The notes beneath the pieces were generated by a model that had not been told where the DNA came from, ran no database searches, and worked only from the letters and a program-made list of their open reading frames with translations. Source: Eutreptiella sp. 'Long Island Sound 2002' (Eukaryota > Euglenozoa > Euglenophyceae > Eutreptiales > Eutreptiaceae). Taken from it: a DNA stretch of 64,000 nucleotides. The position numbers and the translations under genes are program-made. The stretch covers positions 39,556,680 to 39,620,679 of the forward strand of contig OZ038385.1 in assembly GCA_964036045.1 (NCBI GenBank), written 5' to 3'. Below are positions 1 to 64,000 of the stretch, piece after piece (the first letter of the stretch is position 1; the number at the start of each line of letters is the position of its first letter).

Positions 1-923
1 ATGCGTTGCTGCGCTGCGCCATGAGCGTATTGATGGGGGCCATGGGTGTTGGCGAGGTGTTCTCGATGGCTGGGGATAATCAGGACGCTGCAGTCGCTGC
101 AGAACGGGTTATCGCCTTCCTTGACCGCACCCCTCCCATTGACAGCGAGGGTGATGCCGGCTTTACCTTCGACGAGATTGCTGGCAGTGGGGCCTTCAAA
201 GAGGTGGCATTCAACTACCCGTCACGCCCCGACGTGCGGATCCTGAAGGGCCTCAACGTGGACTTCGCCGGTGGACAGCGGGTGGCTTTGCTAGGGTCCA
301 CTGGCTGCGGTAAGAGCACCATCATTTCTTTGTTGATGCGGTTCTACGACCCCATCAGTGGCGAGGTATGTCCCGAGGGCAAGTCGCTCCAACAGCTGAA
401 TCTGAAGAAGTGGCGCGAGCACTGCGGGTTTGTGCAACAGGAGCCCATTCTCTTTGACGACACAGTGCGCGAGAACATTAAGTACGGCAAGCCGGACGCC
501 ACTGACGAGGAAATGTATCAAGCGGCCCGCCGTGCCAATATCCATGAGACCATCATGGGTTTGCCGAATGGGTACGACACCAATGTAGGGGCCAAGGGCT
601 CACAACTCAGTGGTGGGCAGAAGCAGCGGATGGCCATCGCGCGTTGCATTATCCGCAAGCCTTCCGTGCTTCTGCTGGACGAGGCCACGAGTGCACTGGA
701 CAACGTCAGCGAGAAGGAGGTGCAGGAGGCATTGGACGATATTATCATGAAGGACAAGATGACTGTTTTGACGGTTGCGCACCGGCTGTCGACTATCCGC
801 AACTGTGACCTGATTATTGTTATGGACCAAGGGCAAGTGCTAGAGTCTGGTACCCACGACCAGCTCTATGCTCTTAACGGGGATTACCGCCGTCGCTATG
901 ACCAGTACTATGGAAATAAATAG
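1..923 (+). CDS. ABC transporter B-family (MDR/TAP-like), C-terminal ATPase domain, 5' partial
   Basis: This is the end of a membrane ABC exporter. The frame is open to the window edge, so the N-terminal part and most of the membrane domain lie outside. About 45 residues from the end of the last membrane segment come first, then a full nucleotide-binding domain. It shows Walker A (GSTGCGKST, nt 294-320), Q-loop (VQQEP), signature LSGGQKQR (from nt 606), Walker B VLLLDEATSAL (Asp codon 678-680) and the H-loop (AHRLST, His codon 780-782). The domain ends with the usual short tail and a TAG at 921-923. All catalytic residues are present, so the protein should hydrolyse ATP to drive export. The substrate cannot be read from the sequence. 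No intron falls in the 900 bases visible. The ORF track's first start is a TTG and is not the true start. Confidence 0.95.
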   Translation, partial: ALLRCAMSVLMGAMGVGEVFSMAGDNQDAAVAAERVIAFLDRTPPIDSEGDAGFTFDEIAGSGAFKEVAFNYPSRPDVRILKGLNVDFAGGQRVALLGSTGCGKSTIISLLMRFYDPISGEVCPEGKSLQQLNLKKWREHCGFVQQEPILFDDTVRENIKYGKPDATDEEMYQAARRANIHETIMGLPNGYDTNVGAKGSQLSGGQKQRMAIARCIIRKPSVLLLDEATSALDNVSEKEVQEALDDIIMKDKMTVLTVAHRLSTIRNCDLIIVMDQGQVLESGTHDQLYALNGDYRRRYDQYYGNK

Positions 924-925
924 TC

Positions 926-2400
926 TCGATGTCGAAGCGGATTCGCTTTCCGGTCTTTCGGGGTGAAGGGTCTTGCTACATATGATGTTTCGCTGGACAC
1001 TTCGCACTCGACATGCGATTGTTGCATCGTCCTTCAACTCCCGACTGCGAGGGAATGCCAGTGCGCCGGGCGCGCGCCGGTCATCCGTTTAGGCCATAAT
1101 GCTCCCGAGCCCCCCTTTTTTGGCACACAACTTTTTCTGGACCTACTGCTGTTGCTATGCATTCCTCCCGAACACGCGGGCCCCGAGAAGGCAGGGGTGA
1201 TGTAGCCGCCCACCCACTTCCACTTTTGCCAAATGCGTTGCCCGTGGCACTTGTGGGGACAAACCTTTTCATTTGAAACAATGAAAATATAAAGTGATAG
1301 ATAGGCTTTAGACTTCTTACTTAAGTTAAAAGACGAACTCTCATGCAATATTGAAGAGAAATTCTCAAAGGATTTGAACCCAAGTGTGAAATGAAGCAGT
1401 CGAATTTCACAACCAATCATAAATGTTACTCATAAAAAACATATTAAAATTACAGCCTCGTCATAAATTAAGGTAAACAATAAAAACCACAAAATTAATC
1501 TTGAAAAAATGATTATTACCAGCGTAGTATGGCACAAAAAAAAAGAAGAGGAGAATTCGCAAAAAAGAACTTGTTTGTGTTGAGTAGAAGGCACAGATTT
1601 CGTCTTATGTTGTGTGCTGTCCAAGGAAAGGTGTGGGGTTGATTCTGGTCTGCTTGCAGGGCTTCTGTAGGGGAGGTCAAAGCTGGGGCTAAAAGTCTTG
1701 GGAAATGCGTCGTGCGCAAGTCGCGCGCCGGGCAAACGCACCCTCTGCCGTCCGTGTTTTCGTATCCGCGGATTCGGTATCGGTCTTCCGAGTTGAAGGG
1801 TCTCGCTGTGTAGATATATTTCTTGGTGTTTCTCTGGAAATTTTGCACTCGATTGTTTCATCCGCCCCACCTCCGGTCAGTGTGTTCGTGTCCACGGGTG
1901 GGATGACCGGTCTTTCGTGCTGCAGGATAATGCTGTGTGTTGGTAATTCGCTGGACATTTCACGACCGATATAGATCGATATAGGATTGTTTCATCGTCT
2001 TTTGACCCTCCCGAATGCAGTCAGTGTGTTCGTGTCCACGTTCGGTGACCGGCCTCTCGGGTTGAATGGTCATGTCGTGTATTGGCGTTTCGCTGGACAC
2101 TTCGCACTCGACGTGCGATTGTTTCATCCTCCCCACCTGCGGTCAGTGTCTTCGTTTCCACGGGTGGGATGACCGCTTTTTCGGGTTGCAGGGGAATGCT
2201 GTGTGTTGGTGGTTGTTGTTTTTTTTTGGACACTTCACGCTCGACATAAGATTGTTTCACCGTCTTTTGACCCTCCCGAATGCAGTCGGTGTGTTCGTGT
2301 CCACGGATTCGGTGGCCGGTCTCTCGGGTTGAATGGTCTTGTCGTGTATTGGTGTTTCGCTGGACACTGCACGCTCGAGTTGTAGACCGTGGTTTCCCTG
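926..2400. repeat. Degenerate tandem repeats downstream of the ABC gene
   Basis: A unit of roughly 110-200 bases recurs with heavy divergence. Each copy has a version of 'cggtctttcgggttgaa', then 'cgctggacacttcgcactcg', then 'gattgtttcatc'. Copies are visible near 940-1030, 1760-1860, 1900-2000, 2030-2125 and 2240-2380. Short ORFs through it are by-products of the repeat. The stretch 1210-1700 is AT-rich and holds nothing I recognise. Confidence 0.7.
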
Positions 2401-5400
2401 CTAACCGCCGTCGTGTGGCCCCAAACCAGCGCACCGGTGGTTCACAGCCCATGGTTTGTTTGGTGAATCACCGCCCATCAGTCGTAGCTGCTGCTGGCCG
2501 ATCCCCAGTCTAGTAGCCCTTGTGGGCCCTGGCAGAATGCTGCGTTCACACCTTCAAACAGCAAGGCCGCAGCACTGCCCTGAATTGGTGGTACAAGTCG
2601 CCGGCAAAGTGCAGTTGTGCATAAAGTTCAGTGGCGTACCTCCAAGCTTTTATGCTGTATCGTTTGGTTGTTGCCAAGCTTTGCCAAGCCTATCCGAAAT
2701 CGGTGGATCACTTGCAGATTGGCTAACACGCATGTTTGTGGTATCAATGTGATACAGTGGGTGTGCCAAACAAACAAACGCTCCCTCTTTCTGGGTGTGT
2801 GCGCCTGTGTCTGTCTGGGTGGTGCAGTCGGATGGTTGATGACATTCCTAATTTTTTGCCTGTTTTTGTGTTCGTGTCAACAACATCATTGAGTGAAAGT
2901 ATTATTTTTTGCAAGCAAGAGGGAGTGCCTCTTTTGGTTTCCACTGAAAGCATTTTGGAGGTGACCAAGAAAGTATCAGGGATATTGGGAAGGACACAGG
3001 TGTTGCAGTATCGTGTGTGTGTTTGGCATTGCTCTGTGGTGTATCTCGACCTGGTTGCATGGGCACCGGTGCCAGGGAATTTCTGCCTGTGTGTCATTAA
3101 TCTGTTTCATGTTTTTGGACCCTTCCTACCTCAATCCTAACCAGTTTTTCACAACAGTGCTTTTAGTTGCTTTGCATGCCTTGCATTGCCTCTATGATTT
3201 TCATGGTGATGATCAATGACAAATACAAGGCCTCGTATGCACCATAAACGCCCCTGTGGTATTGAGGGTGCTGCCTGTAGGCGGTGTGACGTCAGCCTGG
3301 TGTGCACACAAAATATGGTAACAATGAACGTTGCTCAAAAGTGCTCAAAAGTGGGCAGTGGGCACTGAATGCAACGGTAGAATGGTGCTACATGTGCGTA
3401 CGGCTCAGAAACTATTTAGCTGCATTTTGGGGGGGGGGGGGGGGCTGATAGATAGAGGAAAGGTCCGAAACAGCAGTAAAATGAGTACAGTGTCGGCTGC
3501 TCACAGAATTAGGGGGAGAATGCGGTCAATGGTGTGTTGGCAGGGAAACATGTCACACATGATGCAGCAACAGACAGCGACAAAGTAATTGCAAAAAAAC
3601 CGCCCACGTAAGTTATATGCAACATTCACAAATCAAGGTCTGCATAACGCCATTGGGGCGACCTGGTGTCTGGACATAAAGTGGCGCATGTGGAGGCAGG
3701 AGGCAGGAGGCAGGAGAACAAAAAAACACAAGTGTTTGCTGGCAATATTTGACAGAGATCAATGGCATCAAAAAATGTCAGTGACACATAAATATTTGGA
3801 AAAAGTGCACCCTCCACCCAGAACCAGAATCTATATGCGCATACAGGCGTGGGTACGTGTGTGTTGTCACCCGCGAAAATTTTTTTATGGGTTTTCATGA
3901 ATTTGGAAGTGAAATAGGGGTTTTTGATGGTGCTGAACACAATGCCGACATTTTTTCCTCTTCGTTTTGCCATTTTGCAAGGTTTCTAGACTATGGGTTT
4001 GTGCCGTTTTACCCACAAATGTACCTGCGCGGGTACGTTTGCGGGTAAGTGGATAAATTGTGTAACCTATGTGGGTAAATCTCCTGGGTTGGCAATCCAT
4101 GTACTGTTTGTAGCCAAAGGAATAAAGGAACACTGCAGTGGTAGGAAGTACATCTGCATTGCGGATGATGCTTCGCACTTGGATGCCTCCCCATTTTGTT
4201 CGTCATTGGAGGTATCACGGTTGAAACCATCCCCCGCATTCATTGGCATCCTTGGGATCCACGGGAATTCCATATTCTGTTCGAAATTCATGGTTGGCGC
4301 GAATAAGTGTAGCCATCCAAATAGATAAGGGAGGCATTTTACCTTCGAATGGGAGTTCAGAATGTCAAATTTAAGGGAAAAAGTACTGGGAAAACATGTC
4401 CTAATCTGTTGAGGTACTCTGAGAATCTTGTCTTTTTGCCCGTTCAAGTAATTTGTGAGCTTGTTAGCTAAATTTAAGGGGAGAGGGGTGTAGTAATGTA
4501 TATGTTTAGCAAACAAGGCGGCAAGGAGGCCAAAATTAAGCAAAAACAATTCCTACCGGTGCTCGGGCTACAGGGGAGTGCAAAACTCCAAATGAAGCTA
4601 AAAATAGAAACATGCGGTCTGAAACCACTTTTCAGTGCCAAAATTGGAAAAACCCATGTGGTTTTCGCGTCTAAATTCAGAAAAGCACCTAACATTCACC
4701 AACATCCCCTTTGCTTTAGCACTTTCAGTAAAAAAATTGTTTACCAACTACTAATGCTAAACCACTAAACCATTATGGTTGGTAATTGGTAATTGGTAAT
4801 TGGTGGTCTAATGCACTAATGCATTGTGTGTCATGCACGCTGTTCTTACTTTGTTCCCTGCAGAAAGAGGAGAGAGAATGGCGCACTGCTGAAGCACAGC
4901 GCAAAACAAGCCTAAGGGTTTTAAGCAACCCTATTTTAGCGCTACGGCAACACGAACACGAGCAAGCACTTTCTTTTCTTACCTGTGAAGACAGGACAAG
5001 GGTGGATTGGGGCACAGGGAAAGCGGCACAGGGTGTGAATGCCTGAATTAGGCACATGCATCGCGAGCACAGTGCATACTGTAACCCTACGTGCGCGCTG
5101 CGTGCTCCATTCGCTTCCCATACCTTTCATTTCTGTTTTGACCTGTGCAGAGCAAAGGAGGTGAGCACCCGAACCCCCAAAGAACACAGCGGTGACCACC
5201 CTAACGTTTTAACGAAACAACCAACACGAACGGCATGCACGCTTGTGAAATGACACTGACATGGTGGGTTGTCCACCTGCTCTGTGGTGTGCGTTCATTT
5301 TCAATACTTTTTCCTAAAGTTTATAAAAATTTTGATGCAACTGTGCAAAAATTTCTTTTAGAACTTTGAAAACTACGGCTCATACCTTCTTTTTCTAGAG

Positions 5401-5670
5401 CCATTTACGCTTGCGCAACCCTTTTTCTGTAGTCCGCTTCTGTTGCGCTTGTCTGCGACTTTACGTTTTAGTCTAAAAATGACGATTTCTCACGTCGTGT
5501 CGTCAATTTTTAGCGATTTCACTTCTTAAATCGCTACACCTTTCGCTAAACCACAGGGTTCACTCCCTGTTGGTTTCATTTTCTATTTTTTTCAGATCCT
5601 GGAGATTTGTGTCCTCCATTGGGAGTATTGCTCCGCCCTGGCCCTTGGTCAGGACGTTTACTAAAACGCT
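2401..5670. other. Intergenic stretch without a supported gene
   Basis: I see only short overlapping ORFs, a G-run near 3430-3445 and a small 'ggtaatt' tandem near 4780-4800. Nothing looks like an exon, RNA gene or mobile-element domain. Confidence 0.5.
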
Positions 5671-5678
5671 GTTTATGC

Positions 5679-5776
5679 AGCGATAGCCGTCCGCATTAGA
5701 GCGTTCGACTGTACCCTAGTGGGCAAGCATGTGTGCTCTAGGGAGGGAGTCCTAGGTTCAAACCCCACTACCCCCA
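5679..5776 (+). repeat. tRNA-like element (SINE or tRNA pseudogene)
   Basis: An A-box-like stretch (tagccgtccgcattagagcg, 5684-5703) is followed about 50 bases later by a B box (ggttcaaaccc, 5755-5765). The spacing fits a class II tRNA. The acceptor arms do not pair well, so a tRNA-derived short interspersed element is more likely than a working tRNA gene. Confidence 0.45.
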
Positions 5777-5779
5777 AAT

Positions 5780-7990
5780 TTTTACCAAAAGTGTTCGTCG
5801 CACGCTGGCGACTTTTGAGGAATGCCCCATCGAAGGGACATCATTCATGGTACATTACACTGTTTTTCAAGGGTACCTACAGTGTGATAGGCTTCTATGA
5901 ACTGATGGGAATGTTTTTGGTAGGTTTAATGCATTTTCTGAGGTAATTTTGGGAATATTTGAGCCTTTTTCCTTGGTCCTACTAGCTTGATCAACTAGTA
6001 CTCCAGGAGGGAGTAAGAAAAAGTCACTGCCATGTCTTTCTTGGAGGGCTTGATCCAGGCCAAGCCCCCCTTAAAACCCTTTTGTTGATGCCAAGACTTA
6101 CTTAAGTAGTTTTATCTCTCTTTTGAAGCTTAAGGTACACTTTCTCAAAGTAACTAGGGTTATAACCCTAGCCCCCCATGAAGTTCACCCCTACCACTCA
6201 ACTGAGCAGAGGTATCTTCCTTCATGGAGGTTATACCGTAATAAAATAGGCATTTCATGCCTAAGGCCTTGGAGGTTAAGCCTAGTGGTCCCCCACCCCA
6301 AGACCCCTATACTCAATTGTTTCTACCACTTATTGTGGTTCTACTTTTTAACTGTTTCTGAATTCAGTTGCTTGGCCAAGTCATATTCTGTGTCTGGCCT
6401 AACTCCTTTGCCCCATATTCCTAACCAGCACCATTTCGTCCAAAAGAGTGCACATGAAGTGCTTGATGCTAACTTAGAGGCTAGTAAAAGTAAGGCCAGT
6501 TTTCACTTTAAATCATTTGTTTTATCCATTTGTGATTGAATCTGCGTATTTAAGCCTGCTTTGTCTATCTGCAGCCCTTCTGTGTTACACTAGATTTCAA
6601 AACTATTCATTGATTCAATCCATATCCTGTTCTTGCCCTACTTGTTGCTTTGGTTTGGGTTTTGAACATCAAAACCTGCAGGAATTCATCAAAATCATTA
6701 GGGCACTAATCAAGGACTTCTTTCTGCGCGCACAAGTATGTCTTGTGTTAGTTGGCGTGCATCGCTCTATTATGTGTATATATGATATATATGCGTAATA
6801 TGGCTCCTAGGTGGTGGGTTAGTGGTGAGGTCAGGTTATTATTATATGGTTAAGAGGTTTGTCTATTCAAGTGTGTCTACTCACACCCTCATCCCATCTC
6901 CGTACCTCCTCCTTTTCCCTCTACGTGGTGCATCACGTGTGACACACATGCTAATATTGAACATCCACAGGGACACAGCCCTTGGCTGAGCCGTGCCCGT
7001 AGGCAGCATGATCGAGCCACAACCGTGGCTGCTGTCCGACATTCCAAAAGGCACACCGGCCTTGGTTTCGTTTTTCCTGTGTGTCGGGTCAGTTTGACAA
7101 GTGGGCCTTTGGCTAGGCCTTGTCTGGACAGTTTCAAGCAAGTTGGCAAGCAAGCTTAGATCTTACAAGCAAGAGCTCACTCAATACTACAAGCGTTACA
7201 TAAGCACATCAAGCACATCAAGCACATACAAGCCCTCATTAATGGTCTGAGGCATGAAGGTGGAAGGTGTGGGCATCGTACCCGTGTTTTCATTTGTGCC
7301 TAGTGTTTGCGGTGATTTACCCTGAGGACATTTTGGCCTCTTTCCTATATTTAGTGGGCTAACGCGCGCACGGTGTGGCCATCGCGGCCGTGTTTGTTAG
7401 TGGCCTAAGCATGCACAAGACAGAGGCGGGCACAAGACAGTAATGCATTGCACGGCAACATCAAGGCATAAGTTGGCAATCACAGTGTTCATGGTTTGAG
7501 TTTGTGTAAAAAAGAACCGTCGTGGCTGTAAGGACTGTTACCACGGTTGCCCCGCGTTGCATTGCAGGACAGGACCGTTAGCCCCCCGTGGTAACAGTCC
7601 CCTGGCCGAAGGCCATCAAGTTTGTGTTGTCCCTCATATTTGCTTCCCTCACCTCTATCTTTGCTTCCCCACGTGCTCCCTGTAACAGGCACAGTCCTAA
7701 GCTACTGTCAGACTCTCCTGTCACTGTTGCTGGCCGCTTTTTTCCCAAAAGTAAAATTTTGGCACCGTTTCGCAGGTACCATTACCTTCAAATTTGTTTA
7801 AAAGTGTGATTTCACTTTGCCTTTAGTTTTAATTCTGAAGAAAAATACTCATTTTACCTGCTGGACCCCACAATGCCTTATGCGACACACGGGGACCAGA
7901 CTTTGCGCGCAACAGCTCGCGATTTCGCCTACTACTTATTGCGGGATATGCGGGATCCCGTTAACGGATTCCGGATTTTGGCGGTGGTTC
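5780..7990. other. Intergenic, AT-richer, no supported gene
   Basis: Only short ORFs without recognisable domains. The one clear structure is the hairpin annotated at 7532-7600. Confidence 0.45.
7532..7600. repeat. 15-bp perfect inverted repeat (possible hairpin)
   Basis: ggactgttaccacgg at 7532-7546 is matched by its exact reverse complement at 7586-7600, leaving a 39-base loop. The function is unknown; it could be the end-pair of a tiny MITE-like element. Confidence 0.6.
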
Positions 7991-7999
7991 AATTTTCAC

Positions 8000-8072
8000 C
8001 GATCGGAGCTACTTCAGCGGCCGTGCGGCCGGCTCCGAGATTGCCTGCGTAGGTTCGATTCCCTATGGGAGG
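8000..8072 (+). repeat. tRNA-like element
   Basis: A perfect B box (ggttcgattcc, 8052-8062) follows a weak A-box-like stretch (agctacttcagcgg). No convincing cloverleaf forms, so this is probably SINE-derived. Confidence 0.35.
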
Positions 8073-8074
8073 GA

Positions 8075-9386
8075 TTCGGTGATGACCCAATATTTACTGC
8101 TGTTTGTGACTGCTACGTTCCTCTTGGGCATGTACTTCCTGCCCGTGGCAGCCGTTTTAAGTGGGGGGGTGAAGCAGGTCACAACCCTACCCTAGCATAT
8201 TACCCTTAAGGGATCATTATATGGCCCTATATATGGGATATATATGGGATAGTGTATAGTATATTCCATTTCCTTGTTAGGAACATAGGATGTGGGATAG
8301 ATAAGGCAATCTTGGATGTTTGGTAGTTATATCAATTAGTGGATGATAGGGTGGATTTCTCATATGTGCATATCAGGTATTTCATTGGCTATGTGTATCA
8401 TATCTGTTTGCAGGATACTATTCAGTCAACACAATCGTTATGTCTTCTGTGCCAAGCAATGATGCTGCCCATGCCACTGTGACCTCTGCTCCTGACCACC
8501 CGGTCTGGCTTCACCGGATTGCTTGGTCCATCACTGGGCATTGGCACATGACAGATAGATGCTCAAAAAACTGTAAAACAAACCGAATGCAAAAAGTGGT
8601 CCTGCTTGTGCAGCATTACTGGCCCTTAACAACCATTTCCCAATCACACCTCGGATTCAAATTAGTTAGCTCTTGGGCTGTTTGGAGAGCACGCCAACAT
8701 CCGGCCAGATTGATGTCCCATGTGTGGTCAAATAATTAAGTTGGCATTACGATTTCTTTAGATTTCACACATGCGGCTCATAGATTGCTACACTTCCGTA
8801 CCCTTGAATCTAGCTAACAAGCAAGCGCATCTCAACGCTTCGCATCTTTTGCTAATTTGGCCATCCTAGAGCCTAGGTGGTGGCCTTGCCAAATCCAAAT
8901 TTTGAGCCAAAAACTCACCGGTGGTGCCCCGGGGCGGTGGGGCCAACTTGAGAGGTTCCCAACCAAAACTGCGCATTTTGTGAACCAAAGCAGCCTTTTT
9001 TGGCCTAAAATGGCCCCAGAACCCATTTGAACCGGACCAACGAAGAGAAATGGTTACTACATTTCATGTGTGCCTCGGCCTCTCTGTAACAAAGAGTCTT
9101 TTGTTGCCATCTAACTCCACGATATGTCCGAGAAATGGCCCCAAAATGTCCAAACATGGCCCAAGATGTGCCGAGATCCTGTCAAATAGCTCCAAAACCA
9201 ATTCAAACCCAAAATCTAAAAGCTCCACAACGCAACTCCCCACTTTTGGTGGTTTCCAACCGTCAAAATTGCCCAACCATATCACTTGGTCAATTGGTGG
9301 AGCTAGAGGGCATCCCGGGCCACACACCATAGAAATTAGCCTATGTTAGCCTAGCAAACGTAAAATACAAAGAGGCTGAGATAGCG
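8075..9386. other. Intergenic, possible 5' exon near 8440
   Basis: An ATG at 8440 opens a 99-residue frame beginning MSSVPSNDAAHATVTSAPDH, which has protein-like composition at first. It could be an early exon of the gene at 9387, but no splice link can be shown. The rest is low-information sequence. Confidence 0.25.
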
Positions 9387-10019
9387 ATGACATTAAGTTG
9401 TTTTGAAAATCTTCATCTGGTACGTTCAGGTACATTGCATGGTATGTGGATATGGCGTGTGCATTTAGCCCACATATCCAAAATTGGAGGGGTAGCTACT
9501 CTCAACGGTATGCTACGCCCTGATCTTGATTTCCCATGGCAGCTTCCTATGCTTGGAAAATTCAAGTGTGCTAGTGCATTTGAGACGATTGCATGCCGGT
9601 GAGTATTTTTTCTAAAGTGCACGGATTGTATTAAAATATCTTTAAGAACACTGCACGGTGGTGACGACATTAGAAATGGCATCATTGCCCATGCACTTAT
9701 GGAAGGAGAAGGACGCAACCTTGTGATTAACCAACCGGACCAACAAGCAACAACTATAAAGAAGTTGTTCAGGGACTTGCTATGCTGTTTAGGGTTGCCG
9801 GGTGGGGCGCCATGGCATCAGATGCAGCAGATGATGATAACAGTGCAAATGGGAAACACAAACCCAAAGCACACATGGGTTGGTCACGAAACTGTTTTCA
9901 ATGTTCAACCCAGGATTCATAACACAGCTGCGCAATGCAAAGCAATGTTAGCGCAACTATTAATGCCTCTAGGAAAGGCCAATGCGTCGGGTGACATTCA
10001 CGGCCTCTTTTTTTTGTAA
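9387..10019 (+). CDS. Hypothetical two-exon gene
   Basis: Not recognised. The first exon is open from 9387 and ends at a consensus donor (GCATGCCG|GTGAGT, near 9600). The second starts after a plausible acceptor (TCTTTAAG near 9648) and reads to a TAA at 10017-10019. The second exon encodes about 120 residues with a Gln/Met-rich middle (HQMQQMMITVQMG) and ends GKANASGDIHGLFFL. No domain, signal peptide or membrane segment is visible. The start is uncertain and an upstream exon is possible. Support rests only on the donor, the open frames and the composition. Confidence 0.35.
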
Positions 10020-13000
10020 TGTATGTCCATCATCTAACACCACATTGTGGCAAAGTGGGTTAGCCTAGCCCATCATACAAAGAGCACTCACATCCTATTT
10101 GCGGCAAGCTGTAGTATGGGCAGTTGCAGGGCTGGAAGCAAAAGACGGTCACAAAGGTTTAATGATGTAAGCGGAATCGCCCCCTGTCAAAGCCTCCTTC
10201 ACAGCGGGTTGCAGGCGCATTTCTGAATCCATGTAGGAGGGAGTTTCAGCTAAACAAGAGCCAACAAAACATGCAAAAGGGTAGGCAGCAGGGTCTGTTT
10301 GTTGCAGCACTGTTGGTAGCCTCCCCTTGCATGGCATGGTGAAAAAAGAGAAACAAGAAACTATGGAGAGCCAATCTGCCATTGGTTGGTCAAAAAGTAG
10401 AAAATGTTGTGCTGAAAAACACACGTCCCTGATGAAAAGAAAAGAGCAAAGAGTAACCACAGGACTCACCGTCTCATTGATGCAATACCTTTAGCCTCCA
10501 GGTTAGGAATGCTCTTCGCTCGTTGCTCATCATTGGACAGGATGTCAGCACTTCGGGGGCTGATTGGCTAATATGGATTGTCGTCACCATTTGCGCAACC
10601 AATGCACTGGTGTTGCGAAGTGCAGATGGCTTATGAATCAGGGGCTGGCACAGGGGTGCGACAACAAACTTGGACTCAAACAAGTGCACAAGGCAGCACA
10701 AAAGCTGTGTGGCCCGGTGATCGGTATGCAGAGGGCTGATGCCAAATCGAAGCTTAGTCTCAGGTGGAAAGCATGGTTGCAGTGTTCGCGGGCGGCTAGT
10801 GACCACAAATTGCGCGATTCCAAAGTTGTGTCATCCCGCAAATGGTCATGGTTCAATGGTGGAACATGTGCTTGACACTCATAGCCTCGGCACTTGGCGC
10901 CTATCTCTTGGCAGCTTTCTTGGGCTTCCCATCGTTGACGTAGCGGCCACCCCTTGGTTTGAGCTCCTTAGTTGGAGCTTTTTGTCTTGTCTGCAGCAGC
11001 CAAAACCGATCCTCTATTGTGTTAAAGAACCGCTGGATGTTTTGCCTTTGATGTTCTTTACTATTGTGCCTTGGTTTTCAGGGTTTGCCCAGAAACGTGG
11101 ATGATTCATCTTGTGGGGTGCCACCTGCCTCCCCTAGGAGCTGCATTTCTGCCCCCCCGGAGCAAAATCTTATTTCTTAGATGGCCATCTAAAAAATAAG
11201 ATTGTGATTCTTTGACATTTTTGGACATGCAAATGACTTTTTCTTTTGATTTTTTTTGCTGTTGGAATCTTGGTTTTTTGGCAAGGAATCTTTTTTTCAG
11301 AAAAGAAATCTTCCTTTTTCGATGTTTTTGCTCATCTTTAAGATGCTTTTGCCTATTTTTTTTTTTTACGGTTTGACTTAAATTTTACTACTTTTGTTAA
11401 ATTTTAGTGCGACTCGCATCTATTCGCATCTAAAACAAACATTAGACCATTGCGGACTGTTGCTGGCAACACGGGAAGTAATCACACAAAACTGCACTTC
11501 TCAAACAGTGGTCACCCAAGCCCCACACTTTGACGCAGCAGCAGAATGTGCGTTGCAGACCATCGCATCTTCAAAGTGCACCGAGGACCGACAAAGCTGC
11601 ACCCTACACCTTGTAGCCTGGACCATGTGCAGTGACCCTACTCCCTGCAGCTCCCTGGACCCCTGCACCAAAAAACAAGAACACTCCTGTACGCTGACAT
11701 GCAATGCGCCCTTGCATCAAGGCACTTGAATGGTGCACTTGGGAGTCTGAGGACTCGCTCGCAATGTGATATGCAAGCTGTGACAGCGGTTCAGCATGTT
11801 ACATCACATATCAAAGGGAAACATGCCATGTGTGTGGGCCCCACAAGGGATCAGTCGCAATAGTTCCGAAAAAGATTTGCGATAAGGTCGCCTCGAGAAC
11901 ACTGCGTTTCAACGTGCTATAGTGCTGCGGACGCAAGGACAGACGTAGGAGCTTCAAATCAGATTTTGCAAGGGACACATTTGGCACAGGCGAAGGCGAG
12001 CCCAATTGATGCGAAATGAGCGAAGGCACACGGCATTGAAAACGCATTTTGCATGAGGGACCGTAATGCTGAAAGCACGTGAAAGAAGCGTGGACCAGTG
12101 TGTGCCCGACTGAGGGCGCAACACTGTCGCCGCAGCTGCAGCGGCGCGAGTCACTCCATGGCGCCCCAGAAGTGGGCTGTACAGGGGCACACAATGCGCA
12201 CCCCGATGGCCATTTCATTGGTAGCACTGCCAGTGGCCCAGCAATCCCCGATTGATCATGGGGCTGGGGTACAGTGCGGCGGGGAGGGTTGGAAGCCCGG
12301 GGGTCCATGCGGGGAGCCACAGGCGGCGACGGCGGCGGGCGGCGATGGACGGGGAACGGCGGCGATGCACGCATTGCAGTGCGTTGCACTCGGCTTCGGA
12401 ATGGTGGACGGACATGGTTGATGGGCAGGGGGTGAGGGTGCGTCGCACCGGAAAGCTCACCTGTGGGCCAAGGTACATATGTTGCGTTTCAGACAGGAAC
12501 AGCGACGTGCCGGGGGGTTAGGGCTGTGGCAGCGACCAAACGCGTGGTGAGTGGTGCCTGCGCGGGGTAGAAGGACGAGTGCCATGTGCCATAAGAAAGA
12601 GCACAGGGGACGGGGACGGGGATGCGCTTGAGGGGGAGGGGGGGGGGGGGGGGGCTGCCAAAAGGGGATGTCAAGAGTGGTTGTGACAGCGGTTACCAGC
12701 GGTTTGAAAAGCGGTTGGGAGGCAACTTCCGGCGGTTGCAGGGCTGGCCGTCACCCCAGAGGATTCCGATAGAGTGCGCCTGTTTGAATTTTGTGGAGAG
12801 GACCGCGCCCACTGCGCAGGGCTGACGCAGAGGAACACCGCATCTGGACTGCTCGCCGTGCACCGGGCCTGTTCTGTGGTGGCGCTCTGCTCTGTGGCTC
12901 TTGGGCTGACGACGACGTGTGGGCAGAGCGTCGCGCGTCTCTGGCGGGGGCTGGGGTTGGCCTGCAATCATATCCAATGGATCCGCATCCACATGTGCGG

Positions 13001-14040
13001 CACCACCGCACACGCGCACTCCCTTGGGAATGAGGCTGCACCCGCGGCCCACTGCAACTCCGGGGACGGGGCCCCTTTGAGCCTGTGCCCCAGACCCCCT
13101 GCGTGATGTTCCGTCGGGTTGTTGTTCCTTTACGGAGCCCTGGACAGTCACCCGCTCTTCCCTTCGCATGTTGCGTCGGGTCGGTGCGTTCTGTCGGCCG
13201 CTGCGGCCGGTGCTCTTGCTGGTGTCGTTTCCGCGTTCGCGGAGCCCAGTAGTTGGTGCACCGGGGTTGTGCTGGGTGTTGCGGGGGTCGTTTGACGGTT
13301 TTCGCTGCCCACGCACCTCCGCTCTGCGGTCGTCGACCACCTGCCTCGCCGCGTTTCCGTGTGCGTGGGGCCCAGGTGCCCCACTCCTCCACGTGTTGTA
13401 CCGGCCGTCCACGCCCTGCGCTCCACCACTCCGTGGGTCGCGCGTGCGCATGGCGCGCTCCTTGATGGTCGCGGGTGGCGTGTGCGCCTACGTTGTGTTC
13501 CGGGTGATTGATGCTGCACGGTGGCCGCGCCGTCGTCCTTGGTTCTGCCCACCCCAGTTTTGTCGGAGGTTCCTTCCCTTTCCTGGACCACCACTCCTTT
13601 CCATAGGGCGCCCCCCCCCCCTCTAAGTAGGCTCCAAGGGCCGCGCCCAACATAAGCACCGCAGGACGTCTGAAAATGCTGAAACATGTGATTTTGCACA
13701 TAAAGTTGGCAAATCCGGTCCACCACCCGTTTTTTTTTTTGGCAATGGGAACAATAAAGTCCGGCCCTTCAAGCCGGTTTTCCAGACCCCCCCCTCCCCT
13801 AATTCACACCGGCTCGAAGGGCCCCCCTCCCCCGGAGGTGCAATGGACCGTGGGCTCTGGGACGTAAGTTTGGGAGGGATTTTGGGTCCGGACAGACAGT
13901 GGTATCCATGTCCATGACCCTGTACCCAGGACCCCACCCGTTCCCCCGCCCATGACTCTGCCAATGACTCTACTCCCAGCCCTACCCATCTACGGCCCCA
14001 GGATTAAATCCCGCTCAGTACTTTTGGCACATTGTTCAAA
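10020..14040. other. Gene-poor stretch with GC-rich repeats
   Basis: 10020-11750 has only short ORFs, with T-rich runs near 11230-11390. From 11800 it becomes very GC-rich, with a G-run at 12631-12653. Its long minus-strand frames (12693-13701) are low-complexity Arg/Pro/Gly translations of a repeat that recurs at 19.6-21.8 kb, not genes. Confidence 0.5.
13115..13460 (-). repeat. Interspersed repeat, copy 1
   Basis: Read on the minus strand, this matches two plus-strand segments at 19610-19690 and about 21480-21790. The shared translated strings include TNYWAPRTRKRH and the shared DNA includes the 'acgggtgactgtcaggg' block. It is an old dispersed repeat of unknown type. Confidence 0.6.
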
Positions 14041-14048
14041 GAACTGAA

Positions 14049-14125
14049 CTGAGCGGGACTTGATCCTGGGACTTGCTGGTTCAATGGTGAGAACGGCCCC
14101 CACGCTCAGACCACCGAGCTATTGC
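14049..14125 (-). repeat. tRNA-like element with strong A box
   Basis: On the minus strand an excellent A box (tagctcggtggtctgagcg, 14121-14103) is followed by a B-box-like ggatcaagtcc (14066-14056) at class II spacing. A partial inverted copy of the 3' half lies at 13998-14020 (aggattaaatcccgctcag). This looks tRNA-derived, as in a SINE. Confidence 0.5.
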
Positions 14126-14624
14126 CGGTGTTTGACATGCGGCAATTCATGGTCTACCAGTGACCCTACTCATGACCCTATCCACAAGCTGCCTCCCATG
14201 GCCCTGCCCATTCCTACACCCATGACACCATCGGTTGCATATACCTGGAAGCTTTGGGGCTGAAGAACGGGTTCTTGGGCGATACATCGCGCCGCAAAGC
14301 AGCCTCAGAGGCTTCAGAACGCATCAAATGGACAGTCACCGCACTCGGCCCGGGACCATTGGCCTCAGCCGCATTTTCCTGAGAAACGGCGCACGTTTCA
14401 CCACCAAACTAGATGCGGTTTGCTGGACCTCCTCCAGTTCGTCATAAGCAGGTCATTGCTGAGTGCCCGAAGAACGGGGGGTTGTTTAGGACCTCGCTTA
14501 GCTGGAGCTGACCCACCCACCGATGAACTCGCCTTGGGAGGAGGGGAAGGGAGTCATAAAGGCACTGACCCACAGGGCGGTCCTTAACAGGGAAAAAAAA
14601 GTTCCGTTCCGCCCAAAGTCCCCT

Positions 14625-14695
14625 ACCCTAACCCTAGACGTAACCCGAAACCTAACTCACACCCAACCCTAACCGGGGCCCAAACTCTAACCCAT
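14625..14695. repeat. Degenerate CCCTAA-like patch
   Basis: Several ccctaa/cctaac words occur in a row with many errors. It resembles an interstitial telomeric remnant but is short and poor. Confidence 0.3.
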
Positions 14696-14848
14696 CAAAT
14701 TATCATTATTTATGTAAAAAACAATGATACAAGCAAACTGAGTATCCTCCGTTTGACTGCATCCATGTTATTTTCGTTTTAAAAAAAAGCCGAGTGCGGG
14801 CTATGTAGTATCGTCGGTCAAGGACCGACCGATGTTGGTTGTATGGTT

Positions 14849-15077
14849 GTTTCGTGGGACTAAGCGGTCATCACCACCGGAACGCACGCCATGACGGGAC
14901 CACCAGAGGCAGAGGGGCAAAACCCCACGGACTTGTCTTCCCACCGGGCAGCATCGGATTTGCCGTCTCCATCATTTTCGCCGCAACTCACTGCAGTCTG
15001 GACCGGATGTCCCAAAGATGGTACCGAGTGCGTCCCGGGGCAGCAGCAGGTGTCTTGGTCCAGGGGGCAGGAGGAGG
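14849..15077 (+). repeat. 229-bp direct duplication, copy 1
   Basis: This is repeated almost base for base at 16452-16680. I see one difference, g/c, a few bases from the left end. Flanking sequence differs on both sides. Confidence 0.9.
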
Positions 15078-15681
15078 GATTTGGCCGTTATACATTATTG
15101 TTAACTCGGTTTGCACAAAAACCGACAATAATGTCGTGACACGGATTGTGTTCGTTTGCCGGCGGTTGGCGATGACGTGTCGTGCCGTCGGCAAGTACCT
15201 GATGTCGATTGACCCCAATCTTGCGACCGTGGACCAATGTGGGACATGTCATTTGTGCAGGACTCGTGCTGGGCTCCACCCCAGGAGGTGTGATTGGGCG
15301 CGGATGGTAGGAGGCCGGGCTCAAAGGGGATAGTTCAGGGCAGTCAGCCCTTTACAACGACAAACCAGTACAATGTGGGGGGCCACACCCTTACAATGCC
15401 ATTGTGAGCGGTCCCCCATCACTTCTGGAAAAAATCGAGGAAAATGGGCAAAAACATCTTTGCCCCCCCCCCCCCCCCCGAACCCATGTGACTGTACCTT
15501 CGCAAGGGCCCGTTTCCCCAAAACTGCCAAGCGGTGTTCTCTGCACTATTACTTTTCGGGCCAGTTTGGGACTTGTCGGGGGAGAAATAAAGGCAAGGTT
15601 GGGTTTTCATGGACTTGGACCATCGGGCAGTTGTCATTGCGTTTGGGGAAAGGGCTGAGGCCAGGGCTGGAGGTGAGGTCG

Positions 15682-15684
<3 letters not shown>

Positions 15685-15720
<36 letters not shown>
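15685..15720. repeat. (CA)n microsatellite
   Basis: Uninterrupted CA dinucleotides directly beside the proposed donor of the last coiled-coil exon. Confidence 0.95.
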
Positions 15721-15721
<1 letters not shown>

Positions 15722-15723
15722 AC

Positions 15724-15927
15724 CTGCGGAGGCACAGCCATGATATGACCGGCACTCTGCCCCGCCACCGCCTGTGCAGGGCCGACATCACAGCCCCCGG
15801 AGGTGGCCGACACCGGAATCTGAGGCCCCTTGGGAGAGCTGACCAGGAAGGCCGCAGGGGGCGCCTGGCCCGCTTGGGCGGGAATCGCAGGAGGCGGGAG
15901 CACCTGCGCGCTGGTCTCTCGAAGTGG
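15724..15927 (-). CDS. Probable exon 14 of the coiled-coil gene (Pro/Ala-rich)
   Basis: This is a candidate. The frame is open for a long way in GC-rich DNA. An acceptor CTCTCGCAG before 15927 and a donor CCGCAG|GTGGTG at 15724 give a 68-codon exon whose phases (0, 0) fit exon 13. The composition (VLPPPAIPAQAGQAPPAAF) differs from the coil exons and would be a flexible tail. The frame is open upstream to 16446, so the acceptor choice is uncertain. I did not find the final exon or stop. Confidence 0.45.
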
Positions 15928-16451
15928 CTGCGAGAGGCTGGCCAGAGGCGATGGGGTCGGGGCCGCGGACGCACAGGCGGATGGCGTGGGTTGCGAGAGA
16001 GCGCACGCGCGAGACTGGGGCGGCGGCCGATCGGCAAAGGGGGGCGGGTGAGGCAGGCGTGCGGGGGCAGTAGGGGGCGGGGTCGGGGGCTGGATGCGCA
16101 CGGTGGGGGCGGGGTGCCCGGGAGGACGCAGCTCAGGGTCTTGCAGCACCTGAGCAGCGCGATGCCCATGCACAGGAGAGGGACGATCTTGCAATGCCCC
16201 GATGCACGCCTGGCCCGACTTGCCGGGGTCAGCACAAGGCGTGCTGCTGAGTGCGTTTCTTTGCGGCCGGGCAACGGCGTGCCCCGACACCATATCTCCA
16301 CCGGGGGGGGCATTCGCCGGCATGCGTGACCCGACCCTGACTCTTGCCCTCAGTCTGGCGGCGCGTGCGCGCGCGCAACAGCACCACCGCATCATCGGTT
16401 GGCATGGCGGGGCAGCACGAGTTTCGAACGGCACGCTGCATCGCAACTCAC

Positions 16452-16680
16452 GTTTCCTGGGACTAAGCGGTCATCACCACCGGAACGCACGCCATGACGG
16501 GACCACCAGAGGCAGAGGGGCAAAACCCCACGGACTTGTCTTCCCACCGGGCAGCATCGGATTTGCCGTCTCCATCATTTTCGCCGCAACTCACTGCAGT
16601 CTGGACCGGATGTCCCAAAGATGGTACCGAGTGCGTCCCGGGGCAGCAGCAGGTGTCTTGGTCCAGGGGGCAGGAGGAGG
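16452..16680 (+). repeat. 229-bp direct duplication, copy 2
   Basis: Second copy of the segment at 14849-15077, in the same orientation and 1.6 kb away. The near-identity implies a recent duplication or mobile copy. Confidence 0.9.
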
Positions 16681-17102
16681 CAGTAGGACCTGGTGAAGGG
16701 GGGGACCGACAGCGCCGTAGTACTGGACACCATCAAACCTTGAAGTGCCCACGGCCCATGCCCACGGTCTGTCGGTGCCATGGGGGGTGTTTCAGTGCAA
16801 TTCTGGACCCCAACACCTACGGCGTGTGGGGGGGAGGTTTCGGCTGCTTTATTAGGTTTTTTTTTTGCGTAGTCCAATTCTGGCCCATACGCACAGCGTG
16901 CGACGCGAGCTGCCAGCGCCATGCCATCAGACTGCTGCACTGTGTGGCACTCAGCAATGCTCGCTCCTGTTGCACCTGCGGGCTCAGTAGGAACAAGCGG
17001 TCCCGTGCCCACCTCGGTAGGATCCAGTCCCGTCTGGTCACGTGTGACGTGGCGGACGCGGGTGGCAAAGTCTGGTGCCGTCTTGCCGACACGTGCACAC
17101 AC

Positions 17103-17240
17103 CGCAGTCTTGTACTGCTCCAAGGCCTCGACAAATGGCCGTGTGTCGGTCTGAAAGGCCCGCTCGACGACTTCCAGCCGCGCCTGCGCTTCCGCCAGTT
17201 CGGCCGCGCGTGCGCTCTGGATCCGGGCCTTACGGTCCTC
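17103..17240 (-). CDS. Coiled-coil gene, exon 13
   Basis: Acceptor CCATCGCAG, donor ACTGCG|GTGTGTG, phase 0 both sides. The 46 residues include AAELAEAQARLEVVERAF. Confidence 0.85.
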
Positions 17241-18454
17241 CTGCGATGGGGCGGGGGGCATTTGGGGGATATGGGGGGTTTGGCGGGGATGAGGGGGCTG
17301 TCGGGGTGGCAGATGTGGTCGGGTCGGAGGTGAGGCAGGGCGGCCCTCAGGTGGGAGACGCACGCCCGGACTTGGTCACGCCCGAATGTAAAGGCGACAT
17401 TGGCATTGCATCGAAATCGCCGCTTCGGCCTTGGGCGAGGCAGAGCGGGTCCCATTCAACTCTTGTCTTCTACACGAGCCCCTTGACCAGTGGCAGCCCG
17501 CCCCGCCAAGCCCGGGGAGCATGTTCAGCTTTTCCGCATGAAGCGGGACCGCAACAAGGACTTCTACTCTGAGAAGTGCTAATTGGAGGCCTCCACCGCG
17601 TTGTGCTTTGAACGGGCTGGGTACCTTGTACCTCGGGACGCCGTTTCACAATATTGTGGCGCGCACTGGACGGCGTCAGGAGGGCCCCTCGTCCGTGGTG
17701 AGCTGCAAGCGATCCCCAACCGTACGCTCCGCCTCACACCCCCTTTGCCACACACTCTCTCGGCCTTGCACCGCCTGCCGCACACCCCCTGCTCGTCGCG
17801 TCTGCACAACAGTACGCCTGGGCGCATGGGCACACACTCGCAGGCACATGTCGGTCCAGACGTGTCGATAAATCGCACCCCCGCAAGCACGAGGTGCGCA
17901 CTTGCTGTTGTTTTGGGACGCACACGCGACCCGCTCCTTGAAAAGCGTGGGATGCACATGCGACCTCCTCCCGCTCTGATCTCTTCGCTCCACGCATCCT
18001 CTCTGCCCCGGGATGAGGCTGCCATGTGCCCTCTGCCCCTGTTGTGCGCCCTCCACGGGCCCTCCATGCGCCTCTGCTGCACCCTCCACGCGTGCTCTGT
18101 GTGCCCCCTGTGCCTGGGCTCGCGGCGGAGAGTGCACAAAGCGTGTGGAGAGGGTGCGCAGAGGGACGCAGGCAGGACCAGTGTGAAGGACCAGCGCCCC
18201 CCCTCTCTCTTTGCTACTCCGCTCTGTCGAACCCACCGACCCCCACAGTCACAGGGCCAGCCCCCGGCGGTGACACGGCCCGGTCCACCACCAATCCACC
18301 AATGGGCACCGCCCGGCCACCGAAAAATACCGGCCATCCGGTTGCCCGGCCGATACTCGCGGGTGAAGTGCCAACCGCCATCAGCCGAGCTAAGCCAAGC
18401 CAAGAGCGCTAAGCACCGTCTGGTAACCTCCAACCGCTGCCGGCCATACCCCCG

Positions 18455-18635
<181 letters not shown>

Positions 18636-18667
18636 GAAATCTGCCCCACGCACACGCTGCCTCATAC

Positions 18668-18787
18668 CAGTTCTTGCAGTCGTTCCTCAAAGAGACTCGC
18701 GTCATTGGCCAGGAGTTCAGTGAACTCAGCGGCCGTTGCTTCGGCGAACGCCGTGTCCACAGCGTCCTCGTCGGCCTGTGTGATCTG
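18668..18787 (-). CDS. Coiled-coil gene, exon 12
   Basis: Acceptor CCCTGTGCAG, donor GAACTG|GTATGAG, phase 0 both sides. Forty acidic helical residues (EFTELLANDASLFEERLQEL). The donor lies 35 bases from the (CA)n tract at 18548-18632. Confidence 0.85.
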
Positions 18788-19139
18788 CTGCACAGGGGAG
18801 CGAGCGACAGATAGACACGCCCCGCGACGTGCGCTCAATGCACCCCCGATGCGCCCCCCATGCGTCGATGCGCCTCGAAAGGAGGCAAAGGGGGGGGGGG
18901 GAGAGGGGAGGAGCGGTCGGTGGACTTCCAGGCTTCCAGGCCCGGTCTGAATATAGCACCTCCCTCTCACACACTTCATGACCCTGACCGGGGGCACCAA
19001 GGCCCTACCAACGCAGTCAATGGGGTATCCACTCGATATTGTCTACACCGCTTGTCCACAGATGGTGGGGAAACGTAGTCTTGGGTGCACCCAGAACTTC
19101 AGGGACCAGTTCACTCAAAAGCATGTAACTGTGACGCTG

Positions 19140-19320
19140 TGTGTGGGGGGGGGGGGGTTGCCATAAAGGCTGAGTGTGTGTGGGGGGGGGGGGGGGCGTC
19201 AGGCAGCTTTGGAATCTGCGGACCACGGAACCGCCCCCTCCACAGGCGGCACAAATGGGGGGGGGGGGCAGGGGGGGCCGGTCCTTGTGTGCGAGCCTCC
19301 CCCCCCCCCGCCCGTGGGGT
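19140..19320. repeat. Cluster of G and C homopolymer runs
   Basis: Four or more runs of 9-13 G or C occur within 180 bases, inside the intron between coiled-coil exons 11 and 12. No gene. Confidence 0.8.
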
Positions 19321-19967
19321 ATGTGAAAGATAGCGGTCCCGGCGGTGTGATGGGGAGGACCATCATCGGTCTCACTCTGGCGTCAAAGCGGCGCGGAAAA
19401 CTTTCTCGACATTGAGACAATGAAAGACTACGACGAGAACGCAATTCCACTGGCCCATCAACTGAAAAGATGCCCACACGTCTCGCATAGCCCAGCATAT
19501 GCCACTTTAAGAGCAGACAAATCAAGAGATTCCGCTTTTGGGGGACTCAAATGGTAGTTGGGTACAGTGATGTGGGACCAACAAGCGTTGAAAGCTGTTG
19601 TGCATCCCACCCCACCCGACGCAACATGCGAAGGGAAGAACGGGTGACTGTCAGGGCCCCGTAAAGGAACAACAACCAGACGGAATGTCACACAGGGGGG
19701 TTGGAACCGGTTCCACTGTGCACCAACCGCCGGCTATCTGTTGAAATTTCGGGGGGCTTGGGGTGGGGTGTGGGGCTGTTTGGGGGTGGAGGGGGTGGGG
19801 GGGGCGCGAGGGGGTGTCAGGCACCTCCGAACCGTTGGGTATGTGGCCCAGGCGGCCTGACGCACGCACCGGCCACGCCCAAAAAGTTGGGTAGCATCGG
19901 CGTGGGCATTTCCAGCCAACGGGGACCGGAAACCTCCGGAGGAGCAGTCCTGAGGCGGTCAAACTCG

Positions 19968-20110
19968 CCAGCACACGACAGCACGCAGCACACAGTACAG
20001 CAGAGCAAAGCAAAGTAGTGTACCACAACAACAGCGCACCATCCGCCGCGAGCACCAACACCAGCCCAACACCCAACACCTAGGTCGGGGGCCACACCCA
20101 CCACACGGGC
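19968..20110. repeat. Inverted-repeat arm, left (partner 22065-22230)
   Basis: The string 'caccagcccaacacccaaca' and neighbouring 'gacagcacgcagcacacagt' here are matched in reverse complement near 22100-22220. The arms are imperfect and enclose about 2 kb that includes the dispersed repeat at 21.5-21.8 kb. It may be an old non-autonomous element or a local inversion-duplication. Confidence 0.65.
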
Positions 20111-21479
20111 ACTTCACCCACACACAGCCACCGCCGCCCACAAACAAGGCACGCACGTGGAGCATCACCAAGGGCCCACGACCCCACACCCCAATGCCAA
20201 CACGGCGCCCACCACACACGCAACAACCAAGGCCACACTTACACACAACATAGAAGGGATGCTTCCCTGATGCACTCCCGGGAGCCATCACCATCCCGAC
20301 CACACCGGGAGGAGAAGGCAACCCAAACCTAAGTAAGGGGGTTGCCCCTGCGGGGGGTTGGCAGCCGGCTACGTGGTTGTCCATTGGGCAGCGACCTAAA
20401 ACCATGTACTGCCCGCGAGTAGCTAAGTTCTGTCACCAGGGCCTAGTGCAGGGGCCTTGGGCACGCTTATGAGACACAGCGTCCAAACCATTGGTGGTCA
20501 CTACACACGGCACACACGAGTCCCTAGCTCCGAGGCGTGGACAGCCCGGAACGAAGTCCTCAAACGGGGACCCCCTCAGCAACCCAGAAAGCAAAAGAGC
20601 AACAACGCATCACATTCACCCCAAAACAACCCCAACAAACACCAGTGACAAGTCAGTTTGTAGATTTGGAGACATGTGCAAAAGTGCCCGGTGCCCCTGG
20701 TACCACCCAACTGCAAGTGGGACAACCCGACAGCCACAATGGGAGGGGAGCTACATGCCCCCCCCCCCCCCCCCGGCGCCGCACACCAGCAGCGGTGAGC
20801 GTGCCAGCAGCAGAAGAAAGAGCCCATAATTGGGAGGAACACAAGTAGCAAAGCAACTGGGCACAGTGCTGCCCCACACACGGCAGTGAGACGAGCCCCA
20901 ACAGGACACACAACAATACACAAGGGAACCATGAGGTGCGAGCACTGCAGCAACCACCAAATGCGGCACACGCCGAGCGAGCCACCACCACCGGGAGGTG
21001 CCTGCCACGGGGGTGGCAACAGGGCCGTGACCAGCCAACCGCGCACGGGACAGTCAACGTCATACGGAGATGTGAAATCCGCGTACAGGGGGGTAGGCGG
21101 GTGGGACAGGAGTGGGTGCGCGAAAGGGGCACTCGGGAGCGCCAACAGACAAGGGGAGGAGCAACACAAACACACAGAACGCGGGAGCCACACCAAGAGG
21201 GACAAGGGCGAGCACAACAGACAAGGAGGAGGGGCACAGCGAGGCAGGATAGGCAACCAGAACAGCGGGAATAGGGAACCAGAATGGAGGGGATGGGAGA
21301 GCGTGCGCATGGGAGGCAGCGACAACAAAGGGGATGGCCTGGCCAGCCAGCCCCGTCGCTACCGGGTGCCAAGGCAACCCCTGCTCAACCGGCATCAGGT
21401 GGGGGGTGTCTCCCGCAACCCAGATGGGCTGTTTGCACAACAGGAGCGGGAGCCCATCATGGGCAGACCAGCTATGAGG

Positions 21480-21790
21480 GGGAAAAGGACATATGGTGCA
21501 CGGCCGGGACAACACGTGGAGGAACAGGGCACTTGGGCCTCACGCACACAGAAACACAGCGAGGCAGGCTATGGATGGCCTGTGGACAGAGGCGCGTGGA
21601 CAGCAAAAACAGTCAAACGACCCTGGCAACAACCAGCACATCCTCAATACGCGAACTATTGGGTGCCGCTGACGCGCAAACGGCACACCATGCCACATTC
21701 AGCACAGCCCCAACACACCAACTACTGGGCTCCGCGAACGCGGAAACGGCACCGGCAAGAGCACCGGCCACAGTGGCCGACAGAAAGCGG
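21480..21790 (+). repeat. Interspersed repeat, copy 2
   Basis: Matches 13200-13460 in inverted orientation. The shared translated strings include TNYWAPRTRKRH and QHVEE.G.W. A further fragment lies at 19610-19690. The 359-aa frame at 20886-21965 simply runs through this repeat. Confidence 0.6.
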
Positions 21791-22064
21791 CAACCTTCAT
21801 TGTGTGCCTCTGCCGGCTCTGGCGTGCTGCACTGTGTTGTGTGCTATGCTGCCTCCGCGTTGTGCGCTACGCTGCCTCCGTGAGGCATGGCGGCCGCGGC
21901 TACCCAGACAGGGCCGCTCCCCCCGTTGGGGCCAAGTTCGGGTAACTTCCGAAGCGCTTGGATAGGGCCGCCCACCCATTGGCGGGGGCCGAGTCCGAGC
22001 CCCCGGGCCCTGCTTGTGCGCGTGCCTTGTTTGCGGGCTTGTTTGCGGGCGGTGGTGGCTGTGC

Positions 22065-22230
22065 GTGGGTGCAGTGCCCGTGTGGTGGGTCTGGCCCCCA
22101 CCCTGGGCGTTGGGTGTTGGGCTGGTGCTGGTGCTTGCGGCGGGTGGTGTGGCTGTCCGCCGCCATTGTTGTGGTACACTGCTTTGCTTTGGTCTGCTAT
22201 ACTGTGTGCTGCGTGCTGTCGTGTGCTGGC
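22065..22230. repeat. Inverted-repeat arm, right
   Basis: Imperfect reverse complement of 19968-20110, including 'tgttgggctggtgctggtgc' and 'actgtgtgctgcgtgctgtc'. A short direct repeat ('cctctgccggctctggcgtg') also occurs at about 21810 and 22246. Confidence 0.65.
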
Positions 22231-22961
22231 AAGTTTTGCTGTGTGCCTCTGCCGGCTCTGGCGTGCTGTGCTGCGTTGTGCGCTGCGCTGCCTCCATGAG
22301 GCGTGGCGGACGCAGCTACCCAGGCAGCCCCCCCCCTCCCCCAATGTGCTGGACCTCCTCGGTTAACCAGCAATTGCTGCAGGTTGGTCGTAACCCAGCG
22401 ATCGTCGACCACCGTTACGCACCAGACCTGGTGGCGTTGACCAGGCGGTGTTCAACCAAAACAGAGAAGAAGGCAAGTGACCGCTTAAACACTGCCCCAC
22501 AGCACAAATCGAGTTTGTCTGATCGATGAAAATGAAGTATATCCGGATGCCAACCTGAACGAAAATGAAACCGATTCATTCAAACACCCCCCCTTCCTAC
22601 AACCGCGGACCCCTGGATCCAAAATCGCGAACAATTGACACATGCGACCGGAGCATTGGGCAAAGGCGCTGGCAGTTTCATGAAACTGAAGAAAAGCGAG
22701 GGCCGGCCAGCAGCCAGCGTTCCAAAAAGCGCCAACGCTAAACGACCGCTGGGGCCGACTCGGTGCACCGCAAAAGGACCGGCGGCGCGCCTGCCGCATG
22801 TGCCGAAGACCACGCACGTGCCACTGCCCCCCACTTCCACCGCCTCCCCCACCACAGCCCCCCTTTATCCGCTCCAAACCCCCACGGCACGTCCGAAGCC
22901 TCCCCATCGGGCACTCGGTACCAGCCCAATCCATGATCCTGCCCCGGAAGCGGAGGCGCAC

Positions 22962-23123
22962 CGGATCTGCATCCGCAAGCAATGCGGCCAATTCTGCGGC
23001 GGACTGAGGGCGCGCGGCTCGCAGTGCCGCGGTCCTGGCTTGCAACTCTTGCAGGTGCTGCTCCTTGCGGTCCGCTGCGTCGCCCAAGGGCACCAAGGCG
23101 GCCTTGACCTCACCCAACCGGCC
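22962..23123 (-). CDS. Coiled-coil gene, exon 11
   Basis: Acceptor CCGTTCAG, donor GATCCG|GTGCGC, phase 0 both sides. The 54 residues include DRKEQHLQELQARTAALRAA. Confidence 0.85.
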
Positions 23124-24839
23124 CTGAACGGCGGCGCAGAGCAGGGACGGCCCCCCCGGAGTGCCCACCCCAGACCCGCGGCCAGCATCCGCGTGCACCC
23201 CAACACCCGGTCCCCGGCCCACCCTTACTCTTGGGGCTGAAAGCTCCCGCGCAGTGGGGGTTTGCGCATCCATGGGCCCTGCTGGAACTAGGGCTGCGCT
23301 TGGGGCACGGTGGTGAAGTGGCTGTTGACGGCCGGCAAAAGGGTGTGGGTGGTTACAAAACGGTTGGAGGGCGGTTGGGGGCGGATGGCAGCCGGTGGGA
23401 GGACACTGACCGGCACCCGCGAAGGAGCCCCCCCCCCTCCCCCCTGAGGAATCGGCATTCCATGTCATGGCAGCCCCCTGCACGACGCTGCAGTGTTGTG
23501 CAGGATCCTGCAGGGCCTTGGGACACGGCGCCCTGACGGACATTTTCGTGACCATGTTCCCGCTAGGCCCTACTTGCCCATTGCCTTTGGGATGTCCGGG
23601 CCACTGCTGATTAACCCCCCCCCCCCCCGGCAATGGCCAAATGGCCAAACCCCCGCGGAACCACCACCCAGACGACCACATCAGAAATATTAAAGGGCCC
23701 AAAATTGAGGCCCAGGGAGGGGGGGGTGACAGGGAGGGGGATGGGGGACCGGTCCAGATGCGACCGCTGAGAACAAAGCTGTGGGAAACCAAGTGGGGGC
23801 GGGTTCGCATCTAAGGACGGGGCCCGGTCGCCCCACCCTGCCCACAGTGTTGAGGCCGATTCGATGAATTGTACGTGTCTGACGCAATGGGGACAGTGGC
23901 TGCAACTGTACCGACATACATTCCTCGCTCACCCACAGAAATGCCCCCCCCCCCCCCGCCCCCGCCCCCCACACTCCCCCAGAAATGACCTCAACCAACA
24001 CAAGCAGGTTGTACGAAGGAAAGACACCAGCGGTGCTACGTGGTAACCTGAAAGTCTTTGTGGAAGGCCCCTCCCTGCCAGCACTGCCAGGGTTCACCTT
24101 CAGTCATTCACAGACCTACAGACATGCGGGGGGGGTTCCATAACGGCTGAGCATTGGTGCTTCGGGGTGTACGTATGTGTTCGCCTTTTCACCAGGGACT
24201 CCTCCACTTGGCTTGGCAAGGGGAGGGGGGGGGAGGTTTTTTCACTCACCACTGGCCTGGCCTCTGGTTTGTCCCCATTGCGTTTATGGTCAGAAATGCG
24301 ACACATCGGGGCCTGACGCATTGGGACGCGTCGGACAAGGCGTCGGGACGCGGCGTGCCACCCTAGGCCCGACGCATCCGACGCGTCGTGTGGCGCACAA
24401 GATGCAAGCGCCTCAACATGCAGGCGTCTTGATGCAGAAGCACATGGTATATGACGTAAAGAATGAATGAATGTACACACGGTCAATAATAGTGTGCGGC
24501 ACAGGTATACGGTAAATGCAGAATTGCGCCTTCCTCGCTCGAGAGACATGCCCATGTGCATGGGTAAACAACATCGGTGGACCGTTTTTTGGGGAATGGT
24601 GCCTTCGGCCCCCTTCCCAAACATCGGCACTTCGCATCTACACCGTGCCCACAGTGTTTACACTAAGTAAACCGCGTCCACTCGTGGCAGACAGTGTCTA
24701 CAGACCACAGAACGCCATCCCCATGTACACGGGTAAACGTTGTTATTGAACTGTTGTTGGGAAAAGGAGTCGCACACAAGTACATCATAGGTACATGTAC
24801 ATGTCGACGTATACACCTGCATGTTTGTGTGTTGGTGTG

Positions 24840-25045
24840 TGTGTACATACACGTACCTGTACGCCGGGGCATACGACGCGTCGGGGTCGGACGACGCGTC
24901 GGGGTCGTGCTACGTGTCGAGGTCGTCGGACGTGTCAGGGTCGCACGACGTCTTGGGGTTGTACGACGTCTTGGGGTTGAACGACGCGTCGGGTTGTACG
25001 ACGCGTCGGGAGGTGTCGGGGCCCGACGTGTCAGAAAAATCCCTC
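24840..25045. repeat. Short tandem repeat, ACGACGCGTCGGGGT-like
   Basis: About ten imperfect 15-20-base units of the form 'cgacgcgtcggggt' or 'cgacgtcttggggt', each containing a self-complementary ACGCGT or ACGT core. A weaker block of related words occurs at 24310-24400. It lies in the intron between coiled-coil exons 10 and 11. Confidence 0.75.
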
Positions 25046-25282
25046 TCTGACATATAAGTTGCGCTTGTCACCCTCTGCTCTGCTCCAGCCCTGTTTCCTC
25101 CTCCTTTGTAGCGGCCCGACTGCAATGCCAGGCAATAATCCACACCTTTCATGGACCCCAAGCTAAATGGCGTGAGGGGAGGGGCGTCCGGACGGGGGTT
25201 GGGGCGGTCAAAAAAATTCCCCCTCTGTTTTTTGTTTTGTTCTTGCCGTATCTGAAGTACCCACTAAAATCTTGACAGTTCT

Positions 25283-25302
25283 GCACGCGCACGCACGCAC
25301 GC

Positions 25303-25333
<31 letters not shown>

Positions 25334-25362
25334 TACACACACACACAGAGAGAGAGAGAGAC
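25283..25362. repeat. Compound (CGCA)n(CA)n(GA)n microsatellite
   Basis: Tetranucleotide CGCA grades into CA and then GA repeats, much like the tract at 18.5 kb. Confidence 0.9.
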
Positions 25363-25667
25363 ACAAACAACGCACACACATGCTCAAATGCACAAGCCTC
25401 TCTGTTGCCTGACGACCATGGGATGCTGACACTGAACGCTGCAGGCTGCTGCTTGCTGCTGCTTGCCCAAAGGGACAGCCAGTGCATTGGTCCTCGTTGT
25501 ATGGGGCTGCCCCCAAGTGGAAGCCTCAAAAAGGGGACAATGCGATGCTCGGCATCTCGGCCCAGTACCCCCCGGCACCGGTCAGTCTCGCCCACAGGGG
25601 TCATGCATGACGTACCCAGCCCACACGGCCCCAGCACACCGCGCAACAACGTGCCGCACAAACACAC

Positions 25668-25795
25668 CTTCACTGCGGCAACAGCGGTGGTCAGGGCCTG
25701 TTCCTCGGCCTCCAAACGCCTGCATTCCGCCACCTGCTGCCGCATTGCTGACACTTGGCGCTCTGCCTCGTGCCTCAGTGCCATCAATTCGCGGG
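25668..25795 (-). CDS. Coiled-coil gene, exon 10
   Basis: Acceptor GTCGACTCAG, donor GTGAAG|GTGTGT. Phase 1 in, phase 0 out, matching exons 9 and 11. Heptad-rich sequence, for example ALRHEAERQVSAMRQQVAEC. Confidence 0.85.
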
Positions 25796-26766
25796 CTGAG
25801 TCGACACAAGACGGGAAATGCAGGGGGTCCCTGGGTGCAGGGCCCTACAAATCCCTTTCCCTCTGCAGCTGTTGGGGTCCAAGCGCCCGGACGTCAGGAA
25901 TGAGGTGCACTTCATTCAATTTCAAAGACAGCATCCGCCTGATCGGAGTGGCGCAGGACGATTATCAATTCAGACGAAAAACGGGGGGCATCCAGGAGCC
26001 AGCCCGTAACTGGTGCACAAACTGATCAAGCGATAACATTGTGGTCTTGGCCTCAATCCGAGGCTACTGATGGCCGTTCTGAGCCAACCGGCGGCGGCTG
26101 TGGGCTCACCGACGGCGGTTGGACTGGACGGTTTCCCTGTCCACCACAAAACCGCCCCGGAGTCGCCCGCTCGTTGGGGAGCGGGGGCTGGTGGATCCTT
26201 CACTTCTTGACCCCCCCCCCTCCTTCGCTCAAGGTATGGAATACCCCACATCAATGAGGTCCGCGCACCTCCTGTGCCTACGACAAGGCTGCACTTGAGG
26301 TCGGCACTCAGATGGCAGCAACTGGTGCCTGGGCTGCAAAAGAGAGCGCCGCAGGTGGAAATGACGAACAGAACGGCCTCACAGACGCCAATTGTCCTTC
26401 AACGCTTCGTGGGGGGGGGGGACAGGCCGCACGCAGCAAAGCGCTCGACGGATATTTCGGAGACAGGTACCAGAGCAGATCAACGCCACAGGTGTCCCAC
26501 AGAACGGCGTGGCCACGGGCATGGCAGCTACTGCCACGCCTGAGCGCAATTACCAAGCACCCTCCCAAGAGCGCTGTCTTGGGAATGCAATGGTGGCACT
26601 GGTGCCTCCAGGCCCCCCCAACAAGCGACACCATGGGGCTGTAGAAATATCAGAGACACCCGGTTCTTCAGTGCCGCCAGCCTTCGACCGCAATTTGACG
26701 CGCTGTTCATCTAGAACAGGCCTGTATGCTCACCGCCACCACACTCACCCACTCACCACCGGGGCC

Positions 26767-26872
26767 TTGCAAAACGGGCAAAACGGTGCAAAACGGGTGC
26801 AAAACGGTGCAAAACGGTGCAAAACGGTGCAAAATGGGTGCAAAATGGGTGCAAAATGGGTGCAAATTGTTT
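26767..26872. repeat. Tandem repeat of about 11-12 bases (AAAACGGTGC)
   Basis: Nine or so copies of 'aaaacggtgc' / 'aaaatgggtgc' lie just downstream of the hAT exon. Confidence 0.85.
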
Positions 26873-26985
26873 GAATGGTCAAAAGCGAAGATGGGGAAAT
26901 GGCACATGGGCAGATTGGCAAATGGCAAATGGCAAATGGGCACATTGCAACACCATGGACATCATTTCCTTTTAGTATGCGGCTG

Positions 26986-27608
26986 TTATGAGGCATCCAC
27001 GACGCCGTTGAATCCAAATGAGACATACGCTTTGTGCAACGCATGTTGCATATTGTATTGCTTTTCTGAGCGCACATTTTTCCACATGGAAAAGGAGCGC
27101 TCCACGTCACACGAGGTGTGCGGAATGCACAAGCTTTGGATTGCATATGGATACATCGTGGGTAGGCGGTCTTTCATGCTATCCCACCATTGGTGAATAT
27201 CGAAATCACCGTTATCCGGGACCACACACGCCTTGTACAATGCCCACTCACCATTGTCGACCACCTGGGCCTGCACATTGTTGGGAAGCATCAGAGGGTA
27301 TGCAGCAGGGTCCATGGGCAGGTTGGGTAGTTGTCTGGGGTCAAAGATGCGTGCTTCTTTCGCAAAATCCATATGCTTGGAGACATATTTCCACAATTTT
27401 GCATGCACAGCTCCTAAGCACTCCAAAAACTGCTTGGTCCAATGGTTAACATCATGCACATTGGTACCACCGAGTGTCTTGCGATGCAAACGCACATTTG
27501 TGAGGTTGCGCAAAGTTTTTTGGGTTACCAACTCTTGCAATGTCGTGTGTAGTGCAAACATTCGGTTATACACACGATGCATCTGTGGTTTCCGCCGATT
27601 CTGAGGGC
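26986..27608 (-). mobile_element. hAT transposase, C-terminal exon with dimerisation domain
   Basis: The last 206 residues or so of a hAT-family transposase. The diagnostic hATC block is present: WW near the middle (HQWWDSMKDRLPTMYPYA), then IPHTSCDVERSFSMWK, the usual P-x-S/T-S..-ERxFS signature. An acceptor (TTGTATTCAG) lies just before 27608 and the frame ends with TAA. The DDE aspartates and BED zinc finger are not in this exon. The gene lies in the 4.7-kb intron 9 of the coiled-coil gene, on the same strand. It probably continues upstream to the exon at 28390-29064, but the catalytic middle is missing, so it looks inactive. Confidence 0.85.
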
Positions 27609-27920
27609 CTGAATACAACCCCAGCCATGCAAGCCGTACAAGACACGCAAGAGAAGTCCCCTTCCCACGCTGTTATGAAAAACTACACACCACCACTCAC
27701 CGACTGCAAAACGGGCAAAAATGGGAACTCACCGCACTCACCGAAAAGTCGGTGAGCATACACCCCTGCTAGAAGCATTCCAAACAGTGACACCGTGACT
27801 TGGAAGCGCCGCAGCCGCAGCATGCAACTTGGTCGCGTGCGCAAGGCCACGACAAAAAGCCTCAGACACCGATCTCCGCCGCACCGAGGACAATGCACTG
27901 TCCCTCTGCCCCTCCAATTG

Positions 27921-27925
<5 letters not shown>

Positions 27926-27962
<37 letters not shown>
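27926..27962. repeat. (TC)n microsatellite
   Basis: About 18 uninterrupted TC units between the two putative hAT exons. Confidence 0.95.
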
Positions 27963-27964
<2 letters not shown>

Positions 27965-28389
27965 TCTCTCTCTGTCCCGGTGCCTGCTTCTGTCAGCCCT
28001 TGCAGCCCCTTTTGGGCCAACGGCAAAACTCTTCACACATCACACGTATGCTTTTGGCAGCCATGGAGCCCCGCAGGGGCAACCGCCTGTCTCTGAGCCC
28101 TGCTGGTCATGTAACAAAGCGGTGCCATCCCCTGTGTCCACATGTGAACATCCCTTGTCCTTCCCCATCACAACCACAAACGACACTGTGCAAGGCTACA
28201 CTGTCGGCCCCGACCAGGGATGTGCTTATCAACGGTGGGAGGGGGCGCGGGGGGGGGGGGGGGCTGAAGTTAATTACGAGACCCCCCCACCCAGAATTGT
28301 CCACCCCCACCAGGGGGGGGGGGTTGGCCAGCCAACCACCCACCCACCCAGCCAGCCACCATTGGTCTGTTGGTGAACCGCTTTTGCAT

Positions 28390-29064
28390 TTCTTCAAAAA
28401 AACCATCGAACATCCGCCTCAAAGCATGCTTCATTTCCCCACCAATGTGCAGTTTCACACCACGGTGCACCTGGTGCAGGTTGTGCAACAACTGTTGTTG
28501 GTCGTGCAACACCCTCTGCAGCACAGCACCTTGTTTGGCAGCCGGGGCAGCCTGTGCACCACCTTGATCAGCCGCAGGTGCTCCTTGAGAGGTACTCGCA
28601 GATGCAGAGGAATTTGCTGCCGAATCGGTACAGTCAGTTGAAGGATTGGCACGCTCAGCTTCAGCAATTTGCCCCACTGCTGCCAGGGCCACGGCTGCGG
28701 CTTCGGCACCTGCAGCAGAATTCGTTAAAGGCTGATGAAAAAGGGTACTGCCGGAGGCGCTAGGACAATGTAGGCAAGCGCTGGGGAAGTGTAGCGAAGC
28801 GCTGGGGAAGTGTAGCGAAGCGCTGGGGAAGTGTAGGAGAGCGCTAGGGAAGTGTAGGAGAGCGCTAGGGAAATGTAGGGAAGCCCCAGCACAGGCGTCC
28901 ACACCGTCGCCGTTGTTGGTCTTTGGTGCCTCCCCCTCTTCGTGTGGCTGCGGACCATTGTCTGGATCGCTTCCGGGCATTGCCGCGCCTGCCGTTGGGG
29001 GCAGCAGCGTCTGGAGAAAGGCATCGAACTCTGTAGAATCCAGTTGGGGCTCATTGCCAGACAT
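28390..29064 (-). CDS. Hypothetical upstream exon, possibly of the hAT gene
   Basis: Begins at an ATG (MSGNEPQLDSTEFDAFLQTL) and runs about 225 codons. A repeated stretch (LHFPSA units, from a 20-24-base tandem repeat at 28770-28885) and an Ala/Ser-rich segment lead to a helical end (HALRRMFDGFFEEMQKRF). A donor is possible near 28390. Its position and strand fit a first exon of the hAT element at 26986-27608, but no hAT domain is visible, so this is inference. The tandem repeat has clearly expanded inside it. Confidence 0.4.
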
Positions 29065-30473
29065 GTCCCCTGTGAACATGAGTTTACGGGGTACGAACGG
29101 GCGGCACGGGAGACAACACAACGCACCGTGCGATGCAGACCCGGCATACCAATAGGATCCCACAGGAGGACTGAGGTTCGTTAGGGGTCAGCCACGCACC
29201 ATCTGCCGAATGATATCCGCTGCTGCCGGACCGGAGAGCCAGCAGGGACTAGCCGCATCCCGCGTCTGACCCAATGAGACCAGACAAGTAGCCCATCATA
29301 ATGCACGTCCCTGGTATTGGGGCCGTGGGCATGTGTCGCAGAATACATTTTCGCAAAGATTTGTGTTATATCTCTTCTGCGATTTTCCCCCAAGCGATAA
29401 CCATAACGGCTGAGTAAGAGTCGTTTCGGGGGAGAGTGGGGGGCGTACATGTGTCCGTGGTGGCAACCTCCACTCTGAAAACAAGCATGCACTTCTGGGT
29501 GTGGCCTGATACAGTAGGAGTAGCAAGTCTGATTCAAGCATCCCGTTGCCACCCTCATCTCGATAGGCACGAGACAAAATGATTTGCATGGGCTGTGGGT
29601 CAACGACACCTACAACAGCTGCCAACGTCTTGCAATCCCAAGCCTCGGGTACGATATGCCCACAGCTATTCAGCCATCGGCAGCAAATATGGGTGGTACA
29701 CCCCTGGATGCTCCCTACTCTCCCCCGTAGCACTTCAGTCTTGCGGCTGCCCAGGAATTCAGTGCATCACCACGAGTTAAACAATTGTGAACACAACGTC
29801 CGCACGTACACACAGGACACATTTGGATCTTGGGAGACGCACTGGATTCAAACTTTCTGAATTTGGGGACCATAAGCTTCACATTTTGCAATGGTTGGGA
29901 TACATACTAACTTCCAGTCTGGGGGGGGGGTGAGAGGATTGAATGAGATGACAAACAGAAGCAGACGCAGAAACAGCAACTGAAGCTGCATTGAGGCCAT
30001 GCACCCCACAGGCTGAATTGACTGTGCATCGTTATTCTCCAAAGCAGGCCTGGCTGAACCTCGAAAGCAGACAGAAAAAACAATACCGTACTGAGACAAA
30101 GCCAGACAGTGCACACAGACAGACAGTGCAAACATCACCCCAACTTGGGTCTGGGGGGTGAATGGGACAGATGGAAAGAGGTGCTTAGGGCAGCCGACGG
30201 CGGTTGGAGGGTAACCGACGGCGGTTGGGGGATAGCTGGCGACGGTTGAGGAGTTGTTTTGCCCCCCTCCCCCTCGCCACCAAACCGCTGTCGGGTAACA
30301 CCCGAATATGTGTATGGTCAGTGGGCTTGTTCCAAGGGACGGTGTCCTCATATCTTGGTGCAGCGGGTCGAGGGGTGTCATTGTGTGCTCTTCCTGGCTG
30401 GTTCGCCGACATGGCGCGTCAGAAATGACTGGCAACATGGCAGTCTGTAACCGGAAGGCTTCGGAATTGAGAC

Positions 30474-30570
30474 CTGCAGAAAGATGCAGCTGCTCGATAA
30501 CGCGGAGGGCCTCCTGCAAATACTTCCGCTGGGCATTCAACACCGGGATATTCTTGGCGTGAACTGCGGC
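30474..30570 (-). CDS. Coiled-coil gene, exon 9
   Basis: Acceptor CTCCGCAG, donor CTGCAG|GTCTCA, phase 0 in and phase 1 out. The 32 residues include NAQRKYLQEALRVIEQLHL, an amphipathic helix. The next intron is 4.7 kb and contains a hAT element and a TC microsatellite. Confidence 0.85.
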
Positions 30571-31124
30571 CTGCGGAGCACAACCCCACTCATGACCAGC
30601 GGTCACAAGCGCACGCGCATCCACATCCCCAACTCCGTGACGCCCGGAGCCCAAAGGCCTGGGCCAATCCGCAGCTGCTGTCGGGTGTTCCCATCCCCCG
30701 GAGGCTTGCCCTTGTTCCAATGGGTTCACGGTCGTGGCTCTTGCGGTTGGTGCCTAAGGGCCCCCGTTGGGGAATACCCCCCTGAGCCCCGTGTCGTTTG
30801 GAATGCAGCCCCGACAAAGAGGGTTTTGCAAAGCGCCATGTTTTCGCCCGATTGCAACGTCCTCTAGGGGAGGGAGCCGTGGGCGTGGGACGCACGGCGC
30901 AACCATTGGAGCAACTGGTTGGAGCTGCTTCACCCGCAGTCCTCCGGGAAAACCCTGAAGGATTTTCCTGCTTCACACACTGTACCGCAGCATCCATTCA
31001 CGACAGCACATTGACCAGGAGTACAGCGGTGCGCCATGGCGTAATTGTGGTTGCATTGCCTCAATTGATCGAGCACACATCGAGGACCCACCCATACAGG
31101 TAAACCATCACAACAATCATAGAC

Positions 31125-31236
31125 CTGAGCCTCAATACGCAGCAGGGTGGCGTCCAACTCCGAACATGCCCCCTGCAACTGCTGCAAGCGACGACTACTG
31201 CACTGGATCTCATCTCCGAGCTCTTGCAGCTTCTCT
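31125..31236 (-). CDS. Coiled-coil gene, exon 8
   Basis: Acceptor TTTGCACACAG, donor CTCAG|GTCTATG. It enters in phase 2 from exon 7 (AG+A gives Arg) and leaves in phase 0. It encodes 38 residues with a clear coil (LQELGDEIQCSSRRLQQLQG). A 1.74-kb intron separates it from exon 7. Confidence 0.85.
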
Positions 31237-31239
31237 CTG

Positions 31240-32320
31240 TGTGCAAAGTCGATGGCAAGGTATACAAGTGTAAGCAGTTTGGCAAAACACGTCGCCAGCA
31301 ACCCCTTGTAGTGACCGACCGATCACAGTGCCCGCTGGTCTAGAGTGACACCCTCGATGGCTCATGGTGTTGGTTGGCTCACCTCACATCTTACACACTT
31401 GAGAAGCGCATTCCGCGAGGCGTGGAGTCTGCGCGTAGTGTGCGTCAAGCCCCCTACTTACCGGATTGTGCTCAGAGCCCGCCCGGAATCCAACTGTACA
31501 CTGACTAAAGGTGTAGAGGGAGCAGCCGGGCACTCCCACGGGATCAAAGCAAATATCGTGTCTCCGGCGAGCACGCATCACGCGGTAAAACTCCCCGCCA
31601 AACCGCCCTTGAGCTGCTACCCATACTTCGTCCTACGCGCAACGCACTTGCGGAATTCACCGTCATGTCCCGCTTCACAGCGCATGCCTGGCGTGGCGGC
31701 AGAACAGGTGGTTGAGAAGAGAAAGAGGCAAACCCAATGTCTGTTCAGAGGATGATTTTGTTGAGAGGCTGAGAAATTTAATGACGCTATCCTAGGGATA
31801 GCGCCCCCCCCCCCGCCTGCCGGTCCGCCGGCCACCCAAACCTCAGCTTGGTCAACAATAAACCACAGTGACACACATTGTTCTCAGGAAACTAAGTCTT
31901 TTCTCTTGAAGAGCCAAGCACCACATGCCTCCAACAAATCGATGATAATGGACCACGAAACACAAACCAAACAGCTTAGCAGAATGTTTTGGAGTTGCCC
32001 GTGACATTCGGGCACCTTGACCACCATAAATGAAGTGAATTTTCGAAATGCTCCACAGAAATTGGAATTCGCTGTGTCGAGAAAAACTGCTGCTCCCCAG
32101 CGGTGTTTGGGGAGAGGGGGGGGGGGCGCGTTCCGGACCTACACTTCAACTTCCCCGGTGGTGTTCTACAAAACACATCACACTGTGGGGGTGCGTCGTC
32201 AGCTTGTAGGAACACGGCAGGTTTGGCGCCTTATGGCCATTAGGCTGGTGCTGCAGGCCGAGCGCAAGGCCTCTCTCTTCGGTCAGGCTCTGCACACAGG
32301 GTTATTCATTGGGACAAAGA
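31240..32320. other. Intron 7 of the coiled-coil gene, left part
   Basis: No exon or mobile-element domain seen. There are C and G runs near 31803 and 32118, and short ORFs only. Confidence 0.5.
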
Positions 32321-32321
32321 G

Positions 32322-32407
32322 GACTCGGGCGGGATTCGAACCCACGTCTCCCCGGGAACCCACACGGCTTGGAAAAGCTGGCACTCTAACCTATGAGCTG
32401 CCTGTTC
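32322..32407 (-). repeat. tRNA-like element with perfect B box
   Basis: On the minus strand an A-box-like stretch (cagctcataggttagagtgc) is followed by the perfect T-arm gggttcgaatccc (32343-32331). Class II spacing. The 5' acceptor does not pair with the 3' one, so it is probably SINE-derived rather than a working tRNA. Confidence 0.5.
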
Positions 32408-32979
32408 TGACGCACGAGCGTCGTCCTACGGCACATTCTGGAACACGATGCCTGGGCTGCATACATCGTATGCACATGCCTTGCCACGCGCGCCTTCAAA
32501 ACTCCCACAAAGGGGCGGCGCGGGGGACTTGCGCTCCACCGGAAGCGGTCCAAAGGGCATAGGGGGACCTGGGACGTACACTCGGTCGACCGACAAGCAC
32601 CGTTTTCCACGCATCAAGCTCTGGCTGGGAGACACTCGTGGCCGGGCGGAGAGGGGGGTTGAGACCTCAACCGAACCCCAATACCCGCCTCACCATCTGT
32701 CTACGAGACCGTGCACGAGCACACAAACACGCTTTGGCGGACTTCTGTGCACGCCATCCGGCAAGAAGATGACATCGGTGCATCCCATGCACACGGGGAC
32801 CACACAAGACGAGTGACAGAAGAAGAGAGAAGGAAGGGAAGAATGAGGGATGGAGGGCGTCGTGGCTCAACCGGGTCTGTTTTGGAGCAAAAAAAGATGC
32901 CCTCAATTGAGACCGTGGAGTACGTTGCGTTGCCTCTGTGCTTCTAGTCTCCCCTCCCCAGCATGGTTGGCTTGCTCAC

Positions 32980-35543
32980 CTGGCGCTCTCAGGAATGTTA
33001 TCACGGGCCATCGCTTGGCAAATGATGTTTAGTAGTTGTTCGAAGCCTGCGGCTGCGCTCCCGGGGTCTTGGATTGCATCCTGTGACACCGGCGCCTTGG
33101 AGGCATGCAAGTGTGACGGCCGAATACGGTTTTGGGGTCTCTCCAACCTGTATCCCATAACATACGGCCAAGCCCTCGGGAACGTGAGGCAAATCTTGAA
33201 CGGCATCGTAATCTGCAAGTAGCGCCTTGAAAGTGGCCACGTTCTTCACTGAGCATTGCTGCACGTATTGTTGTGCATCGGCATACACTTTCTCGGCTAG
33301 AGAAACACAAATTGAGGAAATCGTACATTGTTGCATCAAAGATTTACTTTGGAATAAGCAAAATGAGCGGGCCAACAAATTCTCATGTCTCATCACATGT
33401 GCAAAGATGAGTTTGACAAACTATGTGACCGCGCTTGAGAGCTCATCGCTCATGATAAAGTTTCATGTCGTGTAGTCATTTCGAAATTCTCATGAAAATT
33501 ACATCTCCAAATTTCATGAAATTGGACCGCACGCACCTCAAGCATTTCGTAACACCCGGCAACAAAGTGGTCTCGCGTGACCGAGTCTTTTCGTTCTAGC
33601 AGGTTGGGTCTTGTGGCACTTCGTCCCTCGCCCAAGGGGGCCCCACGAAAGCAAAGGAGATTCACCCCAACCTCAAATTTGATGATGATGATGATGAACA
33701 CTTTGCGCTTTGGTAGCTTCACAAAATTGATACGGATGAAGACTTCATGATTCAACACCTCAAAATTCAAGCGCTCACGGTTGTCACCTTACCATGGCTG
33801 AGCTGAACACACCTTGAACCATCCACAATGGTTACAACACGCACATTTTGGCGCGCCATTGCACATGAAGTTCCACAACGGTAAATTGTTGCCAAGTCAT
33901 ATCAATTGTTTCATCGTGTTGATGAAAAAAGCTTGCCTAGGAGCTTACCCATGTCACGACACTGTCCGATGACCCCCCCCCCCCGGCCCCTCCATGTCAT
34001 GGTGGCACAGGCGACACAGGTGACACAAGTGACATAAGTGCCACTCATCCTAATACACGAACCATTGCGCGGAAACGACACAGCCCAAGACTGCCCCCCA
34101 CCCCCCATGTCATGGTGGCACAGCCGGCACAGATGACACGGGTGACACAAGTGCCACTCATCCTCTTACACGAACCATTGCGCGGCGGCCCCGTGACACG
34201 ATACAGCCCCCCCCCCCCCCCATCCCATGGCTGGGTAAGCTCCCTAGTATGGAAATTTAACATAGAAAAGAAATTTCGCTTGCAAATGCGGTTTGAATCC
34301 TAGTGTGGTCATGGAGTCGAGTGCCGCTCCAAGACTTTGCCCTTGGTCCTTAGCGTACATGTGGGCGCGTGCGACCGAAATTGAAAATGGCGGTTTTCGC
34401 AAGGCCATTGGGTGGATGTGTGTGTGCGCCACGTGTGCCGAATCGTTATTCGCACCATCACGGTCCACCGTCCGTCCTCAGGAAAGGCACGTATGCCACA
34501 CGTCAAGCGACTTGAGACGGAGGGTATCACCTGAAACACTTGATTCCTGGTAGGCGAGGATCTCGTGATCCAATTGGGAGCACACGGCTTGCAACTCATC
34601 GTGGAGGGTGTCCTCATCTTGGAAAGGAGGGGTCGCAACCACGGGTCCATTGACGGCAAGTACGTGAAAAGATGTGCTACCGTCGAAAACACGGCCTCAA
34701 CTCGGATCCGGGTTGTTTCCCCCCATGAGATATCTCGGAATCTCGCCATGGTATTTGCTGTGAGGAAGAGCACCTTGCATGAACTTCTCCGTGCCGTAAC
34801 GGTTTGAAAAGCATTTCGCTTGGCGATGCAAATCATCCGATCTACACAAAGAGAAAAACCATGACACAATTACGAGAGGGCCCCGCCGCATGTTGTGCTC
34901 CCCCGGAACGAGATTCGCTTAGCTTTGACACATGCATGAAACCCAACACCTTTTGGTCCGCGATTCACACGCATACTTCAACTTCAAAGCCGATAAAACC
35001 TCCTCGTACCTCGCGAGTAAAGCACGCCAATCCATATTATGGGATTCAACTAGAGCGACGGAGGAGAGGTGCTCAACACACGTGCTTCTTGGATACGTAT
35101 TAGAATTGCGTGACGGGGGGACACACGGGGTCGCACACCTTTTGTTGCCACTTCGGCCAGGGACGTTGTCTCAGATTGCATAGCTTCACACTTGTCCTCT
35201 ACTTCACGAAGCAACTTCTCTTTCGAAGCTAGGCTTTCATCGCATTGTCGTTTCAATGCTTCCAAAGAGGCTTTGCTTTTCACTTGTTGCGCGCGGACTT
35301 CTCTCAACAAACTCGTTTGCTTCTCCAAGCCTTCGAGAAGGTTTTCCTTTCAACGTGTGGAACGTACGGATTCGTCGGACGAAGGGAGGGCGAGCCCGAA
35401 ATTGCGGCGAGTCTTCAGGTTTGTGCATAAGAAGGAAGCCACAACACACCTTCGCCGCTATTTCCAATTGTCCAGCGTGCTTGGCGGACGCAATTTGATC
35501 ATATTTCTGTCGCACAGCTTGAAGCGCAGTGGGTTTCTGGACC
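32980..35543 (-). CDS. Large coiled-coil protein gene, exons 1-7 (of the part visible)
   Basis: These are the first seven recognisable exons of a minus-strand gene running down to about 15.7 kb: 35543-35450, 35346-35139, 35049-34950, 34841-34774, 34617-34531, 33296-33166 and 33080-32980. Every junction has AG before and GT after, and all phases match (0, 1, 2, 1, 1, 0, 2). Exon 2 is a classic heptad coil (LLREVRAQQVKSKASLEAL). Exon 3 reads WRALLARYEEVLSALKLKY and exon 6 contains KVYADAQQYVQQC. Introns 1-4 and 6 are 90-160 bases; intron 5 is 1.2 kb. I do not recognise the family. A structural protein of cilia, centrosome, trafficking or autophagy would fit, but this is guesswork. The 5' end must lie beyond the retroelement at 35.8-40.2 kb. 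Confidence 0.85.
33300..34530. other. Intron 5 of the coiled-coil gene
   Basis: Contains two related C/G-rich blocks at 33960-34060 and 34090-34215 that repeat 'gtgccactcatcct' and 'catgtcatggtggcacag'. No gene. Confidence 0.55.
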
Positions 35544-35831
35544 CTGGCGCGGTTCACTAAGGGGTGATATCATTTATTAATCAATCTCAAAGCCACAAAT
35601 CTTTTTTTAACTTGATCACCTGGGCCTCTGGATGCTGTTTTGGATTGCATGAATTCCTGGGTGTCTCAGGCGCTCGGCATGCCAGGGAGTGCGCATGCAG
35701 GCTGCCGCGAAAAGATGCGATATGTTGGAGAACAGGGGTCCGGATGAATTAAAGAAAAAAAGAATAAGAGCTGAGTAATTCTTTTGGGAAACCATTAATA
35801 TACTGTTTTGACTTTACTTTTTACTGCTTTG

Positions 35832-36045
35832 CGGCTTACTGTGGTTACAAAGTGATTTACAGTATAATAACATCGACGAAAAACGAAAATGTAAAATGTA
35901 AATGTTAAAAAAGAATAATGTGGCCGAAAAATGGATACTGTGGTTACAAAGTGATTTACAGTATAATAACGTCAACGAAAAACGAAAATGTAAAATGTAA
36001 ATGTTAAAAAAGAATAATGTGGCCAAAAAATGGATAATGTAAAAT
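35832..36045. repeat. Direct repeats of about 108 bases flanking the retroelement
   Basis: The unit containing 'ggttacaaagtgatttacag' and 'aaaacgaaaatgtaaaatgt' occurs twice in a row (35843 and 35942). The first 20 bases recur inverted at 38645-38665 and 40213-40233, so this belongs to the ends of the element carrying the reverse transcriptase. Confidence 0.8.
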
Positions 36046-36265
36046 GTCATTTTTTAATGGACGGTGGTCTCGGATAATGTAATTGGATGTTTTTCTCAAT
36101 TTTTGCTTCGGCGCCTTTGGCGCCCCATGTGGACTTCCTCCGTTTATTTTTTTCTATCTTTTTTTTTTCTTCTTTTTTTCTTCTTTTTTTTGTGGACTCC
36201 CTCTCACCCCTTGGAAGGCACATAAGACAAGCAGTACACCAAAGCAACACTGATCTGAAGTATGA

Positions 36266-36745
36266 CTAAAGCATTGTCACCGTGCTAGTCCCTCTTGGGT
36301 CGCTTGATGCGCCTCCCTGACCGAGTGAAGCAATGGTGGACACAATGGGAACAAGAACTGTAGGACTTGGGGTTAAAGAAGGGGCGGACTCCGGCTCTTG
36401 ACTCTCACCTAAAGCAATCGCTCGAATAGCTTGATAAAGGTCATCTTCATGCTTCGAAATCAAAGACTTGCGGCCAAAAGCTCCCTTTCTAATTGGATTA
36501 GAAGAAACCTTGTATTCAACATCTTTACCCCATGGCAAACCACACTTCAAAGCAAGCTCTCCACAACGATTCAAAAATTGGGCCTCTCTCTTTTGCCTCT
36601 CAACTCTCTCACGGTCATTAGCCTTCTTAATTTCACGAACTTCGCTTAGAGTGGTTGTCCTCGGTTTGGGGATAGGCGCAAGGAAGAAATGGAGAAGCAA
36701 TTGTTTGGGCTTCTTTTTTTCTTCTTGTACACCCACATTGAACAA
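36266..36745 (-). CDS. Hypothetical ORF, 159 residues
   Basis: Not recognised. A charged helical first half (REIKKANDRERVERQKREAQ) is followed by ELALKCGLPWGKDVEYKV and a Ser/Pro/Thr-rich tail. It lies among the flanking repeats of the retroelement on the opposite strand to the reverse transcriptase. It could be an accessory ORF of that element, or an exon of the coiled-coil gene. Neither can be shown. Confidence 0.35.
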   Translation of the reverse strand: MFNVGVQEEKKKPKQLLLHFFLAPIPKPRTTTLSEVREIKKANDRERVERQKREAQFLNRCGELALKCGLPWGKDVEYKVSSNPIRKGAFGRKSLISKHEDDLYQAIRAIALGESQEPESAPSLTPSPTVLVPIVSTIASLGQGGASSDPRGTSTVTML

Positions 36746-36869
36746 TTACTCATCTTCTTCCATTGGTTCATTCCATTGGTTCATTCCTTGGTTCATCCTG
36801 TGAGGGAGATTTATTTTCATTATGAACCCAAACTCATCATTGTGAAATGCTTTAAAAAACGAAAACAAG

Positions 36870-37030
36870 AAATACCATTCCCAATGTAATAATAGTCCAA
36901 AACACGAAATTCGCAAATTGAAGTCTGTTGATGCGCAGAACTGTGCTGTGCGATCGCTCCGATCCCTGCAGGCCGCTGCGCCGATCGCTGCTGAAAATGG
37001 GCGCTGATCGGCGATCGCTGCTGAAATTTT
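36870..37030. repeat. Retroelement-associated block, copy 1 (copy 2 at 39825-39985)
   Basis: From 'ataccattcccaatgtaata' through 'gcgatcgct' rich sequence, this block recurs in the same orientation 2.95 kb downstream, with small deletions. The neighbouring 'ttttgcttcggcgcctt' block at about 36085-36140 recurs at 39775-39825. Confidence 0.85.
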
Positions 37031-37180
37031 AAAAAAAAGTGCAAGTACCAGGAACCGAACCAATGTCTGCCAAGTCGTAAGGGAAAACCCCGCGACTTAG
37101 ATTACCCCGCCTGTTGGACTGGCGCGCGCCGATGCGCGCCGAAATCTGACTGCGCACCAGTCCTCCCAAACGGAAAAAAT

Positions 37181-37262
37181 GGGAGTAGGCGGGACTCGAA
37201 CCGCCGCAGTACTCCCTCCTACACATAATACACCCGGTTTTACCCATTGGACCATTGGTTCG
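37181..37262 (-). repeat. tRNA-like element
   Basis: On the minus strand an A box resembling Gln/Glu tRNAs (tggtccaatggg, 37254-37243) is followed by the B box ggttcgagtcc (37202-37192). The stems pair imperfectly, so this is probably a SINE head or tRNA pseudogene. Confidence 0.45.
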
Positions 37263-37284
37263 CCTGCGCCGTCGCCCGAAAATA

Positions 37285-38560
37285 TCATTTATGGATTTTG
37301 TCCCTCCGACGAAATTTTTTAAAAAAAACCAAGCCACCGTCCGAAGCCGGCGGCTGCTGGCTTTTCCCAGCCATGCGCCGAGGTTGTCGACGGCCCCTGG
37401 GCCCCTCGGGCACCTCGGTTGAGTTACAAACTTGACCACTTTCGGTCACATTGTGCACAATCATTGGCCCATTTCCATCATTGAGCCTAATGGTCAAGGG
37501 AGGGGCCAAAGAGGTGCTTGGCCCAAAACTTTGCCCCAAGTGCTGTGAGACCACTCCACAACCCACAACGTATGTCAACAAATAATGTGTATTCTCTCTG
37601 CTTCTAGTGGTTTTGCAACAAAAGTTGGAGCAAAAGTTGGTCACTACAACTTTGTACCACACCAATTTGCCACCCTTGATGATAGGCAACCAACAAATGC
37701 TATAATTAGAACACATCTCCAAGCCAGCCTTGTGTTGTAAACGTCAAAAGCACTTAGAAACGTGTTGAATGACCATGACTTACCTTGTGCAGGCAGATGC
37801 AAGCCACATTTTGGTGGCAAAAGCAAACAATCTTCACAATTGCACATCTCCCTCCCAACCAACATGTGCAGAATTGGTCCAAACACCCCAACGGCCGAAC
37901 AACGAACTTGTGACCTATGGAAAGGGACCCTAACCACGAGTTAAACCCATAAAACGTACGTCACCCTGTGGCCAAACACCCAAAAACGAACTTCTAAACT
38001 CGAAACATGGGACATGTCGAGATCCAACCCATCATGTCTCAAGGACATGGCATGCTCAGAGTACATGACCAATGACCAAAGTTTCACTTTAAAGGAACAA
38101 ACCCCCAACAAGTACAACACAGGACCAACCAAAAGACAACTCAAACCACATTTTCGACATGACTAGACAGCTGCAAGCTGTCCAATGCAAAAAACACCAC
38201 TTCGAACGCAAACAGTGGCACAAAGTTATTCAAATGCGTCTACATACAACTCAGTCCAAGTTAGTGGGGCTGGGGTAAAAAGTGGTCCTCTAAGTGTCTG
38301 AAAGTTTGACCAAATTACACTGCGAAATCGACGACTCGACGACATTACAGATAGCTCTCCTGGTAATCAGACACCTGAAAAAGATATTCCCAGCGTCTCA
38401 ACCTTTCATCTGCCAAAAATTTCGAGAAAATCTCAAAACTCTGCGCGTCGCGGTTCAGTCCAAGTTAGCGGGGTTTTCCCTTACCCGAGCGCGCTGGCCG
38501 CTAGGGTACTCCCTCTCGGCCATGCGCGCGCACATCATCTTCATAATTTTGATGTAAATG
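37285..38560. other. Stretch between retroelement repeats, no supported gene
   Basis: A 145-residue minus-strand frame (37285-37722) has some protein-like composition but no recognisable domain. The 38480-38525 segment is a decayed copy of the tRNA-like block at 40013. Confidence 0.35.
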
Positions 38561-38584
38561 TAAAGTAAATAATGATGCTCAGCA

Positions 38585-38715
38585 CTGCATACTGTAAATG
38601 TGAATTTAAAAAATAATAATGCAGCCCGAATCGGGCGCTGTTACTGTAAATCACTTTGTAACCACAGTAATGTAAAATGTTATTTTTTAATGGACGGAGG
38701 TCTCGGATAATGTAA
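38585..38715. repeat. Terminal repeat of the retroelement (internal copy)
   Basis: 'taataatgcagcc.gaatcggg' followed by 'ctgtaaatcactttgtaacc' recurs at 40165-40235. The second part also recurs inverted at 35.84 and 35.94 kb. It abuts the start of the reverse-transcriptase frame. Confidence 0.8.
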
Positions 38716-39438
38716 TTGGAGCAAGAACTCCTGACCTTCCTGAGATTTGAGCTCTTCCAAAACACTGTGTTTATCGTAGGATCCCGCGTCTACAGACAGG
38801 TCAGAGGAGTAGCGATAGGTGGCACTGCATCAGCACAGTGCGCTTCGCTGTTTTGTATGTGGAAAGAATACCAGGCCCTGAAGTGGCCCAAAAGATACAG
38901 CAAGCGTATGAGTGCACACCTGCCACCACAGATGCTTCCCTTACTCCCTTACCGCTATCGTGACAATATTGTTGGCATCTTAAATGCCTTGCCTGGCTAC
39001 ACCATCAGCCACGTGATGTCCTTTCTACAGTCTGTCTATGGCCTGAAACTCCAAGTCGAAGCCGTCGGACATACCCTGACCACACTTGAATCCGTGGTCA
39101 CCCTGAATCCTGGTACTCATGACATTTCCCTCCACTGGAAACACCGAAACCCACCAATGCCACACAAAAACCAAGCTATGATCCGATTTGTTGATGCTTA
39201 CTCAATTAACTGCCGCACGGTTTTGCAAGGTATGGTTCCCAGCATGGTGGGGAAATGTCTTTATTATGCACATGATGTACCTGCACGCCATATAAATTGC
39301 ATCCACCTAGTCCAGGAACTGAACTCAAAAGGTTACCCACAACCATGGTGGCTGCCCGCGCTACGAGGACGCCTCACCAGTCAAGGTTTCCACCCACGGA
39401 CCATCAGTCATATTGTCAGCACGGCACTCTCAGGTTGA
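38716..39438 (+). mobile_element. Reverse transcriptase fragment (Penelope-like or related retroelement)
   Basis: About 240 residues matching the middle of a reverse-transcriptase domain. The motif RGVAIGGTASAQCASLFCMW corresponds to the Q-x-x-G-x-x-x-G-x-x-x-S palm motif. The catalytic box appears as YRYRDNIVG, where YxDD is usual. The fragment starts at the edge of a terminal repeat (ending 'ggataatgtaattgga'), so the N-terminal part was lost on integration, as 5'-truncated retroelement copies often are. The C-terminal region contains no clear GIY-YIG or other endonuclease. Repeats at 35.8-36.1, 38.6-38.7 and 40.1-40.2 kb recall the pseudo-LTRs of Penelope-like elements. Assignment to that order is an inference. 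Confidence 0.8.
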
Positions 39439-40012
39439 CACACAGGTGACACACAGCCACTACAGACTGATGCTCCTGATTTTTCAGTGAGGCGCTAACG
39501 CGCACCGTCGCCAGTTATCTGGATTCCCCATGTATGTGCCACACGTGACGAAAAGCCAAACACAACCCCAACAACCGGCCCACCCATCGGGTGGGCCAGT
39601 CAGTGGCAAGTTGTATTACACCTATACTCTTCAGGCTTTTATCTTTCATAATGGGATTGTGCTAGCGCTGTCATACTGTGCCGTGCGGGTCCATTGTGGA
39701 AGAAAGGATACTGAGGAGACACTGTGGTCGTGGTGAAGTTTAATCGTCTAATACAAAAAAATAATGTAATTGGATGTTTTTCTCAATTTTTGCTTCGGCG
39801 CCTTCGGCGCCCCATGTGGACTCCAAATACCATTCCCAATGTAATAATAGTCCAAAACACGAAATTCGCAAATTGAAGTCTGTTGCTGCGCAGAACTGTG
39901 CTCAGCGATCGCTCCGATCCCTGCAGGCCGCTGCGCCGATGCTGAAAATGGGCGCCGATCGGCGATCGCTGCTGAAAATGAGGAAAAAAAGTGCATAACA
40001 GCCCTACTTCCC

Positions 40013-40085
40013 GTGCAAGTACCAGGAATCGAACCAATGTTTGCCAAGTCGTACCCGAGCGCGCTAGCCGCTAGGGTACTCCCTC
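40013..40085 (-). repeat. tRNA-like element with perfect B box
   Basis: On the minus strand 'ccctagcggctagcgcgct' serves as a D-arm-like A box and ggttcgattcc (40035-40025) is a perfect B box. Partial copies lie at 37035-37075 and 38480-38525. It is associated with the retroelement ends. Confidence 0.45.
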
Positions 40086-40099
40086 TCGGCTGAGCTCGC

Positions 40100-40235
40100 G
40101 TACATCATCTGTATAATGTAAATGTAAAGTAAATAATAATGCTCAGCACCACATACTGTAAATGTAAATTTAAAAAATAATAATGCAGCCGGAATCGGGC
40201 GCTGTTACTGTAAATCACTTTGTAACCACAGTATC
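40100..40235. repeat. Terminal repeat of the retroelement (right copy)
   Basis: Same sequence as 38585-38665, ending 'gtaaccacagta'. Satellite-like sequence related to 60.1 and 62.5 kb begins immediately after, so this is probably the element's outer end. Confidence 0.75.
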
Positions 40236-40544
40236 GCCGCAGCAAACTAGGGTATTTTCACTACCTACCTTGCTACGAAAAGCGCTATGCAGTAGAAGTG
40301 TCCTCATTTAGGACTTACTTTTTAATTGGTCTCATATTGAAGCGATGTGCCGAAGAGTGCTAAGTGTACTTAACTAGGACCTTTGTTTGCCTGCCCCCCC
40401 GCGTGGTGTAGGTGTTGATGTGGAAACATTCAACAATGTAATGTGGGAGATGAGTGTCCTCCTCACCCTCCTCATCGCGATCAAGTTCCTCACCTTCCTC
40501 TTCAGCCACCTCCAACTCTCTTAGCATATTCCTTTATCTAGGGC

Positions 40545-41180
40545 GGTAACAGGGTCAAATTTGGGGTAACAGGTCATTTTTTTCAAGTTGGGTTATATGG
40601 GGGTTTTTTGAGGTGCCTGACCTTGGTAACATAGTGTCACCCTCTCATTCAACACATGTGACAGGAAGAATTGCAAAGTTTGCCTTTTTGTGCTTGTTGT
40701 TACCGCAAATGTGTTACCTGCCTGTCGTGTGTTCTGCTACAAGCCTTGAGTTTCGCGGTAACAGGTATACGGGGTAACACCATAGCGGTTACACCAGCGG
40801 TAACAACAACCAAATGGGCAGAGGTGCAATAATAATTGAAAATAAAATTCCCTCAAGAAAACGCGACCTTCACGACCCTGTCAGTTTGATCTTAACACCC
40901 TAGCACTCCACAATGAATTTTTTTGTCTTGATTTGACGTGCCTATTTCTGGCAAACCTAAAATTGTGCTCAATAGAGCTGCAGAGGCATCTCTCCCTCTG
41001 GGTAACAATTTTCCTGGGTAACAGGTCAGCGGTTACACCTGCGGTAACACTACACATGTGCCCAATAGATCTGCAGAGGTATCTCTCACTCTGGGTAACA
41101 TTTTTCCTGGGTAACAGGTCAGCGGTTACACATGCGGTAACACTACACATGCCAATCATGTCCCATTAGGGCCCTGTTTT
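40545..41180. repeat. GTAAC palindrome array 1
   Basis: Repeated 'gggtaacaggtcagcggtta' type units, where GTTAC and GTAAC pair to form small hairpins. Two units near 41020 and 41120 are almost identical over 80 bases. It is the leftmost of the element 1 arrays, upstream of gene A. Confidence 0.85.
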
Positions 41181-41188
41181 TCCTCATT

Positions 41189-43364
41189 ATGCCCCTTCCA
41201 CCGGTTCCCAAGAAGTTTCACAAGGAGCTGACTGCCGGATCGACGTTGTACAGTGTCCGCTAGGGTGATGTTGCCCGTGCCGGGGCTCCTGTGGTCCTTC
41301 AGGTATCCCCTTTGCACCATTGCTTGGTGTGCCCTGTTTTCAACGGGTTGGGTAACACGTACCTGTTACCGGTTACACACGTGGTAACACCCCCCATTTT
41401 TACTGCACTTACTTTCCTTGCAGTTGAAGGCCAAGAAACAAGACCAAATAAACTTTGTTTGCGGCTGGGTTTCCAAGGGCAGCCATTCGGCCCTGACCAT
41501 GAAGACGGCGTTGGCCTACGACGTTGATGAGGGGGAATGTCTGGACATCCAGACCCTCCACGGGCCAGTGACTTTTCAGGCAAAGGAGTGTGGGAACACC
41601 TGGGGATTTTACAAAGAGGGGCAAGAGAAGGGCAAGGGCAAGGAGGTGCAGGCAACAGGCAGTGGCAGTCATTCAGCAGCAGCCAGCAAAGCCCCCACCA
41701 AATCAGCCTTGAAGCCCCCAAAACAGACCCGAACACTCACCCCAGCTTCAGTTGCAGCCAAGGCAGTCCGGCAGAGGTCCCAAATGGATGTTGACAAGGA
41801 GGTGGACAGTGATGATGATGATGATGACCAGGGACCAGGTGAAAATCCTGACGAGGAGGTGGTGGTCCAGGAGGAAGGAACCCCTGAGGAGGACGAACCA
41901 GTACCACAAACCAAGGGGAAAACAAAAAAGGCGAAAGGGAAGACGGCACATCCCAGTTTTATGTTTACCGGGCCGGCTTCTGGTGGGGCAAAGTCCATCT
42001 CTGCCCGCCCCACAAGGGCAGAAAAAACTCTTACTTCAACAACCTACCTACAACACCTTGAACGGGCGAAGTCCCATGTCAGGGAAGAGTTGGGGTCCAG
42101 CCTCAAACAGGTTGCAACCCACTACCAGCAGTGTCTGGGGGTGACAGGTGTGGCCATTGTGGCTGAAGATGGGACCCCCCTCAACGCGGACGAAGACCCC
42201 AGAGCCACAAGTGCAAGAAGAAGAGAAAGCTTTGGATGGGCATTGACTGGAAGGTGTGTGGTTCGTGTTACCCTGGTAACGGGTCAACGGTTACACACGT
42301 GGTAACAGCACATTGGTATGTTTAACTGCCATCTCACTGTTCCCCACTGTGTTCCCATGTAGGTTGGGAATCGCCATCCCTGTCATGGTGAACCGAATTG
42401 GGGCTCGAGGGGCACACACCGGAGCTTCCCCGACGTGCCTGGATCGGCTGAAGCACAAGTGGCGGGACGAGATGGGGACCGAGGGGTTGCTCAATGATGA
42501 TGAAGCGCGAACTGAAGCATGTATGTTGTCTTTTCCTGCTGGGTAACGTAAATCGCGGGTAACAGGGCAAGGGTTACATGGGTGGTAACACTGTGTGTCA
42601 GGTTTTTGTGTCCGGGTAACACTTTTCCCGGGTAACAGGTCATGGGTTACATGGGTGGTAACACTGTGTGTCAGGTTTTTGTTTCCGGGTAACACTTTTC
42701 CCGGGTAACAGGTCATGGGTTACATGGGTGGTAACACTGTGTGTCAAGTTTTTGCTCCCGGGTAACACCGGGTAACACCCATTTTATGTCCCTGGTAACA
42801 TGCTTTGCACTCTTTGTCACAGTGAATCTGCTGCTGGTGGAGCTCAGCTGCGACGGGTGCTCTGCCCTCAAGGACGTGGAGGATGATGATGCCGAAGCCC
42901 CGAAGAGGCAGCCGGAGAGGCTGGGGGAGGGCCCCACAGCAGCGCAGCTCAAGGGAGGCCCCGAGAAAGCCCACCAAACTGAAAGTGCATACTCAGGTAT
43001 GGTGTTGCAATCTTGGGGTGTTGAACTAACTGACCTACTTACATACAAATGTAATTGTCTGTAATGATATTCTCTGTCTGCAGGTTTGTCCCACCTGGAG
43101 AAACTCCGTGCAGGCCTGCAGAGTGGTCCCAGTATCCCCGGGTCACTGCAGCTGAGGACCCAGGACCTGGCGGAACTCAGCCAGGAAGACCTGGATGCCA
43201 GGATTGTTCAAACCTGGCGCCACATTGGGGTCATGCTGCATCTGAGGTCCACCCACAAGAGCTCACCCCCACTGGAACTGCCTGGCCAATGGCGTCCATG
43301 TCTGGTTGGGACCCTCCAGGAACAGCAGGAGAGGCTGCAGAGGTACAAGCGGAAGTACTACAAG
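41189..43364 (+). CDS. Gene A of element 1, exons 1-5
   Basis: Exons 41189-41302, 41424-42253, 42363-42520, 42823-42996 and 43084-43364. All have GT donors and AG acceptors and consistent phases (0, 2, 1, 1, 0). With exons 6-7 at 55894-56765 the total is 2070 nt, exactly 690 codons. The product has a small N-terminal globular part (QINFVCGWVSKGSHSALTMK), an acidic Asp/Glu-rich linker around 41800-41910, a second folded part in exons 3-5 and a basic end. No known family recognised. Exon 1 has an in-frame TAG at 41261-41263 (codon 25) in an otherwise open frame, so this copy is either broken or read through. Introns 1-3 carry the GTAAC palindromes; intron 4 does not. Intron 5 is where element 2 has inserted. 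Confidence 0.75.
42541..42802. repeat. GTAAC palindrome array in gene A intron 3
   Basis: Three near-identical units of about 65 bases built on 'gggttacatgggtggtaaca', wholly inside the intron. Intron 2 (42254-42362) holds one further unit and intron 1 (41303-41423) one more. Confidence 0.9.
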
Positions 43365-43582
43365 GTCAGGAATATGCACCCGGGTGATGAGTTTGGCATG
43401 GGATGCAGCGTTCTAGGGCGTGGTGCGGAACCCCCCCAATTTTGGGTGTTGTTAATATGGTTGGAACCCGGAATTTCACATGTTACATGGGTGCACTATG
43501 ATGCAACAATGTGCCTTCCATGTTTCGTTTGCTCGATATTGCCCGTTTTGCACTTTTTGCGATTTGATCTTTGTGTGCTCTA

Positions 43583-43732
43583 ACTAGTTATCGCGGGGTT
43601 AGAACGGGGTTAGAGCACTAGTTATCGCGTGGGTTATCGCGCGATAACCTAGTTATCGCGGGGGTTATCGCGGGGGTTATCGCGCGATAACCTAGTTATC
43701 GCGGGGGTTATCGCGTGGGTTATCGCGCTTCA
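43583..43732. repeat. GTTATCGCG palindrome array, element 2 (copy 1)
   Basis: About eight 'gttatcgcg' words in both orientations, including the perfect palindrome gttatcgcgcgataac twice. It lies between the left end and the oxygenase start. Confidence 0.95.
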
Positions 43733-43785
43733 TTTTATGTTTCCCCTTTTCGCTTTAGCTCTCAAAGCTTTCATATTCTTTGATA

Positions 43786-45768
43786 ATGGCCCTTGCTGCT
43801 GCCCACGCTTGGTGCGAGCACCATCAAAAGCTCCTTGGGGTCCGTCGCCTTGGCGGTCCTGAGGGGTTTACGATGGGTGATGCCAATGTGAGGCGCCCTG
43901 TGGCGACCCGCTTTGAACATGGTGTGGACTTTGGACTCCTTGTCCATAAGTCCCTCTTCATGGCGGACAAGCGAGACCCCCTGGTTCTCAGCAACTACAT
44001 CTTCGAGTTGCTAGAGGTAAATCCAGGGGTTGCTGGATTTTTGATCCAGCTTCATCCCGACGATGTGGACGCCGTGGTGGAGTCCGTCACCGCCCATGCC
44101 GAGAAGGGTGCGGGGACGAAGACGACCCTCTATGTGGGTCAGGAGGAGGAGGAGGAGGAAGTGGAGGAGGAGGAGGAGGATGCGGGGGGGGTGGGGGCTG
44201 GGGGGAGGAAGGAGAAGCCCCACAACCCCCTCATGATGAGTATCCAGAAGGTAAGGATCCGACCGGGCAAGGGGAAGGGGAAGTCGGATGGTTGGTTCCC
44301 CCAACCCCTCACCCACAACACCCGCCGGGTCTGCACTGACGACCCCGAAAACAAGCTCCCCATGCACTCCCTTTGCCCCACAAGGGAGTGGGAGCGTGAG
44401 TGGTATGGGGTCACCACTCCCAACATTGTTTCGGGGCAGGGGGTGATTCTTTTTCCATTTGGGGCAACACCCCCCCTTATTGGGGAGGCGGAGGAGGTGG
44501 TTGCCGCCGAGCCCTTGGGGGCCTTTAATAGGGACCCCAATGACCTTGTGCTCACGGTGGGGGGAAAGCTGGTGGTCAACCACCTCCTGCAGCACGATTT
44601 TTTGAGTGATGTGCAGCTGCAAAGTCTTTTGGATGATTTGGATAGGGTGCCTCTCTCAGAGAAGGCACCCATTTTCAATGAGAACCCCCCCATTGTCGGC
44701 AGGCCCCAAGATTCTGGGACCCGCCGTACATTGTATGGCAACTATGGGGGTGCCAACCACCACAGGCACAACCCCCACAAGCTCCATGATCTGCCAGTCC
44801 TCAAAAGGGTGGCAGATCGTGTGCTTGAGACGGCGAAGAAGACTGTGGTGGGGGGGGTTGGATGGAGCTGCACCATCCTTGACATGGCCGAAATTTCGAG
44901 CTATGACCACACCCCCCAGCACCTCCATCGCGACGCCCCCCCCTACACCATTCCTGAAGGCACATTGATTGTCAATTGCCTTATTATGCTAACCCATAAT
45001 CATGAGGAGGAGGATGGGTCACATTTTCTTTTTGTGCCCTCCAGCAGTTCGGGGTTCCCTGACCCTTGGGTGGAGAGGGCTGTGCCATTCAAGAGGGGCA
45101 CTGCCTTTTTTTTTAATGCCCTTGATGTCCACAGGGGGTCGGGGATTCCCAAGGCCTCCCCCATGGGGGTAAGGGACCCCCGCCTCATGGCATTTTTTGC
45201 CATTGAGCTTACCCAGGGGGGGAATCTTCGATTCCCCAACCTGCACGTGACGCAGTCCATTAAGAGGCCCCAGCTGGGGGCACCTGCTGGCCGGGTGGCC
45301 AGGACAGTCTAGTGTGATGGGGCGGTTAGGTGTAGGGGGAAGGTGGTAGCCAATTGCTACGGATGCAATCGGCTGATTTTGTGCACCGCCCACAAAGATG
45401 GCCTTTGTGTGCCATGCCAGGAGGGGGAGGAGGTGGAGGGGGGGGAGGAGGAGGAGGTGGTGGTGGACCCCAATGGGGTCAGCATTGAGCAATCTGCTCA
45501 GTGCTTGCTCCCGGTGGGAACAACCACCGGGCATTTTTTGTTGTCGGGGTGGGGGATTGGGAGGGAGTTGATTGCCCCCCTCACTAATGAGGAGGCGGGG
45601 GCGGTCGCAGGCCACCCCGATCAGTGCCCCTTGGCCAAGGTGTGCCATGGGGAGGCACTGCCCTGGCCCACCTTGCAAGGGCATGTTGGGATGAAGGTGC
45701 CGGCGGGCACCATTTTGGTGGTGAGGAGGGGGTTGTATGGGGGAGTGGCAAGGGTGGCCCCTGAGGTG
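43786..45768 (+). CDS. Gene B of element 2, first part: 2-oxoglutarate/Fe(II) oxygenase, then stop, then zinc-binding segment
   Basis: From the ATG at 43786 to a TAG at 45310-45312 is a 508-residue protein. Its C-terminal half is a 2-oxoglutarate/Fe(II)-dependent oxygenase fold. The iron triad reads HLHRDAPP (His381, Asp383) and ALDVHRGSG (His449), with Arg463 or Arg466 as the likely 2-oxoglutarate ligand, so it looks catalytically intact. An acidic Glu-run sits near residues 120-135. After the TAG the same frame stays open to 45768 and encodes a Cys/His cluster (CYGCNRLILCTAHKDGLCVPC). Element 3 then interrupts it; the frame resumes at 51113. Oxygenases of this type in transposons include TET/JBP-like enzymes that oxidise DNA bases. 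That role here is an inference from the company it keeps. Confidence 0.8.
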
Positions 45769-45959
45769 TGTACCTGCGGCTCACTGGTGGCTAAGTGGAA
45801 ATGTGAAGTTGGGGCTCATTTGGGGCTCAGTTGTGCATTGCGATGTCTTTGTGCTTGTTTGTTGTGCGTTTTGCATGCTAGGTAATGTGCATTTAATGTT
45901 TTTAGAAGTTTTAGATACTCACTTGGTCAAGGTTCAAGGGGGGGGGTACTTTTTTTGGC

Positions 45960-46110
45960 GACGGCTCAGTTGACTGAGCGCCCGACTGAGCCGTCACTGA
46001 GCCGTCACTGAGCCGGCTCACTGAGCGCTCAGTGAGCGCTCAGTGAGCGCTCACTGAGCGCGCCAAATGGCTCAGTGAGCGCTCAGTGAGCGCTCAGTGA
46101 GAGCTAATTG
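45960..46110. repeat. CTCAGTGAGCG palindrome array, element 3 (left)
   Basis: Tandem alternation of gctcagtgagc and its complement, nearly all one long palindrome. Subterminal position. Confidence 0.95.
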
Positions 46111-46214
46111 GGGGCTCACTCAGAGGGTTCCCCCCCCTTTCCGCCTCTCCTCCGCCCCCCTATCCGCCTACCCATCCATTCCTTCTCGCTCCCATAGGTC
46201 CTCTCTTTCACACC

Positions 46215-47568
46215 ATGTCTATTGTTGTCCCAGGCCTGGAACCGGCAGCTTCAAAGGCTCTCGCGTCTTTCCTTAGTCGCCCCCGGGTACCTACCGCTTT
46301 CACAGAGGCAGCGTACCCGGGGGTGCCTTCGACGGACCTAGAGCCCTTGAAGCTGTGGGCCCAGCAGCTCCCTGCCCCTTCCCCAGAAGTGGTCCACATC
46401 AACGTGACCGATGTGACCCTTCTTGGAAAGAGCTGGATGCACCGGTGCAACCAAATGTTGCGCCAGGTGCATCCAGCTCTTCGTGCCGTACGCTTCCGCT
46501 TTCCTGTGGCTGCTGTCCAAGATTTGGTGCAGCAGTCCTCAGGAAAGCTGATCGGTACCCCCCACGAGTTCGGGACACGGGTTCATGACACCAAAGATCT
46601 CCAACACGGTTGGACTTCAGATCTTGGTGTGAGCCACGTCGCTCCCAAGAAGGGACTCCTTGAGCCCCTGCCTTTCGGGGTCGGGGTGGTGTCAGGGGAA
46701 TGGTGGGAAAGCCTTTCGGCTTGTCCCATCATTCCTGAGTGGTGCCATGTGGTGCCCGACTACACCACCCCAGCCTTGTACAGGACCAAGGAGCCCGTGT
46801 TCCTCCGCGGTGCCGCCTCCCCTCCCCCCTACATTTCCCTGGCTGCCCCGGTGTTCTCACATGAACTCCCGGCTCATGACCTTGAGTCGGATGAGTCCTT
46901 GTGCGACTTGGGGCTCCGGGTGGTTAGGGGGGCGGTAGAGGCCAAGGAGTGCGAGAACTGGTACCACATTCTCGTCGACTCCATGCCGTGACCGTGACCA
47001 GTTTCGCCAGGAGCGGGATGCTGCCCGTCTGGCAGCGGAAGCAGCCACCCGTCTCAAGGAGGAGCTGGACACGGTCAAGCGGCAGCGGGACGACCTGCAG
47101 GCGAAGCTCGTGGACGCTGATCGCCAAGGGGCTGCCACTGAGGCACGCCTGGAGGTGCTGCAGCGGTCCAAGGGCTGGAAGAACATTGAATCTGGGCCGG
47201 GGGCTGCATCCCCCTCCCAGTCAGGGGTTCCGGTTGCACCCCCCGCCACCTACAGCGCGCAGTCCATGCAATTCCTGGCATCGGGACTGTTGGAGTACGC
47301 CCACTTGGCCACGCGGCTGATGGCCGACGCCAAGTCGTCGTGCCAGCAGCTGCAGACCATTGCTGGGCTGGCTCGAACAACCACGATGCCGGACCTGAGC
47401 GTGGACAGCCTGCCGAAGGTTGAGGCGGAAGTGTCAACCCGCCTGCAGAACGCCGACCGCCGGTACCGGTCGGATGTGGTGGCGGCTGCTCAGCAGCCTG
47501 GCTGGGAGCCAGAGCAGTCCGCGTTCGGCAGTCCGGGTTCTCTCCCTGGAACTGCGGCTCTGTGGTAG
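46215..47568 (+). CDS. Gene C of element 3: coiled-coil protein, frameshifted
   Basis: The ATG at 46215 opens a 258-residue frame (MSIVVPGLEPAASKALASFL) that stops at 46991. From about 46975 the next frame continues as a strong coiled coil (AARLAAEAATRLKEELDTVK, DDLQAKLVDADRQG) and ends with TAG at 47566-47568. A +1 shift near 46970-46980 would join them, so this copy is frameshifted or has a short unrecognised intron. The N-terminal half has no family I recognise. Its place beside a transposase parallels the coiled-coil proteins of elements 1 and 2, which suggests a shared accessory role. Confidence 0.65.
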
Positions 47569-47814
47569 CCGCTGGACCCCCACTACGTGGTTCGTATATA
47601 TGTATGGTATATATTGTTGTTGAGCACTTCATGACATTTCTTTTGGGGGGGCTGGGGCCACAGATTGCAGCGTGCTGTGCACTTGCTGCACCACTTTCTG
47701 CCCTGCTGTGTGCCTTTGTTTCACAGGTAAACGTGCCGTGATTGTGGCCGTGTACCGATTGCAACTGTATGTTATTCCAAAAATATTGACGGAGCTGAAA
47801 ATTTTCCAAGGCGG

Positions 47815-48135
47815 CCAGGGGCCACCACTTTCAGCTCTGATGTGCTGCTTCTTTTCACACAGGCCAGTGGCCACAACTTTCAGCCCTGGTATGGGCACGA
47901 ACAAGTGAGGGCTGTGCTGCCTTTTTTCACACAGGCCAGTGGCCACAACTTTCAGCCCTGTTGTGGGCCTGTGTTCAAGACCAGGGCCGACTCTGGCCCC
48001 TGTGGTATGTTAATTGCGACCCTTTTTTTTTTCTTTCAATTTTGCATGCAGGCCAGAGGCCACGTCTTTCAGCCCTGTTACGGGCACGAACCAGAGCAGG
48101 GGTGTGCTGCCTTTGTTCACACAGGCCACACAGAC
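47815..48135. repeat. Tandem repeat of about 75-90 bases downstream of gene C
   Basis: Four diverged copies of 'cacaggccagtggccacaac' with 'tttcagccctg.tatgggcacgaac', likely in the 3' untranslated region of gene C. The core 'ggccagtggcc' is itself palindromic. Confidence 0.75.
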
Positions 48136-48215
48136 CGCAAACAGTATTTGAAAACAGTATTGGCCTCTTGTGTGGTGCCTGTGTACTGCCTGTCTTTTGG
48201 TGTGCAGTGACTGAG

Positions 48216-48405
48216 AGGTAACTGAGAGCTCAGTGAGAGCTAACTGAGCGCTCACTGAGCTCACTGAGCGCTCACTGAGCCATTTGGCGCGCTCAGTGAG
48301 CGCTCACTGAGCGCTCAGTGAGCGCTCACTGAGCGCGCCAAATGGCTCAGTGAGCGCTCAGTGAGCGCTCAGTGAGCGCGCCAAACGGCTCAGTGGGCTC
48401 TCAGT
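48216..48405. repeat. CTCAGTGAGCG palindrome array, element 3 (middle)
   Basis: Same palindrome family as 45960-46110, lying between gene C and the transposase. It is followed by a G-rich stretch (48515-48760) with five G-runs. Confidence 0.95.
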
Positions 48406-48952
48406 CGGGTGGATGGAATTGTTGGCCGCCACAAACAGGTGGTTGTGGGCAGGGGGTGCAAGGGGGATGTGCCACCTACCACCAGGGACTGAAAACAGGT
48501 GTGTGCCAGGGCTGGGGGGGGGGGGGGGGGGCTGCAGCGCATATTACGGCAGCAACCGGGCGGAGGGGGGCGTCAAAGGGGGCAATGCGAGACGCTGCGG
48601 GGGGTGGGGGGGGGGGGGGGGAGGATGGGACAAACTCCCTGGCGGCATCCTCGGGGGGGGGTACGACGGGACAAACACGCTGGCGGCATCCCCGGGGGGG
48701 AGAGGGGGGCAAACACCATGGCGGCATCCCCCCGGGGGGGGGGGGGGGTGGGACAAACACCCTGGTGCAACCCCACTACCCCAACCCGACGAAGAGTGTG
48801 AATCCTGCAGGGGCAAGGGGGGGGAAGGCTAGGGACAACAATCAAGGGGAAACAGGTGGGGGGGATAGCAAAGAGATGTGAAAAGAGGTAAGTGTGACGC
48901 AAGCACGGGGACTGCATGTGGCAATACACCTCTACCACAGGTCCTACACAAA

Positions 48953-50701
48953 ATGCCACCCAAGCGGCCCTTTTCCTTGTTGGGAACACAGCGCCAGCGC
49001 GCAACCCGGATTGAGCATCTGGAGGCCGCGGTGGCGGCCTCCCTATGTGAGGAATATCGGGCCGAGCTGCAACCCGATGGTAGCATACTGCTAGTCCCTG
49101 AGGACTATAGCCGGCCCACGGACACCACCCCCGACATCAAGTCGGAGGCCTTGCGCGTGCTGTGGCGGATGCGTAGTTCACAGATGTCGCGCCGCGACAT
49201 GGCCTACCTGCTGCCCGACCTGGACAGCACCGTTAGCTGGGCCGACGTGGCCCCGTGGCTGAAGCACCTCAGCCAACCTGCTAGCCGGCGGGTTTGTATC
49301 CTTGAGGGGGAGTATGAGATGCAAGGGGCGTACTGCAATATTGCTGAGCGGCTAGCCCTGCTCTATGAAGCGCGTGCCGTACGCACACCGGAAGCCTTGC
49401 AACCGGGCGCGCAGCGCAACACCTGGGTGACCATCGGCGTTGACGGCACCAACCGGTGGAATCGGGCCTACGTGCACTGTGCAGTGGCTGCACCGGGTTG
49501 TGGGCCCACACAGCTTGCTAGCTGGTGGCTGTTTGAGGGTAGCGAGATGTGGGCCACGGTGTACGGCATGCAATCGGAGTGTGACTTCGATACGCAGCTC
49601 CGCGCTGCTACGGCCCTGCAACTGCCGCATGCGGATGGGGTGGCACGCAGCCCCCTATTCTTCGTCCGGGCCGATGGCAAGGCCCACATCATGCTGGCCG
49701 GCGGGGACGGCTTCACCAAGAAGAGCCCCGGGGCCATGGTGTGCCACTGCTGCGGGGCAAACAGTGAAACGGTTTTGCGCAAGTTCGGGGGACAAGAGGT
49801 TGCCCTGGAAGGAATCAAGGGACATGTACGGCTGACCGGGGTGTTTCGTGACATCCCGGCGGACCGCCGCATTCCTGACTTCGGTGCGCATGGAGTCATG
49901 CGTGTTGCCATTGCGGGGGTCAATGGAATTGTGCGGGGGCTGGTGACCCATGGCGGGGTATCGAGGAAGAGTGCGGCCACCATGGTGCAGGGGGTTATAA
50001 ACGGGGCACGGAAAGTGGCCCGCACGGTGCGGCCTGGAAAGTGGGGGGCGGACAAGGCAAATGCCAAAGGACAGGTGCGCATGGAGTTGGGGGCTGCTGC
50101 GCACTTTGTCAAGGCCCGGCTGTGGGGCCCACTGTTGCAGCTGGTTGCACCGGTGATGGGGAACCATCAAGTGGGGGGCAGGCCATGGGTTGATGTGTGC
50201 ACGGAGTGGTGGGAGGCGTTTGCGGCCATGGCCGAGGTGGCCTGGAAGGCCGACTTTCTGAGTGGTGCAGAGCAACGTGCCTTGCTGCAACGGCAACGGA
50301 CCATGGGGGCAAGGCACCTTGACCTGGGATGGGGGAAGACGTTGTGGACGCACATGTGGGTTGACCACATGTATGCGTATGTTGCACGGTGGGGGACCAT
50401 TGCAAGGTTTAGTTGCTTTGCATTGGAGGGCAGCCACGTGCGACTGAAACGGTTGCTTAGGAATAGTGGGGGGGTTAGCTTGCTGAACGATAGGTCCGGC
50501 TTGCAGTGTGTGGTGGATAACCACACGCTAGATGACCACCTCCGCAAGGAAGGTTGGGAGGTGGAGAGTAGGGCCGTGACCAAGCAAAGGGGGTTCCAAC
50601 GACGGTGCATGACTTGGTCACGTGCCCGGCGGGAGAGGAAGGGGAGGGAGAACATGGTGAGGAGGATTGTGGAACGTGCATTGCGACAAAGGACCAAGTA
50701 A
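48953..50701 (+). CDS. DDE transposase of element 3
   Basis: 582 residues from an ATG in a good context (MPPKRPFSLLGTQRQRATRI) to a TAA. It has an RNase-H-like layout: first Asp in TIGVDGTNRW (Asp164), second in LAGGDGFTKK (Asp252) followed by a zinc knuckle (VCHCCG, Cys264-Cys267), and Glu492 in CFALEGSHVRLKRLL. Spacings are D-88-D and D-240-E. A Cys pair just after the second Asp and a long helical insertion before the Glu occur in hAT, CACTA, Transib/RAG1 and KDZ-type transposases. The superfamily is not certain. The frame is intact, so the protein may be active. The C-terminus is strongly basic (RARRERKGRE), as expected for DNA binding. Confidence 0.8.
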   Translation: MPPKRPFSLLGTQRQRATRIEHLEAAVAASLCEEYRAELQPDGSILLVPEDYSRPTDTTPDIKSEALRVLWRMRSSQMSRRDMAYLLPDLDSTVSWADVAPWLKHLSQPASRRVCILEGEYEMQGAYCNIAERLALLYEARAVRTPEALQPGAQRNTWVTIGVDGTNRWNRAYVHCAVAAPGCGPTQLASWWLFEGSEMWATVYGMQSECDFDTQLRAATALQLPHADGVARSPLFFVRADGKAHIMLAGGDGFTKKSPGAMVCHCCGANSETVLRKFGGQEVALEGIKGHVRLTGVFRDIPADRRIPDFGAHGVMRVAIAGVNGIVRGLVTHGGVSRKSAATMVQGVINGARKVARTVRPGKWGADKANAKGQVRMELGAAAHFVKARLWGPLLQLVAPVMGNHQVGGRPWVDVCTEWWEAFAAMAEVAWKADFLSGAEQRALLQRQRTMGARHLDLGWGKTLWTHMWVDHMYAYVARWGTIARFSCFALEGSHVRLKRLLRNSGGVSLLNDRSGLQCVVDNHTLDDHLRKEGWEVESRAVTKQRGFQRRCMTWSRARRERKGRENMVRRIVERALRQRTK

Positions 50702-50740
50702 GTGCTTATGATGGATGATTTGTGCCCGTGCATGTTAAGT

Positions 50741-50895
50741 GAGCCCTGAGTGAGCCCCCAATTAGCTCTCACTGAGCGCTCACTGAGCGCTCACTGAGCC
50801 ATTTGGCGCGCTCACTGAGCGCTCAGTGAGCCCTCACTGAGCGCTCAGTGAGCCGGCTCAGTCACGGCTCAGTGACGGCTCAGTCGGGATGCTCA
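50741..50895. repeat. CTCAGTGAGCG palindrome array, element 3 (right)
   Basis: Mirror of the left subterminal array, between the transposase stop and the right inverted repeat. Confidence 0.95.
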
Positions 50896-51112
50896 GTCAA
50901 CTGAGCCGTCGAAAAAAAGAAACCCCCCCGGTGAAATCCTCTTGGCCTAGGGATTGGGATCCCTTTGGGGACATTCCAAAACCCCAACCCACCCCCGAAA
51001 GCCACAACTTTTCACATTAAACCCCTTGAAAAACACCACTTAGCCCCAAATGAGCCGTTTTAGCCCCAAATGAGCCCCAACTTCACATTTCCAAGTGAGC
51101 CGCAGGTACATG

Positions 51113-53337
51113 GAGGGGGTGGCCCAGGTGGTGGAGTGGCGGCAGGTGGGGGAGTATGCGGCCGTCACGGACTTCGTGTGGCTGCGGAGGCTGGGCCTGG
51201 TGCTGGACGACGCCAAGAAGGAGGGCCAAGGCATGTGTCCATGTCACCAGGTGTGAAAACTTCCCACAACACCCTGCTCTAACCCCTGCTCTAACTAGTT
51301 ATCGCGCTAGGTTATCGCGTTCTAACTAGGTGCTCTAACTAGTTATCGCGCTAGGTTATCGCGTTCTAACTAGTTATCGCGGAGTTATCGCGGGGGGCTA
51401 TCGCGGGGGTTATCGCGCGATAACCTAGTTATCGCGGGGGTTATCGCGCGGGTTATCGCGTGTTTTTTTTTTGTTTCTTTTGTTTTTTTCAGGCTACCAT
51501 CTTGCAGCTGCCCCGCATCTTCGTCAAGGACGACGCCCAGGCAGCCGAGGCAGCAGGCGGAGCGGCAGAAGCAGCGGGGGCACGGCCCGCCAAGCCGGTG
51601 GCGGCCCGGTTGGAGCTGGAGGGGGAGAAGAGGCTGCCGGAGGGGGCGTCGTGGCGGTTTGGGGAGCCTGGGGATGAGGCCTGCAGGATGGCGGGGACGG
51701 GATGGTACCGGCAGGTCACCATCACAGAGAAGGAGGGGGGGGTGGAGAGGAAGACCAACCTCACCCTCCCCTCCTATGTGTGGGTTGGGGGGGAAACGGC
51801 CAAGTGGCCGCAAGCCGCAGAGGGGGAAACGGTTGCGGCTTTTTTGTGTTTGTTTGGGATGAGCGACCCCCCCCAAAGGAAATCTTATTTCCTTTTGAGG
51901 GTGTGTTTTTTGTGGGAGGGGGAGTATACGGGGAGGGAAGTGTGGCAGAAGCTGCACAGGGGGGGGGACATCCACCAGGTTGGTGGGTATGACCCCCCCC
52001 CTTCTGTGGTGGACGCCACTGCCGATTGGGTTCGGCAGTATGCACCCAAGGGGGGAAGGCCGGGAAAAGGCCAGACGAAGCGGGGACCAGACGTGGTGGT
52101 GGTTGAGCCGGATGCCCCCCCCCCCCTTAGGGGTAAGGGCCAAACCCCCGCCCCCAAGCCCTCCCCCAAGCCATCGAAGGTGGCAAAGGTGGCGGCAGCC
52201 CAGCCCCCCCATGAGGCCCTGGACGTGGAGGCCTTGGGGGCCAGTGTGGCCACCCACGTGACGGACGCTTGCCAGGTTTTGGTGGAGCAGGCGGCTGCCA
52301 CGGGGGTCGAGGCCGCACTGGCCAAGGGTCGGTCGGCCGACCACAAGTCGGCCTTGGCGAAGGCCGAAAAGGCCCAGGGCAACACCCAGCGTGCCCTGGA
52401 CCAGGCCCTCAACCTGGCCGCCAAGAGGGGGGAGGAGGTGGAGGCGATGAGGGAGGCCCTGAGGGAGGCCCAGGAGGGGAGGCGGAAGGCGGAGGTGGAG
52501 GCGGCCCAGCTTAGGGTGGAGGTGGAGGGGCAGCGGAGGAGGGGGGATGACCTTGGGCAGCGCTTGGGGGTGGCTGAGGCGCAGGTGCGCAGCCTCACCT
52601 CCACCCTCTGTGCCTCCTTCGGGGCGCAGCAGGCCCAGCAGGGGCTGGCGCCGCAAGGGTTGCAGAGTCAGGGTAGCGGGAGTAGGAGTGGGAGCCAATG
52701 ACTAGTGGATTTGCTCAAGGGGTTGCCCAAGGGCATTTTTCGTGGGGAGGAGCGATATGGGGCCCAAGTGGACATGTGCCACTTTGGCCTTGTGGGAAGT
52801 GGAAACCCCAACCCCTCTAATTTTAGGGCGACCCACATGGCCGCTGCTACCGTCAGGCCTGCCCTCACCCCCTTGGTTGCAGACCTCAATGGGTATTGCA
52901 CCTCCAATGCTCCACCATGGTTCACATGGTGTAGCATCCAAATTGTTCGCCCCCAAGGGACGGACACCATGGGCCTCCACTCCCATTTGCGGGATGGGGC
53001 GCCCATGGCGCTTATTGTGTGTGTGGGGTCTTTCACGGGGGGTGAGTTTTGGGTGGAGAGTGGTGGCCTGCTGAATCCCTCCTTGAGGGAAAAAAAGCGG
53101 CACACCCGTGTGTGCAAGGGTAGGGCGGTGGAGGGTTGGGCATGCACCGCCACCCCCCAAGCCCCGGTGTTGTTCAACACCAGGGCACTACACGCTCCAT
53201 TGCCATGGGAGGGCGAGCGATGGAGCGTGATTTTTTATAGTGCGGGGGGGGTTCTGCACTGCACGCCTGTGTGGCGGCAGCAGCTGCTGTCCATGGGTTT
53301 TAGGGTGCCCAATGCTTCCTCTAACCCCTCCAGCTAG
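51113..53337 (+). CDS. Gene B of element 2, second part: coiled coil, UGA-CUA-G, then a second 2-oxoglutarate oxygenase
   Basis: The frame cut at 45768 resumes at 51113 (VEGVAQVVEWRQVGEYAAVT), reaches a donor (CACCAG|GTGTGA, exon end 51250), skips an intron filled with GTTATCGCG palindromes and continues at 51493 in phase 0. It encodes a globular part (WRFGEPGDEACRMAGTGWYR), a Lys/Pro linker and a long coiled coil (52290-52600). A TGA at 52699-52701 is followed at once by CTAG, and the same frame runs on to a TAG at 53337. This last part is a second oxygenase-like domain: GLHSHLRDG (His codons 52978 and 52984), FTGGEFWVE, and ALHAPLPWEGERW (distal His 53191, Arg 53218). The usual HxD is HxH here. 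Whether it is made by readthrough, as a separate ORF or not at all is open. Confidence 0.78.
51291..51460. repeat. GTTATCGCG palindrome array in the gene B intron
   Basis: Around nine copies in both orientations occupy most of the 242-base intron 51251-51492, leaving a T-rich tract and the acceptor CAG. Confidence 0.95.
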
Positions 53338-53581
53338 TGTTATTTGTGATTCGATTATTGTTCACTATTTCTATTACTGTACTCTGTGGACTCTGAGGAG
53401 GGGCAACTAGCCCGGAACATGTCCATTTGACTGATTTGAATTTGTGATTGTGGCGCCATGTACCCCGTGCCTGCACATTGTTGACATCTCCAAGGTTTCC
53501 TGGGTGCAAAATCAACGTTTGTGAAGGTTTTAGGGTGCCCAACGCTTGCTCTAACACCACCAGTTAGTGCGCACTAACCCC

Positions 53582-53745
53582 TGCTCTAACTAGTTATCGC
53601 GGGGGTTATCGCGCTCTAACTGGGTGCTCTAACTAGTTATCGCGGGGGGTTATCGCGCTCTAACTAGTTATCGCGGGGGGTTATCGCGGGGGTTATCGCG
53701 CGATAACCTAGTTATCGCGGGGGTTATCGCGTGGGCTATCGCGTG
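53582..53745. repeat. GTTATCGCG palindrome array, element 2 (copy 3)
   Basis: Lies between the second oxygenase domain and the transposase. Same words and order (ctaactagttatcgcggggg) as copies 1 and 2. Confidence 0.95.
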
Positions 53746-53907
53746 TGTTTTTTGGGCCCTTGCTTCAAAACCCTCCCTCATTTCGTGTCCAGGTCCTCTT
53801 ATTCTTCATGGACAGTGCTGTCAATGAGGCCCTGCGGGCTCTCAACATAGCTAACCTCCGGCGGTACACCGATCTGCAGTGCCCCAAGGCCCGGCGGCGG
53901 CGTTTGA

Positions 53908-55467
53908 AGGCGGTTTCAGCGGCTGGTGCGAGTTCTATTGGGTGACCCAGACGTCGTGTGTGGCACCAACACCAAAGGCGAAGTTTGTTTAAGTGGTGGG
54001 GCGTGCAATGCCCTGTCTGGCCCACTTGGCGGCCATCTTGCATTAACAGCTCAGGAGCATGAGGCCCTGAGCATGCTACGCATGGCATGCAGCATGCATC
54101 TCTCCCAACGGGCCCTTTTGCGAATGCCCCGCCGTTGCACACAACGGGACCTAAGGACCGTTCGGCAACGGATCATGCCCTACTTTCCCCAAACCACCAT
54201 TGTAAAGTCTACCACAGGCCGCAATAGGGCAGTTGCCCATGTGCCTTTGCAATCAATTGTGCAAAATGCAATATCTATGGCCCGAGTTATTGGGAAACCC
54301 CCCCCTAGTGGCGTTGCCATTATTGTTATTTCAGTTGATGCGACTTCCTTGTGGAAGGCATCCTCCACCCGTGCGGATGTATGGGTGAATGTATGGGGGG
54401 GGGCAAAATATGCTTCGAAGGTGAAGCTATGGGCCTCATGGTTTTGCATGGATGGTGGGGATGAACAGGCTTTTTTGAGAAGCCTGGACATCTCCGCCAA
54501 CCTCAACCAAGAGGTGAGGGATGTGGAAGAGGACGTTGTCCTCTTTCAAAACCAATTTTTGACTTGCACTGTCATTTTGACAGGGGATGGGAAGGGGATG
54601 CAAGCAATGGGGGGGGCTGGGTCTAAGTGTTGGTTGTGCAAAGACCCCAATGGGATTGTTGAGCAAAGGGGGGTGGAGTCCACCTCAAGATGGGGGGCAT
54701 TCTTGAGAAGTGTGACCCCTGATAGGCGGCCGGGGGACTACCAACATGCAGCATGCCGCATCCTAAACGGCATTGCAAAGCGCATTGAGACCACCCTTCA
54801 GGCCCTCCCCCCTGGTACCCCTGGTAAGGCCCAAGCTCTTGCAGCTTTGCAGGCCTTCAAACAAGCCCTCAAGGATGAGACCTCAGGCATCCCTCTGAGG
54901 GAACGCCTCCCTTCGGCCTCGAGGGCCACAGAAAAAGATTTCGATCTAACCAGCACCAAAGTTTTCCTAACCTCCCCCCCCTTCCAAAGGCAATTTGTGG
55001 ATCGCCTCAAAGAGCATGTCCCCACAGTGAGGACCCCTGGGGGACCTATGTTATGGGTTGTTGTGCATGTCATGGTGAAATGCATTGAGGGTTTGTATGA
55101 GCTTTGGAGGGTGAGGGAGTTGTACACTCTAACCCAAGTGGAACGCCACCGTGCGTTGACCACAAAATTTTCAAAAGCGTGGGGAGACTCAGGTTGGCCC
55201 CCCACCAGGTGGATCCATTGGTGCTTGGCACATTCCACCTTTTTTGCCGAGAAATGGAGGAACATTTTTCAGTTTTTCTCCATCCCAACGGAGTATCGGC
55301 ATGGGCCTTACAAGAGGAGGCTCAAAAATTGTTTTAAGGGTTGGTCTTTGGTGAGCCCAAGTATGTCCCTCCGCCACATGCACCATTGCATGTCCATGAA
55401 CGCCCTGGAGCAAGGGCTTTTGGGACTGGAGGCAGCCAAGGCCTCAGACATTGATGACTTTGTATGA
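53908..55467 (+). CDS. DDE transposase of element 2
   Basis: About 515 residues, open from 53908 to a TGA. First Asp in VISVDATSLW (Asp138 counted from 53926), second in LTGDGKGM (Asp221), zinc knuckle SKCWLCKD (Cys235/Cys238), Glu456 in IPTEYRHGPYKRRLKN. Spacings D-83-D and D-235-E are almost those of the element 3 transposase, and the Glu motifs align (E-x-x-H...KR.L.N), so the two are one superfamily. The start is unclear. An ATG at 53808 opens another frame (MDSAVNEALRALNIANLRRY, basic) that stops at 53945, and a one-base shift near 53905 would join the two. The N-terminus of this copy is probably frameshifted, or a short exon is involved. Confidence 0.8.
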   Translation, partial: RRFQRLVRVLLGDPDVVCGTNTKGEVCLSGGACNALSGPLGGHLALTAQEHEALSMLRMACSMHLSQRALLRMPRRCTQRDLRTVRQRIMPYFPQTTIVKSTTGRNRAVAHVPLQSIVQNAISMARVIGKPPPSGVAIIVISVDATSLWKASSTRADVWVNVWGGAKYASKVKLWASWFCMDGGDEQAFLRSLDISANLNQEVRDVEEDVVLFQNQFLTCTVILTGDGKGMQAMGGAGSKCWLCKDPNGIVEQRGVESTSRWGAFLRSVTPDRRPGDYQHAACRILNGIAKRIETTLQALPPGTPGKAQALAALQAFKQALKDETSGIPLRERLPSASRATEKDFDLTSTKVFLTSPPFQRQFVDRLKEHVPTVRTPGGPMLWVVVHVMVKCIEGLYELWRVRELYTLTQVERHRALTTKFSKAWGDSGWPPTRWIHWCLAHSTFFAEKWRNIFQFFSIPTEYRHGPYKRRLKNCFKGWSLVSPSMSLRHMHHCMSMNALEQGLLGLEAAKASDIDDFV

Positions 55468-55536
55468 AAAACGACCACAGATGCTTTGTGCCAAGTCTTT
55501 TGTGTTGTTTGTCCTAGGGAGGGAGGGAGGAGGGGT

Positions 55537-55615
55537 GCGCGATAACTACCCGCGATAACTGCGCGATAACTGAGTTATCGCGCGATAACTAGCGCGATAA
55601 CTAGTTAGAGCAAGG
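55537..55615. repeat. GTTATCGCG palindrome array, element 2 (right)
   Basis: Cgcgataact words, followed by 'gttctaact' repeats up to the right inverted repeat. Reverse-complement counterpart of the array at the left end. Confidence 0.9.
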
Positions 55616-55893
55616 TGCTCTAACTGCGTTCTAACTCTGTTCTAACTGTGCTCTAACTCTTTGACCCCCCCCCCAAAAACCACCCCCATGATGCGGGTTA
55701 TGTGGGGAAAGAAAGGGGATGGGGAGTTTTGGAGGGTGCTGAATCCATTTTTTTAGGTGGTTTGCCCCAAAATTAAGGGTAGGTGGGTGTTCTAGAAATT
55801 GCGTTCTAACTAGGGGTTCCGCACCACGCCCTAGAACGCTGCATCCCACAGTGCAACCAGCAGCAGTGACAGCCAGGAGAGTGAGGGGCCAAG

Positions 55894-56765
55894 ATGCGGA
55901 GGAAGCAGCGGAACAAGCACAAGAGGGCGCGGAGGCGGGCCCGTGAGGAGGAGGCGCGGCAGCGGCTGGAGGCAGAGCGGAACGCGCTTCTGGCGAGGGT
56001 GCAGGCAATGGAAGTGGAGGCCAGACCACCAAGCCTTGGTATGTTTTTTGTGCTCTGTTGCTGCTGGGTAACAAAAATTCCCAACGGTTACACACGCGGT
56101 AACACTTTCCAAAGCCTGGGTAACAACAATTCTGGGTAACACCCCAACGGTTACACACGCGGTAACACTTTCGAAAGCCTGGGTAACAAAAAGTCTGGGT
56201 AACACTCCAACGGTTACACACGCGGTAACACTTTCGAAAGCCTGGGTAACAAAAATTCTGGGTAACACCCCATCGGTCACACACGCGGTAACACTTTCGA
56301 AAGCCCGGGTAGCAAAAATTCTGGGTAACGCCCCAAGGGTTACAAAGGTGGTAACACGTACTTTGCAGAACCACTGTGTGTCTCTCTATGTTTTCAGGTG
56401 TCTCCTTGGCAAAGGCCTACTCACCCCTGACGGCGAGGGAGTTGAGCAGCGGGAAGCACGCCCAACGTCAGGCCGAGGGCACCCCAGAAGGCCTCCCAGA
56501 AGCAAAGGCTGCCCATGTTCCAGAAGCCCCAGGCCCAGACCCTGACCCCACTGCCCTCAAGGTTGACCCGGCTGCCCCTGCCCCTGCCCCTGCCCCTGCC
56601 CCTGCCCCTGCCCCTGCAGCAGAGCAGGCTCCCATTGCCCCAGAGGCAACCCAACGGGCCCCATCTACTCAAGCCAGTGAGGTGCCGTTGTGGTCGCAGG
56701 AGGCAGAGGATGAGGAGCAGCCAGCAGAACCGGCAGCGGGGGCCGACGATGAGACGCCGATGTGA
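55894..56765 (+). CDS. Gene A of element 1, exons 6-7
   Basis: Exon 6 (55894-56038) starts directly after an AG and continues exon 5 in phase 0. It encodes a very basic head (MRRKQRNKHKRARRRAREEE) running into a coiled coil. Exon 7 (56398-56765) joins in phase 1 and ends with TGA. It is a flexible tail with a Pro-Ala repeat, from seven or so 'gcccct' units at 56573-56615, and an acidic end. The intron between them (56039-56397) is filled with GTAAC palindromes. The basic-coil start could bind DNA or the element ends, which is inference. An alternative reading continues exon 5 straight through the insertion site, but that frame stops in exon 7. Confidence 0.7.
56066..56356. repeat. GTAAC palindrome array in gene A intron 6
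   Basis: Five tandem units of about 60 bases ('cggttacacacgcggtaaca', 'ctttcgaaagcctgggtaac'), each with two nested palindromes. They fill the intron. Confidence 0.95.
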
Positions 56766-56825
56766 TGATGTGCAAGGGTGTGTTTCTTTATTTGTACCCT
56801 TGGTTTTGTGAATGGGGCAGTGTGG

Positions 56826-57192
56826 TGACACGTTACCGGGGTAACACCCCAGGGGTTACATGGGCGGTAACACACAGGTATTCACCTCTGGGGTATGGCA
56901 ACACGTTACCCGGGTAACACCCCAACGGTTACATGCGTGGTAACATCGTTCAGCAATGATCCTCTGTTGTTCTCAAGCCCAAAAGTGAGTGGTGGAGACT
57001 CTGGATCGTGGACGTGATTGCGAGGAAGGCATGGACTTCACGGACTGATGCATCGGCGACGTCGGATGGGGTCTTTTTTTTTTATCAGGCCTGTTGTGGC
57101 CTCTATGCTTGTACAATGGTTGGATTGTCAGTGGTGAATGTTACCACCCTTGTATCCCAGTTGCCAGTTACCCAGTTACCAGGGGTGTTACC
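56826..57192. repeat. GTAAC palindromes between gene A and the piggyBac transposase
   Basis: Two clear units (56830-56880 and 56905-56946) and a third, weaker one at 57140-57192. Confidence 0.85.
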
Positions 57193-57317
57193 TCGACGTC
57201 CTCATTCTTTCCTTCTAGCTTTGCCTCAGGGTTCAGGGGTAATTTGTGAACGATGTGCACGAGTGCAAGGGGGGGGGGTGTTTTCCTGTCCACCCATTTT
57301 CACTTTTAACAGCCACC

Positions 57318-58678
57318 ATGCCCATCCGACCCAGCCGGCGTCCATTGCGGAGAGCAATGGTGTTCGAACGAAGGGGACTACCCCCCAAGCATGTGAGAGG
57401 GGCCCTATCAGCAGCTACCCTTGGGGGACATCCTAAAAAGAAGTATGCCACCATTACCGAGGCCATGGATGACATGTTCCACCCAATCCTGCGCTGCCTG
57501 AGTGAGGCTTTGGCCAAAAATGGAGCCAGCGAATTGATACCCAAGCTCACCAACTACATCCTATTCAGGGTTATGCTGGGGATGTGGCGACCAAGACGAG
57601 TCAATGATGTATGGCATCCCACAGCTTTGTGTGCACACAAAGGCTTGGCCTCCCTATTAACCAGGGAGGAGTATTATAAAATACACCGCCTGTCCAATTG
57701 TGGTACTGCAGAGCTCCTTGAGGCTGTTAATGCCCATTGGTCCAGCCTGTGGGTATGGGGGTGGGCTGCCGCAGGGGATGAATCCATTGTCCCCCACAAG
57801 GGGAAAAGGGCTGGACCCATGCGGCATTTCATCCCCAGAAAACCGCATAGCACAGGCATTAAATTGTATGTCCTGGGTGACTCGGTGCACCCTTTTATAA
57901 CTGATATTTTTTTGTATGCAGGCAAAAGGGTCAGGGTCTTCCGGGATCACCCCCAGGTGGCTGGACCTCGGACTGCCCGGGAGATGGTACACCGATGGGC
58001 TGACCTACTCCCTACTCGCACTGCAATTGTGTGCGACTCATACTTTGGAAGCCACCTAGTGGCAAACCAAATGGCACAGCGTCAGCACCCCTTCTTGTTC
58101 CTATGCAAAAGGGATCAGGAAGGGGTTTCCCTGGCTGGGGATAGTATGCGACCCTCCATTGCAGCAGAAACGTATGTCAAAGGAGGCAAGTATAGCCTCC
58201 AGGTAGCAAACCACCACGTGTGGTTCCATTTCTGTCAAACTGTGTGTTCGACAATGAGTGGGTGCGCCACAGAGGTGGTTATGAGCTCCCATCTGTTGTG
58301 GCTGCATACAGGCAGCTAGCCAACGGTGTTGACAGTGCCAATCAAATGGCACTAGAACACCGTGAGACAGGCAGATTCAAGTGTTGGACCCGTGCCTTGA
58401 AGGCTTTCTTGTTTAGGTACGCGATTGTAAATACCTTTACAGTCTGCCGACTCCAAGGTTTGATACCCAAAAAGAAATCCCTTTGGGACTTCCAATGGGA
58501 TATTTTGGAAAAGTTTGTCTCCCCTGGGCACGCTGTGCACACGCCGGTGCTTGTAGATACCCGAGGCACTTGCAAAGTATGCAAGGGGCGCACTTGGTTC
58601 AAGTGTGCTCATTGCGATGTGCATTTGCACTCCTACAGTGGTTGTTTCCAGAAGTGGCATTCAGAACTGAAAGTTTGA
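57318..58678 (+). mobile_element. piggyBac-type transposase, one frameshift
   Basis: DDE_Tnp_1_7 (piggyBac) family. The start is the ATG at 57318 (MPIRPSRRPLRRAMVFERRG). Catalytic Asp154 lies in GDESIVPHKG, Asp240 in IVCDSYFGS, and the third Asp in GVDSANQM (codon 58331-58333). The C-terminal Cys-rich finger is complete (CKVCKGRTWFKC, then CDVHLHSYSGC). The frame changes once near 58220-58235, between ANHHVW and FLSNCVF, so one base has been lost or gained and this copy cannot make full-length protein without correction. The length and domain order are otherwise normal. GTAAC arrays flank it on both sides, as the transposases of elements 2 and 3 are flanked by theirs, so it may be the transposase of element 1. 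Confidence 0.88.
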
Positions 58679-58769
58679 ACTCAGAAGAAACAGCAGTCCT
58701 ACGGCGCAGTGATACTTCTTGCAGGGCAGGGAGGGAAGGGACTATGTGTGCATGACGTTGTGCCCAGCC

Positions 58770-59036
58770 ACCATGGGGTAACTAAAACAAAGTGTGATGA
58801 AGGGGTTACATGAAAGGTAACACAGGGGGTAACTAATAGGGACAAAGTGGGATTGGAAGGGGGCATGGTTACCCGGGTAACACCCCAAGGGTTACAGCGG
58901 TGGTAACAAAAACAATTAACAACCAGAGCGCTCGGGTAACACATACATGTTACCGGTAACATAGGAAGTTTCTCGGGTAACACATTGGTAACACCGTCGG
59001 TAACATGTGTTACCCAGGTAACAAGCATGTTACCCC
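58770..59036. repeat. GTAAC palindrome array, element 1 (right)
   Basis: Dense 'gggtaacac' / 'ggttaca' words, the last array before the outer inverted 18-mer. Confidence 0.9.
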
Positions 59037-59092
59037 GTTCGAAAAATAAAAAAGGTCAAATATCTTCACCTGTTTTCTGGGGCAGAAATGGG

Positions 59093-59326
59093 TTACCCAG
59101 ACCACATGGATCCCTGAGTACTAACCCTAGATAAGGGAATATCATCATACATGGGGTCGTTCTCATCTTCTCCAGATTCTTGAGAAGCATCCAACTCATC
59201 ATCATCATAAACATCACAAACATCACAAACCTTGGGTTCCTTTCTGTTCTGCTGCGCCAAATTCCGTTGTCGTGTCGCCGTTATCGAAATACGCTTTCTG
59301 AAGTTTTCATGGCCACAGACAACCAT
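59093..59326 (-). CDS. Hypothetical acidic fragment at the right edge of element 1
   Basis: A 77-residue minus-strand frame with a Cys pair (VCDVCDVYDDDELDASQ) and an acidic stretch ending DDIPLSRVST, which overlaps the inverted 18-mer. On the left side of element 1 (about 40400-40515, minus strand) another acidic reading exists (LEVAEEEGEELDRDEE). They might be two halves of one host gene split by the element. The evidence is composition only. Confidence 0.3.
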   Translation of the reverse strand: MVVCGHENFRKRISITATRQRNLAQQNRKEPKVCDVCDVYDDDELDASQESGEDENDPMYDDIPLSRVSTQGSMWSG

Positions 59327-59344
59327 TACTTAGTTTATTTTACT

Positions 59345-62300
59345 GAATTTTTTTGAATGATTTTGCTGGGGGTGAAGACTAGCGTTACTGGATTAACTTT
59401 TTTTTTGCAGTACCTCAACCGGTGCTTAGGATCAAGGTACAGCCCATTTTTTTTTGAAGGCCGCCATGCGTTGAGGCCGCCAGGCCAGCCACCCATCCAT
59501 TGTAGCCGCCCCGCCAATGCCCTTTGCCCAAGCCGTGCACAAAGCCGTGTGGCCGTGGCCCTCTTGGCACTCTAAAGGTGAAATGGGTGATGGTTTGGGT
59601 GTGGATCCACCCACAAGGCACAAAGAAGGGGCTCAAGTTGCTGGTGTTTGGGCACAAACGCCGACCCTGAATGTGCGAAGAAAGTGGTCAAAAAGATGGT
59701 GAAAGGCATGAGAACAGGGATGCGCTACGCAGCGCGTTGCCTCGTAGGGTAGGTACTCATGATTCCCTGGTTTGCGACAGCCACAAGCTGTATCGCTACA
59801 CAGGTGTTCCAAGTCAAGCTAAAGCCCATTCTTTTTGAAATGTTTGGCGGTGAAGGCCGTTGGGCTTTCGGGCTGCAATTTGAGGAGGAAACCATTCTTT
59901 GTGCCCCGTCTCCCGATCCACAACGAGCTCCCACAACATCGCCTATTTCATTTGTAGGGTGGGCCAAGGGGGCCACAACCACACCTTACGCTTGGGCAAA
60001 GGGCATGGGTGGGGCGGCTAGGTTGGCGTCCGGTGTGGCGGTGTGAAGGCTTGGCTTCCACCCTTAACATCTCAGAAAAAAGCGCTATAGCTTGATCCGG
60101 ATCACACGTTTGGAAATGTGACTTATTGCCCGAGCAAACTAGGCTGTTTTCACTACCCATGTTGCTAAGAAATGCGCTTTTGCAGAAGACCCCTCTTCCC
60201 CGGCATATCGCCCATTTTCTTTGCACATTTTTAGTGTCACTCTTTGTGCCGAAGCTGGAAGATGAGTGTTGGTCTCACTTTTCATGGTCGCATCCCATTT
60301 TGGTGTGGTCCAGACCCAGGTGTGGCAGGAGACAGCACTTTGTTCACCAAATTTGTTCCTTGGCGTAAAATGAAGCCATGGGAGTTTGGGTTGGCGGATG
60401 GTGCCTATAGTGGTCGTCCTCGCGTTGTTGCACCTGCTCGAAAACCTGCAGGAAAAGAGTTTGGTCGCACAGCATCCATATACAACGACACACATGCATT
60501 CTTCCGCTCTCGTGTGGAGCAATTGTATGCTATTTTTTGGACCTTTGCCATCGTACGCGCTCCTTGGCGTGGACATGGTGAGGCGGGGATGGAGAAGTTG
60601 TTCCGGCGCATGAAGGTGCTTATCAATTTGGTAGCATTCTATTTGCGTCGGTTCCAGAAGTATGAGCTTGTGGGTCCTTGGCGACACGACCCTGACATTA
60701 AGGAGAAAGCAAGGGCACCGAAGCCCGCTTCTTCTACCTCCAATGTAAGCTCTAGTTCAAGCTCAAGCTCTAGTTCAACCTCTAGCTCGAGTGCACCTCA
60801 TGTGGAGGATGAGATTGTTGCATCAGATGGTGAGGTAAGTGTTGATAGTGACTACACTTCAGATCCAGTGGAAGCCAACAAGGTGCGTGTTGATCGTGCC
60901 AAGCGGCAAAAGGCCAAGGTTCCCTGCCTCCAACCACTTGTGTTGACAAGGAGGCAACAAGCCATCGCCAATGCTACTATTTAGTGCAAGAGACAATTGT
61001 GACATGTCTTTCCTTTAATGGGTTAATGCATTGCACACTTGGAGGGAGGAAGGGAGGGAGGCCGGGTGGGCTGGAGGGAGTGGGGGAGGGAGTGTATGGG
61101 TTATGCCATCCGTAGACGTGTACGAAAATTTTCTTAAGCGGTCGCAGGCGGTCGCAGGCGGTCGCAGGCGGTGGGCACCCCCACTACGAGGAGAAAGGCA
61201 TTCTTTGTGCCCCGTCGCTGGATCCATATGAACAAGCTGAAAATTTACAAAGGACCACCAGCGCCTGTACCATTATCCTGATAGGCACCGTGCCAAAGCA
61301 CTACGCACACTCAAATCCCTGGTGCCATCTCAGGCGAAGTGGGCCACATACTTCCGTATGTCCCATGAAGACCTAAACATAATATCCGGTGGTGTGCCGT
61401 GAGTTCACACGTAAAGGTTATGCTAGTTCTCAATGGAAGCCACAACTAGCATACCACCTGACCAAATGGGGAGTCACCAAGCCCATGCTCAGAGATTGCC
61501 TGTGAATCCACAAGGAACACCCACAACATCACCCATTTAACCCGTAGGGCGGGCCATGAGGGGCATTGGCGGGGTGGCTAGGTTGGCGGGGCGGCGGGCG
61601 TGGCGGTCGGAAGGCATGGCTCCCTTCAGACCCAAACATCTCAAAAGAAAGGCAATGGTCAAAAAGATAACGATACGCTGGGGATGAGGGGTCCGCTGCA
61701 TAGCGCATTTCTTAGGAATGTAGGTGGTGAAAACACCTTGGTTTGCTACCATAGTAAGCAAGTATTTCTACATAAGTGTTCCGGATGAAGCTACAGCCCT
61801 AGCTTGCATTGCTATGCTCGATTGTTGGTACTTTCTTTGCACATTCTTAGAGTCACTCTTTGTACCAAAAACACTAGCAATTTGAGCAAGAAACCATTTT
61901 TTGTGTCCTATATGTGGATCCATAACGAACTTCCACAGCATCACCCATTTCACTTATGGGATGGGATAAGAGGGCCACGGCCACACCTCACTGAAAAGCG
62001 CATGGGCGTGAAGGCTTGGCGGCCTTCCGCCCCCAAACATCTCACAAAACAAAAGGATTTTAGCTTGATGTGGAATACGGCTTGTTGCCATGCAAAACCG
62101 GGTAATTTCACTACCTAACTTTCTAGGAACAACGCTCTGCGGTGAACCCCTGTTCTCCAGCACATTGCCATCTTTTTGACTTTCCTCGCACATGCTTCAG
62201 GTTACTCTTTGTGCCCAAACACCAACAGTTTTATTAGGAAAGCACTCTTTGTGCCCTTTCAGTGCATCCATAACTAACTCCCACGGCATCACCCATTTTA

Positions 62301-62960
62301 GATGCACGACAGGACAAGGGGGCCACGGCCACGGCGTATGCTTGGGCAAAGGGCATGGGAAGGGGGCACCTAAGCTATGCTACAGGCTGGCGTGGCGGCA
62401 AGTGTGGCGGCGTCAAGGCCTAGCGGCCTTCCACCCCAAACATCTCACACACAAAAAGAGATACCGCTTATTGCTGAAGCAAAGCACGGTCTTTTCACGA
62501 CCTACCTTGCTAGGAAAAGTGCTATGCGGGGTACTGCCGTTCTCCAGCATATTGCCATCCTTTTGAAGATTTTCTTCACACATTCTTAGCGTCACTCTTT
62601 GCACTGAAATCCCATGGCATCACCCATTTCACCTGTAGAGCACCCAAGAGGGCCATCGCAACATCTTAGGCTTGGGAAAAGGGCATGGGTAGGGCGGCTA
62701 GGCTAGCTTGGCGGTGGCGTGCCGGCTTGAAGGCATGGCGGCATTTAGCCCCAGACATCTCAAAAGGAAGAAGGTTTTTGGCTGCATCCGGAAAACTTAT
62801 GTGAAAATAGGGCCTATTGCCGAAGCAAACCGGGGATGTTTCCACCATTTACCTCGCTAGAAATGACACTATGCAGCGGACCCCTGTCCTCCAGCGTATT
62901 GCCATCCTTTTGACCACTTTCTTCGCACATTCGTCGGGTCACTCTTTGGGTAAACACTAG
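59345..62960. repeat. Satellite-like repeat of about 350-400 bases around a transposase fragment
   Basis: A unit with 'gggccacggccac', 'gggcaaagggcatggg', 'ccccaaacatctcacaa', 'cactacctaccttgctagga', 'ctccagcatattgccatc' and 'cactctttgtgcc' repeats at least four times in tandem from 61500 to 62960. It also occurs at 59880-60250 and, inverted in part, at 59460-59640. A fragment lies at 40240-40310 on the far side of element 1. Confidence 0.8.
60262..60984 (+). mobile_element. PIF/Harbinger-type (DDE_Tnp_4) transposase, C-terminal part
   Basis: About 240 residues. PGVAGDSTLF matches the pG-x-x-x-D-S block, GLADGAYSGRPRVVAP is the second-aspartate block, and FFRSRVEQLYAIFW carries the catalytic Glu. 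The first aspartate region is absent, so the gene is 5'-truncated. After the domain there is a Ser-rich run (60745-60795) and an acidic/basic tail ending in TAG. It sits inside the satellite-like repeat and may be the source gene of those units. Not functional as seen. Confidence 0.8.
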
Positions 62961-62964
62961 CAAT

Positions 62965-64000
62965 TTGACCCGCAAACCCTTCGTTGTGGCTGGAGGGTGG
63001 GGTGGGGGGCAGGGTTGTTGCAGGAAAGTGGGGTGTTTACCACGACCTGACCTAAGACCATGGGGGCAAGGCAGGCACCAAGGGCTCCTTTTAACAACTC
63101 AGCACCACTGTGGTGGGGGTCCCCCCCCCCTGGACCCCCCACCCCCCCCCTTATCATGGAACTCCGTGTACAACAGCCACGGGTTCCCGTACGTCTGGAT
63201 CATGGAGTACAGCCTCGTGCTGACCTCCACGCTGAGCCCCTCGTCGCACAGCCACGTGCCGCCTCCATGAAACCGCACTTTTTGGAATTTTGTGGAACTT
63301 TTCAAAAAAAAAATTCAAAAAAAATCTGAAAAACTTGAAACAATGGAAAGATTGGGCCAAATTTTCTTCTGGGCCTCTGGCAGATCGAAAATTTTCTGTG
63401 GCGCCTTCGGCGCGAATGAGTTTAGACCAAAAATTTTCTTTGGCGCCTTTGGCGCCTATAAAACCTCAGCACCACTTTGGGGGGGGTGGGGGGCTGGACC
63501 CACCACCCACGCTTAAAGAAGGAGCCCTGGGGCCTGCCTCGCGATTCTCCTCCTCCTCTGCAGTCTGATGCAGCTGGGCGCGCTTCGCCCCGTGCCCTAA
63601 GACCCCCCGCGCGGAGGGCATGCAGGGGACCGCATGCAGTCCGTAGCCCTCATCGCCGGCCTCCTGGCCGTCTCCCTCCTGGTCTGCGCGCTGTCGCTGG
63701 GGCTGACGTTCGAGTCCCCCACATACGCCACGCTGGCCCCCGAGCCTGCGACTGCCCCGACCCATGGCAAGGCCCAGCTGTCGGGCACGGACAGCGACGA
63801 GCCCTCCGTCGGGCGCTCGCGCAACGTCACCGTCACGGCCCCTTCCCAGGTCCTGCCCTGCTTCAGGGTTTGTGCGTGATGACAGGGATGCGCTACACAG
63901 AGGCAGGGGGCTGAAGGCCGATTATTGGTGGTTGGAGAAGCGGTTGGCACACGGCGGTTACAAAACGGTTGTTGACGAGCTGTTGGCCCCAAGAGGGGGG
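62965..64000. other. GC-rich end of window, no supported gene
   Basis: Short frames only. Two related blocks with 'cagcaccactgtggtggggg' / 'cagcaccactttggggggg' (63100-63130, 63466-63490) and 'ggcgccttcggcgcgaat' / 'ggcgcctttggcgcc' (63399, 63444) are repeats; the latter words also occur at 36.1 and 39.8 kb. A short frame at 63634-63879 opens with a hydrophobic stretch (LLVCALSLGLTF) but has no other support. Confidence 0.45.

Follow-up and report, generated by a model that had tools for sequence, protein, structure and literature searches.

Three nested transposons and their genes

The window, the whole 64-kb stretch of DNA that was analysed, contains three transposons (E1, E2, and E3), each lying inside the preceding one (Table 1). 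This nesting had been proposed in the original prediction, and was confirmed by the element borders, the target duplications, and the empty sites in other copies (L056 and L060). The right end of E1 has one form in the window copy (L042) and in L043-L045, whose flanks are all different; the delimitation of E1 also draws on its DDE_Tnp_1_7 match and the copies L054-L056. The borders of E2 were derived from an inverted repeat in the window (I22), and its insertion point is an exon of E1 gene A. E3 is inserted in an exon of the E2 oxygenase-like/coiled-coil gene, and L060 reads through the empty site. The 3' end of E3 is common to copies with different flanks, and reads AGGTACA in other copies; the target duplication is TG/TG in the window and CT/CT in L032.

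The bases around the E2 site had been taken for a short interrupted intron 5 of gene A. They are not an intron, since the reading frame of E1 copy L056 is open across the E2 insertion point; this also rules out that E2 was placed in an intron of gene A. The 41 bases of the former intron 5 were entered as non-coding in the layer count below, and contain no GGTAAC.

Table 1. Elements, word arrays, and genes of the nested locus, in window positions.
Feature	Position	Strand	Remarks
Element 1 (E1), piggyBac-like transposon	40527..59145	+	ends ATATTCCTTTATCTAGGG / CCCTAGATAAGGGAATAT; split by E2
E1 array, 5' end	40545..41145	+	14 GGTAAC
E1 gene A, accessory protein	41190..56765	+	open frames, intron borders; exons flank arrays; split by E2
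E1 array, gene A intron 1	41343..41390	+	3 GGTAAC
E1 array, gene A intron 2	42268..42310	+	3 GGTAAC
E1 array, gene A intron 3	42540..42805	+	12 GGTAAC; counts vary among copies
E1 array, gene A intron 6	56066..56360	+	13 GGTAAC
E1 array, gap between gene A and transposase	56830..57190	+	10 GGTAAC
E1 piggyBac-like transposase	57318..58678	+	frame-broken in window copy; 125 scored matches
E1 array, 3' end	58775..59036	+	16 GGTAAC
Element 2 (E2)	43399..55848	+	36-bp TIR TGGGATGCAGCGTTCTAGGG...; 2-bp target duplication CA; split by E3
E2 array, 5' end	43588..43727	+	11 TTATCGCG
E2 accessory gene	43789..52701	+	open frames; split by E3; in-frame stop in window copy
E2 array, intron of oxygenase-like/coiled-coil gene	51299..51460	+	11 TTATCGCG; GT..AG borders
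E2 frame, presumably TET/JBP-like	52702..53337	+	in frame, directly 3' of TGA stop of accessory gene
E2 array, gap between TET-like frame and transposase	53594..53731	+	10 TTATCGCG
E2 transposase	53953..55467	+	85 scored matches
E2 array, 3' end	55538..55600	-	6 TTATCGCG, 5 minus
Element 3 (E3)	45771..51112	+	TIR TGTACCTGCGGCTCACT; 2-bp target duplication TG; ends within few bases
E3 array, 5' end	46017..46101	.	7 CTCASTGAG, mostly 11-bp steps
E3 accessory gene	46215..47568	+	C-part coiled coil; N-part unlike that of L036, L037
E3 array between two genes	48229..48376	.	11 CTCASTGAG
E3 transposase	48953..50701	+	75 scored matches, 32 at top score
E3 array, 3' end	50768..50852	.	7 CTCASTGAG

Judged by their sequences, E2 and E3 belong to one CACTA/Plavaka-like group and E1 is piggyBac-like. 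The E1 transposase matches the Pfam family DDE_Tnp_1_7 (E 1.5e-11; 44.7 bits, cut-off 22.4), with a weak C-terminal zinc-finger match below the cut-off (E 0.081). The transposases of E2, E3, and a fourth family, E4, are related to one another and lack Pfam matches at E 10; those of E2 and E4 share 21.6% identity over 388 aa (E 5.5e-8).

The E2 accessory protein consists of a 2OG-oxygenase-like N-terminal part, a globular part, a basic linker, and a coiled coil. Its match to PhyH in Pfam is below the cut-off (E 0.0081). The frame behind its stop is presumably TET/JBP-like, a tentative label assigned from sequence motifs. It contains LHSHLRDG (HxH), a downstream H, and ERWSVIFYS; the carboxylate of the iron triad HxD/HxE...H is absent there. 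The frame has no Pfam match at E 10, TET/JBP included, and a 19-sequence profile of it found no PDB chain at E 10. A further PDB search with the E2 oxygenase-like parts gave one weak match, to REF6 (E 0.19). The TGA is present in all seven distinct E2 copies with the junction, followed by CTA in five; four relatives have a sense codon in its place.

The E2, E3, and E4 accessory proteins have no Pfam match up to its cut-off. The best match is to a phage-lysis family (E 0.0008, below the cut-off), and KfrA_N (E 0.32), on the E3-type coiled coil, is the sole listed family of DNA-binding proteins. The E3 and E4 accessory proteins share 34% identity over 99 aa (E 6e-11), and no convincing homology was found between those of E2 and E3. 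The window E3 accessory protein lacks the globular part, yet the element has the same E3 word; thus the globular part is either not the reader of the word or acts in trans. Pfam searches found no oxygenase in E3, nor in the main exon of E1 gene A (E 0.1).

Private words in the window and across the genome

Word counts covered all 64 kb on both strands, with exons taken from open frames and GT-AG borders (accurate to 1-2 bases). All 38 copies of TTATCGCG are in E2 non-coding DNA, and all 25 of CTCASTGAG are in E3 non-coding DNA, against 0.56 and 0.32 expected, respectively. GGTAAC is in E1 non-coding DNA in 71 of 83 cases; of the remainder, 11 lie outside the elements (45,389 bases) and 1 in E3 non-coding DNA, and the coding DNA (12,191 bases) contains none. 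GTTAC-N7-GTAAC was counted 16 times (0.01 expected), every time in E1 gaps. None of 100 shuffled windows reached the observed count of GTTAC-N7-GTAAC, TTATCGCG, or CTCASTGAG. Chance or base composition as the source of the words is therefore ruled out by the layer partition, the expected counts, and the shuffles. Each layer thus has its own palindrome in its gaps, as predicted, completely so for E2 and E3 and in 71/83 cases for E1. The array order 1-2-3-3-3-2-2-2-1, which mirrors the nesting, is also real by the window count of words per layer. Arrays in introns and gaps rule out a confinement to the element ends. Gene A intron 4 had been named as an exception, and indeed contains no GGTAAC. 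An Rfam search gave no match.

The words have a fixed geometry. In E1, the spacing between GTTAC and GTAAC is N7 in 16 cases and N4 in 5 cases, and N3, N5, N6, N8, N9, or N10 in none; all 16 E1 pairs read GTTACA..GGTAAC, a site that is slightly asymmetric and has the same orientation in every pair. The E2 units in the window are mostly the half-site TTATCGCG, with five full palindromes; 28 of 32 half-sites have one orientation across the first three arrays. The E3 end arrays are inverted relative to each other (143 nt, 97% complementary). Steps of 10-11 bp predominate in E3 and E4. The 11-bp step is weak evidence, since tandem spacing can come from slippage alone.

The exact E2 palindrome occurs 5,029 times in the 2.28-Gb genome, where the reversed control has no occurrence; the E2 TIR ends number 1,055 and 1,034. 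The first 50 sites listed, in 16 clusters on contig C1 up to 28.36 Mb, were checked one by one. Thirty-nine are inside 10 TIR pairs, all of which hold the palindrome, and one adjoins a lone TIR end. The other 10 form five clusters, all matching E2 at 86-98%, with 2 of the 10 sites just beyond the compared stretch. All 16 clusters are E2 copies. In this part of C1, the predicted tie of palindrome and TIR thus held without any E2-independent palindrome, and a genome-wide motif apart from E2 is ruled out.

It had also been expected that other copies would have arrays in the same gaps. This was found for E1, E2, and E3, though not for every gap in every copy. The other E1 copies (L054-L056) have arrays whose repeat number varies. 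The E2 3' array was found in 4/4 loci and the upstream array in 3/4 (missing in L039); two arrays each are present in L047, L048, and L050, and one in L049. The E3 3' array is present in all 30 loci, window copy included, and 27 of them also have sites 5' of the transposase, the misses being L005 (masked bases), L007, and L019; the transposase frame contains no CTCASTGAG in the 30 loci. P0041, followed up as a possible pointer to another E2 family, gave one old copy among the matches listed, L046, an E2 relative without TTATCGCG.

By sequence comparison, E4 is a diverged relative of E3 with a palindrome of its own. Their transposases are 35, 40, and 59% identical over three stretches. The E4 palindrome has 1,481 sites genome-wide (control 0). 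L063 has 8 sites upstream of the transposase and 9 at the 3' end, L064 has 10 and 7, and neither has any in the 599-codon transposase frame. In L065, an apparent intron of the accessory gene contains 8 sites.

Relationship to known transposon systems

The original prediction knew of no transposon family with a private palindrome in its introns as well as its ends. This was too strong. VANDAL21 is reported to contain arrays of a family-specific motif in its introns and in intergenic and terminal non-coding DNA, and VANC21 binds them (PMC5735166); the word "palindrom" is absent from that paper. Searches of the open-licence PMC literature listed no account of transposon introns with private palindromes apart from the VANDAL work. 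Family-specific arrays confined to non-coding DNA were found in E1-E4, with introns included in E1, E2, and apparently E4. The likeness extends to a short motif in tandem arrays mainly outside coding DNA, a largely uniform array orientation (as in the E1 pairs and E2 half-sites), different motifs in related families, a repeat number that varies among copies, and an accessory protein adjoining the transposase. However, the VANDAL transposase is of the MULE type, whereas those here are piggyBac-like and CACTA/Plavaka-like; the words here are palindromes or paired half-sites, and E2 also has oxygenase-like parts. For VANC21 and VANC6 of VANDAL21 and VANDAL6, which act in anti-silencing in Arabidopsis, binding and demethylation are reported as demonstrated (PMC5735166, PMC10398659), whereas the present arrays are known from sequence. 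DUF1985/DUF287 were absent from the E2, E3-type, and E4 accessory proteins (Pfam, E 10) and from the main E1 gene A exon (E 0.1). Membership of E1-E4 in VANDAL is ruled out, as these searches showed neither a MULE (VANA) transposase nor a VANC domain. The resemblance is best read as a probable convergence.

The fungal PlavakaA (CMCT) elements are described, in the available portion of the source, with TGT..ACA ends, a 2-bp target duplication, and a transposase profile of D, D, E, C(2)C, and H(3-4)H; some CMCT transposons have TET/JBP genes (PMC12730594). E3 and E4 share the TGT..ACA ends, and E3 the 2-bp duplication. C-x2-C and H-x4-H stretches were recognised by eye in the E3 and E4 transposases, and E2 has an oxygenase-like frame. 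In contrast, E2 combines a 2-bp duplication with TGGG..CCCA ends, its frame has no profile support as TET/JBP, the E2-E4 transposases lack a Pfam match, and that portion reports no palindrome arrays. The giant KDZ and EnSpm elements of Ectocarpus are likewise DNA transposons of large size that carry accessory genes and show nested insertions, but private intron palindromes are unmentioned in the part of the paper available (PMC12477816). E1 shares its DDE_Tnp_1_7 transposase with the piggyBac superfamily. The target site rule of piggyBac is TTAA, whereas the E1 flanks are ATAT (GGAATAT, then variable; L042-L045); E1 also differs in its multi-intron accessory gene with arrays in the introns.

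Possible function of the private words

The words might be binding sites of the transposase itself, multiplied inward and serving excision and synapsis. En/Spm elements have subterminal TnpA sites. Consistent with this, each of the three window elements has an array at either end, and those of E3 are inverted relative to each other; short TIR-bounded derivatives (1.8-2.9 kb) and L061 retain arrays, and the related transposases of E3 and E4 are paired with different words. However, end synapsis would not require the arrays that also fill introns and gaps at a distance from the ends, and this explanation is considered unlikely. A role in the transcription or splicing of the element genes, as promoter elements or intron enhancers, would fit the arrays upstream of genes in E2, E3, and E4 and within introns, and also the single orientation of the 16 E1 pairs; yet arrays also lie 3' of the last gene at the element ends, and host factors poorly explain a separate word for each family, sister families included, which makes such a role quite unlikely. 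Local tandem steps of 11, 43, 63, and 73 bp and a varying copy number could come from neutral minisatellites, in which a palindrome that arose by chance in non-coding DNA was multiplied by slippage and has no function. This seems improbable, as one word recurs in three (E3), four (E2), and seven (E1) separate gaps whose sequence is otherwise largely unrelated, with none in coding DNA, and as the pattern is seen in four families.

The best-supported reading, to which a probability of about 50% is given, is that the words are sites to which proteins of the element itself bind: self-address words, private to each family and read by an element-encoded DNA-binding protein, most likely for anti-silencing. 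Each family would evolve a private, mostly dimer-type word and spread it through DNA spare from coding, so that the protein, possibly a dimer, would recognise members of its own family along their entire length, and hardly anything else. In favour of this reading are the partition of the words by layer, the tie of the E2 word to E2 in the checked part of C1, the arrays in other copies, the different words of related families, the site geometry, the homology of the E3 and E4 accessory proteins, and the VANC precedent. By analogy with VANC on VANDAL21, the protein on the arrays might keep silencing marks off the element, and its genes would stay active. This reader is likely to be the accessory protein that is encoded beside the CACTA/Plavaka-like transposases and consists of a globular part, a basic linker, and a coiled coil. 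In E2, this protein may run across the UGA into a second oxygenase-like domain, and the address could bring the oxygenase to the element; a role of the words as marks read by an oxygenase, also suggested originally, is possible for E2 only. An extended version, in which at least four families of two superfamilies have convergently built a whole-body address in introns, gaps, and ends that is read by their own coiled-coil protein, and the E2 oxygenase, joined to that protein by readthrough, would carry out self-targeted DNA oxidation (anti-methylation), is tentative and somewhat unlikely.

Several observations count against the self-address reading. In two of seven E2 copies, the codon after the UGA is CUC instead of CUA. 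E1 intron 4 has no array, and L046 has no E2 word. The accessory proteins of E2 and E3 lack convincing homology and a Pfam match at the cut-off. The globular part is missing from the window E3, and the oxygenase from E3 and the main E1 gene A exon.

In the available text of the VANC papers, sequence-specific anti-silencing of this type is the case of Arabidopsis MULEs (PMC5735166, PMC10398659). The four families described here, from two non-MULE superfamilies in another genome, have a VANDAL-like anatomy with other proteins and other words. If the self-address reading is true, transposons would repeatedly evade silencing through a private code in their own non-coding DNA, and a palindrome with its protein would offer a ready-made tool for directing chromatin changes to selected DNA. 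With E3 and E4 as sister families, this protein-word code can be tested directly.

Private words of three nested transposons

The window contains three nested DNA transposons, E3 within E2 and E2 within E1. It had been proposed that each carries a short palindrome of its own in its ends, gaps and introns. These words were recounted over the full 64 kb in both orientations. Exons were predicted from open frames and GT-AG borders, from sequence alone. All 38 copies of the E2 word, TTATCGCG, and all 25 copies of the E3 word, CTCASTGAG, were located in the non-coding DNA of their own element; shuffled controls gave expectations of 0.56 and 0.32, respectively. The E1 word, GGTAAC, occurs 83 times: 71 copies in the 2,699 bases of E1 non-coding DNA, 11 in the 45,389 bases outside the elements and one in E3; the 12,191 coding bases of E1, E2 and E3 contain no copy. 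The E1 pair GTTAC-N7-GTAAC was found 16 times (0.01 expected from shuffles). By these counts, the pattern of layer-private palindromes is real and far from chance.

Features of the window
Feature	Position	Strand	Description
E1	40527-59145		piggyBac-like transposase, broken in this copy; multi-exon accessory gene A
E2	43399-55848		36-bp inverted repeat; CA duplication
E3	45771-51112		TGTACCTGCGG ends; TG duplication
E3 5' 1.2 kb	45771-46981		
TGA CTA G	52694-52706		between coiled-coil protein and presumed TET-like frame of E2
Further palindrome array	24325-25001		CGACGCGTCG; outside E1, E2 and E3
ACGCGTCG words	24874-25001		8 words
Open frame	26986-27672	minus	

E1 is flanked by ATAT, and its right end takes the same form here as in three further copies. 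Empty sites were identified in two copies: the E1 frame of L056 is open across the E2 site, and L060 of E2 reads uninterrupted through the E3 site. Both insertions are in exons. The original prediction had listed intron 4 and an interrupted intron 5 of gene A as exceptions; the latter is an exon, because the inserts sit in exons, and intron 4 (87 bp) is the sole intron found without GGTAAC. The 5' 1.2 kb of the window E3 has no homology to the E3-type copies L036 and L037 except in the array, which nearly repeats the 3' array in inverted orientation; the 5' end therefore looks rebuilt. The further array outside the elements could be part of a fifth family. The end of the minus-strand open frame presumably resembles a hAT dimerisation region.

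Arrays in other copies

The three families are large, and the copies among those listed are alike: the best 125 of 2,618 E1 candidates matched at 91-100%, the best 85 of 7,578 E2 candidates all at 98% or higher, and the best 75 of 7,860 first-look E3 candidates at 92-100%, of which 32 share the top score. Other copies of each element carry arrays in the matching gaps; some E2 and E3 loci lack the upstream sites. Across 30 E3 loci, the window's own included, all have the 3' array, 27 also have sites upstream of the transposase (the exceptions being L005, which has masked bases, L007 and L019), and none has the word within the transposase frame. The 3' array of E2 is present in 4/4 loci (one is the window's own) and the upstream array in 3/4, L039 being without it. 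The E1 copies L054-L056 retain the arrays in the parts common with the window. The GGTAAC number in intron 3 is 12 in the window, 15 in L056 and 8 in L055; in intron 6 it is 13, 14 and 8, respectively. Such copy-to-copy change is of the kind that Hosaka and colleagues describe for VANDAL21 (PMC5735166).

Exact matches to the E2 palindrome number 5,029 in the 2.28-Gb genome (reversed control, 0), and the E2 ends number 1,055 and 1,034. Their association was assessed over the first 28.36 Mb of contig C1, where the palindrome sites listed are 50 in 16 clusters. Thirty-nine sites lie within ten TIR-bounded elements, all containing the word, and one adjoins a lone end; the remaining ten make up five clusters that lack an exact end. 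Each of these five matches E2, at 86-98%, with two of the ten sites just past the sequence fetched for this comparison. All 16 clusters are thus E2-associated. Deletion derivatives also retain arrays; a ~640-bp derivative (L061, 683-1322) consists of little beyond both ends and their arrays. Retention of TTATCGCG in older E2 copies is a biased measure, since the palindrome was itself the criterion for choosing them. A single old E2 relative, L046 (frame ~65% identical; one copy among the matches listed), lacks TTATCGCG; it carries repeated AGTTAGTG. In an E2-like insert (L012, 4090-4515), TCTAACTAGTTAGAGC units form a long tandem next to TTATCGCG units, which might reflect a word undergoing change.

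A fourth family and the candidate readers

Within the E2 copy L049 lies an insert whose array is of another type, GAATTCACGTGAATTC / TTCGTACGAA. Its element, E4, is a diverged relative of E3: it ends in TGTACC, as does E3, and their transposases share 35, 40 and 59% identity over three stretches. GAATTCACGTGAATTC has 1,481 exact sites genome-wide (control, 0), and the best 150 of 4,498 candidate copies all match at 95% or more. The words lie upstream of the transposase (8 in L063, 10 in L064) and at the 3' end (9 and 7), with none in the 599-codon transposase frame of either copy; in L065, eight words, mostly 11 bp apart, occupy an apparent, predicted intron of the accessory gene. The arrangement, in which a family places its own word in an intron, a gap and an end, is thus seen in four families belonging to two superfamilies, except that E3 has no intron in the window; the E4 end is the 3' one. 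The sister families E3 and E4 differ in word. The E2 and E4 transposases share 21.6% identity over 388 aa (E 5.5e-8); as judged by sequence comparison, the E2, E3 and E4 transposases are related. Adjoining an E4 end, L051 (682-750) has an array of TTGGCGCGCCAA-type words (8 CGCGCCAA), another private-looking palindrome.

E4 and the E3-type copies L036 and L037 have accessory proteins that are homologous, with a globular part, then a basic linker, then a coiled coil. In the globular part, L037 and the E4 copy L052 are 34% identical across 99 aa (E 6e-11). The E2 accessory protein is built in this order too, with no convincing sequence match to the others. Pfam searches with the accessory proteins gave nothing above cut-off; the one DNA-binding family in the list was KfrA_N, which matched the coiled coil at E 0.32. 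A coiled coil is compatible with dimerisation, and a palindrome with binding by a dimer; the accessory protein might be the reader, and would recognize the palindrome as a dimer. Against such a reader, the window E3 lacks the globular part and its word is unchanged; this copy may be served in trans.

The N-terminal part of the E2 accessory gene is 2OG-oxygenase-like (PhyH, E 0.0081, below cut-off). A TGA follows the coiled coil, and then an in-frame 211-aa open frame. The ten loci that contain this junction reduce to seven different copies: L002-L004 and L047 are all parts of a single copy, and L038 corresponds to the window. TGA is present in all seven, followed by CTA in five and CTC in two (L048, L050). 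In four diverged E2 relatives (P0013, P0074, P0129, P0170), the junction has a sense codon and the frame continues. UGA-CUA is a known readthrough context, and the junction is a candidate for stop-codon readthrough in a transposon. We take the 211-aa part to resemble TET/JBP enzymes; profile searches gave no support for this likeness, and the part has HxH without the usual carboxylate. That an oxygenase is brought to E2's own DNA is attractive but unproven.

Relationship to VANDAL elements

The claim that such arrays have no precedent fails. According to PMC5735166, VANDAL21 motifs are enriched in non-coding DNA (introns, intergenic and terminal) and arrayed in one orientation; VANC21 binds them in vivo and in vitro, and methylation is lost over the element. 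The VANDAL6 motif differs from that of VANDAL21 (PMC5735166, PMC10398659). The anatomical points open to comparison are common to E1-E4 and VANDAL, whereas E1-E4 have no VANDAL-type transposase and no VANC domains. Therefore, we suggest that E1-E4 may work like VANDAL/VANC, and do not claim membership. E3 fits the PlavakaA end rule, as given in PMC12730594. Within the literature searched, and as far as these searches show, the new features are the palindromic form, the occurrence in other superfamilies, the presence of four such families within a single genome and, in E2, the oxygenase-like frame.
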